This document shows positions 1 to 64,000 of a DNA stretch of 64,000 nucleotides, in pieces. Numbering within the stretch: position 1 is the first letter of the stretch; every line of letters starts with the position of its first letter. Below the pieces are notes generated by a model. It was not told the origin of the DNA. It saw nothing but the letters and a program-made list of their open reading frames with translations, and made no database searches. The DNA is from Liolophura sinensis. Its lineage: Eukaryota > Mollusca > Polyplacophora > Chitonida > Chitonidae. The translations under genes were made by a program, and so were the position numbers. Where the stretch lies: contig NC_088304.1 in assembly GCF_032854445.1 (NCBI RefSeq), positions 36,069,551 through 36,133,550 of the forward strand. The letters run 5' to 3'.

Positions 1-118
1 ATTTGACTTTTAAAATAAATTTAGATGGCACAGTTTCAAGCATGTAGCACCTGCCATAAGATCTGTAGCACCTTCACGCTGATGGTTTTGATTCGATAGG
101 GCTCATACCGTACTATAT

Positions 119-1424
119 ATACACTGAAAAAAATATACACGCAACACTTTTGGTCTTGTAATATTGTGATTTTTGTCAATATAGTACCGAGGAATGGCCA
201 AGAGCAAAACCCTACGTCAGTGTACACTCCAGTTTCCAAAACCAAAGTTTTGTCGATTACAAGCCTATTCACTATTTGTGTACTAAAAGCCACCCTTACG
301 GTACAAGTTCTGTTAAAAGGCACGATGCTAGAGCCGCCACAAAACCGACGAGAGCGTGCCGTCGGCATGATCCTTAGAGCTGTCGCCAGAGCCCTTAACG
401 TTAATGTGTTAAGGATTGGTCGTCTCAGAAGACGCCATAAACAATTCGGCACGACAGCTAATCGCCCGCATGCCCCCCGACCGCGTTTTAAGCACTTTCG
501 ACTAAGATCGCCATACTCGCCTCCGCCTCCGCGACCGTTTCAGCACAGCCATATTAATCCCAATAGCTCTAACGGTTCAGAACCTCAAAGAACCTTACCT
601 CGGCGCAACTGGGCTAAAATTCATGTTCTTTGCCCTTTGGCACGATGGCGGCGTGATATGTTTTCAGATGAATTCCGTTTTCAGCTACACAGAGCCGATG
701 ATAGGCGGTGGGTTTGGCGGTGGGTTGGTGGGCGCTATGCCGACACTGCCGTCGTGCGTAGGGTGCAATACGGTGGTGGTGGCTTACTTGTCTGGGTGGG
801 GATAAGTCATGGTCATTGCACTCAATTCATTTCATCGACGGTAACTTGAATGCAGTAAGATAAAGTGTTGAAATCCTGCGCCCAATAGTCGTCCCGTTTG
901 TCCTGCGCCATAGGGTAACATTTCAGCACGGCAATGCCCGCCCCCGTATTACTGATATATACAGAGCATTCCTACAGGCCGAAAACGTCGAAGTGCTGGA
1001 CTGGCCAGCATATTCAAATGATCTGTTCCAAGCTGAAGACCCGTAGGATGTCTTCGACCGGCGTGTTTCTTGGCGACGTCCAGTTCCGGGTAACATTGCC
1101 GAATTGCGTTTGGCCCTCACACAGGAGTGGGATGACATTCCGCAAGTCACAACTGGCCATCTCATCATGTCTATGCGTTGACGATGTGTAGCAGTGCAGC
1201 AGGCAAACGGCGGACGTACTCGGTACTGAAGTATGGAGGATACCTGCCTCAGCGATACCATCGGTTGTCCCTTTACATCAGTTATGGAAATGTATTGCTA
1301 AGAGTCGATTTTATGCCCCCTCCCCCCCCCCCCCCATCCGAAAAACGGTATCGAAAGGAATTTGATAAGGCAGTTCATTTTATCAAACTTTTGGGTGTTG
1401 CGTTAATATTTTTGCTCAGTTTAT
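119..1424 (+). mobile_element. Tc1/mariner-family DNA transposon, degenerate
   Basis: The two ends are inverted copies of each other. About 30 bp from 119 to 147, holding ACTGA, an A-rich run, AATAT and ACGCAACAC, recurs in reverse complement at about 1393-1424. The roughly 1.3-kb length fits Tc1 elements, and both ends lie in TA-rich sequence as expected for TA target sites. Inside is a broken transposase reading left to right. The copy is old: the arms are imperfect and the gene has stops and frame changes. The exact outer edge is uncertain by a few bases because of the TATATA run at the left end. Confidence 0.8.
325..1260 (+). pseudogene. Tc1-like transposase pseudogene
   Basis: In active members this enzyme cuts and pastes the element at TA dinucleotides. 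From the ATG at 325 the translation gives an arginine-rich helix-turn-helix region (RRERAVGMILRAVARAL, then a GRLRRR stretch), then RWRRDMFSDEFRF around 640-680, which carries the first catalytic Asp in the usual SDE context, then GGGGLLVWVGISHG near 775-810. After the stop at 847-849 the homology resumes in another frame (FQHGNARPR, then WPAYSND near 1000-1020, the second Asp region), again with stops. The third catalytic residue cannot be placed. It is clearly dead. The family call rests on the motif order and on the element's inverted ends. Confidence 0.75.
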
Positions 1425-2690
1425 ATCTCTGAGCTTGTATTGATGAACCAATAGCTCTCTCTCGGCTAATCCGCAAGCCTAAAATTCGGGGGCAATTGTC
1501 CTTAAATTGTTGTGCTCAAGAAACAGACAAATAAGGCTTAGAAGCAACAATTTTACTGCACCACTCGTTGGCTTCGACTTATTAAATACCATTCATATTA
1601 ATTTTGCTGAGAAGAAAAATGCATATGTTGTCAAATTACTTATCATAGAGATCACAATTAACCAGCCACTCCACATCTTCTCTCGTAGCCGTTAGCCCCT
1701 AATGATAAACAAATATAAATCTGTGAATAAAAAAATAGTTAATAGTTAGACACAAAAATTTCACCTGAGGCATGCCTTCGGTTGGGAGTTATTTTGATAA
1801 AACGACTTGTCCATTGAGACTTACCGACAGAATGAATGACAGCTCTTTAAGTGTTCAACTGATTCCTATGCCATTAACAGACATTACAGTTTAAGCATTT
1901 ATAAATGTGATGTACATGTGAATACAAGAATCACACGCCACATTTCCGTAATATTTTGTAATTGTATGTACTGAGCGAAGCCCCCTGTCAGTTCCCAACC
2001 GAAAGTGCTTTGGTATCCATGAGCGCTGTGAAGACAAATGTTCACATCAAATATTATTTTCAAACTGTGCCTGTTTTCAACTTTACGCAAAACACCGTGT
2101 AATATTCAAGGTCAGATTGAATTTATGTAAGTTATTTATGCACAAATTTCAAGCGTTTTACTTTTTTAGTATCGCTGGACTACTTTGTGGAAGCGGCGGT
2201 GACTAAACAAAGGAAATGTTCACCTAATTTTGACAGATGGATGAAAAAGGTTGTATTCTGTCCTTTTTCAAAATGATCACGTCAGAAATAGTGTGAGTCT
2301 TACCTACCGGATAGTTATTGTCAGAACTATATGCACACTTTGATAATGGCACTAACACTATCGTAGATAGAGTTGTATTGTGAACTGTATGGGTACGTCG
2401 TTGTTGTTCCCAGAAGAAAATATTGATCTTGCAAAGTAATTTTCTCTGACATATTTTTTTTAAATAGAGTATAGTTGTGGCTGTGTTTAACGAAGTTATC
2501 AGTATAAATGTATGTCATATACATATGCGTAAAAATGAAGGGTTAATGCTTTTCTACAAAATATCGACCTGTTTTACATGGATTTGTCAGTTCACAAGAG
2601 CCTAGGAATAGCCTTGCATGAAGATATTGAGTTCAACATACAGCGTGATGATTTGGCCACATTGTGGCATATCCCAACTGTTCTATTAAT
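1425..2690. other. No recognisable gene
   Basis: AT-rich sequence with only short random open frames. I see no transposon end, RNA gene or splice-bounded exon. The C run at 1318-1334 lies just inside the Tc1 copy to the left. Confidence 0.5.
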
Positions 2691-2885
2691 GACCAATGCG
2701 GTCGCTGTGAGTTCACGTCCAGCTCATGCTGGCTTCCTCTCCGGCAGTAAGTGGGAAGGTCTGCCAGCAACCTGCGGATGGTCGTGGGTTTCCCTTGAGC
2801 TGTGCCCGGTTTCCACCCACCATAATGCTGGCCGCCGTCGTATAAGTGAAATATTCTTGAGTACGGCGTAAAAAACCAATCAAAT
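2691..2885 (+). mobile_element. tRNA-derived SINE, 5'-truncated
   Basis: A B-box-like motif (GAGTTCACGTCC) is at 2709-2720. A conserved body with GGATGGTCGTGGGTTTCCC and ATGCTGGCCGCCGTCGTATA follows, and the 3' end is GGCGTAAAAAACCAATCAAATAAATA with an AAATA-rich tail. The fuller copy at 60,253-60,506 shares this architecture and also keeps the A box, so this copy lacks its 5' tRNA-like head. I recognise the type as a common mollusc SINE but do not name the family. Confidence 0.75.
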
Positions 2886-3140
2886 AAATAAAATAAATAA
2901 ATACTGTTAATGTTTTGAACTATTTTTGATTGTCATGGTAATGAGTGATGAAGTGGTTTTCTTTTATCTGCGTCCTTTGATGTGTTCATATGCAAAGTTG
3001 CAATAAAAAAACCAATCAAATAAATAAAATAAATAAATACTGTTAATGTTTTGAACTATTTATGATTGTCATGGTAATGAGTGATGAAGTGGTTTTCTTT
3101 TATCTGCGTCCTTTGATGTGTTCATATGCAAAGTTGCAAT
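2869..3140. repeat. Tandem duplication, 2 x 136 bp
   Basis: Copy 1 is 2869-3004 and copy 2 is 3005-3140. They differ by about one base plus one extra A. The duplicated block starts in the SINE tail and runs into unique flank, so the duplication happened after the SINE inserted. Confidence 0.95.
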
Positions 3141-3373
3141 ACCATAGTTGATAAAGTACAGAAATGGATGGGATCAGTTTAGACTTATTCATTTCCAAAC
3201 GGCATTCAGGGAAAAGCACATGTCCAGTTAGGTAGCTACATTGGTTAATCAGTAATGAATGCTAAGATCAAGACAACATTCCGCGCTCGTTGCAGTTTTG
3301 GGTAAGTTGATGAAAGACCATTCCATAGGCCTCTATCTTGGAGCATTGCAAGACATGAGTATCAACATTTATC

Positions 3374-4150
3374 ATGAAAGAAGTTCTTAAGGAAAACTTC
3401 AATTACAATAAGACATCAGAAACTCATTACTCTACACAGTTTGTTGGAGTTGATAGAGGTCTAAGATTTACTGTGCATGAACCACGCGAGAAAGCCTTCA
3501 GGATGATTGACCTGCACCAGTTGACCACAGTGATGCATCAGATCATCTCCCATGCAATGTCCTATCTTCCTGCGAACAGGTTGGTGAATACAGATTGGTA
3601 AATACAGACAAGGTGTTCTTCAGGATTGGCAAGGAAGGTCCAGTCAGAGGCCACGTTACATATCTGATTGTACAGTGCCAAGGTTATTGGAAGAAGATGA
3701 CTTTTGAGACAAGTCCGAAAATGAGGAGCAGTTCTGGCCTGAGAACATTCGAGGTCAACATGCGCGCAGTGTGGGGAACGATGGCAACTGGTCGTGGTGC
3801 AGCCTATCTCAAGGAGAATATGGCATCACTAAATGCCCCAAGCCTGTTATAGCCTGCATTCATTGCTATTGAACAGAGAGTGGCAAGTGGTGGACACCAG
3901 CTATGTCGTACGTCATACTTGGAGCAGGTGCCGAAGAGGGAAGGTTGGCCATTGAAAAGGGAGAGTTCAACGATTGTGTACCAGCTATAATTGTCGTTGG
4001 TGATGGGGGATGGTCCAAGCGCTCATACCGTTACACCTACAATGCACTGAGTGATTGTTGGAGTCAGAACAGGTAAACTTCTCCACATTGGAGTCCGGAA
4101 AAAATGCTGCTACATTTGTGTAGTTTCCCATACTCAGAACAGAGATGCTC
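3374..4150 (+). pseudogene. Mutator-like transposase-domain relic
   Basis: Three reading frames in turn give pieces of one protein: GLRFTVHEPREK near 3460, FETSPKMRSSSGLRTFEVNMRAVWG at about 3700-3780 with MATGRGAAYL after it, then AEEGRLAIEKGEF, VPAIIVVGDGGWSKRSYRYTYNA near 3930-4045, and VRTGKLLHIGVR up to about 4110. The DGGWSKRS-(H/Y)-x-YNA block and the trailing GKLL-IGVR are hallmarks I know from Mutator-like transposase-domain proteins that are repetitive in marine invertebrates. Frameshifts near 3600, 3860 and 3890 and the missing zinc-rich C-terminus show it is dead. No terminal inverted repeats were found. Confidence 0.65.
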
Positions 4151-4225
4151 TTTCTCATATATGTTTTAGGAACTGGCATGGCAGCTCATAGAATCATCAT
4201 GTTCTATGTATGTCATTTCAAATAT

Positions 4226-4318
4226 GGGCGGCAGCTTACAGTCATGGAAGACAGCCCACAATCATAGGAGGCAGCTGACAATCATGGGAGGCAGCTGACA
4301 ATCAGGGGAGGCAGATGT
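4226..4318. repeat. Short tandem repeat, about 22-23 bp period, 4 copies
   Basis: The motif GGAGGCAGCTGACAATCATG recurs in slightly changed form about four times, the first copies more diverged than the last. Confidence 0.8.
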
Positions 4319-4371
4319 GATTGTCGAAGGTTTCTGTTCAGCTGAGGATACCCACGGAATTCGCTACATAA

Positions 4372-7250
4372 GTGTCATGTGGTGACTCTTCTGTTTGCCG
4401 CCTCTCTTCTGTTCAACCTCCGCTATATTCTTGCTCAACCCGGACCACATCAAGTCAACAGATAAGACCAATAAATAACACAGGAACTGAAAAACCTCAA
4501 CATAATTACTCGAAAAACAATAATAATGCAAAAAATAAGTTCGAAAATAAACCTCAAAATATAAATAAATCTAATAAACCTAGTGGCCCCGCAATGCGTC
4601 CCTTTAAGCCCCCTGTGGATATAATATTATTCACAGCCCTGCTGCTCTGCATAGAGTGCTTCAGGGTGTGGTCTTAGTGTTTCGCTGGCTTGGAACAATC
4701 ACACTGTGTTCGGTGTGTATTCCTTCGAACACTTCTTTGTCAGCTTCTCAGTTGCATAACTTAAAACAACAAATGCCTAAATCTTTTATAATAATATTGG
4801 ATATCGATTCCCATGACCACCTATAGGGCAGTGACAGTATAAACGATAAGGACAAACAATTGGAACACTTTTAATTTTCTGATGGACTGTGTTATTTCAA
4901 TGCTGGTTCTAATACCTATTTACATCCGGGTAATGGCGCTTATTCTGCTATAGATCTCACTATCACTGATCCATCATTTCTCCCTGATTTGTCTTGGAAG
5001 GTGCATGGTGATCTCTGTGGTCGTGACCATTTTCCTATCATCCTCAAACATCTCACTTCTGATTCTTCAGATAGATGGAATTTCCATAAAGCACATTGCA
5101 TGGCATTTGAGATGTTCGGTTAGGCTGACATCACTCCAGAAGCTCTCAATGCTGTAGATGATCTCAATGTTTAAAGAGCTTATTAGTTGTGGTTATAACC
5201 ATACATAAAACCTCGACAAATTCGAAATCCAAAAGTAAACCCTGGTATGATCCGGACTGTCGAAGAGCCCGTAGAAAAGGACTGTGAAAAGGCTGAGAGT
5301 TTTAATATATGTCCTACTGATAATAATTTAAACCAGGTTCCTATTTTAACAACTAAGGCTCGTCGATTACTTCAGCCAAGAGACGAGCTTGTTGGCAGAA
5401 TTTTGTTTCAGATATTACATCAAAACACCAATGCTTAAGGTCTGGAACATGGTTCAGAACCTTATGGGCAAAAATAATAAAGCAAAAGTCAAACATTTAA
5501 AAGATGGAGATAAAATATTAACTTCTCCATCTGATACAGCTAGTAAACGAGTTGAAACTGTTACTAAGAAATCTTCTTCCAAGAACAATACTTCAGAATT
5601 CCAACATACTGAAAATAAGAAGGAGAAAATTAAATTGCCCTTTCCTTCTAAAAACTTGGAAGATTATAATCGCCCAATTAATATTGACAAAATAAAAACT
5701 GCATTATAAAGGCACATGATACTGCGTGTGGTCCTGTTAACGTATATTATAAGCATCCGAGCCACTTGAAACTCCCTTGGACTTGCTTGATGATATTTAG
5801 ATAACTGGTGATTTCCCACCGTCATGAATTGTTTTTTTGATTGGTGTTTTACGCCGTACTCAAGAATATTTCACTTATACAACGGCGGCCTGCATTATGG
5901 TTGGAGGAAACCGAGCAAAGCCCGGGTGAAACCCACGACCATCCGCAGGTTGCTGGAAGACCTTCCCACGTACCTCGGTCCTCGAACCGGGATCAAAATG
6001 ATCCGTCCAATTACTGTTCCATAGCTCTTACCAGCTGTGTATGTAAGACATGGAACGGATGATTAATTCTAGGCTTGTTTGGCTTTTAGAAACAAACAAT
6101 TTAATATTTCGTCGTGGTAGATCTCCTTATGAATCTCCTTATTCCTTTTGAAACCTTTATTCGTGAAGATTTTATTAATAATAGACATGTGGTGTCGACA
6201 TTTTTTGATCTTGCAAAAGCCAACGACACTACCTGGAAAAATCTCTCGGATATGGGCCTTACAGGCCGACTACCCGTAATTGGAAATTTTTATCTGAGCG
6301 TCAGTTTAAGGTACGGGTGGGGCTCACTCTTTCGAACTTTAATGAGCACAAATGGGTGTACTTCAGGGCAGTATGCTGTCACCAGCTTTATTTAGCATCA
6401 AAATCAGTAGCTTAGCAAAAACCTTTACATTGGGCACAGGAGGTTCTTTATATGTTAGTGATTTCCTTATAGGCTACAGGGCTGAAAATAGGAATAACAC
6501 CAAACGTCAGTTGCAGCTTTGTCTCAATAAGATCGAGAAATGGGCAACTGAAAACAGTTTTAGATTTTCCAGCATCTGAAACCGGTATGCATTTTTTCAA
6601 TAAACGGAAACTTTATCTTTACTGTGAGCTTAAATTTTGTGGTGAACAGGATAAAATTGTTGGAGAAACAAAATTTTAGGTATAATAGCTGATCATAAAT
6701 TATGTTTTATACGTCATATTAAAATGTTTAAAGCTAAATGTACAAAGGATCTCGATATAAGTCGTGTATAGCCCTGATTGGGGTGCTGACCAGTCTGTAT
6801 TATGAAAATTTATATCTTTTTTTGGTGAGGTCTAAACTGGACTATGGGTACGGGTTGGATACAGGACAATTTTGTGGAAGCTAACATTAAGCTAGAGGAA
6901 ATAACTACGGTGTCTTTTCCGGAGCTCTATCTTCCTTGTCTACTTTCACAGTCTAAACTAAATTTTTGTATCTTCGTAAGCATAAGAAATCACATACAAA
7001 TCCCCTTACAATTTGGCAAAGTTTTGCTGAAATTAAGGCTAATTATCCGGATCATAAATTTATGTATACTGATCGGTCAAAGGATGGGGGCATGGTTGCA
7101 GCTGCCGCTGTCTCGGAACCGCCCTAAGTTAAAAAATATCCAAAAGTACCGTATACGTATTCTCGTTCTAATATTCTTAAATATATTCGCCGCCTTTGGT
7201 ACGGTGAGTGGGACATTTAGGTTCATACTAAACTGTGTCCTGCTCACTGT
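4372..7250 (+). mobile_element. Jockey-like LINE (endonuclease-RT-RNase H), dead
   Basis: The pieces are in correct order but interrupted. The endonuclease end is near 4930-5060 (YLHPGNGAYSAIDLTITDPSF, then a GRDHFPIIL segment with the catalytic Asp-His). The linker is at 5225-5700. Reverse-transcriptase motifs run from about 6000 (DPSNYCSIALTSC) through FFDLAKANDTTWK near 6200, a damaged LYVSDFLIGYRA (normally YxDD, here SD) near 6450, to KIEKWATENSFRF. An RNase H start, HKFMYTDRSKDGG, is near 7050-7095. There are many stops and frameshifts and an antisense SINE splits the RT. Assignment to the jockey-like group is from remembered motif patterns; the pieces 4372-4677 (Asn-rich) may be ORF1 remains. 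Confidence 0.75.
5838..5975 (-). mobile_element. Antisense SINE inserted in the jockey-like LINE
   Basis: The plus strand reads ATTGGTGTTTTACGCCGTAC, then ATACAACGGCGGCCTGCAT and CCACGACCATCCGCAGGTTGC. This is the reverse complement of the SINE body at 2740-2885. It separates the linker from the reverse transcriptase of the surrounding LINE, so the SINE is younger than the LINE. Confidence 0.8.
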
Positions 7251-7265
7251 TTACCCAGTCCCTTG

Positions 7266-7375
7266 TTATAATTCACTTATACGACGGCGGCCAGCATCAT
7301 GGTGGTAGAAAACCGGGCAGAGCCCTGCGGAAACCCACGACCATCCGTAGGTTGCTGTCAGACCTTTTACCTAGA
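7266..7375 (-). mobile_element. Antisense SINE fragment
   Basis: TTCACTTATACGACGGCGGCC, then ATCATGGTGG and CCACGACCATCCGTAGGTTGC match the body of the other SINE copies in reverse. The 3' tail is missing at the left. Confidence 0.75.
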
Positions 7376-7479
7376 ATTTACCTATTATATAAATATGGAG
7401 GTTTTCGAGTTCCAACTGTTTTGCTCTTTTCACCTAGTTTTAAACATGTGCTACCATTCTGTTTCATTTTGGATGTTTT

Positions 7480-7592
7480 CGTTACCATATCGAAAGCCAT
7501 TCACCGCCTCATTTTTAACTTGCTCTCGACACTATATGGCTGCAATATTACCGATGTGGGGCTAAGCACTAATCATTCATTCATTTAGTTTA
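7480..7592 (+). repeat. Repeat tail with TCATT microsatellite
   Basis: ATATGGCTGCAATATTACCG, then ATGTGGGGCTAAGCACTAATC and a short TCATTCATTCATT run form a 3' end of the kind shared by mollusc LINEs and SINEs, here probably belonging to the jockey-like element. The assignment is from memory of such tails. Confidence 0.45.
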
Positions 7593-8089
7593 GCTTCACA
7601 TGTCTATTAAGACCACACAATTCAGAACGACAATAGGTAAGTATTGGCTTAATGTTTACATCGAATCGTTTGAAAAATTATATTTTAGGGGGCATATCGC
7701 ACATATACCACATGGTAGGCATACGTAAAATTTGTGTGAGGGCGTTTACCCTGTGATGCCAGATGCATGTAGGATATAGGATCATTACCAATAGACCATT
7801 CCGTTTCTAAAAACAAGAACTTTTATTTTGACGGGTTTATATGTAAATCCCACGTAACACAGCAATTTTCTAGTTGTCTTTGTATTCCATTGGGAGTATA
7901 TGATAATAAAAGGATAATGAAGGATATGCCGAATTTATCTTTTGAAACACTTTAAAGAAACACGAAACTGGACGATGTTCGAAAACACATATACCGCCAG
8001 GTACAGAAAAAGCTGCATAATCGATTAAGTGTTCGCAAAACTTACTTTCCGGCAGATTGCGCAATGTTTCTAACACGCCAATAATTTGA
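7593..8089. other. No recognised gene
   Basis: A 68-residue minus-strand open frame (8076-7870) is the longest here. It has no partner exon borders I could confirm and no motif I know. No repeat end is clear. Confidence 0.4.
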
Positions 8090-8286
8090 AAGAATTTAGA
8101 AGTGGTGTGTGTGTTGGGAGGGGGGCGGGTGGGGAGAGACTCCGGTAGTGACTGTTGAACTGGTGGGACGTGTTTCTTGAGGGAGCGCTTTTCATTGTGT
8201 TGTTGTTGTTGTTCGCTGGAATTTAACAGGCGCGCCTGGATGCCGGCGCATTTTGTGCTGTGGTTCTCTCAAGTGGCCAGGGTAAT

Positions 8287-9436
8287 ATGACAAAACGACT
8301 GTTCAAAAGAGACTTTTCCATGTGTGTGAATGTGGGAAGCACCTCATAAGTATCTGCAACAGATGAGATTAATGCTGTTGAATCAACATGTGGATTGAAC
8401 AAAATTCTCGCGTGTGTCCCCAAAGGAAGTGACTTGTATGAAATTACTGTGTCACACCGTGAAGCAAGTGAGGAAGTACTGGTAGGAGGAATACAGATCA
8501 AAGACAAGCAATTTTCGTGCACGCAAGTGTCTTCAAGGACCCTAGTCGTGTCCTTGCGTTTGTCAAGCTATGTGGAAGACAAAGAAATTTATGACAAGTT
8601 GTGGGAGTACGGAGTGAAGCCCGTATCAGAAATACGGAGATGTGTTCACCCAGGTACTCAGGTTGCAGCCGGGGCGAGGTACGTGCACGAAAAAATGCCC
8701 CCAGAAATCAAATCTCTGCCTTATGAAATGCGTTTTACTTGTGGATTGGGAACGGCGTATCATCGAGTTGTAGACGATAACCAGAAAAAAGTATGCTGAA
8801 TATGTTTGTCTAATGAACATCCATATATGGGCTGCCCGTACTTTACATGCTACTATTGTTTAAAACAAGGTCACGTGGCACGAGCCCGCAAAGAGGTGGA
8901 CTGTGATGAATGCGGTTACGGCGGGAATAAGTGTTTCTGCGAACCTTGTGATATGTGCAGTTTCATGAGATGTAGATGCAACGACAACAGTGGAGATGCA
9001 TTGTATGACACTTGCGGGTTATTTGTCTGCGACTGTGGGGAGAGGTATCTCAGCTTGGGTGCCACTCTCATACAACAGAAGTAGTGATCCGTGAAAAGGA
9101 AAACAAAAATCCAGAAAACAGCGAAAAAGGAGAGGGTGGACGTACAGCAAAGGGTTTGTCACCAGTGACTTGGAAATACTCGTGCCTGAACAAGCCGAGG
9201 CTCCTGTACCCCACGCTGAAACACAAGGAAAATGTGGGGAAGAACTAGGAAGGGAAGAGAACGAAAGAAGAGAAGAGGGGGACAGCGACGACAGTGAGGC
9301 GATGGACAGACAATTTTCTGGCTTCTCCACGGTTGGAAACAAAAGAAAACAAAAACTCAAGCCTCATCTAAATTTGGCCAAGGCAAAACTCACAGTGGCA
9401 TACACGAAGAAAAGTGTTGATAAGGACTCTCTATAA
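8287..9436 (+). pseudogene. LINE A ORF1 (nucleic-acid-binding protein), broken
   Basis: ORF1 of such LINEs coats the RNA. From the ATG at 8287 one frame runs with a TAA near 8347 and a TGA at 8797 to 9084. It includes a knuckle-like CYYCLKQGHVARAR (the last Cys has become Arg) near 8850-8890 and further Cys pairs up to about 8970. After a frameshift, 9170-9436 gives an acidic (GREENERREEGDSDDSE) then basic C-terminus, the same acidic-tail layout as ORF1 of LINEs B and C. Not functional as it stands. Confidence 0.65.
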
Positions 9437-9511
9437 CCCGTATTGTATTATTCAAACTACCCAGCAGTCAAGCTCAAGACCAATTTCTGAATTGTTATTT
9501 TTCTCTAGAAA

Positions 9512-12500
9512 TGGTCTTCTTGGGATCACCTAACTGCAATGGATTGCGCAATGTACAGAAGCTAAAAATGTAAGTACCTTATTCTCTCCTTCAGCGTCAG
9601 ACATAATATGTCTCCAGGAAACATTTTGGGACGATAGCTTTATTGATCAATTCAAACATCTAATTCCGGATAAATTTTACAATAGCTATGTTGTTGTTAT
9701 TGTGATATTGTGTTACTGAATGGAAAAGCGATGCATCAGGCAGATTTATTTGCGTATGTGTGGAAGTAAATGCTGTGAAATATGATATCATGAACTGTTA
9801 TGGCCCTAATAATGTAGCGGACAGATGTGATTTTTTCCAATCTCTTTCAAACTACAGTCGAGAGGGTCACCGTATTTTGGTTGGGGACTTGAACGTGGTG
9901 TTTTTAACTCGCGATAAGGCAACTAAGGTCCTAGAACATGAAAAATCACATTTGGTGTTTTCTGATTTTGTCAGTGAACTTGATGTCAGAGATATGTGGC
10001 GGTATTGCCACCACGATAAGATATGTTTTTCTTGGAGGCGATCTGCTTACGGTGTATTACAACAAAGCCACATTGATCATGTGTTTGTGAGTAAGGCTTT
10101 AACGGCTTAAGTGCAATCAGTATACTATAGGAGAACTTCGTTTAGTTAACACAGCACCGTTTTCCTTAGACTTGATCTTTGTACTGTTGAGCGAGGTCCT
10201 GGGTTGTTCATTTTAGCAACCTCTTACTGCAAGACATTGACTTCATTAATCGTGTACGGAAACTCATCGTTAGGGAGAAACAACGAATTGTATACAAACC
10301 TCTTACTGCAAGACATTGACTTCATTAATCGTGTACGGAAACTCATCGTTAGGGAGAAACAAAACGAATTGTATACTAAAGAAAATATTGTCTGGTGGGA
10401 TAATATTAAGTACCATATTAAAAGGTTAGCACTATTATTTGGCAAGAAGAGAAAGGATGAAAGGTGTAATCAGATGTTCAGCATTCAATGCGAGTTGGAT
10501 AATGGATACAGGAGGCTGCGAATACTAGTTTACCCAAATACGACCGAACAGCAATTGGTCTGTTAGAATCGGAACTCAAGAGAATAGAATTGGATATATG
10601 TAAAGGCGATATTGTACAGTCTAAGGTCCAATGGGCTGTCGAGGGTGACAGAAATACCTCTTTTTTTCTCAGTTTAGAGAAACGCAATCAGGAAAACAAA
10701 ATCATCAGTACATTAAAGACTGCTACCGACGATACAGATAACATTCTAAATGAGATATATAATTATTATGAGCACCTGTATACTAGGGATGAAGTTGATT
10801 TGAATGATATTAAAAACATTTTGGCCAATGTTACAGCACGATTAGATGATGGTAACCGAACTTTCTGTGACACGGAGTTGATAAAGGATGAACTGTGGAT
10901 TGCAGTGAAAGGTATGTCGAAAACAAAAATCCTTGGCAATGACGGGCTCACGGCTGAAATTTGTTATTTCGTCTGGCCTGAGTTATGTAACATTTTGTTT
11001 GATGTTTATACTCAGGCCTTTTAGTCGAACCAACTAAAGTGTGCTCTGGAAAGTCTCATATCGTCATTCCAAAGGTGTTGTGTACTTGGTCGGGATATAA
11101 CGGACACCGTAGCGAGTATTAGAGATGGTATCGATTGTGTAGCGGAAGACAGTCTCGAAATGTATGTACTAAAGCTTGTTCAAAAGAAAGCCTTTGACAG
11201 GGCTTCGCACACCTTTTTGCTGGATAAGTTTGACTTTGGCACGGTGTTTACTAAATGGATTAGTATGCTTTATAATGACGTTAGAAGCGCTGTAAAAGTC
11301 AAAGGTTTTGTCACACCGTTTTTAGTGGACAAATTGGTCCCCTGTCTCAAGGCCGTCCTATCTCCGCCATGTTATATGTGTTAACTGTTGAACCACTGGG
11401 GTCTCTGATAAGAAATTGTAGTTTTATAAAAGGCATTGATATTCCATTTCCGTCGTGTACGTCATGCAGACAATACTACCTTGACGCGAAGGGACAAAGA
11501 ATCTGTCATCAAGACATTGTCGATTATTGATGTATATTGTAAAGCGTCCATCGCTAAAGTAAACATGAGTAAAAATGAATTGCTGTATGTGGGAAATAAT
11601 GAACATGAAAGCCATGTTTCAGGTATACGAGTGAAACGAGACTGTATAAAAGTACTTGGTGTGTGTCTAGGCCTAGACGCAAAGTTGTGTAGTAAGCTCA
11701 ACTGGCGAAAGGGGACTAGTGATACCCATCGCCTGCTAAACAGCTGGCGACAGCGTCGTTTGGCTCTACATGGTACAGTAACAGTTATCAACTCATTGGT
11801 TGTGTCACGAGTGTGGTATAAGTTATCAATTATTTCAATGCCCGAAGTATACATAAAAAGGATTAAAAGCATGCGTGTAGATTTTTGCGGAATTGGGGTG
11901 ACCATTTAGTAGCGTATGGCATTGTTGTTAAAAGTGTGGAAGAAATTTTTTCGAGGTTTACCATTGAAACATTGTAATCTCAATATAAAAATTGAGTTAC
12001 TGATTATATCAAATGTTCATCGTGCTTTTCACAATCTTCCTCATTACTATAAGGGAGTTTTTGCCAGTTGGTACAATTATCTAATTGTGGAGACAAAGTC
12101 CAAGAAATTGTGCCAACCTTTGTTTCTAATCCTAGAATAACTGTAAACGGGAGGTCGCTCAGCTCAGACACATTTACTAGCATTGGTATTGTTCTGGTGA
12201 AAAGCTATGATTTCTCTTATCAAGTCATGCATCCCAACTGAGTGGGAAAATACCAGTGTTAGGCGGACAGAATTAATGTCTGAAGGTATTGTTGTAAAGT
12301 ATGGAGATATTGAAAAACCTGTTTGCTTAATGCAAACACAAGAGTTCTACATGTGTCTCTGTAAAGGTGTGGGGAAGTCTTGTGACTAGGAGGAACTGTG
12401 GGAAAAAGCCCTACATGAATAGAATCCTGGAACTGGTAACCTTTACACCGAAGAATCCCGAGTGCCGAGAATTAGATTTTAAAATTTTTCACAGCGCCAT

Positions 12501-12561
12501 TTTTGCAAAACAAAAACTGTTTAAAATTGAAACTGTTAATTTAACCTTGTGTAGTATATGT
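9512..12561 (+). pseudogene. LINE A ORF2 (endonuclease-reverse transcriptase), broken
   Basis: ATG 9512 starts a frame reading SPNCNGLRNVQKLK, equivalent to the endonuclease start in LINEs B and C. Endonuclease pieces follow at 9760-10,110 (NCYGPNN, ILVGDLNVV, HIDHVFVSKAL). The linker and RT start are at 10,590-11,024 (VQWAVEGDRNTSFF, then GNDGLTAE). Further RT pieces are at 11,160-11,384 (KKAFDRASHTFLLDKF), 11,436-11,909 (KVNMSKNELLYVG) and 11,916-12,561 near the C-terminal Cys motif (TLCSIC). The FADD region is lost around 11,390-11,440. Frame changes between all pieces show long decay. The last codons are cut by the LTR at 12,562. Confidence 0.75.
10218..10377. repeat. Tandem duplication, 2 x about 79 bp
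   Basis: The segment beginning AACCTCTTACTGCAAGAC at 10,218 starts again at 10,297. The copies are nearly identical (a two-base insertion in the second). The duplication lies inside dead LINE A ORF2 and adds about 26 codons of repeated peptide. Confidence 0.95.
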
Positions 12562-13306
12562 TGTTACGACCCAAAATGTCTGTATTATAAAGAGATGGCT
12601 TGTTCGAAATACACGACAGTTTAACCGCACAAAAAAGTAACCAAAACCAGCAGATTTTATTTTTCAACAATTTAGTAGGTTTAACAAGAACAGGTAACAA
12701 GGCTTATACAAATACTAAAGTACTTAAGTTTAAAAAGGATAGCAATATCTGTACAAAGTACTTACATGTACAACGGTGTCAGGTCCAAACGGACGCATAT
12801 ATTCCACAATGCTGAAAACCATAAAGGCACAACTGCACAGAGGCAATATTCACAAAAGGGAAAATCCACAGTATAACTGAGTGTATGACGAAATATACAC
12901 AAAATTCCACAGACAGGGTCCGTGTACTAATAAGCACTGTGTACACAAGAGCACAAATTAAATATACAAGCTCAGACTGAACAAGTGCTCGGTGGAGCTA
13001 TGATATAACAAAGTCAGAGGCTATAAAGACACCAAAATTCAGCACAAAAGGCCTACTAAAGTAACGCACAGCGAAAGCGTCCAAAACTCTCAATAATTCT
13101 CCTTTCTCCTCTTTTGACCTGCTTTCATAGGTCTTATATAAACTGATGGAATTTTCTAGAATAAGAAAATTCCTGAACACTTGTTGTAAACAAGCAGGTC
13201 CCGAACTGAGCGTATTCTGGAACATTCTAAGGTAGAGGCAGACAGCAGGCCCTGAACTCAGCATATGTAAACAGTGGCAAGCTGACGGCAGTTGTTCACA
13301 TAACAC
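12562..13306 (-). repeat. 3' LTR (745 bp)
   Basis: The plus strand starts TGTTACGACC at 12,562 and ends CACATAACA at 13,306, giving TGTTA...TAACA inverted ends. The first 21 bp recur with one mismatch at 17,321-17,341 beside the primer-binding site, which fixes the LTR border independently. The inner border is fixed by the purine tract on the minus strand. A minus-strand AATAAA lies near 12,657. Confidence 0.85.
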
Positions 13307-13318
13307 ACCCACCCTTCA
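13307..13318 (-). other. Polypurine tract
   Basis: The minus strand reads GAAGGGTGGGTG directly before the LTR start TGTTATG, the usual plus-strand priming site. A second A-rich purine stretch lies a little upstream. Confidence 0.7.
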
Positions 13319-13383
13319 AGAAAAAAAAGTTTTCCCAATTTTTTTTCTACTTACAATATATGTTAAACAATAATATATACAGT

Positions 13384-14676
13384 TTATACACGAGAAAAGC
13401 AATCTGCAGTAAGATTATCCTTTCCTTTAACATGTTTGATTTTAAGATTGTATTCTTGCAACAATAAACTCCACTGTAACAATCTCTGATTCTTTCCCTT
13501 AACTTTCTGTAGAACCACAAGTGGGTTGTGATCAGTATTTACAATCACAGGTTGTCTCGAAGCTGTTACATAAACTTTAAAGTGTTGTAGAGCTAAAATA
13601 ACAGATAAACATTCTTTTTCAACAGTTGAATAACTTCTCTGAAACTTGTTAAGTTTACGGGAAAAGAAACAAACTGGATGATCAACACCAAGATTGTCTT
13701 CCTGTAGCAAAACAGCACCTACAGCAACATCGTGAAAAATTACATCAGTTCTTGATGGTACATCTGGAAGCAAATGTGAAAACTCATAAACAAGTTCAGA
13801 CAGTTGCTGTTGCTGAATGGGTTCCAGATGTTGCAGTTTAGAATCAAGTTGTTTTAAGACATGTGAATTCTGAAGCTTTAAAGAATTGAGCTCAGAGTCA
13901 ACCAACTGTTCGCCAATATCATCTGTATTACAGCAACTATGGTCAATGTCAGCAGCAACAACATTAACAAAATTTGCAGCAGTGGTGTCAGTGTCATTTC
14001 TGTTTACATAGGGTTTCAACATGTTAATGTGACATAACTGACTTGATTTGCGTCGATCAGGTGTTTTAACAACATGGTTAAGCTCACTCAGCTTTTTGTC
14101 AACAACATATGGACCAAAATATCTGACATCAAAGCATTTACCAGGTACAGGTAACAATACTAAAACTTTCTGACCAGGTTGAAATGACCGAACAACAGAT
14201 TTCTCATCATATCTACGTTTCATATTCTTTTGAGTACATTCAAGATTGGCTTTAGCCAATTCACATGCTCCGGCAAGCTTAGCACGAAAATCAGATACAT
14301 AATCCAAAAGATTTACATTACTTGTATCTTCATTGAGAAACTGTTCGTTGTAAATTAACAATGGTCCTCTAATAGTATGCCCAAATACTGAATTCAATGG
14401 ACTGAAACCCAATGATTCTTGTACTGACTCTCGAACAGCAAACATAAGAAATGGAATACCTTCATCCCAGTCTCTCTCTGTGTCATAACAATAAGTCTTA
14501 ATCATGTTCTTTAATGTTTGGTGAAATCTTCCAACTGCACTTTGACTTTCTGGGTTGTAGGCAAAAGACTTGTATTGTTTAATGCCTAACTGGTACATAA
14601 CTTGCTGAGAAATACCAGACATAAAGTTTGAACCTTGATCAGACTGTATGGATTTGGGTAAACCAAACAGAGTCAA
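13384..14676 (-). CDS. Integrase core joined to RNase H (RT deleted), 430 aa
   Basis: Residues about 1-60 hold QSDQGSNF (second catalytic Asp of the DDE triad) and ESQSAVGRFHQTLK, where the family has Glu before RFHQTLK; here it is Gly, so the third catalytic residue is lost. A GPY/F-type module follows (FGPYVVDKKL...HVVKTPDRR...HINMLKPYV, about residues 185-225). After a low-complexity linker, PSRTDVIFHDV marks the usual start of the RT region, but it runs straight into AVGAVLLQED, the start of the RNase H. RNase H continues with CFFSRKLNKFQRSYSTVEKE, NTDHNPLVVL and ends with KGKDNLTADCFSRV, the normal polyprotein end. No YxDD exists. The join lies where both parent segments contain a DV-xVG-like stretch, suggesting a short-homology deletion. 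The longest open frame of the element, yet not catalytically competent. Confidence 0.85.
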   Translation of the reverse strand: MTLFGLPKSIQSDQGSNFMSGISQQVMYQLGIKQYKSFAYNPESQSAVGRFHQTLKNMIKTYCYDTERDWDEGIPFLMFAVRESVQESLGFSPLNSVFGHTIRGPLLIYNEQFLNEDTSNVNLLDYVSDFRAKLAGACELAKANLECTQKNMKRRYDEKSVVRSFQPGQKVLVLLPVPGKCFDVRYFGPYVVDKKLSELNHVVKTPDRRKSSQLCHINMLKPYVNRNDTDTTAANFVNVVAADIDHSCCNTDDIGEQLVDSELNSLKLQNSHVLKQLDSKLQHLEPIQQQQLSELVYEFSHLLPDVPSRTDVIFHDVAVGAVLLQEDNLGVDHPVCFFSRKLNKFQRSYSTVEKECLSVILALQHFKVYVTASRQPVIVNTDHNPLVVLQKVKGKNQRLLQWSLLLQEYNLKIKHVKGKDNLTADCFSRV

Positions 14677-15207
14677 AAAACTTTGTTAAAGCTTTGACAA
14701 CAGACTTGGTGTTTTTATTCCTTAAAGGAACAGCCTCGGGAAATCTGGTTGCCGTACACATAATAGTTAACACATACTGATTCACAGACTTCGTCTTAGG
14801 TACAGGGCCTACACAATCAATCAATATTCTGCTGAATGGTTATTGAAAAGCTGGTACAGGTTCTAATGGTGCCTTATGAATAGTCTGATCAGGCTTACCT
14901 ACTACTTGGCATGTATGACATGATTTACAAAACAGGGTTACATCTCCCTTTAATCCTGACCAAAAGAAGTGGTCCAGTATCCTGTAGTAGGTTTTGTTAA
15001 CAGCCAAGTGACCAGCAAATGGCATTTCATGTGCCATACGTAAAATATCAGTTCGGTATGCCTTAGGTACAACCATCTGATGTTTAACAGCCCAGTCATC
15101 ATCAACAGATACATCAGGTGGTCTCCATTTACGCATAAGTACATCAGACTTGACATAATAACACACAGGTTCAGATGAAATAACACAATCATCGAGAGCT
15201 CTGTCAA
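14639..15207 (-). pseudogene. Integrase N-terminal zinc domain and start of core
   Basis: The minus-strand frame 15,166-14,840 has an H-x-H...CKSCHTC arrangement: HEMPFAGHLAVNKTYYRILDHFFW, then FCKSCHTCQV, which is the HHCC zinc-binding domain that precedes retroelement integrase cores. A stop near 14,840 precedes the next frame (14,824-14,639), which reads IDCVGPVPKTKS...TIMCTATRFPEA, the first catalytic Asp region. A one-base shift near 14,680 joins it to the 430-residue frame. Integrase inserts the cDNA into the host chromosome; this copy is broken at two points at least. Confidence 0.8.
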
Positions 15208-15308
15208 ACAGACATGAAATTTCTGGGTCTTTATGCTGTTCAGTTACAAGCTGATGTTTAGAAACATGTGATATGTCGCTAGGTGTACAATGGTCTGAAT
15301 CATCATTA

Positions 15309-15755
15309 TCAATGCAGTTGCCATTGGGTAAACATTTGTGTAAGAAATGTATCTTGTAAGTCCGTTACTGTGTTTTTGTCGTTATCAGAAAGTTTGTTTG
15401 ACATAGACCTCGTTACAGCATAAGAGGGATCCAAATCTGGAATTTCTTTCTCAGCAGGATCAACAGTTTGATTTAAACAAGGTTTATCAGTCACAATAGG
15501 ATTAACCATTACTTTGTCACCAGCAAGATCATTACCAAGTAGTAGATGAATTCCTTTAAAAGGCAAAGTAGGCCTAATGCTGACAGTAACAGGACCCGAA
15601 ATAATATCTGATGACAAGTAAGTTTGTGAAGAGGCACAGATTCAAATTCAGCAGAGCTTACACCTCTAATTAATACATTTGATCCAGAATATGACTCATC
15701 AGAAAATGGCAAAACATCTTGTAATAATAAAGACTGAGAAGCCCCAGTATCCCTT
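15309..15755 (-). pseudogene. Retroelement aspartic protease, frameshifted
   Basis: On the minus strand at 15,752-15,739 the codons read DTGAS, the aspartic protease active site, followed by SLLLQDVLPFSD. After a frameshift near 15,620 the sequence goes on as VTVSIRPTLPFKGIHLLLGNDLAGDKV, which matches the downstream protease region of this gypsy group as I remember it. It lies between Gag and integrase as expected. Confidence 0.75.
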
Positions 15756-17205
15756 CATACCCTGATCTTTGTATCACAAGACATGTCACTTTTAAATGAG
15801 ACTTTACGGTCACAAATAAATGGCTCAAAAACTTTCATAACATTATCCTGTGAATTCTGTGTACAATCTACTGGTGGAGTCTTAACATAATCAAATGCAT
15901 CAACATTGTTCAATATATCAGACTTTTTAGCAGTAACACACAAACCAGTAGGCTTGGAGCCACCCTCCTGTACTTGCCTTCTCTTCAAAGCATAACAATT
16001 TGACATGACATGGCCTGGATTCCTACAATAATTACATGTAACCCTGCTAAACTGTCTATCAGTAAATGTATGGTCAGACCTTCGTTGAGTAGCGTTCGAA
16101 TAAACAGGGCTTCTTTGCTCACCTGATTTGTCAAAATTTTGAGTCTGCTTCGGTGGGCCTGAATCTGAGTTAAATAAACTGCTGGAAAAGTGCTGAGGCT
16201 TTCTAAATGTAGACGGCTTTTTCGGAAATGAGACCTTATGTGTAACCGTGTAAGTATCGGCCATAGTGGCTGTTGCTTCTAATGTATCAGCCTCTTTGTC
16301 TTCAATAAAGTTCTGACATCATCATTAATACACCTTTTAAAGTCTTCAATCAGAATGATCTGTTTTAACTTTTCATAATCTTTATCTACATTTTTAGCAG
16401 AACACCACCGACCAAATAATTGTTCCTTCTCCCTAGCAAATTCAATGTAAGTCTGATCTCTTTTCTCAAAATTTCTAAATTTCTGCCGATAGGCCTCTGG
16501 CACAAGCTCATATCTTTTTAAGATAACATCTTTCACAAAATCATAATCTGCAGCCTGTTCTATTGATAACTGTGTATATATCCATAGCTTTGCCAGTTCA
16601 CGCACTCTGTAAAAAGGGTAGTCCAAAACTTTTCAGGCCACTCTAAATTTTGAGCAATCTTCTCAAACTGTAGAAAATATTTATCTACATCAGTCTCACG
16701 AAATTGTAGCAGCAATCTTATGTTTCTAGCGACGTCAAATTTTGGAGGCATATCAGAAAAACTTAAGCCAGACCTATCGCCTTCTAGCTTCCTAGCTTCA
16801 ATTTCGCTCTGAAGTCTCAATTTCTCCAATTCGAACACTCTTTCATTTTCTCTTTCTCTAAACAACTTTTCATTTTCCCTTTCTTTAAACAATCTTTCTT
16901 TTTCTTTTTCGTTTTCCTTAAACAATCTTTCTTTTTCATTTTCTTTTCTTTCAGTTCTAACTCCTTCAGTCTTATTACAGTGGAATTATCGCCCTCAGGC
17001 CTGTACACATCTAATGCACTTTCATCAAACTCCTGTAATTCTACCAAACATTTAGCAATACTAAACTGCATATCTTTCTTGCGTAAGGATCTTTTGATAT
17101 TAAGATTCAGGTACTTGCTTAAAGCATACAAATCATTTTTATTTAACAAATCAAATTGTCCTGATCTGGCGCTTCCATAAACTTTTCGGGCTTAAAATCA
17201 GACAT
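15755..17205 (-). pseudogene. Gag-like protein, frameshifted
   Basis: The likely start is the ATG at 17,205-17,203 (MSDFKPEKFMEAPDQ), 90 bp after the primer-binding site. Then, with several frame changes, come a short helical N-terminus (LNKNDLYALSKYLNL...), a long Lys/Glu-rich coiled-coil-like stretch (16,980-16,800), a capsid-like core (VDKYFLQFEKIAQNLEWP, later YRQKFRNFEKRDQTYIEFAREKEQLF), and a nucleocapsid zinc knuckle CNYCRNPGHVMSNC (CX2CX4HX4C) near 16,040-16,000. Gag packages the element RNA. Breaks near 17,160, 16,900, 16,620 and 16,280 make it non-functional. Confidence 0.8.
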
Positions 17206-17294
17206 GATGAATAAAATCTGCTGGCAATATTTACTACAAAGTCAAAGACTAGAAAAATGACACAACTTACACAAAATCCTTTCAACTCCAAAAA

Positions 17295-17317
17295 TTCAAT
17301 TCCCGGAGAAGCCCCCA
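17295..17317 (-). other. Primer-binding site for tRNA-Pro
   Basis: The plus strand here reads TTCAATTCCCGGAGAAGCCC plus CCA. The 3' end of the tRNA-Pro genes in the array, plus the added CCA, agrees at 21 of 23 positions (mismatches only at the GA/CG pair within the acceptor stem). On the element strand the site begins TGGGGGC, three bases after the LTR end TAACA, the normal position. Confidence 0.8.
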
Positions 17318-17320
17318 ATT

Positions 17321-17341
17321 TGTTACGACCCAAACTGTCTG
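17321..17341 (-). repeat. 5' LTR remnant (21 bp)
   Basis: TGTTACGACCCAAACTGTCTG matches the outer 21 bp of the 3' LTR at 12,562 with one mismatch. At 17,342 the sequence changes abruptly to the anticodon-loop half of a tRNA-Pro gene, so about 720 bp of LTR is missing. Confidence 0.85.
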
Positions 17342-17384
17342 CTTTGGGTGCGAGACGTCCCGGGTTCAATTCCCGGACGAGCCC
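17342..17384 (+). pseudogene. tRNA-Pro 3' half, truncated at the LTR junction
   Basis: It corresponds to positions 30-72 of the intact copies: anticodon loop with TGG, T arm and 3' acceptor strand. The 5' half is missing. There is one further change (GAGAGG to GAGACG). Without the A box it should not be transcribed. Confidence 0.9.
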
Positions 17385-18502
17385 ATATTTTTTTAAAAAT
17401 TGTATTTGATGCATTCTTTCCATAAAGTCTTAATCTGCTACCTTACTCACCCTTGGTCAACGTTTGCGAACGTCTGCTTCATATTGAGTGCGTCAAGTGG
17501 CAACCATATCTTCGTGCCCATCAAACCTATTTCCTCTTTATACACTTTCGTCTATTATTCCAGTGACGCATTTCGAAGTGTTGTTTCTGTTTTGCCAAAA
17601 TTTCCATCTTGTAGAAATTCGCATTACACCTGTTTACTTCGACTCTACTGACGGCATGCAAATGCAATACAAGTCTCTTGTCAGTTTTATCAAGTTACGG
17701 ACAACCGTGTCACAGGTTTCATGAAGGGTAAAAACAAAGTTATTCTCGATCAAGAAGCTAGGCCGACCAGTGAGTAGTCTAGGTGACCTGCAATAAACCG
17801 TCTTTATTGGTGAATAATACGAGCTTGCGAAATTCTCTAGCCTGTTCCTTTCTTTGTGACTTTGTGGAAAAAATCGCCATATACCACGCAATGGATTTTG
17901 CCCTCATTGCTGCTCCTTGGGACCCCATCCGGAATTGATTTCTCCAGGGGTATGATTTTCCTTCATGTCAAAAACAAAGAAGTGCTTCGGGCAGGAAAAT
18001 GTCTAGCTTTGCTTTACAATAGTTGTAATTACCAGTGCTTTCAAAATTGTGTTTTCTAATCGAAAGATCTTTGTTTTATGTATAAGGAAAATACGTGGAT
18101 ATGCCTGCATGAGGTTTGTTGGATTATTTTCGTATATACAACTTTGACGCGATTGTGGAGTCCAATGATGAATCCAGGTTACACTTTGTCATCTTCTCAA
18201 AAATGTCGCCATGCATTACGAGATGGACTTTGCTCTGATTCTTCTACTGCACCTGGGTATCTCACCCTAAAATACTTTGTCTAGCGGCATGATTTGCTTG
18301 ATGGCAAAAGAAGGACAAGTGTTTAGGAAAAGAATTTGTATAAATTTGTTTTATTGTGGGTGATTGATACATGTGCATTTATGGTAGATAGGCGGGTTTC
18401 GCACGGCGGGGTACTGGTTGTTGACCAGCTGTTGCTCTTTTCTCGGTTTACATGCTGACACACATGGATTTTGCATTGAAATTTTCTGTGAGTGGCAGAA
18501 AT

Positions 18503-18574
18503 GGCTCGTTGGTCTAGAGGTATGATTCTCGCTTTGGGTGCGAGAGGTCCCGGGTTCAATTCCCGGACGAGCCC
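18503..18574 (+). tRNA. tRNA-Pro(UGG)
   Basis: A 72-nt cloverleaf can be drawn by hand. The acceptor GGCTCGT pairs with ACGAGCC, with C as discriminator; there is a short D arm, an anticodon stem CTCGC/GCGAG with loop TTTGGGT (anticodon TGG), and a T arm CCGGG-TTCAATT-CCCGG. The A box TGGTCTAGAGG and B box GGTTCAATTCC are present, so RNA polymerase III can transcribe it. A run of six T about 5 nt downstream is the terminator. No intron and no encoded CCA, as normal for eukaryotes. The sequence is nearly that of the vertebrate tRNA-Pro I remember. It decodes proline CCA/CCN codons. This is the reference copy for the array; identical copies are listed below. Confidence 0.97.
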
Positions 18575-19727
18575 CATATTTTTTCAAAAATTATATTTGG
18601 GGCATTCTTTCCATGCAGTCTTAAATTGATTCCTTACTCACCCTTGGTCAACGTTTGCGAATGTCTGCTCCATATTGAGTGCGTCAAGTGGCAACCATAC
18701 CTTCGTGGCCATCAAACCTATTTCCTCTTTATACACTTTCGCCTATTATTCCAGTAATGCCTTTCCAAGTGCTGTTTCTGTTTTGCCAAAATTTCCATCT
18801 TGTAGAAATTCGCATTACGCCTGTTTACTTCGATTCTACTGACGGCATGCAAATGCGATACAAGTCTCTAGTCAGTTTTATCAAGTTACAGACAACCGTG
18901 TCATAGGGTTACATAAAGGGTACAGACAAAGTTATTATCGGTCAAGAAGCTAGGCCGACCTGTTTGTAGTCTAGGTGACCTGCAATAAACCGTCTTTATT
19001 GGTGAATATTAGGAGCTTGCAAAATTCTCTAGCTTGTTCCCTCTTTTGTGACTTTGTAAAAACATTCGCCATATACTACGCATTGGATTTTGCCCTCATT
19101 CTTTTGCTGCTCCTTGGGACCCCATCCCGAATTGATTTGTAGGGCGGTATGATTTTCCTTCATGTCAAAACCAAACAAGTGCTTTGGGGGGGGGGGAGAA
19201 ATTGTCTGACTTTGCTTTACCATGTTTGTAATTACCAGTGCTTTCAAAATTGTGTTTTCTTGTGGAAAGACCAGTGTCTTAAGTATAAGGGAAATACGTG
19301 GATATGTCTGCATAAAGACTGTTGGATTATTTTCGTATATACAACTTTGACGCGATTGTGGAGTCCTGTGATGTATCCATGTTACTTTGGATCAGTAAGG
19401 GTTTCCCTCTTTGTGAACCTCTCAAAAATTTCGCCATGCATTTAAGAGATGGACTTTGCTCTGATTCTTCTACTGCACCTAGGGATCTCACCCTGAAATA
19501 CTTTGTCTAGCGGCATGATTTGCTTGATGTAAAAGGAGGACAAGTGTTTAGGATAAGAATTTGTCTAAAATTGCTGCATTCTGGGTGATTGATACATGTG
19601 CATTTATGGTAGATAGGCGGGTTTTGCACGGCGGGGTACTGGTTGTTGACCAGCTGTTGCTCTTTTCTCAGTTTACATGCTGACACACATGGATTTTCCA
19701 TTGAAATTTTCTGTGAGTGGCAGAAAA

Positions 19728-19756
19728 GGCTCGTTGGTCCAGAGGTATGATTCTCG
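19728..19756 (+). pseudogene. tRNA-Pro 5' half, deleted copy
   Basis: Only positions 1-29 remain (with one T-to-C change after GGT). The sequence then jumps to the spacer (TCTTAATTTGATTCC), so about 43 nt of tRNA and the first part of the spacer, including the T-run terminator, are gone. The same unit has a second deletion near 19,890. Confidence 0.9.
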
Positions 19757-20751
19757 TCTTAATTTGATTCCTTACTCACTCTTGGTCAACTTTTGCGAAC
19801 GTCTGCTTCATATTGAGTGCGTCAAGTGGCAACCATATCTTCGTGGCCATCAAACCTATTTCCTCTTTATACACTTTCGTCTATTATTCCAGTGACGGCA
19901 TGCAAATGCAATACAAGTCTCTAGTTAGTTTTATCAAGTTACGGATAACCGTGCCATAGGTTTCATGAAGGGTAAAGACAAAGTTATTCTCGGTCAAGAA
20001 GCTAGGCCGACCTGTTTGTAGTCTAGGTGACCTGCAATAAACCGTCTTTATTGATAAATAATAGGAGCTTGCGAAATTCTCTAGCCTGTTCCTTTCTTTG
20101 TGACTTTGTGGAAAAAATTGCCATATACCACGCAATGGATTTTGCCCTCATTTGTTTGCTACTCCTTGGGACCCCATCCCGAATTGATTTCTCCAGGGAT
20201 ATGATTTTCCTTCATGTCAAAAACAAACAAGTGCTTGGGGCAGGAAAATGTCTAGCTTTGCTTTACTATGGTTGTAATTACCAGTGCTTTCAAAATTGTG
20301 TTTTCTAATCGGAAAACGTTTGTTTTATGTATAAGGAAAATACGTTGATATGCCTGCATGAGGTTTGTTGGATTTTTTTTGTTATATACAACTTTGACGC
20401 GATTGTGGAGTCCAATGATGAATCCAGGTTACACTTTGTGATCTTCTCAAAAATGTTGCCATGCATAACGAGACGGACTTTGCCCTGATTCTTCTACTGC
20501 ACCTGGGGATCTCACCATGAAATGCTTTGTCTAGCGGCATGATTTGCTTGATGTCAAAGAAGGACAAGTGTTTTGGACAAGAATTTGTCTAAATTTGCTT
20601 CATTCTGGGCGATTGATACATGTGCATTTATGGTAGATAGGCGGGTTTTGCACTGCGGGGTACTGGTTGTTGACCAGCTGTTGCTCTTTTCTCGGTTTAC
20701 ATGCTGACACACATGTATTTTGCTTTTACATTTTGTGTGATTGGCATGAAT

Positions 20752-20823
20752 GGCTCGTTGGTCTAGAGGTATGATTCTCGCTTTGGGTGCGAGAGGTCCC
20801 GGGTTCAATTCCCGGACGAGCCC
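20752..20823 (+). tRNA. tRNA-Pro(UGG)
   Basis: Identical in all stems and boxes to the copy at 18,503. Six-T terminator follows. The 5' flank is a variant (TGCTTTTACATTTTGTGTGA) shared only with the copy at 48,273. Confidence 0.96.
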
Positions 20824-21970
20824 ATATTTTTTCAAAAATTGTATTTGGGGCATTCTTTCCAGCAAGTCTTTATCTGCTACCTTACTCACCCTTGGTCAAC
20901 TTTTGCAAACATCTGTTCCATATTGAGTGTGTCAAGTGACAACCATACCTTCGTGCCCATCAAACCTATTTCCTCTTTATACACTTTCGACTATTATTCC
21001 AGTAACGCCTTTCGAAGTGTTGTTTCTGTTTCGCCAAAATTTCCATCTTGTAGAAATTCGCATTACGCCTGTTTACTTCGATTGTACTGACGGCATGCAA
21101 ATGCAATGCAAGTCTCTAGTCAGTTTTATCAAGTTACAGACAACCGTGTCATAGGGTTACATAAAGGGTAAAGACAAAGTTTTTCTCGGTCAAGAAGCTA
21201 GGCCGACCTGTGAGTAGTCTAGGTGACCTGCAATAAACCATCTTCATTGGTGAATAATACTATCTTGCGAAATTCTCTAGCATGTTCCCTCTTTTGTGAC
21301 TTTGTAAAAACATTCGCCATATACTACGCATTGGATTTTGCCCTCATTCTTTTGCTGCTCATTGCGACCCCATCCCGAATTGATTTGTAGGGCGGTATGA
21401 TTTTCCTTGATGTCAAAAACAAGCAAGTGCTTTGGGGGAGGAAAATGTCAAACATTGCTTTATTATGTTTGTAATTACCAGTGCTTTCAAAATTGTGTTT
21501 TCTTGTGGAAAGACCAGTGTTTTATTTATAAGGGAAATACGTGGATATACCTGTATGCAGAGTGTTGGATTATTTTCGTATATACAACTTTGACGCGATT
21601 GTGGAGTCCTATGATGTATCCATGTTACTTTGGATGAGTAAGGGTTTCCCTCTTTGTGAACCTCTCAAAAATTTCGCCATGCATTCAAGAGATGGATTTT
21701 GCTCTGATTCTTCTACTGCACCTGGGGATCTCACCCTGAAATACTTTGTCCAGCGGCATAATTTGCTTGATGTCAAAGAAGGACAAGTGTTTTGGACAAG
21801 AATTTGTCTAAAATTGCTATATTCTGGGTGATTGATACATGTGCATTTATGGTAGATAGGCGGGTTTTGCACGGCGGGGTACTGGTTGTTGACCAGCTGT
21901 TGCTCTTTTCTCAGTTTACATGCTGACACACATGGATTTTGCATTGAAATTTTCCGTGAGTGGCAGAAAT

Positions 21971-22042
21971 GGCTCGTTGGTCTAGAGGTATGATTCTCGC
22001 TTTGGGTGCGAGAGGTCCCGGGTTCAATTCCCGGACGAGCCC
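21971..22042 (+). tRNA. tRNA-Pro(UGG)
   Basis: Intact copy, 1219 bp after the previous gene. TGG anticodon, both internal promoter boxes, six-T terminator. Common 5' flank ending GTGGCAGAAAT. Confidence 0.96.
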
Positions 22043-23188
22043 ATATTTTTTCAAAAATTGTATTTGGGGCATTCTTTCTATGGAGTCTTAATTTGAATCC
22101 TTACTCACCCTTAGTTAGCTTTCCAAACATCTGCTTCATATCTTCGTGCGTCAAGTGGCAACCATATCTTCGTGCCCATCAAACCTATTTCCTCTTTATA
22201 CACTTTCGTCTATTATTCCAGTGACGACTTTCCAAGTGCTGTTTCTGTTTTGCCAAAATCTCCATCTTGTAGAAATTCGCATTACGCCTGTTTACTTCGA
22301 TTGTACTGACGGCATGCAAATGCAATACAAGTCTCTTGTCAGTTTTATCAAGTTACAGACAACCGTGTCATAGGTTACATGAAGGGTAAAGACAAAGTTA
22401 TTCTCGGTCAAGAAGCTAGGCCGACCTGTTTGTAATTTAGGTGACCTGCAATAAACCGTCTTTATTGGTGAATAATAGGAGCTTGCGAAATTCTCTAGCC
22501 TGTTCCCTCTTTTGTGACTTTGTAAAAACATTCGCCATATACTACGCATTGGATTTTGCCCTCATTCTTTTGCTGCTCCTTGGGACCCCATCCCGAATTG
22601 ATTTGTAGGGCGGTATGATTTTCCTTCATGTCAAAACCAAACAAGTGCTTTGGGCAGGAAAATGTCAAACATTGCTATTTTATGTTTGTAATTACCAGTG
22701 CTTTCAAAATTGTGTTTTCTTGTGGAAAGACCAGTGTTTCATGTATAAGGGAAATACGTGGATATACCTGTATGCAGACTGTTGGATTATTTTCGTATAT
22801 ACAACTTTGACGCGATTGTGGAGTCCTATGATGTATCCATGTTACTTTGGATGAGTAAGGGTTTCCCTTTTTGTGAACCTCTCAAAAATTTCGCCATGCA
22901 TTCAAGAGATGGATTTTGCTCTGATTCTTCTACTGCACCTGGGGATCTCACCCTGAAATACTTTGTCTAGCGGCATGATTTGCTTGATGGCAAAGAAGGA
23001 CAAGTGTTTTGGACAAGAATTTGTCTAAAATTGCTATATTCTGGGTGATTGATACATGTGCATTTATGGTAGATAGGCGGGTTTTGCACGGCGGGGTACT
23101 GGTTGTTGACCAGCTGTTGCTCTTTTCTCAGTTTACATGCTGACACACATGGATTTTTGCATTGAAATTTTCTGTGAGTGGCAGAAAT

Positions 23189-23260
23189 GGCTCGTTGGTC
23201 TAGAGGTATGATTCTCGCTTTGGGTGCGAGAGGTCCCGGGTTCAATTCCCGGACGAGCCC
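23189..23260 (+). tRNA. tRNA-Pro(UGG)
   Basis: Intact copy, 1218 bp after the previous gene, six-T terminator, common 5' flank. Confidence 0.96.
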
Positions 23261-24407
23261 CATATTTTTTCACAAATTGTATTAGGGGCATTCTTTCCAT
23301 GGAGTTTTAATTTGAATCCTTACTCACCCTTAGTTAGCTTTCCAAACATCTGCTTCATATCTTCGTGCGTCAAGTGGCAACCATATCTTCGTGCCCATCA
23401 AACCTATTTCCTCTTTATACACTTTCGTCTATTATTCCAGTGACGACTTTCCAAGTGCTGTTTCTGTTTTGCCAAAATCTCCATCTTGTAGAAATTCGCA
23501 TTACGCCTGTTTACTTCGATTGTACTGACGGCATGCAAATGCAATACAAGTCTCTTGTCAGTTTTATCAAGTTACAGACAACCGTGTCATAGGTTACATG
23601 AAGGGTAAAGACAAAGTTATTCTCGGTCAAGAAGCTAGGCCGACCTGTTTGTAATCTAGGTGACCTGCAATAAACCGTCTTCATTGGTGAATAATACGAG
23701 CTTGCGAAATTCTCTAGCTTGTTCCCTCTTTTGTGACTTTGTAAAAACATTCGCCATATACTACGCATTGGATTTTGCCCTCATTCTTTTGCTGCTCCTT
23801 GGGACCCCATCCCGAACTGATTTGTAGGGCGGTATGATTTTCCTTCATGTCAAAACCAAACAAGTGCTTTGGGGGAGGAAATTGTCTGACTTTGCTTTAC
23901 TATGTTTGTTATTACCAGTGCTTTCAAAATTGTGTTTTCTTGTGGAAAGACCAGTGTTTCATTTATAAGGGAAATACGTTGATATGTCTGCATGAAGACT
24001 GTTGGATTATTTTCGTATATACAACTCTGACGCGATTGTGAAGTCCTATGATGTATCCATGTTACTTTGGATGAGTAAGGGTTTCCCTCTTTGTGAACCT
24101 CTCAAAAATTTCGCCATGCATTTAAGAGATGGATTTTGCTCTGATTCTTCTACTGCACCTGGGGATCTCACCCTGAAATACTTTGTCCAGCGGCATGATT
24201 TGCTTGATGTCAAAGAAGGACAAGTGTTTTGGACAAGAATTTGTCTAAAATTGCTATATTCTGGGTGATTGATACATGTGCATTTATGGTAGATAGGCGG
24301 GTTTTGCACGGCGGGGTACTGGTTGTTGACCAGCTGTTGCTCTTTTCTCGGTTTACATGCTGACACACATGGATTTTGCATTGAAATTTTCTGTGAGTGG
24401 CAGAAAT

Positions 24408-24479
24408 GGCTCGTTGGTCTAGAGGTATGATTCTCGCTTTGGGTGCGAGAGGTCCCGGGTTCAATTCCCGGACGAGCCC
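24408..24479 (+). tRNA. tRNA-Pro(UGG), just upstream of LINE B
   Basis: Intact copy, 1219 bp after the previous gene. LINE B's target-site duplication starts 48 bp after its last base, beyond the six-T terminator, so the insertion leaves the gene and its terminator intact. Confidence 0.96.
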
Positions 24480-24526
24480 ATATTTTTTCAAAAATTGTAT
24501 TTGGGGCATTTTTTCCATGGAGTCTT

Positions 24527-24539
24527 AATCTGCTACCTT
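24527..24539 (+). repeat. Target-site duplication, left of LINE B
   Basis: AATCTGCTACCTT here recurs directly after the LINE poly(A) at 30,688-30,700. The leading AA is ambiguous with the poly(A), so the duplication is 11-13 bp. Confidence 0.9.
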
Positions 24540-24721
24540 GGGGAGAGTGTGCTAGACGCCGAAGTGAACGGACGTGTCGGTTATTCTCTGCTGTTTACAC
24601 ACTGGTGCAACAACAACGCTTGTTTTTGAGACTGATTTTTTGGTGAACTGGGAGCCCACAGAGCTTGAGTTTGGCCAGTGGTTACTGTTTGGTGAAGGGC
24701 GTGTGCCCCGTTTGATCAGGT

Positions 24722-25998
24722 ATGTCCAAGCCCGTGTCGTTTTCGCCTGTAAACAGGCCAAGCAGAACTTTGTCTGTGTCAATCTCTACACGAAGCAGCC
24801 CGGCATTTTCTACGGCTATCCAGAGGGACTTTATTCCTTTTCTGTCAAGTGTGTTAAATATCAAGACAGAGCTAATAAGTTTTCAGAAGAATTATTTAAA
24901 GAAACACTTCTATCTGCGCGTGGCTACAGTGGCTGGGCATAATGCCCTAGTGAGTAAATCCAACGTTGTTATAAATGTAACGACGTGGTCCATTATGCCC
25001 GCGTCGTCAGTTTACCTGAAACTGACGGCCCACTGGGCACCGGATGAAATGTCAGATGACACTATCAAGGCAGCTTTGAAACCCTATGGTGAATTCCTGG
25101 GTGTGACGAAACCCAGATTTTCAGACCCGGAGCTCTCACATGTTCGGACAGGTATTTGGATTTACAGATTTAGGTGTCACAAAGTTCGTTATGTACCAAA
25201 TTTTATTAATTTCGGTGGTGACATTGTTATGTTTACCTACCCCGGGCAAACCTCTGAAAGTCGGAAGTGTGGCCAAAAATCACACAAGGCGGCAGAGTGT
25301 AGGGCACTGTGGTGTTCTAACTGCGACGGATTCTCCCCCCATGAGAATCCTCATACAGAGAAGGACTGCACAAATCCATGCCGAATGTGTGACTCAGGGC
25401 TTCATACGGTCAGTGACTGTTGTGCGAGAGCAATGTCGTACGCGGCGCGAGTTAAGGGAAACCTACCGACTATGCGCCAGTACAATAAGGAAGACGCCGT
25501 AAAACAAGATAACATTGATATTGACGTCAGCGACGATGAAGACCCATTCAACGCACCTGCCATGGAACTGGTTCAAGACAGCGAGGAGAACGAAGACGAA
25601 ATCGACGGGAATGGTGACGACAGCGCCGATGAAGACGTCAGCGACGACAGCGAGTCTGATAAGGAGATGGACGTCCGGGAGAATACTAAGAACACCGAAG
25701 AAGTGGATGTTGGTGATAATGAAACGTCATCAGCTATCCCGAGGGTGAAGAATGTGGTGGTGGCTGACGTGCACGCTCCCGACGTGCGTTCACCAGTCCC
25801 AGTCGAGGAAAAGCGAGCTAAGTTGGACAATGGCAGTACAGCCGAAGAGGCAGCGTCATCTATCTCGCCCATTTCCCATCCTACTGATTATGATGGTGTC
25901 CCCCTCCATCTCAGGAGGGGGACACCATGCTTCTGGAATACAGGAAAAGAAAATCGCTTGCTTCTCGTGCGAGGCAGCGAATGAAAAGAGACAAATGA
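24722..25998 (+). CDS. LINE B ORF1, zinc-knuckle RNA-binding protein
   Basis: The ATG at 24,722 starts MSKPVSFSPVNRPSRTLSV, parallel to LINE C ORF1. The N-terminal region resembles ORF1 of Tx1-type LINEs. It carries TAHWAPDEMSDDTIKAALKPYGE, then three Cys-rich knuckles: ESRKCGQKSHKAAEC (the first Cys of the motif is Ser here, whereas LINE C keeps Cys), CSNCDGFSP-(H..H)-KDC, and CRMCDSGLHTVSDCC. A strongly acidic tail follows. The long frame runs to 25,984, but comparison with LINE C shows a shift near 25,900. The conserved basic end (MLLEYRKRKSLASRARQR) is in another frame and stops at 25,998. ORF1 coats the RNA during retrotransposition. One missing Cys and the shift suggest loss of function. 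Confidence 0.85.
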
Positions 25999-26034
25999 GT
26001 TGTAACGTAATTAGGGCTCTCTTATTTGACCACA

Positions 26035-27281
26035 ATGGGTATGTACGCTCTACCTTTACTTATTTGTATAACGAGCTTAAATAATATTCGTTTTGGGACT
26101 TTAAACATTAATGGTTTACGGGATCCGTCCAAACAAGAACATGTCAAGCAATTTGTTTTCGATAAAGGAATTGATGTACTATTCTTACTATTCTAAACTA
26201 TAATGACACTAAATATTTGCAAATACCGGGCGATGCAAGGTGGGCGTATGGGTCAAATCGAAGTTGTGGGGTGGGAATAATTATTAGGTATACGGTAGAC
26301 TGCTTTATACGGAAAATACAGAGGTGCCCTAACGGTCGCTACATAAGCCTTAGGGTTGAGCTCAACAACACTGCTTTAAACCTTGTTTGTGTATATGCCC
26401 CTAATAATCCAAAGGAAAGAAAAGAGTTTATTTCTAATCTAGATAATGTGATGCAGGGCAGTGAGTTGGTTATTATGGGTGGGGATTTTAATTGTGTTGA
26501 GAGCATTGAATTAGATAGAGCTGGCTGTGCCACTAATGGAAGGAATGATGGAGTGGACGGAATTAATAATTTGAAAAGAGATTTTGGTATTTGTGATATT
26601 TTTAGGAAACTGCATCCGAATAAGAATTGTTACACGTGGTCTAGGCGCCAGTGTGCCAGTAGATTGGATAGATTTTATATCCCTAACGCTGTGTTTAAGT
26701 ATGTAACCCAGTGTGATGCTGTACATGTGTCTTTTTCTGATCATTCGTGTTTGTTTTTTGATGTCTCTTTTGAAGATGTCATTTCATGGGGGCCGTTCTA
26801 CTGGAAGTGTAATACGTCTGTGTTAAATGACACGGAGCTTGTTGATGATATTAAATCCGTCTTCCATGATATTTTCTCTGTCTGTACAACTGGTCATGCA
26901 GATCTAATAGACAGATGGGAGACATTTAAAAGGGAATGTAAAGACAGAATTCGGAGTTACTGTAAGGAGAAATCTATGAACAAAAAATGTGAATTGTTGG
27001 AACAAGAATTAAATGCGTTGAAATCTAGTCCAATCATTAACTGTGAGCGTACTGACAATGTGAAAAAGACTCTAAATGCCCTTTATAAGTCGAATCATGC
27101 GGGAGCGGTTATCCGTGCTAAAGCTGTTAATTTTGATCAGGGAGAAAAACCAACCAAATATTTTACTAGACGAGAAGTTGGTAGGGGCAGAAAGAAGATG
27201 ATCAAAAGTATTACTTGTCATAGTGATTCTTCAATATCCCATGAATCTCAGGAAGGTATTGCTAAGTGTATAAGGTCGTAT
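26035..27281 (+). pseudogene. LINE B ORF2, endonuclease part
   Basis: The ATG at 26,035 starts 36 bp after ORF1 (MGMYALPLLICITS), matching the LINE C start. RFGTLNINGLR is followed by FDKGIDVLFL, and then a small deletion near 26,190 removes the QETHF segment with the catalytic Glu and shifts the frame. From 26,217 the APE-like endonuclease continues: SNRSCGVGIIIRY, VYAPNNPKERKEF, IMGGDFNCVE, YTWSRRQCASRLDRFY and FSDHSCLFF, with the Asp-Asn and SDH residues intact. The frame ends at KCIRSY, split by the solo LTR. This endonuclease normally nicks the target DNA; it cannot be active here. Confidence 0.9.
27278..27281 (+). repeat. 4-bp target-site duplication of the solo LTR (left)
   Basis: GTAT here is repeated at 28,294-28,297. 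Removing the LTR and one GTAT restores an uninterrupted ORF2 frame, as judged from LINE C. Confidence 0.9.
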
Positions 27282-28293
27282 TGTTATGTATGACTATTTA
27301 ACGTCTTCATGTACTGTTAGTCTGCGGACCTTTGTGAAAGCATAACAGGCCCTGTTATATATGTACAGCGCGGACCTGGCCGAAAGCACCTTGTTCAAGG
27401 CTCTGTTTATTTAACTGGCTGTTCATTGGCTGTTAAACTCTGTGTTTAAAAATAGTTGAATCCACCTGGCACGTATATAAGCCGTGTTTTCTGTGCAGAG
27501 GGGAGGTATTTTTGCTGCATCCACTGGGAGCCAGGAGAGTGTGAGACGCTCTCGTATCGAGTCCATTATTTTGATATGAGCTGGTGATGCCAGTTTCATT
27601 TGGAGGACAGTTTTTTATGCCGGCACCGTTTGTGTACCACAGTAGTACTGATGTCTGATTTATGTGAATTTCTGCGGAAGTCACGTTTATTGGTGTTCGG
27701 ATCTTTATTATGATTATACAGTGTGGACTGTGTAATTTGTTTAACACGCTGACCTCACCTGACCGACATGGTCGTCAAGGACTCTGAACTGAAGTTTTCA
27801 GTTTTGCAAAGGACGTTCGTTCTGCCACAAGGTGACATTACTCTACGTCTCTTAACGGCTCGTTTGTGAGCTTCTGCGGGAGCTGTGACTGATCTGAAGT
27901 GGATTATACCTCCATGCCTGTATTTACCCTGTGTTGTGCTCTGCGGGTGTGACGTCATTCAAAGGCTTGACTGTTCCAGTTCTGTGTAACCTGTGTACTG
28001 TGTTCGTGTTTGCTAACCTGGCGAAGTACCTGTCTAGGACAATTTGTGACTTGTGTGAATTGTGTGTTTATCCCATGGTCTTTACGTTGTATTTCCTGGA
28101 ATACATTCCTTGGGATGCAAAGGTGAACTGGAAACTTGTAAAGACCGGTAATACTGATGTGTATGTTTTTTTTATGTTGTTGTTGTTGAACTGTCTGTAA
28201 ACTGTACGTCTCATTTTATATATAAAGCATTGTTTACATTGTAATATTGAGTCACTGAGTCTGTTTTCTGTTGCTGTTTTCAATACCGTAACA
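27282..28293 (+). mobile_element. Solo LTR, 1,012 bp
   Basis: It starts TGTTATGTATG and ends ATACCGTAACA with TGTTA/TAACA inverted ends, and has the GTAT duplication on both sides. A TATATAAG TATA box lies near 27,474-27,481, with TATATAAAGC near the 3' end as a possible polyadenylation region. It encodes no protein. The terminal sequences match in style those of the gypsy element at 12,562-17,341 (TGTTATGTG...CGTAACA), suggesting the same group. A solo LTR forms by recombination between two LTRs of one provirus-like insertion. Confidence 0.85.
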
Positions 28294-30508
28294 GTATTAT
28301 ATGAAATTGTATACTGAACAAGATACTGACTCCTCCATTCAAGATGAGTTCTTGTCATCGCTTCCGATGTTAAATGACGATTGTAAAACTGCCTGCGAAG
28401 GCCTTTTGACTGAACAGGAGTTGTTTTTTGCAGTGAAAAATATGTCTAAAAACCGTTCGCCGGGATGCGACGGTTTGCCAGCAGAGTTTTATGTACAATT
28501 TTGGCCCCTTTTTTCGGGTGTGTTTACGGATGTAGTTAATTACTGTTTTAACTTGGGTAGATTAAGTAATTCACAGCGTTCTGGGTTAATCACATTATTA
28601 TGTAAGGACCCCGACAATGCCGAAAGCATAAAAAACTGGAGTGCAATTAGCCTACTAAATGTAGATTAGAAGATTGTTTCTAAAGCTTTGTGCAATCGGT
28701 TAAAAAATGTGATCGATACAATTGTACTTCAGAATCAGACATGTGGAATACCAGGCCGAAGTATTTTTGACAACCTTCACTTATTACGAAATACATATGA
28801 TTATGTTGAACAAAAAGATTTAAAAGGATGCTTTCTTAACTTAGACCAGGAGAAAGCCTTTGACAGAGTAGACTGGTCATTTTTGTTCAAATGTTTAGAG
28901 AAATTTAACTTCGGACCCGACTTTTGTAAGTGGGTGCAATTATTATATACTGACATTACAAGTAGTGTTATTGTGAACGGGCACATAACAGAAGAATTTA
29001 AACTGAGTCGAGGTGTCCGACAGGGTTGTTCTTTGTCACCATTATTGTATGTTTTGTCCTTAGAGCCCTTTATAGCCGCCATTAGAAACAATGACGAAAT
29101 TAATGGTGTACGGTTACCCGGCACAAATAAGGAAACAAGAGTGTCGGCATTTGCAGATGATACGACTGCAATTTTATCTGAAGAGAGTTCTGTTCCGCAT
29201 GTAATTAAACTAGCAGAAAGTTATGGAAAAGCCTCAGGAGCAAAACTCAACTTGTTGAAAAGCACGGTTCTTCCCATTGGTAACTGGGACGAAACTAACG
29301 TGCACAGTGGTGGGCTTAACATCACTACAAATTCAAAGATTTGTGGGGTATTTTTTGGACCAGATCAAACAGAACTCAATTCTGAGCGTGTTTTAAGTAA
29401 GGTAAAGAAACATGTATCAGCATGGAATGGAAGATATTTGACCCTACGGGGGAGGTCTGTCTTAATTAATACAGTTGCTTTAGCTGTCTTATGGTTTTCT
29501 GCACAGTGTACTCTGTTGCCACCTAAATGTGTCAATCAATGTTCCCAAACTGTGTTCAGATTTTTGTGGGATAACAAGCCCGAAAGTCTGAAGAGAGTTG
29601 TCGTACATAATATAATAGGGAATGGAGGTCTAAACGTACATAATATAGAATGTAAAATAAAAGCACTTGTTACTCGGCATGTTTTAAAATTTATTCATGG
29701 AACAACAGCGGAATGGAAATACTTTGCCATCTATTGGTTGGGTTTACCCCTAAGGCATGTTTGTCGTGAATTCTGTCGTTCCAATGTCCCACATTCTGAA
29801 AACATTCCACCTTTTTATAGACTGGCCATGAGCGCCTGGAGAGAATTTACCACAGGTGTACAGCAACCTGTAACATTGTGTTCAAGCAGGTATATTTATG
29901 AATATTTTGTAACAAAAATAGTACATTGTCCAAGAGCAATGGTGTCTATGCCGCATTTGGACTGGGTTAGAATATGGAAAACTGTTTTTCATCAATTCTT
30001 AAATCACAATTTGGTCAACTTCAGTTACAAGTTGGTTCATGACATTTTGCCCGTTAAGGAAAAACTTCTTAGGAGAAATGTAGCCACCGATGACTGGTGT
30101 GTTTTTTGCTCCCTGTCTGAAACTCGGCAACATCTGTTTGTACAATGTAAAATAGTTCAGGATGTGTTTAATGACTTTAACCGGATATTTGTTTTGTTTG
30201 CGAACTACTTACCAAATATAGACTCGGAAACGTTAATTTACAAGGTATTCAATTCCACCTTTAACCAGGAAGTTAGAGCGGTGATGGTGTATGTCATATG
30301 TGTTCTTCAGTTTAGTATTTGATGTGCACGCAACGGCATAATATTTCAGGAAAAAAACAGGGATTCTGTTGCTATTGTTAAGGCCGCCAAAGGAATAATT
30401 AAAACCCGTATTCATGTTGACATTTTTCGACTAGACAGGCCATCTTTCGAGAAAATCTGGTGTATAAACAAAGTCTTCTGTACATTACGGAATGATAAAT
30501 TAGTGTAA
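28294..30508 (+). pseudogene. LINE B ORF2, reverse transcriptase and C-terminus
   Basis: The frame resumes after the LTR: YMKLYTEQDTD, TEQELFFAVKNMSKNRSPGCDGLPAEF, then a TAG near 28,669 where LINE C has a Tyr codon (VDYKIL). The 544-residue frame from 28,688 carries GIPGRSIFDNLHLLRN, LDQEKAFDRVDWSF, RGVRQGCSLSPLLYVLSLEPF and VSAFADDTTAIL (the FADD catalytic motif, intact), then thumb and C-terminal parts including a DWCVFCSLSETRQHLFVQC zinc motif. A TGA near 30,320 replaces a Trp codon; the natural stop is TAA at 30,506-30,508. Apart from two nonsense changes the RT is well kept, so the element died fairly recently. Confidence 0.9.
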
Positions 30509-30660
30509 TTATTGAAATGAGCAGCTAATGTGCAATTGTTCTATTCACAAAGCAGTCATCTTTTCTGTGATATTTTATTTTACTAAAGACTGCCTTGTGA
30601 TTTCGAAAGTTTGTGATAGCCGGGTATTGTGAAATCTTGTGTATTTGATGACAATCTGGA

Positions 30661-30666
30661 AATAAA
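30661..30666 (+). terminator. LINE B polyadenylation signal
   Basis: AATAAA about 14 bp before the poly(A). LINE C has the same AATAAATTCAA context at 47,145. Confidence 0.8.
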
Positions 30667-31786
30667 TTCAACAATTTTCAAAAAAAAAATCTGCTACCTT
30701 ACTCACCCTTGGTCAACTTTTGCGAACGTCTGCTCCATATTGAGTGCGTCAAGTGACAACCATACCTTCGTCCCCATCAAACCTATTTCCTCTTTATACA
30801 CTTTCGCCTATTATTCCAGTAACGTCTTTCGAAGTGTTGTTTCTCTTTTGCCAAAATTTCCATCTTGTAGAAATTCGCATTACGCCTGTTTACTTCGATT
30901 GTACTGACGGCATGGAAATGCAATACAAGTCTCTTGTCAGTTTTATCAAGTTACAGACAACCGTGTCATAGGTTACATGAAGGGTAAAGACAAAGTTTTT
31001 CTCGGTCAAGAAGCTACGCCGACCAGTGAGTAGTCTAGGTGACCTGCAATAAAACTTCTTTATTGGTAAAAAATACGAGCTTGCGAAATTCTCTAGCCTG
31101 TTCCCTCTTTTGTGACTTTGTAAAAACATTCGCCATATACTACGCATTGGAATTTGCCCTCATTCTTTTGCTGCTCCTTGGGACCCCATCCCGAATTGAT
31201 TTGTAGGGCGGTATGATTTTCCTTCATGTCAAAACCAAACAAGTGCTTTGGGGGAGGAAATTGTCTGACTTTGCTTTACTATGTTTGTAATTACCAGTGC
31301 TTTCAAAATTGTGTTTTCTTGTGGAAAGACCAATGTTTTATTTATAAGGGAAATACGTTGATATGCCTGTATGTAGACTGTTGGATTTTTTTCGTATATA
31401 CAACTTTGACGCGATTGTGGAGTCCTATGATGTATCCATGTTACTTTGGATGAGTAAGGGATTCCCTCTTTGTGAACCTCTCAAAAATTTCGCCATGCAT
31501 TTAAGAGATGGATTTTGCTCTGATTCTTCTACTGCACCTGGGTATCTCACCCTGAAATACTTTGTCTAGCGGCATGATTTGCTTGATGTCAAAGAAGGAC
31601 AAGTGTTTTGGACAAGAATTTGTCGAAAATTGCTTCATTCTGGGTGATTGATACATGTGTATTTATGGTAGATAGGCGGGTTTTGCACGGCGGGGTACTG
31701 GTTGTTGACCAGCTGTTGCTCTTTTCTCAGTTTACATGCTGACACACATGGATTTTGCATTGAAATTTTCTGTGAGAGGCAGAAAT

Positions 31787-31858
31787 GGCTCGTTGGTCTA
31801 GAGGTATGATTCTCGCTTTGGGTGCGAGAGGTCCCGGGTTCAATTCCCGGACGAGCCC
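31787..31858 (+). tRNA. tRNA-Pro(UGG)
   Basis: First intact gene after LINE B. Sequence as the reference copy. 5' flank has GAGAGGCAGAAAT, shared with the damaged copy at 49,468. Six-T terminator. Confidence 0.96.
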
Positions 31859-32982
31859 ATATTTTTTCAAAAATTGTATTTGGGGCATTCTTTCCAGCAA
31901 GTCTTAATCTGCTACCTTACTCACCCTTGGTCAACTTTTGCGAACGTCTGCTCCATATTGAGTGTGTCAAGTGACAACCATACCTTCGTGCCCATCAAAC
32001 CTATTTCCTCTTTATACACTTTCGTCTATTATTCCAGTAACGCCTTTTGAAGTGTTGTTTCTGTTTCGCCAAAATTTCCATCTTGTAGAAATTCGCATTA
32101 CGCCTGTTTATTTCGATTCTACTGACGGCATGCAAATGCAATACAAGTCTCTAGTCAGTTTTATCAAGTTACGGATAACCGTGTCATACGGTTACATAAA
32201 GGGTAAAGACAAAGTTTTTCTCGGTCAAGAAGCTACGCCGACCAGTGAGTAGTCTAGGTGACCTGCAATAAAACGTCTTTATTGGTGAATAATACGAGCT
32301 TGCGAAATTCTCTAGCCTGTTCCCTCTTTTGTGACTTTGTAAAAACATTCGCCATATACTACGCATTGGAATTTGCCCTCATTCTTTTGCTGCTCCTTGA
32401 GACCCCATCCCGAATTGATTTCCCCAGGGATATGATTTTCCTTCATGTCAAAAACAAGCAAGTGCTTTGGGCAGGAAAATGTCTAACATTGCTTTACTAT
32501 GCTTGTAATTACCAGTGCTTTCAAAATTGTGTTTTATAAACGAAAGACTTGTGTTTTATGTATAAGGGAAATAGGTGGATATGCCTGCATGAAGATTGTT
32601 GGATTTTTTTCGTATATACAACTTTGACGCGATTGTGGAGTCCAATGATGAAACCAGGTTTCACTTTGTGATCTTCTCAAAAATTTCGCCATGCATTTAA
32701 GAGATGGATTTTGCTCTGATTCTTCTACTGCACCTGGGGATCTCACCCTGAAATACTTTGTCTAGCGGCATGATTTGCTTGATGTCAAAGAAGGACAAGT
32801 GTTTTGGACAAGAATTTGTCTAAAATTGCTATATTCTGGTTGATTGATACATGTGCATTTATGGTAGATAGGCGATTTTTGCACGGCGGGGTACTGGTTG
32901 TTGACCAGCTGTTGCTCTTTTCTCGGTTTACATGCTGACACACATGGATTTTGCATTGAAATTTTCTGTGAGTGGCAGAAAT

Positions 32983-33054
32983 GGCTCGTTGGTCTAGAGG
33001 TATGATTCTCGCTTTGGGTGCGAGAGGTCCCGGGTTCAATTCCCGGACGAGCCC
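32983..33054 (+). tRNA. tRNA-Pro(UGG)
   Basis: Intact copy, 1196 bp after the previous one (short spacer type). Six-T terminator. Confidence 0.96.
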
Positions 33055-34200
33055 CATATTTTTTCAAAAATTGTATTTGGGGCATTCTTTCCATGGAGTC
33101 TTAATCTGAATCCTTACTCACCCTTAGTTAGCTTTCCAAACATCTGCTTCATATCTTCGTGCGTCAAGTGGCAACCATATCTTCGTGCCCATCAAACCTA
33201 TTTCCTCTTTATACACTTTCGTCTATTATTCCAGTGACGCCTTTCCAAGTGCTGTTTCTGTTTTGCCAAAATCTCCATCTTGTAGAAATTCGCATTACGC
33301 CTGTTTACTTCGATTGTACTGACGGCATGGAAATGCAATACAAGTCTCTTGTCAGTTTTATCAAGTTACAGACAACCGTGTCATAGGTTACATGAAGGGT
33401 AAAGACAAAGTTATTATCGGTCAAGAAGCTAGGCCGATCTGTGTGCAGTCTAGGTGGCCTGCAATAAACCGTCTTTATTGGTGAATAATAGGAGCTTGCG
33501 AAATTCTCTAGCCTGTTCCCTCTTTTGTGACTTTGTAAAAACATTCGCCATATACTACGCATTGGATTTTGCCCTCATTCTTTTGCTGCTCCTTGGGACC
33601 CCATCCCGAATTGATTTGTAGGTGGTATGATTTTCCTTCATGTCAAAACCAAACAAGTGCTTTGGGGGAGGAAATTGTCTGACTTTGCTTTACTATGTTT
33701 GTAATTACCAGTGCTTTCAAAATTGTGTTTTCTTGTGGAAAGACCAGTGTTTTATTTATAAGGGAAATACGTGGATATGCCTGTATGCAGACTGTTGGAT
33801 TATTTTCGTATATACAACTTTGACGCGATTGTGGAGTCCTATGATGTATCCATGTTACTTTGGATGAGTAAGGGTTTCCCTCTTTGTGAACCTCTCAAAA
33901 ATTTCGCCATGCATTCAAGAGATGGATTTTGCTCTGATTCTTCTACTGCACCTGATTATCTCACCCTGAAATACTTTGTCTAGCGGCATGATTTGCTTGA
34001 TGTCAAAGAAGGACAAGTGTTTTGGACAAGAATTTGTCTAAAATTGCTATATTCTGGGTGATTGATACATGTGCATTTATGGTAGATAGGCGGGTTTTGC
34101 ACGGCGGGGTACTGGTTGTTGACCAGCTGTTGCTCTTTTCTCGGTTTACATGCTGACACACATGGATTTTGCATTGAAATTTTCTGTGAGTGGCGGAAAT

Positions 34201-34272
34201 GGCTCGTTGGTCTAGAGGTATGATTCTCGCTTTGGGTGCGAGAGGTCCCGGGTTCAATTCCCGGACGAGCCC
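34201..34272 (+). tRNA. tRNA-Pro(UGG)
   Basis: Intact copy, 1218 bp after the previous one (long spacer type). 5' flank variant GTGGCGGAAAT, shared with 36,615 and 37,832. Confidence 0.96.
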
Positions 34273-35396
34273 ATATTTTTTCAAAAATTGTATTTAATGC
34301 ATTCTTTCCATAAAGTCTTAATCTGCTACCTTACTCACTCTTGGTCAACTTTTGCGCACGTCTGCTCCATATTGAGTGCGTCAAATGGCAACCATACCTC
34401 CGTGGCCATCAAACCTATATCCTCTTTATACACTTTCGTCTATTAATCCAGTGACGCCTTTTGAAGTGTTGTTTCTCTTTTGCCAAAATTTCCATCTTGT
34501 AGAAATTCGCATTACGCCTGTTTACTTCGACTCTACTGACGGCATGCAAACGCAATACAAGTCTCTAGTCAGTTTTATCAAGTTACTAACAACCGTGTCA
34601 TAGGTTTCATGAAGGGTAAAGACAAAGTTATTCTCGGTCAAGAAGCTAGGCCGACCTGTGAGTAGTCTAGGTGACCTGCAATAAACCGTCTTTATTGGTG
34701 AATAATACGATCTTGCGAAATTCTCTAGCCTGTTCCTTTCGTTGTGACTTTGTGGAAAAAATCGCCATATACCACGCATTGGATTTTGCCCTCATTCGTT
34801 TGCTGCTCCTTGGGACCCCATCCCGAATTGATTTGTAGGGCGGTATGATTTTCCTTCATGTCAAAACCAAACAAGTGCTTTGGGGGAGGAAATTGTCTGA
34901 CTTTGCTTTACTATGTTTGTAATTACCAGTGCTTTCAAAATTGTGTTTTATAAACGAAAGACTTGTGTTTTATGTATAAGGGAAATAGGTGGATATGCCT
35001 GCATGAAGATTGTTGGATTTTTTTCGTATATACAACTTTGACGCGATTGTGGAGTCCTATGATGAAACCAGGTTTCACTTTGTGATCTTCTCAAAAATTT
35101 CGCCATGCATTTAAGAGATGGATTTTGCTCTGATTCTTCTACTGCACCTCGGGATCTCACCCTGAAATACTTTGTCTAGCGGCATGATTTGCTTGATGTC
35201 AAAGAAGGACAAGTGTTTTGGACAAGAATTTGTCTAAAATTGCTATATTCTGGTTGATTGATACATGTGCATTTATGGTAGATAGGCGATTTTTGCACGG
35301 CGGGGTACTGGTTGTTGACCAGCTGTTGCTCTTTTCTCGGTTTACATGCTGACACACATGGATTTTGCATTGAAATTTTCTGTGAGTGGCAGAAAT

Positions 35397-35468
35397 GGCT
35401 CGTTGGTCTAGAGGTATGATTCTCGCTTTGGGTGCGAGAGGTCCCGGGTTCAATTCCCGGACGAGCCC
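35397..35468 (+). tRNA. tRNA-Pro(UGG)
   Basis: Intact copy, 1196 bp after the previous one. It is the counterpart, 2,414 bp on, of the gene at 32,983. Confidence 0.96.
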
Positions 35469-36614
35469 CATATTTTTTCAAAAATTGTATTTTGGGCATT
35501 CTTTCCATGGAGTCTTAATCTGAATCCTTACTCACCCTTAGTTAGCTTTCCAAACATCTGCTTCATATCTTCGTGCGTCAAGTGGCAACCATATCTTCGT
35601 GCCCATCAAACCTATTTCCTCTTTATACACTTTCGTCTATTATTCCAGTGACGCCTTTCCAAGTGCTGTTTCTGTTTTGCCAAAATCTCCATCTTGTAGA
35701 AATTCGCATTACGCCTGTTTACTTCGATTGTACTGACGGCATGGAAATGCAATACAAGTCTCTTGTCAGTTTTATCAAGTTACAGACAACCGTGTCATAG
35801 GTTACATGAAGGGTAAAGACAAAGTTATTATCGGTCAAGAAGCTAGGCCGATCTGTGTGCAGTCTAGGTGACCTGCAATAAACCGTCTTTATTGGTGAAT
35901 AATAGGAGCTTGCGAAATTCTCTAGCTTGTTCCCTCTTTTGTGACTTTGTAAAAACATTCGCCATATACTACGCATTGGATTTTGCCCTCATTCTTTTGC
36001 TGCTCCTTGGGACCCCATCCCGAATTCATTTGTAGGTGGTATGATTTTCCTTCATGTCAAAACCAAACAAGTGCTTTGGGGGAGGAAATTGTCTGACTTT
36101 GCTTTACTATGTTTGTAATTACCAGTGCTTTCAAAATTGTGTTTTCTTGTGGAAAGACCAGTGTTTTATTTATAAGGGAAATACGTGGATATGCCTGTAT
36201 GCAGACTGTTGGATTATTTTCGTATATACAACTTTGACGCGATTGTGGAGTCCTATGATGTATCCATGTTACTTTGGATGAGTAAGGGTTTCCCTCTTTG
36301 TGAACCTCTCAAAAATTTCGCCATGCATTCAAGAGATGGATTTTGCTCTGATTCTTCTACTGCACCTGGGGATCTCACCCTGAAATACTTTGTCTAGCGG
36401 CATGATTTGCTTGATGTCAAAGAAGGACAAGTGTTTTGGACAAGAATTTGTCTAAAATTGCTATATTCTGGGTGATTGATACATGTGCATTTATGGTAGA
36501 TAGGCGGGTTTTGCACGGCGGGGTACTGGTTGTTGACCAGCTGTTGCTCTTTTCTCGGTTTACATGCTGACACACATGGATTTTGCATTGAAATTTTCTG
36601 TGAGTGGCGGAAAT

Positions 36615-36686
36615 GGCTCGTTGGTCTAGAGGTATGATTCTCGCTTTGGGTGCGAGAGGTCCCGGGTTCAATTCCCGGACGAGCCC
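36615..36686 (+). tRNA. tRNA-Pro(UGG)
   Basis: Intact copy, 1218 bp after the previous one. Counterpart, 2,414 bp on, of the gene at 34,201, with the same GTGGCGGAAAT flank. Confidence 0.96.
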
Positions 36687-37831
36687 ATATTTTTTCAAAA
36701 ATTGTATTTAATGCATTCTTTCCATAAAGTCTTAATCTGCTACCTTACTCACTCTTGGTCAACTCTTGCGCACGTCTGCTCCATATTGAGTGCGTCAAAT
36801 GGCAACCATACCTCCGTGGCCATCAAACCTATTTCCTCTTTATACACTTTCGTCTATTAATCCAGTGACGCCTTTTGAAGTGTTGTTTCTCTTTTGCCAA
36901 AATTTCCATCTTGTAGAAATTCGCATTACGCCTGTTTACTTCGACTCTACTGACGGCATGCAAACGCAATACAAGTCTCTAGTCAGTTTTATCAAGATAC
37001 TAACAACCGTGTCATAGGTTTCATGAAGGGTAAAGACAAAGTTATTCTCGGTCAAGAAGCTAGGCCGACCTGTGAGTAGTCTAGGTGACCTGCAATAAAA
37101 CGTCTTTTTTGGTGAATAATAGGAGCTTGCGAAATTCTCTAGCCTGTTCCCTCTTTTGTGACTTTGTAAAAACATTCGCCATATACTACGCATTGGATTT
37201 TGCCCTCATTCTTTTGCTGCTCCTTGGGACCCCATCCCGAATTGATTTGTAGGTGGTATGATTTTCCTTCATGTCAAAACCAAACAAGTGCTTTGGGGGA
37301 GGAAATTGTCTGACTTTGCTTTACTATGTTTGTAATTACCAGTGCTTTCAAAATTGTGTTTTCTTGTGGAAAGACCAGTGTTTTATGTATAAGGGAAATA
37401 GGTGGATATGCCTGTATGCAGACTGTTGGATTATTTTCGTATATACAACTTTGACGCGATTGTGGAGTCCTATGATGTATCCATGTTACTTTGGATCAGT
37501 AAGGGTTTCCCTCTTTGTGAACCTCTCAAAAATTTCGCCATGCATTGAAGAGATGGATTTTGCTCTGATTCTTCTACTGCACCTGGGGATCTCACCCTGA
37601 AATACTTTGTCTAGCGGCATGATTTGCTTGATGTCAAAGAAGGACAAGTGTTTTGGACAAGAATTTGTCTAAAATTGTTATATTCTGGGTGATTGATACA
37701 TGTGCATTTATGGTAGATAGGCGGGTTTTGCACGGCGGGGTACTGGTTGTTGACCAGCTGTTGCTCTTTTCTCGGTTTACATGCTGACACACATGGATTT
37801 TGCATTGAAATTTTCTGTGAGTGGCGGAAAT

Positions 37832-37903
37832 GGCTCGTTGGTCTAGAGGTATGATTCTCGCTTTGGGTGCGAGAGGTCCCGGGTTCAATTCCCGGACGAG
37901 CCC
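37832..37903 (+). tRNA. tRNA-Pro(UGG)
   Basis: Intact copy, 1217 bp after the previous one. Same GTGGCGGAAAT 5' flank. Confidence 0.96.
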
Positions 37904-39025
37904 ATATTTTTTCAAAAATTGTATTTAATGCATTCTTTCCATAAAGTCTTAATCTGCTACCTTACTCACTCTTGGTCAACTTTTGCGCACGTCTGCTCCA
38001 TATTGAGTGCGTCAAATGGCAACCATACCTCCGTGGCCATCAAACCTATTTCCTCTTTATACACTTTCGTCTATTAATCCAGTGACGCCTTTTGAAGTGT
38101 TGTTTCTCTTTTGCCAAAATTTCCATCTTGTAGAAATTCGCATTACGCCTGTTTACTTCGACTCTACTGACGGCATGCAAACGCAATACAAGTCTCTAGT
38201 CAGTTTTATCAAGTTACTAACAACCGTGTCATAGGTTTCATGAAGGGTAAAGACAAAGTTATTCTCGGTCAAGAAGCTAGGCCGACCTGTGAGTAGTCTA
38301 GGTGACCTGCAATAAAACGTCTTTTTTGGTGAATAATAGGAGCTTGCGAAATTCTCTAGCCTGTTCCCTCTTTTGTGACTTTGTAAAAACATTCGCCATA
38401 TACTACGCATTGGATTTTGCCCTCATTCTTTTGCTGCTCCTTGAGACCCCATCCCGAATTGATTTCTCCAGGGATATGATTTTCCTTCGTGTCAAAAACA
38501 AGCAAGTGCTTTGGGCAGGAAAATGTCAAACATTGCTTTACTATGTTTGTAATTACCAGTGCTTTCAAAATTGTGTTTTAGAAACGAAAGACCTGTGTTT
38601 TATGTATAAGGGAAATAGGTGGATATGCCTGCATGAAGATTGTTGGACTATTTTCGTATATACAACTTTGACGCGATTGTGGAGTCCAATGATGAAACCA
38701 GGTTTCACTTTGTGATCTTCTCAAAAATTTCGCCATGCATTACGAGATGGACATTGCTCTGATTCTTCTACTGCACCTGGGGATCTCACCCTAAAATAGT
38801 TTGTTTGGCGGGATGATTTGCTTGATGTCAAAGAAGGACAAGTGTTTTGGACAAGAATTTGTCTAAAATTGCTATATTCTGGGTGATTGATACATGTGCA
38901 TTTGTGGTAGATAGGCGGGTTTTGCACGGCGGGGTACTGGTTGTTGACCAGCTGTTGCTCTTTTCTCAGTTTACATGCTGACACACATGGATTTTGCATT
39001 GAAATTTTCTGTGAGTGGCAGAAAT

Positions 39026-39097
39026 GGCTCGTTGGTCTAGAGGTATGATTCTCGCTTTGGGTGCGAGAGTTCCCGGGTTCAATTCCCGGACGAGCCC
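39026..39097 (+). tRNA. tRNA-Pro(UGG), variable-loop variant
   Basis: Same as the reference except G to T in the variable region (GAGAGTTCCC). The stems, the A and B boxes and the anticodon are unchanged, so it may well be functional. 1194 bp after the previous gene. Confidence 0.9.
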
Positions 39098-40220
39098 CAT
39101 ATTTTTTCAAAAATTGTATTTTGGGCATTCTTTCCATGGAGTCTTAATCTGAATCCTTACTCACCCTTAGTTAGCTTTCCAAACATCTGCTTCATATCTT
39201 CGTGCGTCAAGTGGCAACCATATCTTCGTGCCCATCAAACCTATTTCCTCTTTATACACTTTCGTCTATTATTCCAGTGACGCCTTTCCAAGTGCTGTTT
39301 CTGTTTCGCCAAAATCTCCATCTTGTAGAAATTCGCATTACGCCTGTTTACTTCGATTGTACTGACGGCATGCAAATGCAATACAAGTCTCTAGTCAGTT
39401 TTATCAAGTTACAGACAACCGTGTCATAGGTTACATGAAGGGTAAAGACAAAGTTTTTCTCGGTCAAGAAGCTCGGCCGACCTGTGAGTAGTCTAGGTGA
39501 CCTGCAATAAAACGTCTTTTTTGGTGAATAATAGGAGCTTGCGAAATTCTCTAGCCTGTTCCCTCTTTTGTGACTTTGTAAAAACATTCGCCATATACTA
39601 CGCATTGGATTTTGCCCTCATTCTTTTGCTGCTCCTTGAGACCCCATCCCGAATTGATTTCTCCAGGGATATGATTTTCCTTCGTGTCAAAAACAAGCAA
39701 GTGCTTTGGGCAGGAAAATGTCAAACATTGCTTTACTATGTTTGTAATTACCAGTGCTTTCAAAATTGTGTTTTAGAAACGAAAGACCTGTGTTTTATGT
39801 ATAAGGGAAATAGGTGGATATGTCTGCATGAAGATTGTTGGATTATTTTCGTATATACAACTTTGACGCGATTGTGGAGTCCAATGATGAAACCAGGTTT
39901 CACTTTGTGATCTTCTCAAAAATTTCGCCATGCATTACGAGATGGACATTGCTCTGATTCTTCTACTGCACCTGGGGATCTCACCCTAAAATAGTTTGTT
40001 TGGCGGGATGATTTGCTTGATGTCAAAGAAGGACAAGTGTTTTGGACAAGAATTTGTCTAAAATTGCTATATTCTGGGTGATTGATACATGTGCATTTGT
40101 GGTAGATAGGCGGGTTTTGCACGGCGGGGTACTGGTTGTTGACCAGCTGTTGCTCTTTTCTCAGTTTACATGCTGACACACATGGATTTTGCATTGAAAT
40201 TTTCTGTGAGTGGCAGAAAT

Positions 40221-40292
40221 GGCTCGTTGGTCTAGAGGTATGATTCTCGCTTTGGGTGCGAGAGGTCCCGGGTTCAATTCCCGGACGAGCCC
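40221..40292 (+). tRNA. tRNA-Pro(UGG)
   Basis: Intact copy, 1195 bp after the previous one. The unit around it is almost identical to the one before, yet it lacks the variable-loop change. Confidence 0.96.
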
Positions 40293-41439
40293 CATATTTT
40301 TTCAAAAATTGTATTTTGGGCATTCTTTCCATGGAGTCTTAATCTGAATCCTTACTCACCCTTAGTTAGCTTTCCAAACATCTGCTTCATATCTTCGTGC
40401 GTCAAATGGCAACCATATCTTCGTGCCCATCAAACCTATTTCCTCTTTATACACTTTCGTCTATTATTCCAGTGACGACTTTCCAAGTGCTGTTTCTGTT
40501 TTGCCAAAATCTCCATCTTGTAGAAATTCGCATTACGCCTGTTTACTTCGATTGTACTGACGGCATGCAAATGCAGTACAAGTCTCTTGTCAGTTTTATC
40601 AAGTTACAGACAACCGTGTCATAGGTTTCATGAAGGGTAAAGACAAAGTTATTATCGGTCAAGAAGCTAGGCCGATCTGTCTGCAGTCTAGGTGGCCTGC
40701 AATAAACCGTCTTTATTGGTGAATAATAGGAGCTTGCGAAATTCTCTAGCTTGTTCCCTCTTTTGTGACTTTGTAAAAACATTCGCCATATACTACGCAT
40801 TGGATTTTGCCCTCATTCTTTTGCTGCTCCTTGGGACCCCATCCCGAATTGATTTGTAGGGCGGTATGATTTTCCTTCATGTCAAAACCAAACAACTGCT
40901 TTGGGGGAGGAAATTGTCTGACTTTGCTTTACTATGTTTGTAATTACCAGTGCTTTCAAAATTGTGTTTTCTTGTGGAAAGACCAGTGTTTTATTTATAA
41001 GGGAAATACGTTGATATGCCTGTATGCAGATTGTTGGATTATTTTCGTATATACAACTTTGACGCGATTGTGAAGTCCTATGATGTATCCATGTTACTTT
41101 GGATCAGTAAGGGTTTCCCTCTTTGTGAACCTCTCAAAAATTTCGCCATGCATTCAAGAGATGGATTTTGCTCTGATTCTTCTACTGCACCTGATTATCT
41201 CACCCTGAAATACTTTGTCTAGCGGCATGATTTGCTTGATGTCAAAGAAGGACAAGTGTTTTGGACAAGAATTTGTCTAAAATTGCTATATTCTGGGTGA
41301 TTGATACATGTGCATTTATGGTAGATAGGCGGGTTTTGCACGGCGGGGTACTGGTTGTTGACCAGCTGTTGCTCTTTTCTCAGTTTACATGCTGATACAC
41401 ATGGATTTTGCATTGAAATTTTCTGTGAGTGGCAGAAAT

Positions 41440-41511
41440 GGCTCGTTGGTCTAGAGGTATGATTCTCGCTTTGGGTGCGAGAGGTCCCGGGTTCAATTCC
41501 CGGACGAGCCC
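41440..41511 (+). tRNA. tRNA-Pro(UGG), upstream of LINE C
   Basis: Intact copy, 1219 bp after the previous one. The 300-bp duplication flanking LINE C starts 44 bp after its last base, just past the terminator. Confidence 0.96.
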
Positions 41512-41554
41512 ATATTTTTTCAAAAATTGTATTTGATGCATTCTTTCCATAAAG

Positions 41555-41854
41555 TCTTAATCTGCTACCTTACTCACTCTTGGTCAACTTTTGCGAACGT
41601 CTGCTCCATATTGAGTGCGTCAAATGGCAACCATATATTCGTGGCCATCAAACCTATTTCCTCTTTATACACTTTCGTCTATTAATCCAGTGACGCCTTT
41701 TGAAGTGTTGTTTCTCTTTTGCCAAAATTTCCATCTTGTAGAAATTCGCATTACACCTGTTTACTTCGATTGTACTGACGGCATGCAAATGCAATACAAG
41801 TCTCTAGTCAGTTTTATCAAGTTACGGACAACCGTGTCATAGGTTTCATAATGG
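41555..41854 (+). repeat. 300-bp duplication, left of LINE C
   Basis: It begins CTTAATCTGCTACC and ends TTTCATAATGG. The same 300-bp stretch of the unit recurs at 47,176-47,475 after the LINE poly(A). The end ATAATGG is found only in these two copies; every other unit has a different sequence there (for example ATGAAGGG or ATAAAGGG). About 8-10 substitutions separate the copies. Confidence 0.8.
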
Positions 41855-42042
41855 AAAAAGTTTCATTCGGGGCGTGGAGTGAACACATGCTTTTTTCCAG
41901 CGCAACAAATCGGGGGCATCCTTAGGTATAGTGACTGTTGTTGTACAATATTTTTGTGCCATATTGTTGACAAGACTTAGCTGAGTTCGAGGGTGTCTTT
42001 ATTTGTGGGATTTGGGCCGTGGGCCAGTCAAAATTGATGAAA

Positions 42043-43421
42043 ATGTCGAAGCCTGTTTATTTCCCTGTTCTGAACAAGCCGGATAGACCATTGTCAGTAG
42101 CTATGTCTACACGTAGCATTGTAAGCCTTTTATCTGCTGTCCAAAGAGACTTTATTGGGGCTTTGTCAAGTGTGATTAACATTAAATCTGACTTAGTGTG
42201 TTTTCAAAAGAATTACCTGAAGAAGATTTTCTATGTTCGTGTTGCCACACAGGCTGCACATAGTGCTCTGTTGAAGCAGGAAAACTTTGTTCTTGGTGAC
42301 ACCGTATGGAATATTACCCCGGCCAGTTCTGTGTTTATGAACCTTACTGCCCACTGGGCCCCTGATGAAATGTCGGATGATTTGATAGCGTCCGCTTTGA
42401 AACCATACGGAGAGTGCCTTAGTGTTACGAAACCACGGTTTTCTGACAAGGAATTTGCGGGCGTGCGAACTGGTATTCGAGTATATCGGTTCAGGTGTCA
42501 CAAAACGCGGTATGTGCCAAACTTTATTAACCTGGGGGTGAGGTAGTAATGTTTACATACACTGGGCAAATCTACGAATGTAGGAAGTGTGGACAAAATG
42601 GGCATAAAGCCATGGAATGCTGTGCCTTATGGTGCGATAACTGTTCAGGGTTCTCCCCTCATGATGATCCCCACACTGTGAAGGATTGCACACGAGCGTG
42701 TCGTATGTGTGGCTCGATAGAACATGCAAGTGGTAATTGCTGTGCTCGGGCTTTAACGTATGCGTCCAAAGTGAAGAATTCTGTGCTGAATACGGCGAGC
42801 GTGCAGGGCCCCGATGAGGACGTCATAATTGACGTTGACGTTGTTGGGGGCGATAGCGACGATGACTTAGAGTTTCCACCTCCTGCCATGGAAATTGTTA
42901 AACTGGACAAGGACAACAACATAACTGACAACGAAGGAGTAGATGGTGATGATGTTGACGTAGATAGTGATGGTGATGGTGATAGTCTTGATGGTGATGA
43001 TGATGATAACAAAGAAATGGGCGCAGATGACGAAACTGAGATTGACGCTACCAGAGCGGAGGATGATCCAGTAGGTGACATTGAGTGTGACAGAGGTACG
43101 CGCGTTGTACCAAATGTCACCAAAGACGGTGATGGTGTGACCAGAGATTTGTCTGGTGCGATAGAAGTCGAGGCGGAAGTCCACTGCGTGCAATCTCCAG
43201 AGCCCGTTGAACAAAAGAGAGCAAAACTGGACAATGAACCGGAGGGGACGTCATCGACATTATAGAGCACTCTACCGTCGGATTGCGTAATGCAGGGGGA
43301 CTCGGACATATCTGAAATCATGACACCCACCCTCTCTCAAGGTACTGATAAAATGTTATTAGAGTATCGGCGCAGGAAATCTTTCGCCTCTCGTCCGAGA
43401 GCGCGTAAAGACAATGAATAG
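42043..43421 (+). pseudogene. LINE C ORF1, zinc-knuckle RNA-binding protein, frameshifted
   Basis: The start ATG at 42,043 (MSKPVYFPVLNKPDRPLSV) is chosen by alignment to LINE B; an in-frame ATG at 42,019 also exists. The first part runs through TAHWAPDEMSDDLIASALKPYGE to NFINLGVR. A G is missing in the run near 42,534, and the frame continues from 42,549 with three knuckles: YECRKCGQNGHKAMECC (complete CX2CX4HX4C), CDNCSGFSP and CRMCGSIEHASGNCC. An Asp-rich acidic tail follows, a TAG at 43,263, then the conserved basic end MLLEYRRRKSFASRPRAR and the natural TAG at 43,419-43,421. It would package LINE RNA. Confidence 0.88.
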
Positions 43422-43463
43422 ATTTTACTAGGATTTGTTCATGGATATGCTCTCACATGAACA

Positions 43464-46400
43464 ATGGGTATGTACCTTCATATTTTTCTTATCTGTTTAA
43501 TGTCTCTCGTATCTAACATACGTTTTGGCACTTTAAATGTTAATGGCCTGCGCGCTGTTACAAAGCAGGAGCAGGTACAACAATTTGTTTTTGATAACAA
43601 TATTGATATTTTGTTCTTACAAGAAACACATTTTCAATATTATAAGGACGCTAGGAATTTTAAAATTCCAGGGGATGCTAGGTGGGCCTACGGGTCAAGT
43701 AAAAGTTGTGGGGTAGGGATTGTGATTAAATACACCGTTGACTGTGTAATACGTAATGTCGTTAGATGTCCTAACGGGCGTTACATAAGTGTTAAAGTGA
43801 CAATTAATGACACGGCTCTTAATCTGATATGTATATATGCTCCTAATAATCCACAGGATAGGAAAGAATTCATTTCTAACCTAGACAGTGTAATGCGTGG
43901 GAGTGAATTAGTCATTCTTGGTGGGGATTTTAACTGCGTTGAAAATATTATATTGGATAGAAATGGGTCTGCAAATAATGTGAGAAATGTTGGTATTGAT
44001 GAAATTAATAGTATTAAATATGATTTTGACGTGTGTGATATTTTTAGGAAGTTTCATCCGGACAAACGGTGCTACACCTGGTCAAGAGGCCAGTGCGCTA
44101 GTCGGTTTGATAGATTCTACCTTCCTAATGCTGTTCAGAGTTATGTAACCTTTTGTGATGTTAAACATGTCTCCTTTTCTGATCATTCTTGTCCTATTGT
44201 TGGTGTAAATTTTACGGATGTAATTACTTGGGGTCCGTTTTATTGGAAATGTAACACTTCTGTTTTGAATGACGATGAACTTGCTGTACAAATAAATGAT
44301 GTCTTTGTAAGTATTTTTTCTGATGGTGACATTTGTGATGATACCTTAGTGGACAGGTGGGAGGCTTTCAAAAAGGATTGTAAAGATGTAATACGTAATT
44401 ATTGTTCCCAAGTTTCATTAAGGAAAAACAGCCAGTTGTTGGATCTACAAGATGAATTGAATGTATTAAAGACAAACCCTGTTGTAAATAGTGATAAGAT
44501 TGATAATGTAAAGAAGGCCATTAATTGTTTAAATAGAGACAGACATGCGGGATCGGTTATTAGGGCTAAGGCTGTTCACTTTCATAAGGGGGAAAAGCCT
44601 ACGAAGTATTTTATTAGGAGGGAAGTGGGGAGGGGAAAAAAGAAAATGATAAAGGAAATTAGGTGTCATGGGAATGAGTCTCGGTCCCATAAATCCCAGC
44701 ATGAAATTGCTAAATGTATCAGGTTATATTACAAACAATTATACAGTAAGCAGTATACTGATTTTGTGTGTCAAGACGCGTTTCTATCAGAATTACCGAA
44801 GTTAAATGATAATTGTAAAGCTCTTTGTGAGGGCGCATTGACGGAACAAGAACTCTTGTTTGCTGTAAATAATATGTGTAAATAATATGTGTAAATACCG
44901 TTCGCCTGGTTGTGATGGCTTACCGGCCGAGTTTTATGTAACGTTCTGGCCTCTGATTGGCAATGTATTTACTGAAGTTGTCAATTGTTGTTTTCGCTCC
45001 GGCAGTTTTAGTCCGTCCCAGCGGAGTGGTCTTATCACATTGCTATGTAAGGACCCCAATAATGCAACGGACATAAGGAATTGGAGGCCTATTAGTTCAC
45101 TGAACGTAGATTACAAAATTTTGTCAAAAGCTTTATGTAATCGTTTAAAATCTGTTATTGACAAGGTGGTTAATCAGAACCAAACTTGTGGAATACCAGG
45201 TCGTAGTATATTCGACAATTTACATCTTTTACGTAATGTCTACGATTACGTGGAACGGAAAGATTTGAAGGCATGCTTTTTAAATTTAGATCAGGAGAAG
45301 GCTTTTGACAGGGTTGATTGGTCCTTTTTGTTCAAATGTTTAGAGATGTTTAATTTTGGGCCCGAATTTTGTGCATGGGTTAAATTACTGTACACAAATA
45401 TCTCCAGCAGTGTGATTGTAAATGGACACATAAGTGAACAATTTAGTTTAAATAGAGGAGTCCGCCAGGGGTGTTCCCTATCACCACTGTTGTACGTTTT
45501 ATCGTTAGAGCCGTTTATATCGGCGCTTAGGAAGTCCAGTGTGATTAATGGTGTTGCCATGCCGGGAACAACTAAGCAGGCTAAGGTTTCTGCCTTTGCG
45601 GATGACACTACGGCAATTCTCTCAGATGAAAGTTCCGTGCAAGAAGTGGTTACTTTGACAGAAAATTATGGCAGGGCATCTGGGGCAAAACTGAATCTGT
45701 CCAAGACCACTGTCCTACCTATTGGAAATTGGGATAGTTCGTTAGTGCCTGAATTAGGGTTGAATACTGTTCAGAATTCCAAAATTTGTAGAATTTTTTT
45801 TTTGGAAAAGACCAGGCGGAACTCAACTGTACTCGTGTCTTAAATAAAGTTAAGAAAAATATAACTTCTGGGTGTGGAAGATATTTAACTCTTAGGGGGA
45901 GGGCTGTACTAATTAACTCTGTCGCCCTAGCGGTTTTATGGTTCACAGCACAATGTACTTTGTTACCTGCTAAATGTGTCACTCAATGTACGCAGATAGT
46001 ATTTAAATTTTTGTGGAATAATAAGCCTGAGAGTTTAAAGCGGGTTGTTGTACACAATAAATTTAAGAGTGGAGGTTTAAATGTTCATAATGTTGAGTGC
46101 AAAGCGAAAGCTTTAGCCGTATGTATTAAAATTGGTTTATGGTACTGAGGCCGACTGGAAATATTTTGCGATTTACTGGTTAGGTTTATCTTTGAGGAGT
46201 GTTTGTCCTGAATTTGCCAGGCACAGTGTCCCACACTCAGAACGTAACACACCCTTCTATCAGTTTGCGATAAATGCTTTTAAGGAATTCTATAGTGGTC
46301 AAACGTTACCTTCTGTGATGTACCCTAGTAAAGTTATTTATGATCAGCTTGTCACGAAAGCCTTACAGACACCACGGGTGATGTTAACATTTCCGCAGTT

Positions 46401-46994
46401 GAGATGAGATGTTGTTTGGAAAACGGTGTTCCACAAGTTTTTAGATCATAACTTGATCAATTTCTGTTTTAAGCTTGTTCATGATATTTTGCCCGTCAAA
46501 GAAAGACTACTGAGGCGTAATATCGCCACTGACGACTCCTGTGTATTTTGTTCTGGTTCGGAAACACAGGACCATTTGTTTGTTCAATGTCATATTGTCT
46601 CTCAGGTGTTCCTGGAATTCAGCCGGGTGTTTGTTCTTTATGGTCGCGTTTTGCCGAATCTTGACAAGGACACACTAATTTACAAATCACTTAATTTTCC
46701 GGAAGTGAGGGCTGTTGTGTTATATATAATTACAGTGTTACGGAAGTGAGGGCTGTTGTGTTATATATAATTACAGTGTTACAATTTTGCACTTGGTGTG
46801 CAAGAAACCAAGTGGTGTTTCAAAATGAGCAAAGAGATGCAAGTACGATCGTTGCCGTGGCTAAAGGTATGATAAGGACAAGAGTTCATGTTGATTTCTA
46901 TCGGTTAAATCGGTCACTGTTTAAAAAGTATTGGTGTCACAACAAAATCTTCTGTAGGGTAGACCATGACAAGATAGTTTATCTACTCCGCTAA
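43464..46994 (+). pseudogene. LINE C ORF2, endonuclease-reverse transcriptase, frameshifted
   Basis: 473 intact residues (43,464-44,885) give a whole APE-like endonuclease: RFGTLNVNGLR, LFLQETHF (catalytic Glu), CIYAPNNPQDRKEF, GGDFNCVE and FSDHSCPIV. A 13-bp tandem duplication at 44,868-44,893 then shifts the frame. From 44,887 the RT reads YRSPGCDGLPAEF, GIPGRSIFDNLHLLRN, LDQEKAFDRVDWSF, RGVRQGCSLSPLL and SAFADDTTAIL (FADD). A T-run slip near 45,795, a small loss near 46,120, a stop near 46,405 and a 41-bp tandem duplication at 46,700-46,781 break the rest. The C-terminus keeps CVFCSGSETQDHLFVQC and ends at 46,994. Every catalytic motif is present, so this copy was probably active when it inserted. 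Confidence 0.92.
46700..46781. repeat. Tandem duplication, 2 x 41 bp
   Basis: CGGAAGTGAGGGCTGTTGTG begins at 46,700 and again at 46,741. Both 41-bp copies are identical. It shifts ORF2 near its C-terminus. Confidence 0.95.
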
Positions 46995-48272
46995 CAAAGT
47001 GATTTGATGATTACAAGAGTCACACAGCAGTCCCAACTTGTCTGTGATCTGTTTTGTTTTTAAGTGGGCTGCGCTGTGAATCTCAATATTATTCCGTTAC
47101 TGATATGTCTCTGTGTATGTATGTTTTCGTAAACGTTTATTGGGAATAAATTCAATCTTTCAAAAAAAAAAAAAAACTTAAACTGCTACCTTACTCACTC
47201 TTGGTCAACTTTTGCGAACGTCTGCTCCATATTGAGTACGTCAAATGGCAACCATATCTTCGTGGTCATAAAACCTATTTCCTCTTTATACACTTTCGTC
47301 TATTAATCCAGTGACGCCTTTTGAAGTGTTGTTTCTCTTTTGCCAAAATTTCCATCTTGTAGAAATTCGCATTACGCCTGTTTACTTCGACTCTACTGAC
47401 GGCATGCAAATGCAATACAAGTCTCTAGTCAGTTTTATCAAGTTACTAACAACCGTGTCATAGGTTTCATAATGGGTAAAGACAAAGTTATTCTGGGTCA
47501 ATATGCTAGGCCGGCCTGTTTGTAGTCTAGGTGACCTGCAATAAACCGTCTTTATTGGTGAATAATAGGAGCTTGCGAAATTCTCTAGACTGTTCCTTTC
47601 GTTGTGACTTTGTGGAAAAAATCGACATATACCACGCAATGGATTTTGCCCTCATTCGTTTGCTGCTCCTTGGGACCCCATCCGGAGTTGATTTCTCCAG
47701 GGGTATGATTTTCCTTGATGTCAAAAACAAACAAGTGCTTCGGGCAGGGAAATGTCTAGCTTTGCTTTACTATGTTTGTAATTACCAGTGCTTTCAAAAT
47801 TGTGTTTTCTAATCAAAAGACGTTTGTTTTATGTATAAGGAAAATACGTTGATATGCATGAGGATTGTTGGATTATTTTCGTGTATACAACTTTGACGCG
47901 ATTGTGAAGTCCTATGATGTATCCATGTTACTTTGGATCAGTAAGGGTTTCCCTCTTTGTGAACCTCTCAAAAATTTCGCCATGCATTACGAGATGGACT
48001 TTGCTCTGATTCTTCTACTGCACCTGGGGATCTCACCATCAAATCCTTTGTCTAGCGGCATGATTTGCTTGATGTCAAAGAAGGACAAGTGTTTTGGACA
48101 AGAATTTGTCTAAAATTGCTATATTCTGGGTGATTGATACATGTGCATTTATGGTAGATAGGCGGGTTTTGCACGGCGGGGTACTGGTTGTTGACCAGCT
48201 GTTGCTCTTTTCTCGGTTTACATGTTGACACACATGGATTTTGCTTTTACATTTTGTGTAATTGGCATAAAT

Positions 48273-48344
48273 GGCTCGTTGGTCTAGAGGTATGATTCTC
48301 GCTTTGGGTGCGAGAGGTCCCGGGTTCAATTCCCGGACGAGCCC
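48273..48344 (+). tRNA. tRNA-Pro(UGG)
   Basis: Intact copy, the first after LINE C. It shares the variant 5' flank TGCTTTTACATTTTGTG with the copy at 20,752. Six-T terminator. Confidence 0.96.
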
Positions 48345-49467
48345 ATATTTTTTCTAAAATTGTATTTGGGGCATTCTTTCCAGCAAGTCTTAATTTGCTA
48401 CCTTACTCACCCTTGGTCAACGTTTGCGAACGTCTGCTCCATATTGAGTGTGTCAAGTGACAACCATACCTTCGTGCCTATCAAACCTATTTCCTCTTTA
48501 TACACTTTCGTCAATTACTCCAGTGACGCCTTTCGAAGTGTTGTTTCTGTTTCGCCAAAATTTCCATCTTGTAGAAATTCGCATTACGCCTGTTTACTTC
48601 GATTGTACTGACCGCATGCAAATGCAATACAAGTCTCTAGTCAGTTTTATCAAGTTACGGACAACCGTGTCATAGGGTTACATAAAGGGTAAAGACAAAG
48701 TTTTTCTCGGTCAAGAAGCTCGGCCGACCTGTGAGTAGTCTAGGTGACCTGCAATAAACCGTCTTTATTGGTAAATAATACGAGCTTGCGAAATTCTCTA
48801 GCCTGTTCCCTCTTTTGTGACTTTGTAAAAACATTTGCCATATACTACGCATTGGATTTTGCCCTCATTCTTTTGCTGCTCCTTGAGACCCCATCCCGAA
48901 TTGATTTCTCCAGGGATATGATTTTCCTTCATGTCAAAACCAAACAAGTGCTTTGGGCAGGAAAATATCTAACATTGCTTTATTATGCTTGTAATTACCA
49001 GTGCTTTCAAAATTATGTTTTCTAAACGAAAGACCTGTGTTTTATGTATAAGGGAAATACGTGGATATGCCTTCATGAAGATTCTTGGATTTTTTTCGTA
49101 TATACAACTTTGACGCGATTGTGGAGTCCAATGATGAATCCAGGTTACACTTTGTGATCTTCTCAAAAATGTCGCCATGCATTACGCGATGTACTATGCT
49201 CTGATTCTTCTACTGCACCTGGGGATTTCACCCTAAAATAGTTTGTTTGGCGGCATGATTTGCTTGATGTCAAAGAAGGACAATTGTTTTGGACAAGAAT
49301 TTGTCTAAAATTGCTTCATTGTGGGTGATTGATACATGTGCATTTATGGTAGATAGGCGGGTTTTGCACGGCGGGGCACTGGTTGTTGACCAGCTGTTGC
49401 TCTTTTCTCGGTTTACATGCTGACACACATGGATTTTGCATTGAAATTTTCTGTGAGAGGCAGAAAT

Positions 49468-49535
49468 GGCTTGTTGGTCTAGAGGTATGATTCTCTGGGT
49501 GCGAGAGGTCCCGGGTTCAATTCCCGGACGAGCCC
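49468..49535 (+). pseudogene. tRNA-Pro pseudogene with anticodon-arm deletion
   Basis: 68 nt instead of 72. Four bases of the 5' anticodon stem and loop are lost (TTCTCTGGGTG), so the stem cannot form, and acceptor base 5 is C to T. The A and B boxes and terminator remain, so it may still be transcribed but not as a working tRNA. Confidence 0.9.
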
Positions 49536-50681
49536 CATATTTTTTCAAAAATTGTATTTGTGGCATTCTTTCCATGGAGTCTTAATCTGCCTCCTTACTC
49601 ACCCTTAGTTAGCTTTCCAAACATCTGCTTCATATCTTCGTGCGTCAAGTGGCAACCATATCTTCGTGGCCATCAAACCTATTTCTTCTTTATACACTTT
49701 CGTCTATTATTCCAATGATGCCTTTCCAAGTGCTGTTTCTGTTTTGCCAAAATCTGCATCTTGTAAAAATTTGCATTACGCCTGTTTACTTCGATTGTAC
49801 TGACGGCATGGAAATGCAATACAAGTCTCTTGTCAGTTTTATCAAGTTACAGACAACCGTGTCATAGGTTACATAAAGGGTAAAGACAAAGTTTTTCTCG
49901 GTCAAGAAGCTAGGCCGATCTGTGTGCAGTCTAGGTGACCTGCAACAAACCGTCTTTATTGGTGAATAATAGGAGCTTGCGAAATTCTCTAGCTTGTTCC
50001 CTCTTTTGTGACTTTGTAAAAACATTCGCCATATACTACGCATTGGATTTTGCCCTCATTCTTTTGCTGCTCCTTGGGACCCCATCCCGAATTGATTTGT
50101 AGGGCGGTATGATTTTCCTTCATGTCAAAACCAAACAAGTGCTTGGGGCAGGAAATTTTCTGACTTTGCTTTACTATGTTTGCAATTACCAGTGCTTTCA
50201 AAATTGTGTTTTCTTGTGGAAAGACCACTGTCTTAAGTATAAGGGAAATACGTGGATATGTCTGCATGAAGATTGTTGGATTATTTTCGTGTATACAACT
50301 TTGACGCGATTGTGGAGTCCTGTGAAGTCTCCATGTTACTTTGGATCAGTAAGGGTTTCCCTCTTTGTGAACCTCTCAAAAATTTCGCCATGCATTCAAG
50401 AGATGGATTTTGCTCTGATTCTTCTCCTGCACCTAGGGATCTCACCCTGAAATACTTTGTCTAGCGGCATGATTTGCTTGATGTCAAAGAAGGACAAGTG
50501 TTTTGGACAAGAATTTGTCTAAAATTGCTGCATTCTGGGTGATTGATACATGTGCATTTATGGTAGACAGGCGGGTTTTGCACGGCGGGGTACTGGTTGT
50601 TGACCAGCTGTTGCTCTTTTCTCAGTTTACATGCTGACACACATGGATTTTGCATTGAAATTTTCTGTGAGTGGCAAAAAT

Positions 50682-50753
50682 GGCTCGTTGGTCTAGAGGT
50701 ATGATTCTCGCTTTGGGTGCGAGAGGTCCCGGGTTCAATTCCCGGACGAGCCC
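50682..50753 (+). tRNA. tRNA-Pro(UGG)
   Basis: Intact copy, 1214 bp after the damaged gene. 5' flank variant GTGGCAAAAAT. Six-T terminator. Confidence 0.96.
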
Positions 50754-51898
50754 ATATTTTTTCAAAAATTGTATTTTGGGCATTCTTTCCTTGGAGTCTT
50801 AATTTGATTCCTTACTTACCCTTGCTCAGCTTTCCGAACAGCTGCTTCATATCTTCGTGCGTCAAGTGGCAACCATACCTTCGTGCCCATCAAACCTATT
50901 TCCTCTTTATACACTTTCGTCTATTATTCCAGTGACGACTTTCCAAGTGCTGTTTCTGTTTTGCCAAAATCTCCATCTTGTAGAAATTCGCATTACGTCT
51001 GTTTACTTCGATTGTACTGACGGCATGCAAATGCAATACAAGTCTCTAGTCAGTTTTATCAAGTTACAGACAACCGTGTCATAGGTTACATGAAGGGTAA
51101 AGACAAAGTTATTCTCGGTCAAGAAGCTAGGCCGATCTGTGTGTAGTCTAGGTGACCTGCAATAAACCGTCTTTATTGGTGAATAATAGGAGCTTGCGAA
51201 ATTCTCTAGCTTGTTCCCTCTTTTGTGACTTTGTAAAAACATTCGCCATATACTACGCATTGGATTTTGCCCTCATTCTTTTGCTGCTCCTTGGGACCCC
51301 ATCCAGAATTTATTTGTAGGGCGGTATGATTTTCCTTCATGTCAAAACCAAACAAGTGCTTGGGGCAGGAAATTGTCTGACTTTGCTTTACCATGTTTGT
51401 AATTACCAGTGCTTTCAAAATTGTGTTTTCTTGTGGAAAGACCAGTGTCTTAAGTATAAGGGAAATACGTGGATATGTCTGCATGAAGATTGTTGGATTA
51501 TTTTCGTATATACAACTTTGACGCGATTGTGGAGTCCTGTGAAGTATCCATGTTACCTTGGATCAGTAAGGGTTTCCCTCTTTGTGAACCTCTCAAAAAT
51601 TTCGCCATGCATTTAAGAGATGGATTTTGCTCTGATTCTTCTACTGCACCTAGGGATCTCACCCTGAAATACTTTGTCTAGCGGCATGATTTGCTTGATG
51701 TCAAAGAAGGACAAGTGTTTTGGACAAGTATTTGTCTAAAATTGCTGCATTCTGGGTGAATGATACATGTGCATTTATGGTAGATAAGCGGGTTTTGCAC
51801 GGCGGGGTACTGGTTGTTGACCAGCTGTTGCTCTTTTCTCGGTTTACATGCTGACACACATGGATTTTACATTGAAATTTTCTGTGAGTGGCAGAAAT

Positions 51899-51970
51899 GG
51901 CTCGTTGGTCTAGAGGTATGATTCTCGCTTTGGGTGCGAGAGGTCCCGGGTTCAATTCCCGGACGAGCCC
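51899..51970 (+). tRNA. tRNA-Pro(UGG), last in the array
   Basis: Intact copy, 1217 bp after the previous one. No further tRNA gene follows although array spacer goes on for about 1.7 kb. Confidence 0.96.
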
Positions 51971-53640
51971 ATATTTTTTCAAAAATTGTATTTGGGGCAT
52001 TCTTTCCAGCAAGTCTTAATCTGCTACCTTACTCACCCTTGGTCAACGTTTGCGAACGTCTGCTCAATATTGAGTGTGTCAAGTGACAACCATACCTTCG
52101 TGCCCATGAAACCTATTTCCTCTTTATACACTTTCGACTATTATTCCAGTGACGCCTTTCAAAGTGTTGTTTCTGTTTTGCCAAAATTTCCATCTTGTAG
52201 AAATTCGCATTACGCCTGTTTAATTCGATTGTACTGACGGCATGCAAATGCAATACAAGTCTCTTGTCAAGTTTATCAAGTTACGGACAACCGTGTCATA
52301 GGTGACATGAAGGGTAAAGACAAAGTTATTCTCGGTCAAGAAGCTAGGCCGATCTGTGGGTAGTCTATGTGACTTGTAATAAACCGTCTTTATTGGTGAA
52401 GAATAGGAGCTTGCGAAATTCTCTAGCTTGTTCCCTCTTTTGTGACTTTGTGAAAAAAATCGTCATATACTACGCATTGGATTTTGCCCTCATTCTTTAG
52501 CTGCTCCCTGGGACCCCATCCGGATTGGATTTGTCTAGCGGTATGATTTTTCTCGATGTGAAAAACAAGCAAGTGCTTGGGGCAGGAAATTTTCTGACTT
52601 TGCTTTACTATGTCTGTAATTACCAGTGCTTTCAAAATTGTGTTTTCTTGTGGAAAGACCAGTGTCTTAAGTATAAGGGGAAAATGTGGATATGCCTGTA
52701 TGCAGACTGTTAAATTATTTTCGTATATACAACTTTGACGCGATCCTATAATGTGTCCATGTTACTTTGGATCAGTAAGGGTTTCCCTCTTTGTGATCTT
52801 CTCAAAAATTTTGCCATGCATTACGAGATGGACTTTGCTCTGATTCTTCTACTGCACCTAGGGATCTCACCATGAAATACTTTGTCTAGCGGCATGATTT
52901 GCTTGATGTCCAAAGAGGACAAGTGTTTTGGACAAGAATTTGTCTAAAATTGCTGCATTCTGGGTGATTGATACATGTGCATTTATGGTAGATAGGCGGG
53001 TTTTGCACGGCGGGGTACTGGTTGTTGACATTCGCCATATACTACGCATTGGATTTTGCCCTTATTCTTTTGCTGCTCCTTGGGACCCATGCGGAATTGA
53101 TTTGTAGGGCGGTATGATTTTCCTTCACGTCAAAACCAAACAAGTGCTTGGGGCAGGAAATTGTCTAGCTTTGCTTTGCTATGGTTGTAATTACCAGTGC
53201 TTTCAAAATTGTGTTTTCTTGTGGAAAGACCTGTGTTTTAAGTATAAGGGAAAAATGTGGATATGCCTGTATGGAGATTGTTAGATTATTTTCGTATATA
53301 CAACTCTGACGCGATTGTGAAGTCCTATGATGTATCCATGTTACTTTGGATGAGTAAGGGTTTCCCTCTTTGTGAACCTCTTAAAAATTTCGCCATGCAT
53401 TACGAGATGGACTTTGCTCTGATTCTTCTACTGCACCTGGGGATCTCACCATGAAATACTTTGTCTAGCGGCATGATTTGCTTGATGTCAAAAGAGGACA
53501 AGTGTTTAGGACAAGAATTTGTCTAAATTTGCTTCATTCTGGGTGATTGATACATGTGCATTTATGGTAGATAGGCGGGTTTTGCACGGCGGGGTACTGG
53601 TTGTTGACCAGCTGTTGCTCTTTTCTCGGTTTACATGCCG

Positions 53641-53840
53641 GCACACGTGATTTTGCTTTGTCTGGCTGCATGATTTTCCTGTCAATGGCAGATAAGAGCT
53701 TAGGACAAGAAATTGTCTAAATATCCGTTTACATACATGTGTGTTGTTGGAAGGCGGGTTTTGCACGACGGTGTAGCGTTTGTTCATCTTTTGCTCTCTT
53801 TAATTTATATTGCTTACACGCTTGGATTTTGGTTAGTTGA
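53641..53840 (+). repeat. Diverged edge of the tRNA array
   Basis: It resembles the array only loosely: GATTTTGCTTTGTCTGGCTG, CATGATTTTCC, then AGGACAAGAAATTGTCTAAA and AGGCGGGTTTTGCACGACGG. The order matches one of the two tRNA-like modules and the spacer that follows it in each unit. It reads as an older monomer that escaped homogenisation. Confidence 0.75.
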
Positions 53841-54328
53841 AGAACTGTAATGAACTTTCTTTTGCTAAAGGGTTCAGAAACGATTGCTGTTTGATGGTTG
53901 TGTTTATTAACGAAAGATGAATTTGTGTCAAAAAAGGAATTAACCGAAAAAGAGAGTGTTTAGTTTTTTTTTCAAATTATTTATGGCTTTATTATGCTCC
54001 TCGACACAAATGTGTTATGCAAACAGTCTTGGTGGACGAGGATGAAAACCCAAATTCTTAGTTGCCTTCAGTAAATCCAGTATTGAATTTCGTTATTGGT
54101 TATTGCTTTGTAAAGGTGAAAACATATTTTTAAAAGTCAGTTTTTGTTTTTCCAATACGATTAATACAAAGTGTGCAGCACCTTTTTTGTAATACTATTA
54201 TACGTATAATTCTACATATCTGTTTAGAAATACATACAATTTCTGCTGTAAAGAAATAAATACATTAACGGATAGTCTATATTCCGCAGTCAACACGAAA
54301 ACAAATTTTACCTTCTGCAATAAACAAA
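53841..54328. other. AT-rich 3' flank of the host gene
   Basis: No repeat or open frame. On the minus strand it is the 3' untranslated side of the gene whose stop is at 54,331-54,329. The array's ragged edge ends about 490 bp from that stop. Confidence 0.5.
53988..53993 (-). terminator. Possible polyadenylation signal of the host gene
   Basis: The minus strand reads AATAAA, about 335 bp downstream of the stop codon. Its position suits a 3' UTR, but such hexamers are common in AT-rich DNA. Confidence 0.4.
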
Positions 54329-54747
54329 TCACGTCACTAGTTTGGGTTCTGTGTTTTCGAACAAACATTTGGAGCCCGCCAAAATTTCATCGAATACTCG
54401 TTGTGTGTCCCTTTGGATGGTTTCCATTGCACTGGGAATTTTCCGTATCTTTGAAATATTTTCTACACAGTTCTTCATTGCCTCTGGTCCTGCGACTGGG
54501 CCTAGATCTGCTTTTGTCACCTCCTTTCGTAAAGAGTTCTCGTCGTTGAGTATGAGCTGTACGGATCTGTTGACGTTTGGAGCTCGATCCATGATGTCTT
54601 TCGTCAATTTGTTAGCTCTGTTAAACAGTTCCAGAGCAGAAATTACCACTTCCGGGCGCGGACCAGATTCTTTGCTTACTTCGTGTGCGTCGTAGTTTAT
54701 CTGAATGCAATATTTACTTTTCCTTCCGACGGAGAGTTGAGCGTTTC
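54329..54747 (-). CDS. Host gene terminal coding exon
   Basis: The acceptor reads CTCATGTTACAG before GAAACGCTC. Its first two bases complete a Gly codon begun by the last G of the exon at 56,849-56,705. About 139 codons, ending FENTEPKLVT and TGA. A good open frame with typical coding composition. Confidence 0.75.
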
Positions 54748-57700
54748 CTGTAACATGAGCAAAGTTTATGAATGATTGATTGAATGGTGTATTCAAACAC
54801 ATTTTAGTGAACTACCGGACTTTGACTGGCAAATATTACAATGTCCCACATGTCAGGTACAGATTTGTTTATCTCGGAGAGAGCTCAATATGTACATAAC
54901 TTTGGTAGAGGGCAAGCGTTTTAAGTGAGCTTTATTTGTGAACAGCAGGAAAGGAATAACCAGGCTGAGCAATTACTGTGCGCCTATATGAATCCATTTT
55001 CGATAATCGTAACTCAAGCGGAGTAACTACTATCCCTGTAGCCCCCTTTGTTCCGGAAACTGTGGCCTCAGATAACCGGGTACGCGTTTTAGTCGATCTT
55101 TGGTAACTAAAATCATGTCAGAAAGACGGGACGGCGATGCATTTTGGGGTCACATCATATATAGTGTTGGTGTCTGGAGGCATGAAAACAACTATCCCAG
55201 TCGGGACCACTTGGGGCCCGTTTTACAAACCCCACGTTGCGCTACGTCCACATAAGTACCATGAGGACGTAATACCAGCACAGCACTGGTCGCCATGGAA
55301 GTTAAGTGCACCTAACGTTACGCGTGATTTGATAAACGAGCCGCAGAAGCCGTTTATGCATCGGTTCTGGCCTTTCAGATAGAAGCGGGCGCCTTTTTTC
55401 TAATGATTTTGGTTGCTTAAATTTTGTCACGAGACTGTCGGAAAAAAATTGTCTATTTTCATTGAAACATCTTATTAATTTTGGGATGCTGTGTAAGTGG
55501 AACTATGCTGTCCCTGCCCTATAAGCGAGGGCCTTGGGCTTTCCTGAAGGCTGTAACCTTTCAGATAGCCGGAGACGTGTTTTAGCCGACTATAGCTTGT
55601 TTATTTTAGACAATCGCCTATATTTTGCTGTTTGTATAATCAGTCGTACTCGCTACAAAAAATTGCCTTAGTCAGTGACACGTAGCACAAGCTCTACACA
55701 TGGATATGTTGAAATTTCATTGTATCATGTCATAAATTTCATATGCCGCTGTTTTTTAATTCATAATTATGGCGTCAACCGAGACAATGAGTTCTTGCCG
55801 TCGAAGCAGATGTTAAGCAGTTTAATACTATGGATTAGAAAAAGTTCTCTAACTTCATGTTCTTTGTAATGATATGGACGCTTAATATGTCGATTGTGGT
55901 TTTACGTTTCATTGAAGAAAGGCAATTCTTGTAGCTGGTATAGCTAATTTTTCAGAAAGCTGAATATAGTCAACTTGTTAAAAGAAACAAACTACAGATT
56001 CATAGTTATAAGGTGGGATGAGCAGCTAGGCCTTTCGTCGGCGCCTCATATACTTTTACGGTTTTGAGGTAGCGAAACTACCATCCGGCTGCCTAGGCCT
56101 GAGGCTACCCGGAAGTTCTGGCCTATCAGATAGCCGGAGGCACATTTCTAGACGAGCTTTGGTACCTTAACTCATGGTTTACCAATTGTGAGCTATAATT
56201 TACCTTCAGGGTTAATAATCACAGACCAATATCCAACACAACATAATCCACTACACTACTAGAGTTCGCATCATTGCCGACTTGATTGTTATATGCCACC
56301 ATGCTCAGGAATGTTTCACTTGTGCAACTGTGGCCAGCATTGTGGGTGAAGAAACAGGAGTGTCCGTGTAAACCATTGATCCTGCATGGATAAGTCACTG
56401 ACAAATTTTCCTCATGTGACGAGCAGACATGAACGCGATATTGGTTTAAGACAAAACAAGTGGTTTCCAGGCAACCCTGAACTGAGCAAATAGCCACACG
56501 AACTGTGAGGTTGGGGGTGTGGAGGAGGGATGGGATCTACAACCTCCCTGTCCATCTGAACCTACTCCTCGCTTGTCTAGGTAATTCAAAAGCGAGCGCC
56601 ATACACACTCGCTCAAGACTGAAAGTCAAGGAATAATAAGATAAAATCAAGATCTTTTTTCTTAAAGCTAGATGTGCCCTTCATTTCCGGGATAGATTGC
56701 TTACCACATTTGTCCTTCATGGCCTGGATGCAGTCAGCCATGACAGGGATTCCAGCTGTGTCTGCCAGGAACAGCTCCTTAAAGTCGTGGATGATGGATC
56801 GTAGAGAGCGATGGTTGGCCAGCACTGTATTGTGAAGTCTCGCGTGGTCCTAAACAAAGACAAACACATGGACAGTAACACACTCAGGTCTAAGCCAGAT
56901 TGACCGTTAATGTCTTATAAAACACGAGTACTACATCACCAGTTTGCGCACAAATCGTCATCGCAAAGCACTATTGAGCAATAGATTAGACAGCGTGGAT
57001 CCGAACTATTTCATAAAGGAAAGGGGCCCTATTATTGTCTTCGTCCATTGAGTGGCAACTAGCATCTGGATTACAGTACGATGAAAGACGGAGAAAACAG
57101 GTATGAAGAACAACGTGTTGGTTGGGGAGCGTTGCTTTTAAATATCTCTTAATAGCGATATTCATATGTATATTAAACATGGTACTTGTTGCTGCCTCGC
57201 ATTGCGCTAAACACTGAGATGTTAGCGCAAGAATACTGGACTGGTTGCCTCTGTGTCAGTATAATGTGACTGGGTAAGGTGTCATGTTTGGTGTCCTCGA
57301 TATACTTTTGTGGCAGCAGCATTTTCGCCGCATGAACTCGCCCTGCCATAAGAAAACACAGTATATGCACATACACCTAATGACTCCCCGCCCTCATATA
57401 ACCGAAAGATGTTTAAGTACGACGTAAAAATAACAGTGAAATATTCTTGATTACGGCGTGAAACACCAATCGAACAAATAAATAAATGTTTCGTTAAGCA
57501 TGTTAGCACTGAGTTAAAGTCACACTGAATTTGATGTTGTTTGGCAGGTGTTTTACTGTGTACTGAAAAATATTTGACTGATACGACCAGCATTATGGTG
57601 GAAGGAAACTCACACCTCACGGATTACCGACAGACCTTACCACGTACGACCGGAGGTGGACGGCATGAGGTGGACTAAAACTCACAGTGACCGCATAAGT

Positions 57701-60700
57701 GAGATGCTCCTGCGTCACTGCGCCATGTTGGCACGCTACCCACCTCGGCCACAAAGTCATACTGGAAGAATAGTTCTTAAAATTCAGAGCGCTTTATTAT
57801 TTTAGAATAACTTCCTGTTTTACCACTAAATAAGAGGCTTCTTATAGAGGCAAAAAATCAACTGTTTCCTGTAATTACCTTTCACAAAATATAAGCCTCA
57901 TTTGTGCGAGATGGTTCATAACCGGCAATAAAGTTTGTGAACTTTATAATGCAGGCTGGTTTATAAATTTGTAAAATTTTAAATCATTCTAGCACTACCA
58001 ATAGTACAGGCACAGGTCAGATATTAACTGAAATTCAATAACTTGTCATCTTGCTAAATACAGAAAATTTCACTTGATCAGTAAATATGGATTTTTGGCC
58101 ATAAATCTCCGGTACGGCCTCTTTAAACCACGCTATGGGAACCCAGTTTATCTAAAGGAGGAAAGCATTTATTCTTTTAAAATGCTTTTGAGTCCTTTCT
58201 TACAATGAACCCAGACAAAAACATCTGGGGTTAACATGAACCAGGTATTGTCGATGTTGTTGAAAATGTCTAAAGTGTCACAAAAGCTGCACAGTAGGAC
58301 TTTTTTACCTTTAGCGATAGAAGAGTTCGAACTCAAAACTTTCTACTGAAGCAAATGCGTGATTAATGCTGAACTCATTTCTCAGGAATCGAATACGTAC
58401 AAGCTCAATGAAATCAACTGGTTTGTCAAGAACGGCCATGTGAGTTCTGCCACTTACCATAAGAGACTTGTCCAGGGTGCCAAGTGTCGTGGGCTCCAAC
58501 TCTATATCTGCTAATTCCTCTACTGACGCCACTAATAATATAAACAGCACAACAAAAGCATATGTTAAGATAAAGACACACGAGTAGATTTGCCTTGTTA
58601 ACATTTTCTTACACGACATCATGAGAATTGGCATTTGAATATCACAATACTGGGTTATCCTACTGCAGTTGTTTATTGTTTTTTTTTTTTGTCCACTGTG
58701 CACCTATATCATCTAACCACATTTGGCATTTCTCTGCCAGCGAGGTTGACGCAGCGGTAAAGGTTTCATAAACACATTGCTTTTACATACAAAGTGTAGG
58801 ACAAGCTTACTCTTTCGATAGCCAGTGGTATTGCGGACCGCGTAAATCCGCCATAGAATTTTCAGCCAATCACTGTTCGTCCCTTATAAGTTTGCACTTT
58901 CTTCTTTCGAAGGAAATACATCTACGTTTGGATCTGATTCATTCCTTGACGTACCAACACGTGTGTGGCTCAACTGATCTGACGATGTACTACTGCTCGG
59001 TAAGTTAGTACCTTGTTAAATCATTTACCAGCTTCAATCGTGGAGCAATCATTGACGCAATATTAAACGTTAATTGCAATTTATTAGACGTCACTGGTCT
59101 AGAATTTCTCAAAATGCTGTGTTATCATCACATTTAACATACAATCACATTAAAACAATGCAAAGGGACCAGAATTCTGGGATGATTAATCCACCAGCAG
59201 AATCCTGGCCTATGCAGGAATTCAATATAATTAAAGACGCACAGCATAGAGAGTAAAACCAGATCAGCGATGACAGTGTGATAGCTGGCAAGTGGTCACA
59301 CGTAAACGGTAAAATACGGTCTCTTGTCAGTTTACCTCAGTCAGGGTTTCGTTCTAAGTGTTCATGTAAATGTATAAATAGTAGCGATTTACACGCCCTT
59401 AGCACCACGGCTTAAGCAGAATTAGGTTTGAAAAAAATGTAGAGATGTTTATTGCAATTGATTAGACGTCACTGATATGGGCCAGCAAATCAAGGTAGAT
59501 GATGGTGGACATGGGTAGCTTGATTAAATGAGGATGACAATTGGAGGAAATTGTCTTCATAGGTACGGTGTGCACTCTATTTTTCCCTACATGCTGCAGT
59601 CTATTCTGCTGTACCCCAGACTTGTGCCGTTGGACCAAAGACTCCCTTAGGCATGATCATGATTTTTGTCATGTAAATTAAATTATTAAATATCAAATGA
59701 CATATGCGATGACAACACAACGCTTTAAGTAATTCTGGTTCAGTGATTTATAAAAGAAAAAGATTCCTTAAAATATAAGGAGTCATGACTGAATAGACCA
59801 CTTAAAACATGCATACATATACTTTTATTTATTTTTTTAGATTTAAGACGTTGAAACATTTGAATTCCAAGGTGGGCTTTATGGGCCATACTATCAGAAG
59901 TTAGGAATTCTGACGTCAGAGAAAGTTTTGCCAACTCTAAAAACGACGCTGAAATGTTGGAATACCCTTGAGTAAAACATTACTGAAATAATGTTCCCAA
60001 AAATTCGTTTTTTCGGGGGAAAATGAGGGGGAAAACGTGATTTGACGTCAGAGTTCCTACATACCGTCAGTATGGCTTACAAAGCCCACCTCAGTATTCA
60101 ACTATTTGAATACCTGTCAACACTCTTAAAAATATCTGAAAAAATAAAGATTTTTACGCATGGTTTCAGTTGTCAGTATGATGAACCTTACTTCAGTTTT
60201 AAGCTTTCTTTTACTTATTACATATTATACACATATACTCCTATATTTTCACCGGGGCCTCCGTGGCCGAGTGGTTTGGGGCGCAAGAGCGAGGTAATGA
60301 CCCATGAGCCTCCCACCAATGCGGTCACTGTGAGTTCAAGTCCAGCTCATGCTGGCTTCTTTTCCCGCTGTACGTGGGAAACCTACGGATAGTCCCGGGT
60401 TTCCCACAGGTTTCTAGGTGGTTTTCTCGCACTATTATGTTGGCCGCCGTCGCATGAGTGAAAAACTCTTAAGAAGGGTGTAAAACACCAATCAAATATA
60501 TATTTTTTCACCTAATTCTGCCTAAGCCATGGTGCTAGGGAAAATGTAAGTTGCTACTTTTCAAGCATGTAAATGTTCATTAACTTCTTTGATTGGTGTT
60601 TGACGTTTTGCTGAGGGTTTTTAAGTATTACAGGGTGTTTCACGTATCGCTGAGTGTTTCACGTATCGCTGAGTGGTTTACGTATCGCTGAGTGTTTCAC

Positions 60701-61954
60701 GTTTTGCTGAGGGTTTTTAAGTATTACAGGGTGTTTCACGTATCGCTGAGTGTTTCACGTATCGCTGAGTGTTTCACGTATCGCTGAGTGTTTGACCTTT
60801 TGCTGAGGGTTTTTAAGTATTACTGAGTGTTTCACGTATCGCTGAGTGTTTGACGTTTTGCTGAGGGTTTTTAAGTATTACTGAGTGTTTCACGTATCGC
60901 TGAGTGTTTCACGTATCGCTGAGTGTTTCACGTATTACTGAGTGTTTCACGTATCGCTGAGTGTTTCACGTATCGCTGAGTGGTTTACGTATTACAGAGT
61001 GTTTCACGTATCGCTGAGTGTTTTACGTATTGCTGAGTGTTTTACGTATTACAGAGTGTTTCACGTATCGCTGAGTGTTTTACGTATTACTGAGTGTTTC
61101 ACGTATCGCTGAGTGTTTCACGTATCGCTGAGTGGTTTACGTATTACAGAGTGTTTCACGTATCGCTGAGTGTTTTACGTATTGCTGAGTGTTTTACGTA
61201 TTACAGAGTGTTTCACGTATCGCTGAGTGTTTCACGTATCGCTGAGTGGTTTACGTATCGCTGAGTGTTTCACGTATCGCTGAGTGTTTCACGTATCGCT
61301 GAGTGGTTTACGTATTACAGAGTGTTTCACGTATCGCTGAGTGGTTTACGTATTACTGAGAGTTTCACGTATTGCTTAGTGTTTTACGTACTGCTGAGTG
61401 TTTTACGCATTCCTGAGTGTTTTACGTATTACTGAGTGTTTTACGTATTACTGAGTGTTTTACGTATCGCTGAGTGTTTCACGTATTGCTTAGTGTTTTA
61501 CGCATTGCTGAGTATAGGTATCGAGTAATTGGTTACACACATTAGACAATGATGACGTCACGTCACGTGAAAAGAACACGTGTAAATAGTGATAGGATCG
61601 CGTAGCTTGAATCTGAATTTATCGAGAACAGTTGAGATATGAGAAAGTCTCGAAGAACCACAACCTGAAATAGTCAAGCAGGGAGAAACCACAAATCATG
61701 ACAGGTCTGTACAGCTGGAACCTAAAATACTCCAGAAAAGAGCAACTATAATTAATGACATATTACTGCAGAGCTGGGGCCATTATAATTCTCTTACCAA
61801 ACGTTCGTTCCTTTTCTTGTCTTTTCTGCTTCCGGGCGGATTGAACTGGGTCATTAGCCACCTGAGCAATGGGCACTTGGGGTCGAGGGGTCGAGGGTGC
61901 CCCCTTAAGCAACGGTGTTGTCGCCTGAGGGTCGTCATTCTGAAAAAAATCCAT
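54329..61954 (-). CDS. Four-exon host gene, unknown function (264-aa model)
   Basis: Exons on the minus strand: 61,954-61,798, 58,531-58,458, 56,849-56,705 and 54,747-54,329. Every border has GT and AG in good context and the phases agree at all three joins (1, 0 and 1), giving 795 coding bases with one stop. The model starts MDFFQNDDPQATTPLLKG, goes through a Pro-rich then Lys/Arg-rich stretch, a short acidic exon (VASVEELADIELEPTTLGTL), HARLHNTVLANHRSLRSIIHD...FLADTAGIPVMADCIQAMKDKCG, and a long mostly helical C-terminus (NRANKLTKDIMDRAPNVNRS, then MKNCVENISKIRK and FDEILAGSKCLFE). No signal peptide or membrane span in this model. I do not recognise the family. The first exon could instead be internal (a CAG acceptor lies just before AATGAC at 61,939), with the true start further right. 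A predicted cytosolic protein at best. Confidence 0.7.
55015..56172 (+). repeat. Three diverged copies of a ~100-bp repeat in the host intron
   Basis: Copies lie at about 55,015-55,116, 55,488-55,598 and 56,062-56,172. Each has an ACTACTATCC/ACTATGCTGTCC/ACTACCATCC start, a middle with CAGATAACC or CAGATAGCCGGAG, and an end with ACGTTTTAGTCGA-like sequence and CTTTGGTA or similar. They are spaced about 475 and 575 bp apart with unrelated DNA between. Unknown family. Confidence 0.6.
56305..56365 (-). mobile_element. Old antisense SINE fragment
   Basis: GGAATGTTTCACTTGTGCAA and GTGGCCAGCATTGTGGG resemble the reverse complement of the SINE body (TATAAGTGAAATATTC, GCTGGCCGCC). Diverged and short. 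Confidence 0.5.
56705..56849 (-). CDS. Host gene third exon (145 bp)
   Basis: The acceptor TTTGTCTTTGTTTAG and donor TGTG-GTAAGC are near consensus. 48 codons plus one base; it starts at a codon border after the exon ending TCTCTTATG. The best-looking coding exon of the gene. Confidence 0.8.
57437..57490 (+). mobile_element. SINE 3' tail fragment
   Basis: GTGAAATATTCTTGATTACG, GCGTGAAACACCAATC and an AAATAAATAAAT tail match the SINE 3' ends at 2850-2885. Only the tail is present. Confidence 0.7.
57585..57745 (-). mobile_element. Antisense SINE, diverged
   Basis: CCAGCATTATGGTGGAAGGA, then CGACAGACCTTACCACGTAC and ACTCACAGTGACCGCATAAG read in reverse against the full SINE at 60,253, from the body back through the B-box region. 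Confidence 0.6.
58458..58531 (-). CDS. Host gene second exon (74 bp)
   Basis: The acceptor lies at the end of a T-rich stretch (TTTATATTATTAG) and the donor is a perfect ATG-GTAAGT at 58,457-58,456. It encodes VASVEELADIELEPTTLG...KSLM. The alternative reading extends the frame upstream to an ATG at 58,604, giving a hydrophobic N-terminus that would look like a signal peptide. I prefer the spliced model because its phase joins the 61,798 exon exactly. Confidence 0.6.
58605..59353. other. Intronic sequence, no gene seen
   Basis: No open frame with coding character and no clear repeat. It lies between exons 1 and 2 of the minus-strand host gene. A short phrase ATTAGACGTCACTG occurs at about 59,085 and again near 59,463. 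Confidence 0.45.
59354..60590. mobile_element. Fold-back (long inverted-repeat) element with a SINE inside
   Basis: The outer arms are about 59,354-59,440 and, inverted, 60,495-60,590 (GTTCATGTAAATGT, TTAGCACCACGGCTTAAGCA and CAGAATTAGGT against their reverse complements). The inner arms are about 59,755-59,945 and 60,035-60,195, sharing TGACGTCAGA, TATGGC and AAAGCCCACCT in opposite directions. The middle is a short A-rich loop near 59,945-60,035. No transposase. A SINE sits in the right arm at 60,253-60,506. This is the shape of a non-autonomous DNA transposon or hairpin element. Confidence 0.65.
60253..60506 (+). mobile_element. Full-length tRNA-derived SINE
   Basis: The A box TGGCCGAGTGG is at 60,264-60,274 and the B box GAGTTCAAGTCC at 60,332-60,343, in a head that resembles a tRNA with a long variable arm (Ser/Leu type). 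The conserved body has GCTCATGCTGGCTTC, TCCCGGGTTTCCC and ATGTTGGCCGCCGTCG. The tail is GTGTAAAACACCAATCAAAT and a short AT run. It is the only copy in the window that keeps both Pol III boxes. Confidence 0.85.
60597..61513 (+). repeat. Minisatellite, 19-bp period, about 48 copies
   Basis: The main unit is TGTTTCACGTATCGCTGAG. Variants are ...ACGTATTACTGAG, ...ACGTATTACAGAG, GGTTTACGTATCGCTGAG and, at the left end, TTTTAAGTATTACAGGG. Copies of each variant come in clusters and in repeated short orders, a sign of repeated slippage or unequal exchange. Within intron 1 of the host gene. Confidence 0.97.
61514..61797. other. Unique intronic sequence
   Basis: No repeat. The donor GTAAGAG of the first host exon is at 61,797-61,791 on the minus strand. 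Confidence 0.5.
61798..61954 (-). CDS. Host gene first coding exon (model)
   Basis: ATG at 61,954 begins MDFFQNDDPQ; another in-frame ATG is at 61,975. Pro-rich (PSTPRPQVPIAQ), then SARKQKRQEKERTF. The donor TTTG-GTAAGA is good and leaves phase 1. The alternative acceptor CAG at 61,942-61,940 would make this an internal exon of 142 bp. Confidence 0.6.
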
Positions 61955-62063
61955 AGCTGTATTCAAAATTACCACAATAATTGGAGTTTGCTAGGAGAAT
62001 GCTTTCATCTCATCAATGAGGAACTCATAAAACTTACGCCAACCATTGCAAAACTGATTCAAA

Positions 62064-62161
62064 ACTATGTGCTTTGTTTTTTGTGTACAGGAGGGTTTAT
62101 GTCTGACAATTCAGCTATGTGCTTTGTTTTTGTGTACAGCAGGGTTCACGTCTGAGAATTC
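62064..62161. repeat. Tandem duplication, about 2 x 48 bp
   Basis: The phrase TATGTGCTTTGTTTTTTGTG, with GGGTTTATGTCTGACAATTCAG, is followed by TATGTGCTTTGTTTTTGTGTAC with GGGTTCACGTCTGAGAATTCAG. Confidence 0.85.
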
Positions 62162-63210
62162 AGTGAATGGGTGTTCATAAAACACTTAGGTGATACACAA
62201 GCTTGGCAGCGTAGGAAAACAGAAAGCCACAAGTTTTAGTGTAATTTGGACATCATTTCAACCCGAGGATGGCCCAACCCTGCGGAACCGTAAAAGTGAC
62301 ATGCCCAGAAAGAGTGTAAATAGAAAAAAAATAACAACGAAACTTTCATTTATGTCTTTTTCACAAGACTTAATAAAGATTTCGGGACCACGAGATCAGA
62401 CCAATAAAAAAACACAGTTATTGTGGTGCGCACGAGATCTTTGTTAGTCGTACGCAGAAATACATTTAATCTGAAGTACTGCTTTGTTTCAGTCACGACG
62501 GTATCCTAGTTCGCACTTTGAGAATATTTTACAAAAATGAAATTTACAACAATCATGTTTAGAGACAATTTAAAAAACATACAGACATCTAATTATTATA
62601 ATGTGTCAAAACCATATTTATGTATTAATTTGGTTGGGACCTTTCCGGCGCCCAAGACATTTTTCGCGTAAAAATATTGTGCTTGTAGATATGTATCTTT
62701 TTTTATTTTTATATTTTTCACTGACTGCCTGAACCGCCCTTTAACGAGTACAATATTGCTATTTAAAATTCTTCAGCAAAGAATCACTAATGAAAAAAAT
62801 CAATAAATAAATAATTTTCTAACACATTTATGACTTCATTTATCAACTGATAAAGCCTTGTGGTCATCTGGTCGTACTTGTAGCGATTTCGAACTCTTTG
62901 TGCGACATAACTAGACATCGAACCCGGGCTCCTAGTCTTGGCAATACAGTATAGGGTTGAGCTTTATATCTCGTTAGATGGCGGCCACTCAGAAAATTTA
63001 CTAATTACTTGCACAATTATATCCAACTGTCCCATAGCACATGAAAATAAAAAAGAAAGATTAGGTATTATCTCTCGTAGATGATGCAAATTAGTTACCT
63101 GTTCCCAGTTTCGCGTGACCTGCCCTACGTAATGTTCACGTGACCTGTCCTGCGTAATGTCCACGTGCCCGTGGTTGTAATGACAAGCACGCGATGGGAT
63201 CACAGCCTTA
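62162..63210. other. No recognised gene
   Basis: AT-rich sequence with only short open frames. It could hold the promoter or 5' UTR of the minus-strand host gene, but I see no convincing TATA box or donor site. Confidence 0.4.
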
Positions 63211-64000
63211 TAAATAGCCTACCTTGGCGAGTATGCTATACCTAAAACACTCATCAGTAAATAGCCATATTTCTGTCATACAGGTTAAGATCTAAACGTC
63301 TACACTGACATGTGTTGGAGACAGTATTTGTATATGTATATATTTTAAATAGCCTACCTTGGCGAGTACGCTATACCTAAAACACTCATCAGTAAATAGC
63401 CATATTTCTGTCATACAGGTTAAGATCTAAACGTCTACACTGACATGTGTCGGAGACAGTATTTGTATATGTATATATTTTAAATAGCCTACCTTGGCGA
63501 GTACGCTATACCTAAAACACTCATCAGTAAATAGCCATATTTCTGTCATACAGGTTAAGATCTAAACGTCTACACTGACATGTGTCGGAGACAGTATTTG
63601 TATATGTATATATTTTAAATAGCCTACCTTGGCGAGTATGCTATACCTAAAACACTCATCAGTAAATAGCCATATTTCTGTCATACAGGTTAAGATCTAA
63701 ACGTCTACATTGACATGTGTCGGAGACAGTATTTGTATATGTATATATTTTAAATAGCCTACCTTGGCGAGTACGCTATACCTAAAACACTCATCAGTAA
63801 ACAGCCATATTTCTGTCATACAGGTTAAGATCTAAACGTCTACATTGACATGTCTCGGAGACAGCATTCGTATATGTATATATTTTAAATAGCCTACCTT
63901 GGCGAGTACGCTATATCTAAAACACTCATCAGTAGATAGCCATATTTCTGTCATACAGGTTAAGATCTAAACGTCTACATTGACATGTGTCGGAGACAGC
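63211..64000 (+). repeat. 135-bp tandem repeat, at least 5.8 copies, runs off the window
   Basis: The phrase TAAATAGCCTACCTTGGCGA starts at 63,211, 63,346, 63,481, 63,616, 63,751 and 63,886, exactly 135 bp apart. Copies differ by one to a few substitutions, with the later copies sharing changes. The array continues past the window's end. Confidence 0.98.

Follow-up and report, generated by a model that had tools for sequence, protein, structure and literature searches.

TRE3 of Dictyostelium, a non-LTR element targeted to tRNA genes, has an APE endonuclease, a reverse transcriptase (RT) and a zinc finger, two open reading frames and an oligo(A) end, and it sits downstream of Pol III genes on the same strand, with no fixed target sequence. 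Among other elements, Dewa of zebrafish belongs to the Tx1 clade and is listed as target-specific, Keno occupies one set position within the Pol II-transcribed U2 gene, and NeSL elements have a restriction-like endonuclease. Passages of one paper describe Keno as an APE-type animal LINE in a multicopy RNA gene, and NeSL-1_TV, which is grouped with NeSL, as specific to tRNA-Pro genes (PMC4640811). In Dictyostelium TRE5-A integrates 5' of the tRNA gene and points the opposite way; the passages of a review that deal with it have TRE5-A targeting Pol III genes and TRE5 ORF1 contacting TFIIIB, and give downstream insertion as found only in dictyostelids (PMC5911963). LINEs that target Pol III genes by position have been described mainly from dictyostelids. 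No animal LINE of this kind was found in the literature searched, which does not prove absence. The passages concerned in a bivalve transposable element paper mention Tx1 elements and no tRNA targeting (PMC10294476), and the tRNA passages in a choanoflagellate one deal with codon use and not targeting (PMC6875170).

The LINEs that we call LINE B and LINE C lie in a window of 64,000 nucleotides, which is the whole stretch of DNA analysed. With a third relative they are very probably APE-type, L1/Tx1-like elements that integrate just 3' of Pol III genes in the same orientation, and we infer a tether to the Pol III machinery. LINE B resembles TRE3 in structure, and also in placement, with 23 of 31 located copies lying 29-230 bp downstream of Pol III genes on the same strand, and differs from it in having an animal-like host, in its L1/Tx1-like lineage, in that range of distances and in its use of 5S and SRP RNA genes as well. 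Unlike Dewa, LINE B has free flank sequence and many kinds of Pol III gene as neighbours, and unlike Keno, LINE B and LINE C are placed by distance from Pol III genes. The comparison with Dictyostelium TRE elements had been raised in an earlier note on this DNA, and is borne out by the TRE3-like placement and by the finding of no fixed target sequence.

Both LINEs interrupt a tandem array of tRNA-Pro units with 18 tRNA genes called by ARAGORN in the window, and the features are collected in the table.

Features of the tRNA-Pro array and its two LINEs (positions in the window)
Feature	Position	Strand	Basis
Tandem array of tRNA-Pro units of about 1.2 kb each, split by LINE B and LINE C	17338..53660	+	unit aligned to window; 18 tRNA calls
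tRNA-Pro (TGG) 5' of LINE B	24408..24479	+	tRNA calls
Left target duplication of LINE B, AATCTGCTACCTT (11-13 bp)	24527..24539	+	junction comparison
LINE B with poly(A)	24540..30689	+	junctions against array unit; start shared by other copies
LINE B ORF1	24722..25984	+	ORF list, domain search
Open frame with endonuclease part of LINE B ORF2 (PF03372)	26175..27293	+	ORF list, Pfam
Insert of about 1.0 kb in LINE B ORF2	27282..28293	.	sequence comparison with LINE C
Part of LINE B ORF2 with RT (PF00078) and zf-RVT (PF13966) domains	28670..30322	+	ORF list, Pfam
Right target duplication of LINE B	30688..30700	+	junction comparison
tRNA-Pro 5' of LINE C	41440..41511	+	tRNA calls
Left copy of 299-bp stretch flanking LINE C	41556..41854	+	self-comparison
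14-bp stretch at LINE C 5' junction, in part target-like	41855..41868	+	other C-family copies
LINE C with poly(A)	41869..47176	+	junctions against array unit; other C-family copies
LINE C ORF2 (endonuclease PF03372, RT PF00078)	43461..45843	+	ORF list, Pfam
Right copy of 299-bp stretch flanking LINE C, begins CTTAAACTGCTACC	47177..47475	+	self-comparison

The 5' end of LINE B is 60 bp and its 3' junction 47-50 bp past tRNA-Pro. The 5' flank ends in CTTAATCTGCTACCTT, to 24539, the poly(A) meets (AA)TCTGCTACCTTACTCACC at 30688-30690, and the target duplication is of 11-13 bp. In most other LINE B copies the match starts at the base equivalent to 24540 or close by. LINE C meets CTTAAaCTGCTACC at 47177, which is the point that reads TTAATCTG in empty units. 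The earlier note placed both LINEs at the same point, and this holds for the 3' junctions, which are at one spot of the array, 45-50 bp past tRNA-Pro and 3-5 bp apart, but not for the 5' junction of LINE C, which is 357 bp past its tRNA, so that only the 3' junction is close. The left flank of LINE C continues to 41854, and therefore 299 bp are found on both sides of it, the two copies being identical at 289 of 299 positions. The 14 bp that follow the left copy look like filler, because the match to two further LINE C-family copies begins at the base equivalent to 41870.

That the two LINEs represent separate events, as had been proposed, is upheld by their divergence. The RT parts are identical at 182 of 242 residues and synonymous sites are saturated, with pS 0.75-0.88 and pN 0.16-0.31 over four coding pieces. 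By this comparison they are old separate lineages, hence two insertion events and not copies of one insertion, and the same saturation rules out that LINE C arose from LINE B by conversion. A rough, post hoc calculation puts the chance of two events in the same orientation within about 5 bp of each other in a 1.2-kb unit at 0.005; the proper test is the comparison of copies across the genome.

A genome search with the RT of LINE B gave at least 85 matches, a lower bound as 79 of 1034 candidates were scored, and these are grouped in clusters; besides the window copy at least 22 span all 550 residues at 97-99% identity. We examined 34 LINE B copies, all in the same assembly as the window and drawn from the top of a score-ranked list, and the 5' end could be located in 31, the exceptions being L076, L077 and L090. 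In 23 of the 31 there is a Pol III gene upstream on the same strand, and the distance from its 3' end to the 5' end of LINE B has a median of 100 bp. These 23 comprise 12 of 18 from a first batch (20 slices), nine of ten from a second (11 slices), the window copy and a copy designated C1. Of these genes 20 encode tRNAs, with nine or more isotypes among them, two encode 5S rRNA (110 bits each) and one encodes SRP RNA (210 bits). Members of the other families behave alike, as 4 of 4 located 5' ends (9 slices) are past a tRNA gene on the same strand, at 107, 164, 83 and 139 bp; two are LINE C-family and two third-family copies.

The shared insertion preference and link to tRNA genes suggested from the window are supported by these copies; the proposed target, a specific sequence of the tRNA-Pro repeat, was too narrow. 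Neither TCTGCTACC nor CTGCTACC occurs in any of 20 further full-length LINE B copies when the whole 641-bp 3' slice is searched. There is no one target at nearly all 3' junctions as in site-specific LINEs of the R1, Keno or Dewa type, and the absence of a fixed target is as in TRE3. The earlier note had taken 3' flanks scattered in unrelated sequence as evidence against targeting, and the flanks are indeed unrelated in sequence, but not in position, for the copies cluster behind Pol III genes. The 3' flanks are unlike and yet 23 of 31 copies are behind Pol III genes, so the target appears to be a position relative to these genes and not a repeat.

In the mechanism that we propose a component of the Pol III machinery (the polymerase, TFIIIB or TFIIIC) would be contacted by the retrotransposon complex and so recruit it to the site. 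The endonuclease would nick the bottom strand where a TT/AA-like step lies close by, and target-primed reverse transcription would then copy the LINE into the nicked site. Target duplications were found in 11 of 16 copies checked, 10 of these being of 8-20 bp, and the best reading of the junctions is that the preference for TT/AA is loose, with the motif inflated by poly(A) ambiguity. Of the 18 array units 17 have a TTAA at +46, counted from the tRNA end. In 13 units no other TTAA occurs over the first 250 bp, four units have more than one and one unit has none. This scarcity would explain why two diverged families are at the same point.

It is possible, though we think it unlikely, that a LINE protein recognises the DNA or RNA of Pol III genes, for example B-box DNA or the nascent transcript, and not Pol III proteins. 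In its favour, nascent RNA could give the same-strand bias, and tRNA, 5S and SRP RNA genes have Pol III transcription in common and no single shared DNA motif. Against it, a B box is lacking in the 5S gene, and this agrees better with a protein tether.

Survival bias, with random insertion and retention only in tRNA clusters where copies do no harm, would account for the clustering of LINE B copies, and tRNA genes are indeed present in 8 of 20 control slices 8-40 kb away from them, while none of 20 slices 2-4 Mb away has any Rfam match. However the excess persists against the nearby controls, in which a same-strand tRNA gene is within 250 bp, a limit chosen once the distances had been seen, at 0.166 of points (20 slices), or 0.176 with the five slices overlapping this LINE group removed (P for 23 or more of 31, 7.9e-12). 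The strictest control, which takes points only in the 8 nearby slices that hold tRNA genes, gives a rate of 0.41 and a P of 2.2e-4. Moreover each of the 23 follows its Pol III gene on the same strand, and for none of the 31 do the 250 bp upstream contain a called Pol III gene on the opposite strand, although 0.10-0.14 of control points have one. With many copies 97-99% alike in RT, sorting had little time to act, and on all this we regard survival bias as quite improbable.

A same-strand Pol III gene is absent within 250 bp upstream in the remaining 8 of the 31. It is farther upstream for L061 (857 bp), L064 (465 bp), L070 (475 bp), L079 (704 bp) and L080 (678 bp). The copy on C12 has a decayed tRNA-Pro-like copy, read by eye, about 460 bp away, the only such neighbour of L069 is a tRNA-Leu gene 379 bp away on the opposite strand, and for L091 no Pol III gene was called within about 1.1 kb. 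Three of these eight, the C12 copy, L064 and L079, are truncated at the 5' end.

Recognition by the endonuclease of TTAATCTGCTACC in the tRNA-Pro spacer, with site specificity like that of R1, Tx1L or Keno, is very improbable and is refuted as a general rule. It would fit two diverged families at one point, the C1 copy, which is 54 bp past tRNA-Pro(CGG) in another tRNA-Pro array and adjoins AAACTGAAT, and a related LINE inside a U2 snRNA gene with ATCTG at its 3' flank. However the motif is in none of the 20 other 3' slices, and most located copies are by non-Pro genes, namely tRNA genes for Leu, Glu, Gly, His, Ile, Asp, Thr and Ser, 5S and SRP RNA genes. The likeness of the array site to the U2 site, both having ATCTG, is unremarkable beyond 8 bases, as 62-317 of 2392 positions are equally good, and the idea of a U2 mimic was dropped. 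The spacer of the C1 array has no significant likeness to that of the window, and the C1 and C10 spacers could not be shown to be homologous, the CGG spacer having z of about 1 against shuffles.

That a few founder insertions were multiplied along with tRNA units is as hard to credit. Some copies are duplicates or recombinants, with flanks common to L076/L077 and to L056/L057 and a 3' flank common to L045 and L049, which have different 5' flanks (L065, L069). However the 23 counted 5' junctions are all distinct by eye, distances differ within one spacer type (Ile 76/73, Asp 81/54, His 118/56, Leu-CAG 51/161), and between LINE B and LINE C synonymous change has reached saturation.

With regard to lineage, ORF2 has the APE endonuclease and RT of the L1/Tx1 group (PF03372, PF00078), and in LINE B also the zinc-binding region past the RT (PF13966). 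Among proteins of solved structure L1 ORF2p is the best match to the endonuclease part, and it also ranks with the top hits for the RT. In a quick tree with SH-aLRT support only, LINE B and LINE C pair (100) within a set of 34 rows (99) that includes the U2-flanked L001. This last is a LINE relative joined to U2 on a contig of a bivalve-symbiont MAG, and its RT is 49% identical to that of LINE C. ORF1 of the Tx1 clade has CCHC zinc knuckles; LINE B ORF1 has cysteine-rich knuckles when read by eye and no family in a Pfam search. Membership of the Tx1 clade is plausible for LINE B and LINE C. Searches of viral contigs with LINE C ORF2, two RT alignments and one DNA pattern gave no relatives, nor did phage records, and plasmid records gave one weak match.

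We think it likely that there is an animal lineage of at least three families, with RT often 97-99% alike and long open frames, that is tethered to the Pol III apparatus as such, with insertion in one set orientation behind 5S rRNA, 7SL RNA and diverse tRNA genes, as an independent counterpart of TRE3. It would be a second, independent case of position-based targeting, an animal LINE with a built-in preference for safe sites, and, if true, the counterpart arose in a group otherwise known for sequence-specific insertion into RNA genes. With one relative in a U2 gene and a lineage at Pol III genes, exchange between sequence recognition and protein tethering becomes testable.

The insert in LINE B ORF2, which LINE C does not have, has the ends TGTTATG...CGTAACA with GTAT(T) on both sides, and judging from these ends we read it as solo-LTR-like. 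The ORF2 frame of LINE C is interrupted near 44864-44897 by a 13-bp tandem duplication. Outside the array, at 9.7-11.9 kb, lies a further element, LINE A, which is distantly related and decayed.

The earlier note had LINE B and LINE C, the two LINEs interrupting the tRNA-Pro array of the window, inserted by separate events at one point past the tRNA gene, and proposed a shared sequence preference. The common point is borne out, as both 3' junctions are at TTAATCTG of the empty array units, the 3' end of LINE C meeting CTTAAaCTGCTACC at 47177. Both elements are on the + strand. There were indeed two insertion events, as the RT sequences are identical at 182 of 242 residues, with pS of 0.75-0.88 against pN of 0.16-0.31 across four coding pieces; the two diverged as working elements under selection, well before residing in this array. 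The LINE C reading frame is broken, and the insert in LINE B ORF2 (Table) looks like a solo LTR.

The array-site sequence did not hold up as the target of LINE B. The window occupies C10:36069551-36133550 of a 609-Mb assembly. A search of this assembly with the LINE B RT, in which 79 of 1034 candidates were scored, gave at least 85 matches, and besides the window at least 22 are full length at 97-99% identity, clustered on several contigs. Neither TCTGCTACC nor CTGCTACC is present in any of the 3' slices from the 20 top-ranked rows after the window (0/20), and a fixed target sequence for LINE B is thus ruled out. A tRNA gene is found somewhere in nine of these 20 slices.

What most of the located copies have in common is a Pol III gene upstream of the 5' end. 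We took 5' slices for the same 20 copies, 11 more LINE B-like copies and nine more distant ones, leaving out the other listed RT matches, and extended 16 of the 40; Pol III genes were called by ARAGORN and Rfam, with distances accurate to a few bp. The LINE B-like set of 34 includes the window copy and one copy each on contigs C1 and C12; 31 of the 34, all but L076, L077 and L090, have a located 5' end. In 23 of the 31 a same-strand Pol III gene lies upstream with its end 29-230 bp away, at a median of 100 bp (window copy entered as 58), and nine tRNA isotypes are called among these genes. On the opposite strand, the 250 bp upstream are free of called Pol III genes in all 31. In the case of L068 the copy also splits a tRNA-Leu gene, so either this or the 5S rRNA could have drawn it.

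Features of the window, and LINE B copies of the same assembly (L numbers) with the Pol III gene upstream (strand of the gene relative to the copy)
Feature	Position	Gene	Distance (bp)	Strand	Remark
tRNA-Pro array	17338-53660				tandem units of ~1.2 kb, interrupted by LINE B and LINE C
LINE B, window copy	24540-30689 (+)	tRNA-Pro	60	same	target duplication AATCTGCTACCTT, 11-13 bp
Insert in LINE B ORF2	27282-28293				~1.0 kb; ends TGTTATG...CGTAACA, GTAT(T) either side; absent from LINE C
Duplication in LINE C ORF2	44864-44897				13-bp tandem, breaks ORF2
C1 copy		tRNA-Pro	54	same	
L062		tRNA-Leu	51	same	
L063		tRNA-Glu	174	same	
L065		tRNA-Leu	29	same	
L066		tRNA-Gly	230	same	
L067		tRNA-His	118	same	
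L068		5S rRNA	132	same	
L071		tRNA-Leu	161	same	
L072		tRNA-Pro	132	same	
L073		tRNA-Ile	76	same	
L074		tRNA-Asp	81	same	
L075		tRNA-Leu	106	same	
L078		tRNA	104	same	31 bits, no isotype call
L092		tRNA-Asp	54	same	
L093		tRNA, called Leu	100	same	
L094		5S rRNA	81	same	
L095		tRNA-Thr	103	same	
L096		tRNA-Ser	49	same	
L097		tRNA-Thr	125	same	
L098		SRP RNA	133	same	
L099		tRNA-His	56	same	
L100		tRNA-Ile	73	same	
L061		tRNA	857	same	nearest; flank like tRNA-Ile spacer of L073 and L100
L064		tRNA	465	same	5'-truncated
L070		tRNA	475	same	
L079		tRNA	704	same	truncated
L080		tRNA	678	same	
C12 copy		decayed tRNA-Pro-like copy	~460		read by eye; truncated
L069		tRNA-Leu only	379	opposite	
L091		none called in ~1.1 kb			

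The 250-bp limit was picked after the distances were known, and the same limit was used for controls. In 20 slices 8-40 kb from LINE B copies (7420 points), eight of them with tRNAs, a tRNA ends at most 250 bp upstream of a fraction 0.166 of points on the same strand and 0.101 on the opposite strand. Five of the slices overlap this LINE group, and one of these five has a further LINE B 5' end 117 bp past a same-strand tRNA-Phe (L120, outside the 23/31 count). With the five dropped (5565 points) the rates are 0.176 and 0.135, and the probability of 23 or more of 31 is 7.9e-12, or 1.7e-10 with all 34 LINE B-like copies as denominator. The strictest control, confined to the eight tRNA-holding slices, has a rate of 0.41 and gives P of 2.2e-4. 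At 2-4 Mb away none of 20 slices has any Rfam match. The remaining eight of the 31 copies, last in the Table, are without a same-strand Pol III gene within 250 bp; L069 may be a recombinant, as its 3' flank is identical to that of another copy.

Located copies of other families also lie downstream of tRNA genes. The 5' end was placeable in four of the nine distant slices and not in E83, E84, E85, E88 and E89, of which E84 and E85 are duplicates (99% alike across 1.7 kb). Two LINE C-family copies start 107 and 164 bp past a tRNA gene, and two of a third family, whose start is taken as the point where its two copies begin matching, 83 and 139 bp past one, all on the same strand. A 5'-truncated relative on C1 starts ~83 bp past a same-strand tRNA-Pro(AGG). 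Also on C1 is a composite array (L032-L036, 55845001-55895000) with tRNA-Pro of three anticodons (AGG, TGG, CGG) and a period of 5-7 kb, its AGG genes mostly on the opposite strand.

The insertions are characterised by side, strand and distance, with mixed gene kinds, free flank sequence and short target duplications, detected in 11 of 16 copies (ten of 8-20 bp, one core of 6). We suggest that the LINE is tethered to the Pol III apparatus and would then nick in a loosely sequence-dependent way. The nick context tends to YT^AA, a weak lean as the A next to the poly(A) is ambiguous. Past the tRNA, 17 of 18 array units have TTAA at +46, and in 13 of 18 this is the sole TTAA within 250 bp (the LINE B-bearing unit being read for 58 bp only), which would explain LINE B and LINE C at one point; the unit containing LINE C has a second at +171. 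The behaviour is like that of Dictyostelium TRE3, a likeness that does not extend to a claim of TRE family membership. Among known elements (see also PMC5006619), NeSL-1_TV targets tRNA-Pro genes and Keno and Utopia target U2 (PMC4640811), and the reported target of zebrafish Dewa is a tRNA-Leu spacer (PMC3706591).

ORF2 has an APE-type endonuclease (PF03372) and RT (PF00078), with zf-RVT (PF13966) also present in LINE B. The best relative of the endonuclease part with a solved structure is L1 ORF2p, which also ranks among the top matches for the RT part. Against prokaryote genome contigs the B/C RT alignment found one relative, in a MAG labelled in GTDB as symbiont of the lucinid bivalve Taylorina. 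The contig (L001:1-5340) looks like host contamination; its LINE, with RT 49% identical to that of LINE C, adjoins a U2 snRNA (RF00004, 129.9 bits), and at the contig end is the apparent start of another U2 copy. In a quick RT tree, built on 42 rows (L001, LINE B, LINE C and 39 of 146 listed proteins), LINE B and LINE C are paired (100) within a 34-row set (99) containing L001. The Tx1 clade is thus their likely placement. LINE A (9733-11846), beyond the array, is a decayed relative with pieces at 25-31% amino acid identity.

The 5' side of LINE C is unusual, its left flank running on as far as 41854. A 299-bp stretch flanks the element on either side (289/299 identical), and may be a very long target duplication or just as well the result of a later array rearrangement, as three adjacent units are about as alike (96-97%). 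The 14 bp ahead of the G run at the 5' junction look like filler, since the match of two other LINE C-family copies starts at the base equal to 41870.

Elsewhere in the array, the unit at 19308-20373 has lost most of its tRNA-Pro through a deletion of ~83 bp that starts within the tRNA and stops close to the LINE target point, with another deletion further on, and the tRNA-Pro at 49468-49536 is short of a few anticodon-arm bases and so called tRNA-Thr by ARAGORN. The window also has tandem repeats at 60596-61513 (19 bp, 48 copies) and 63211-63999 (135 bp, 5.8 copies), the latter extending to the window end.
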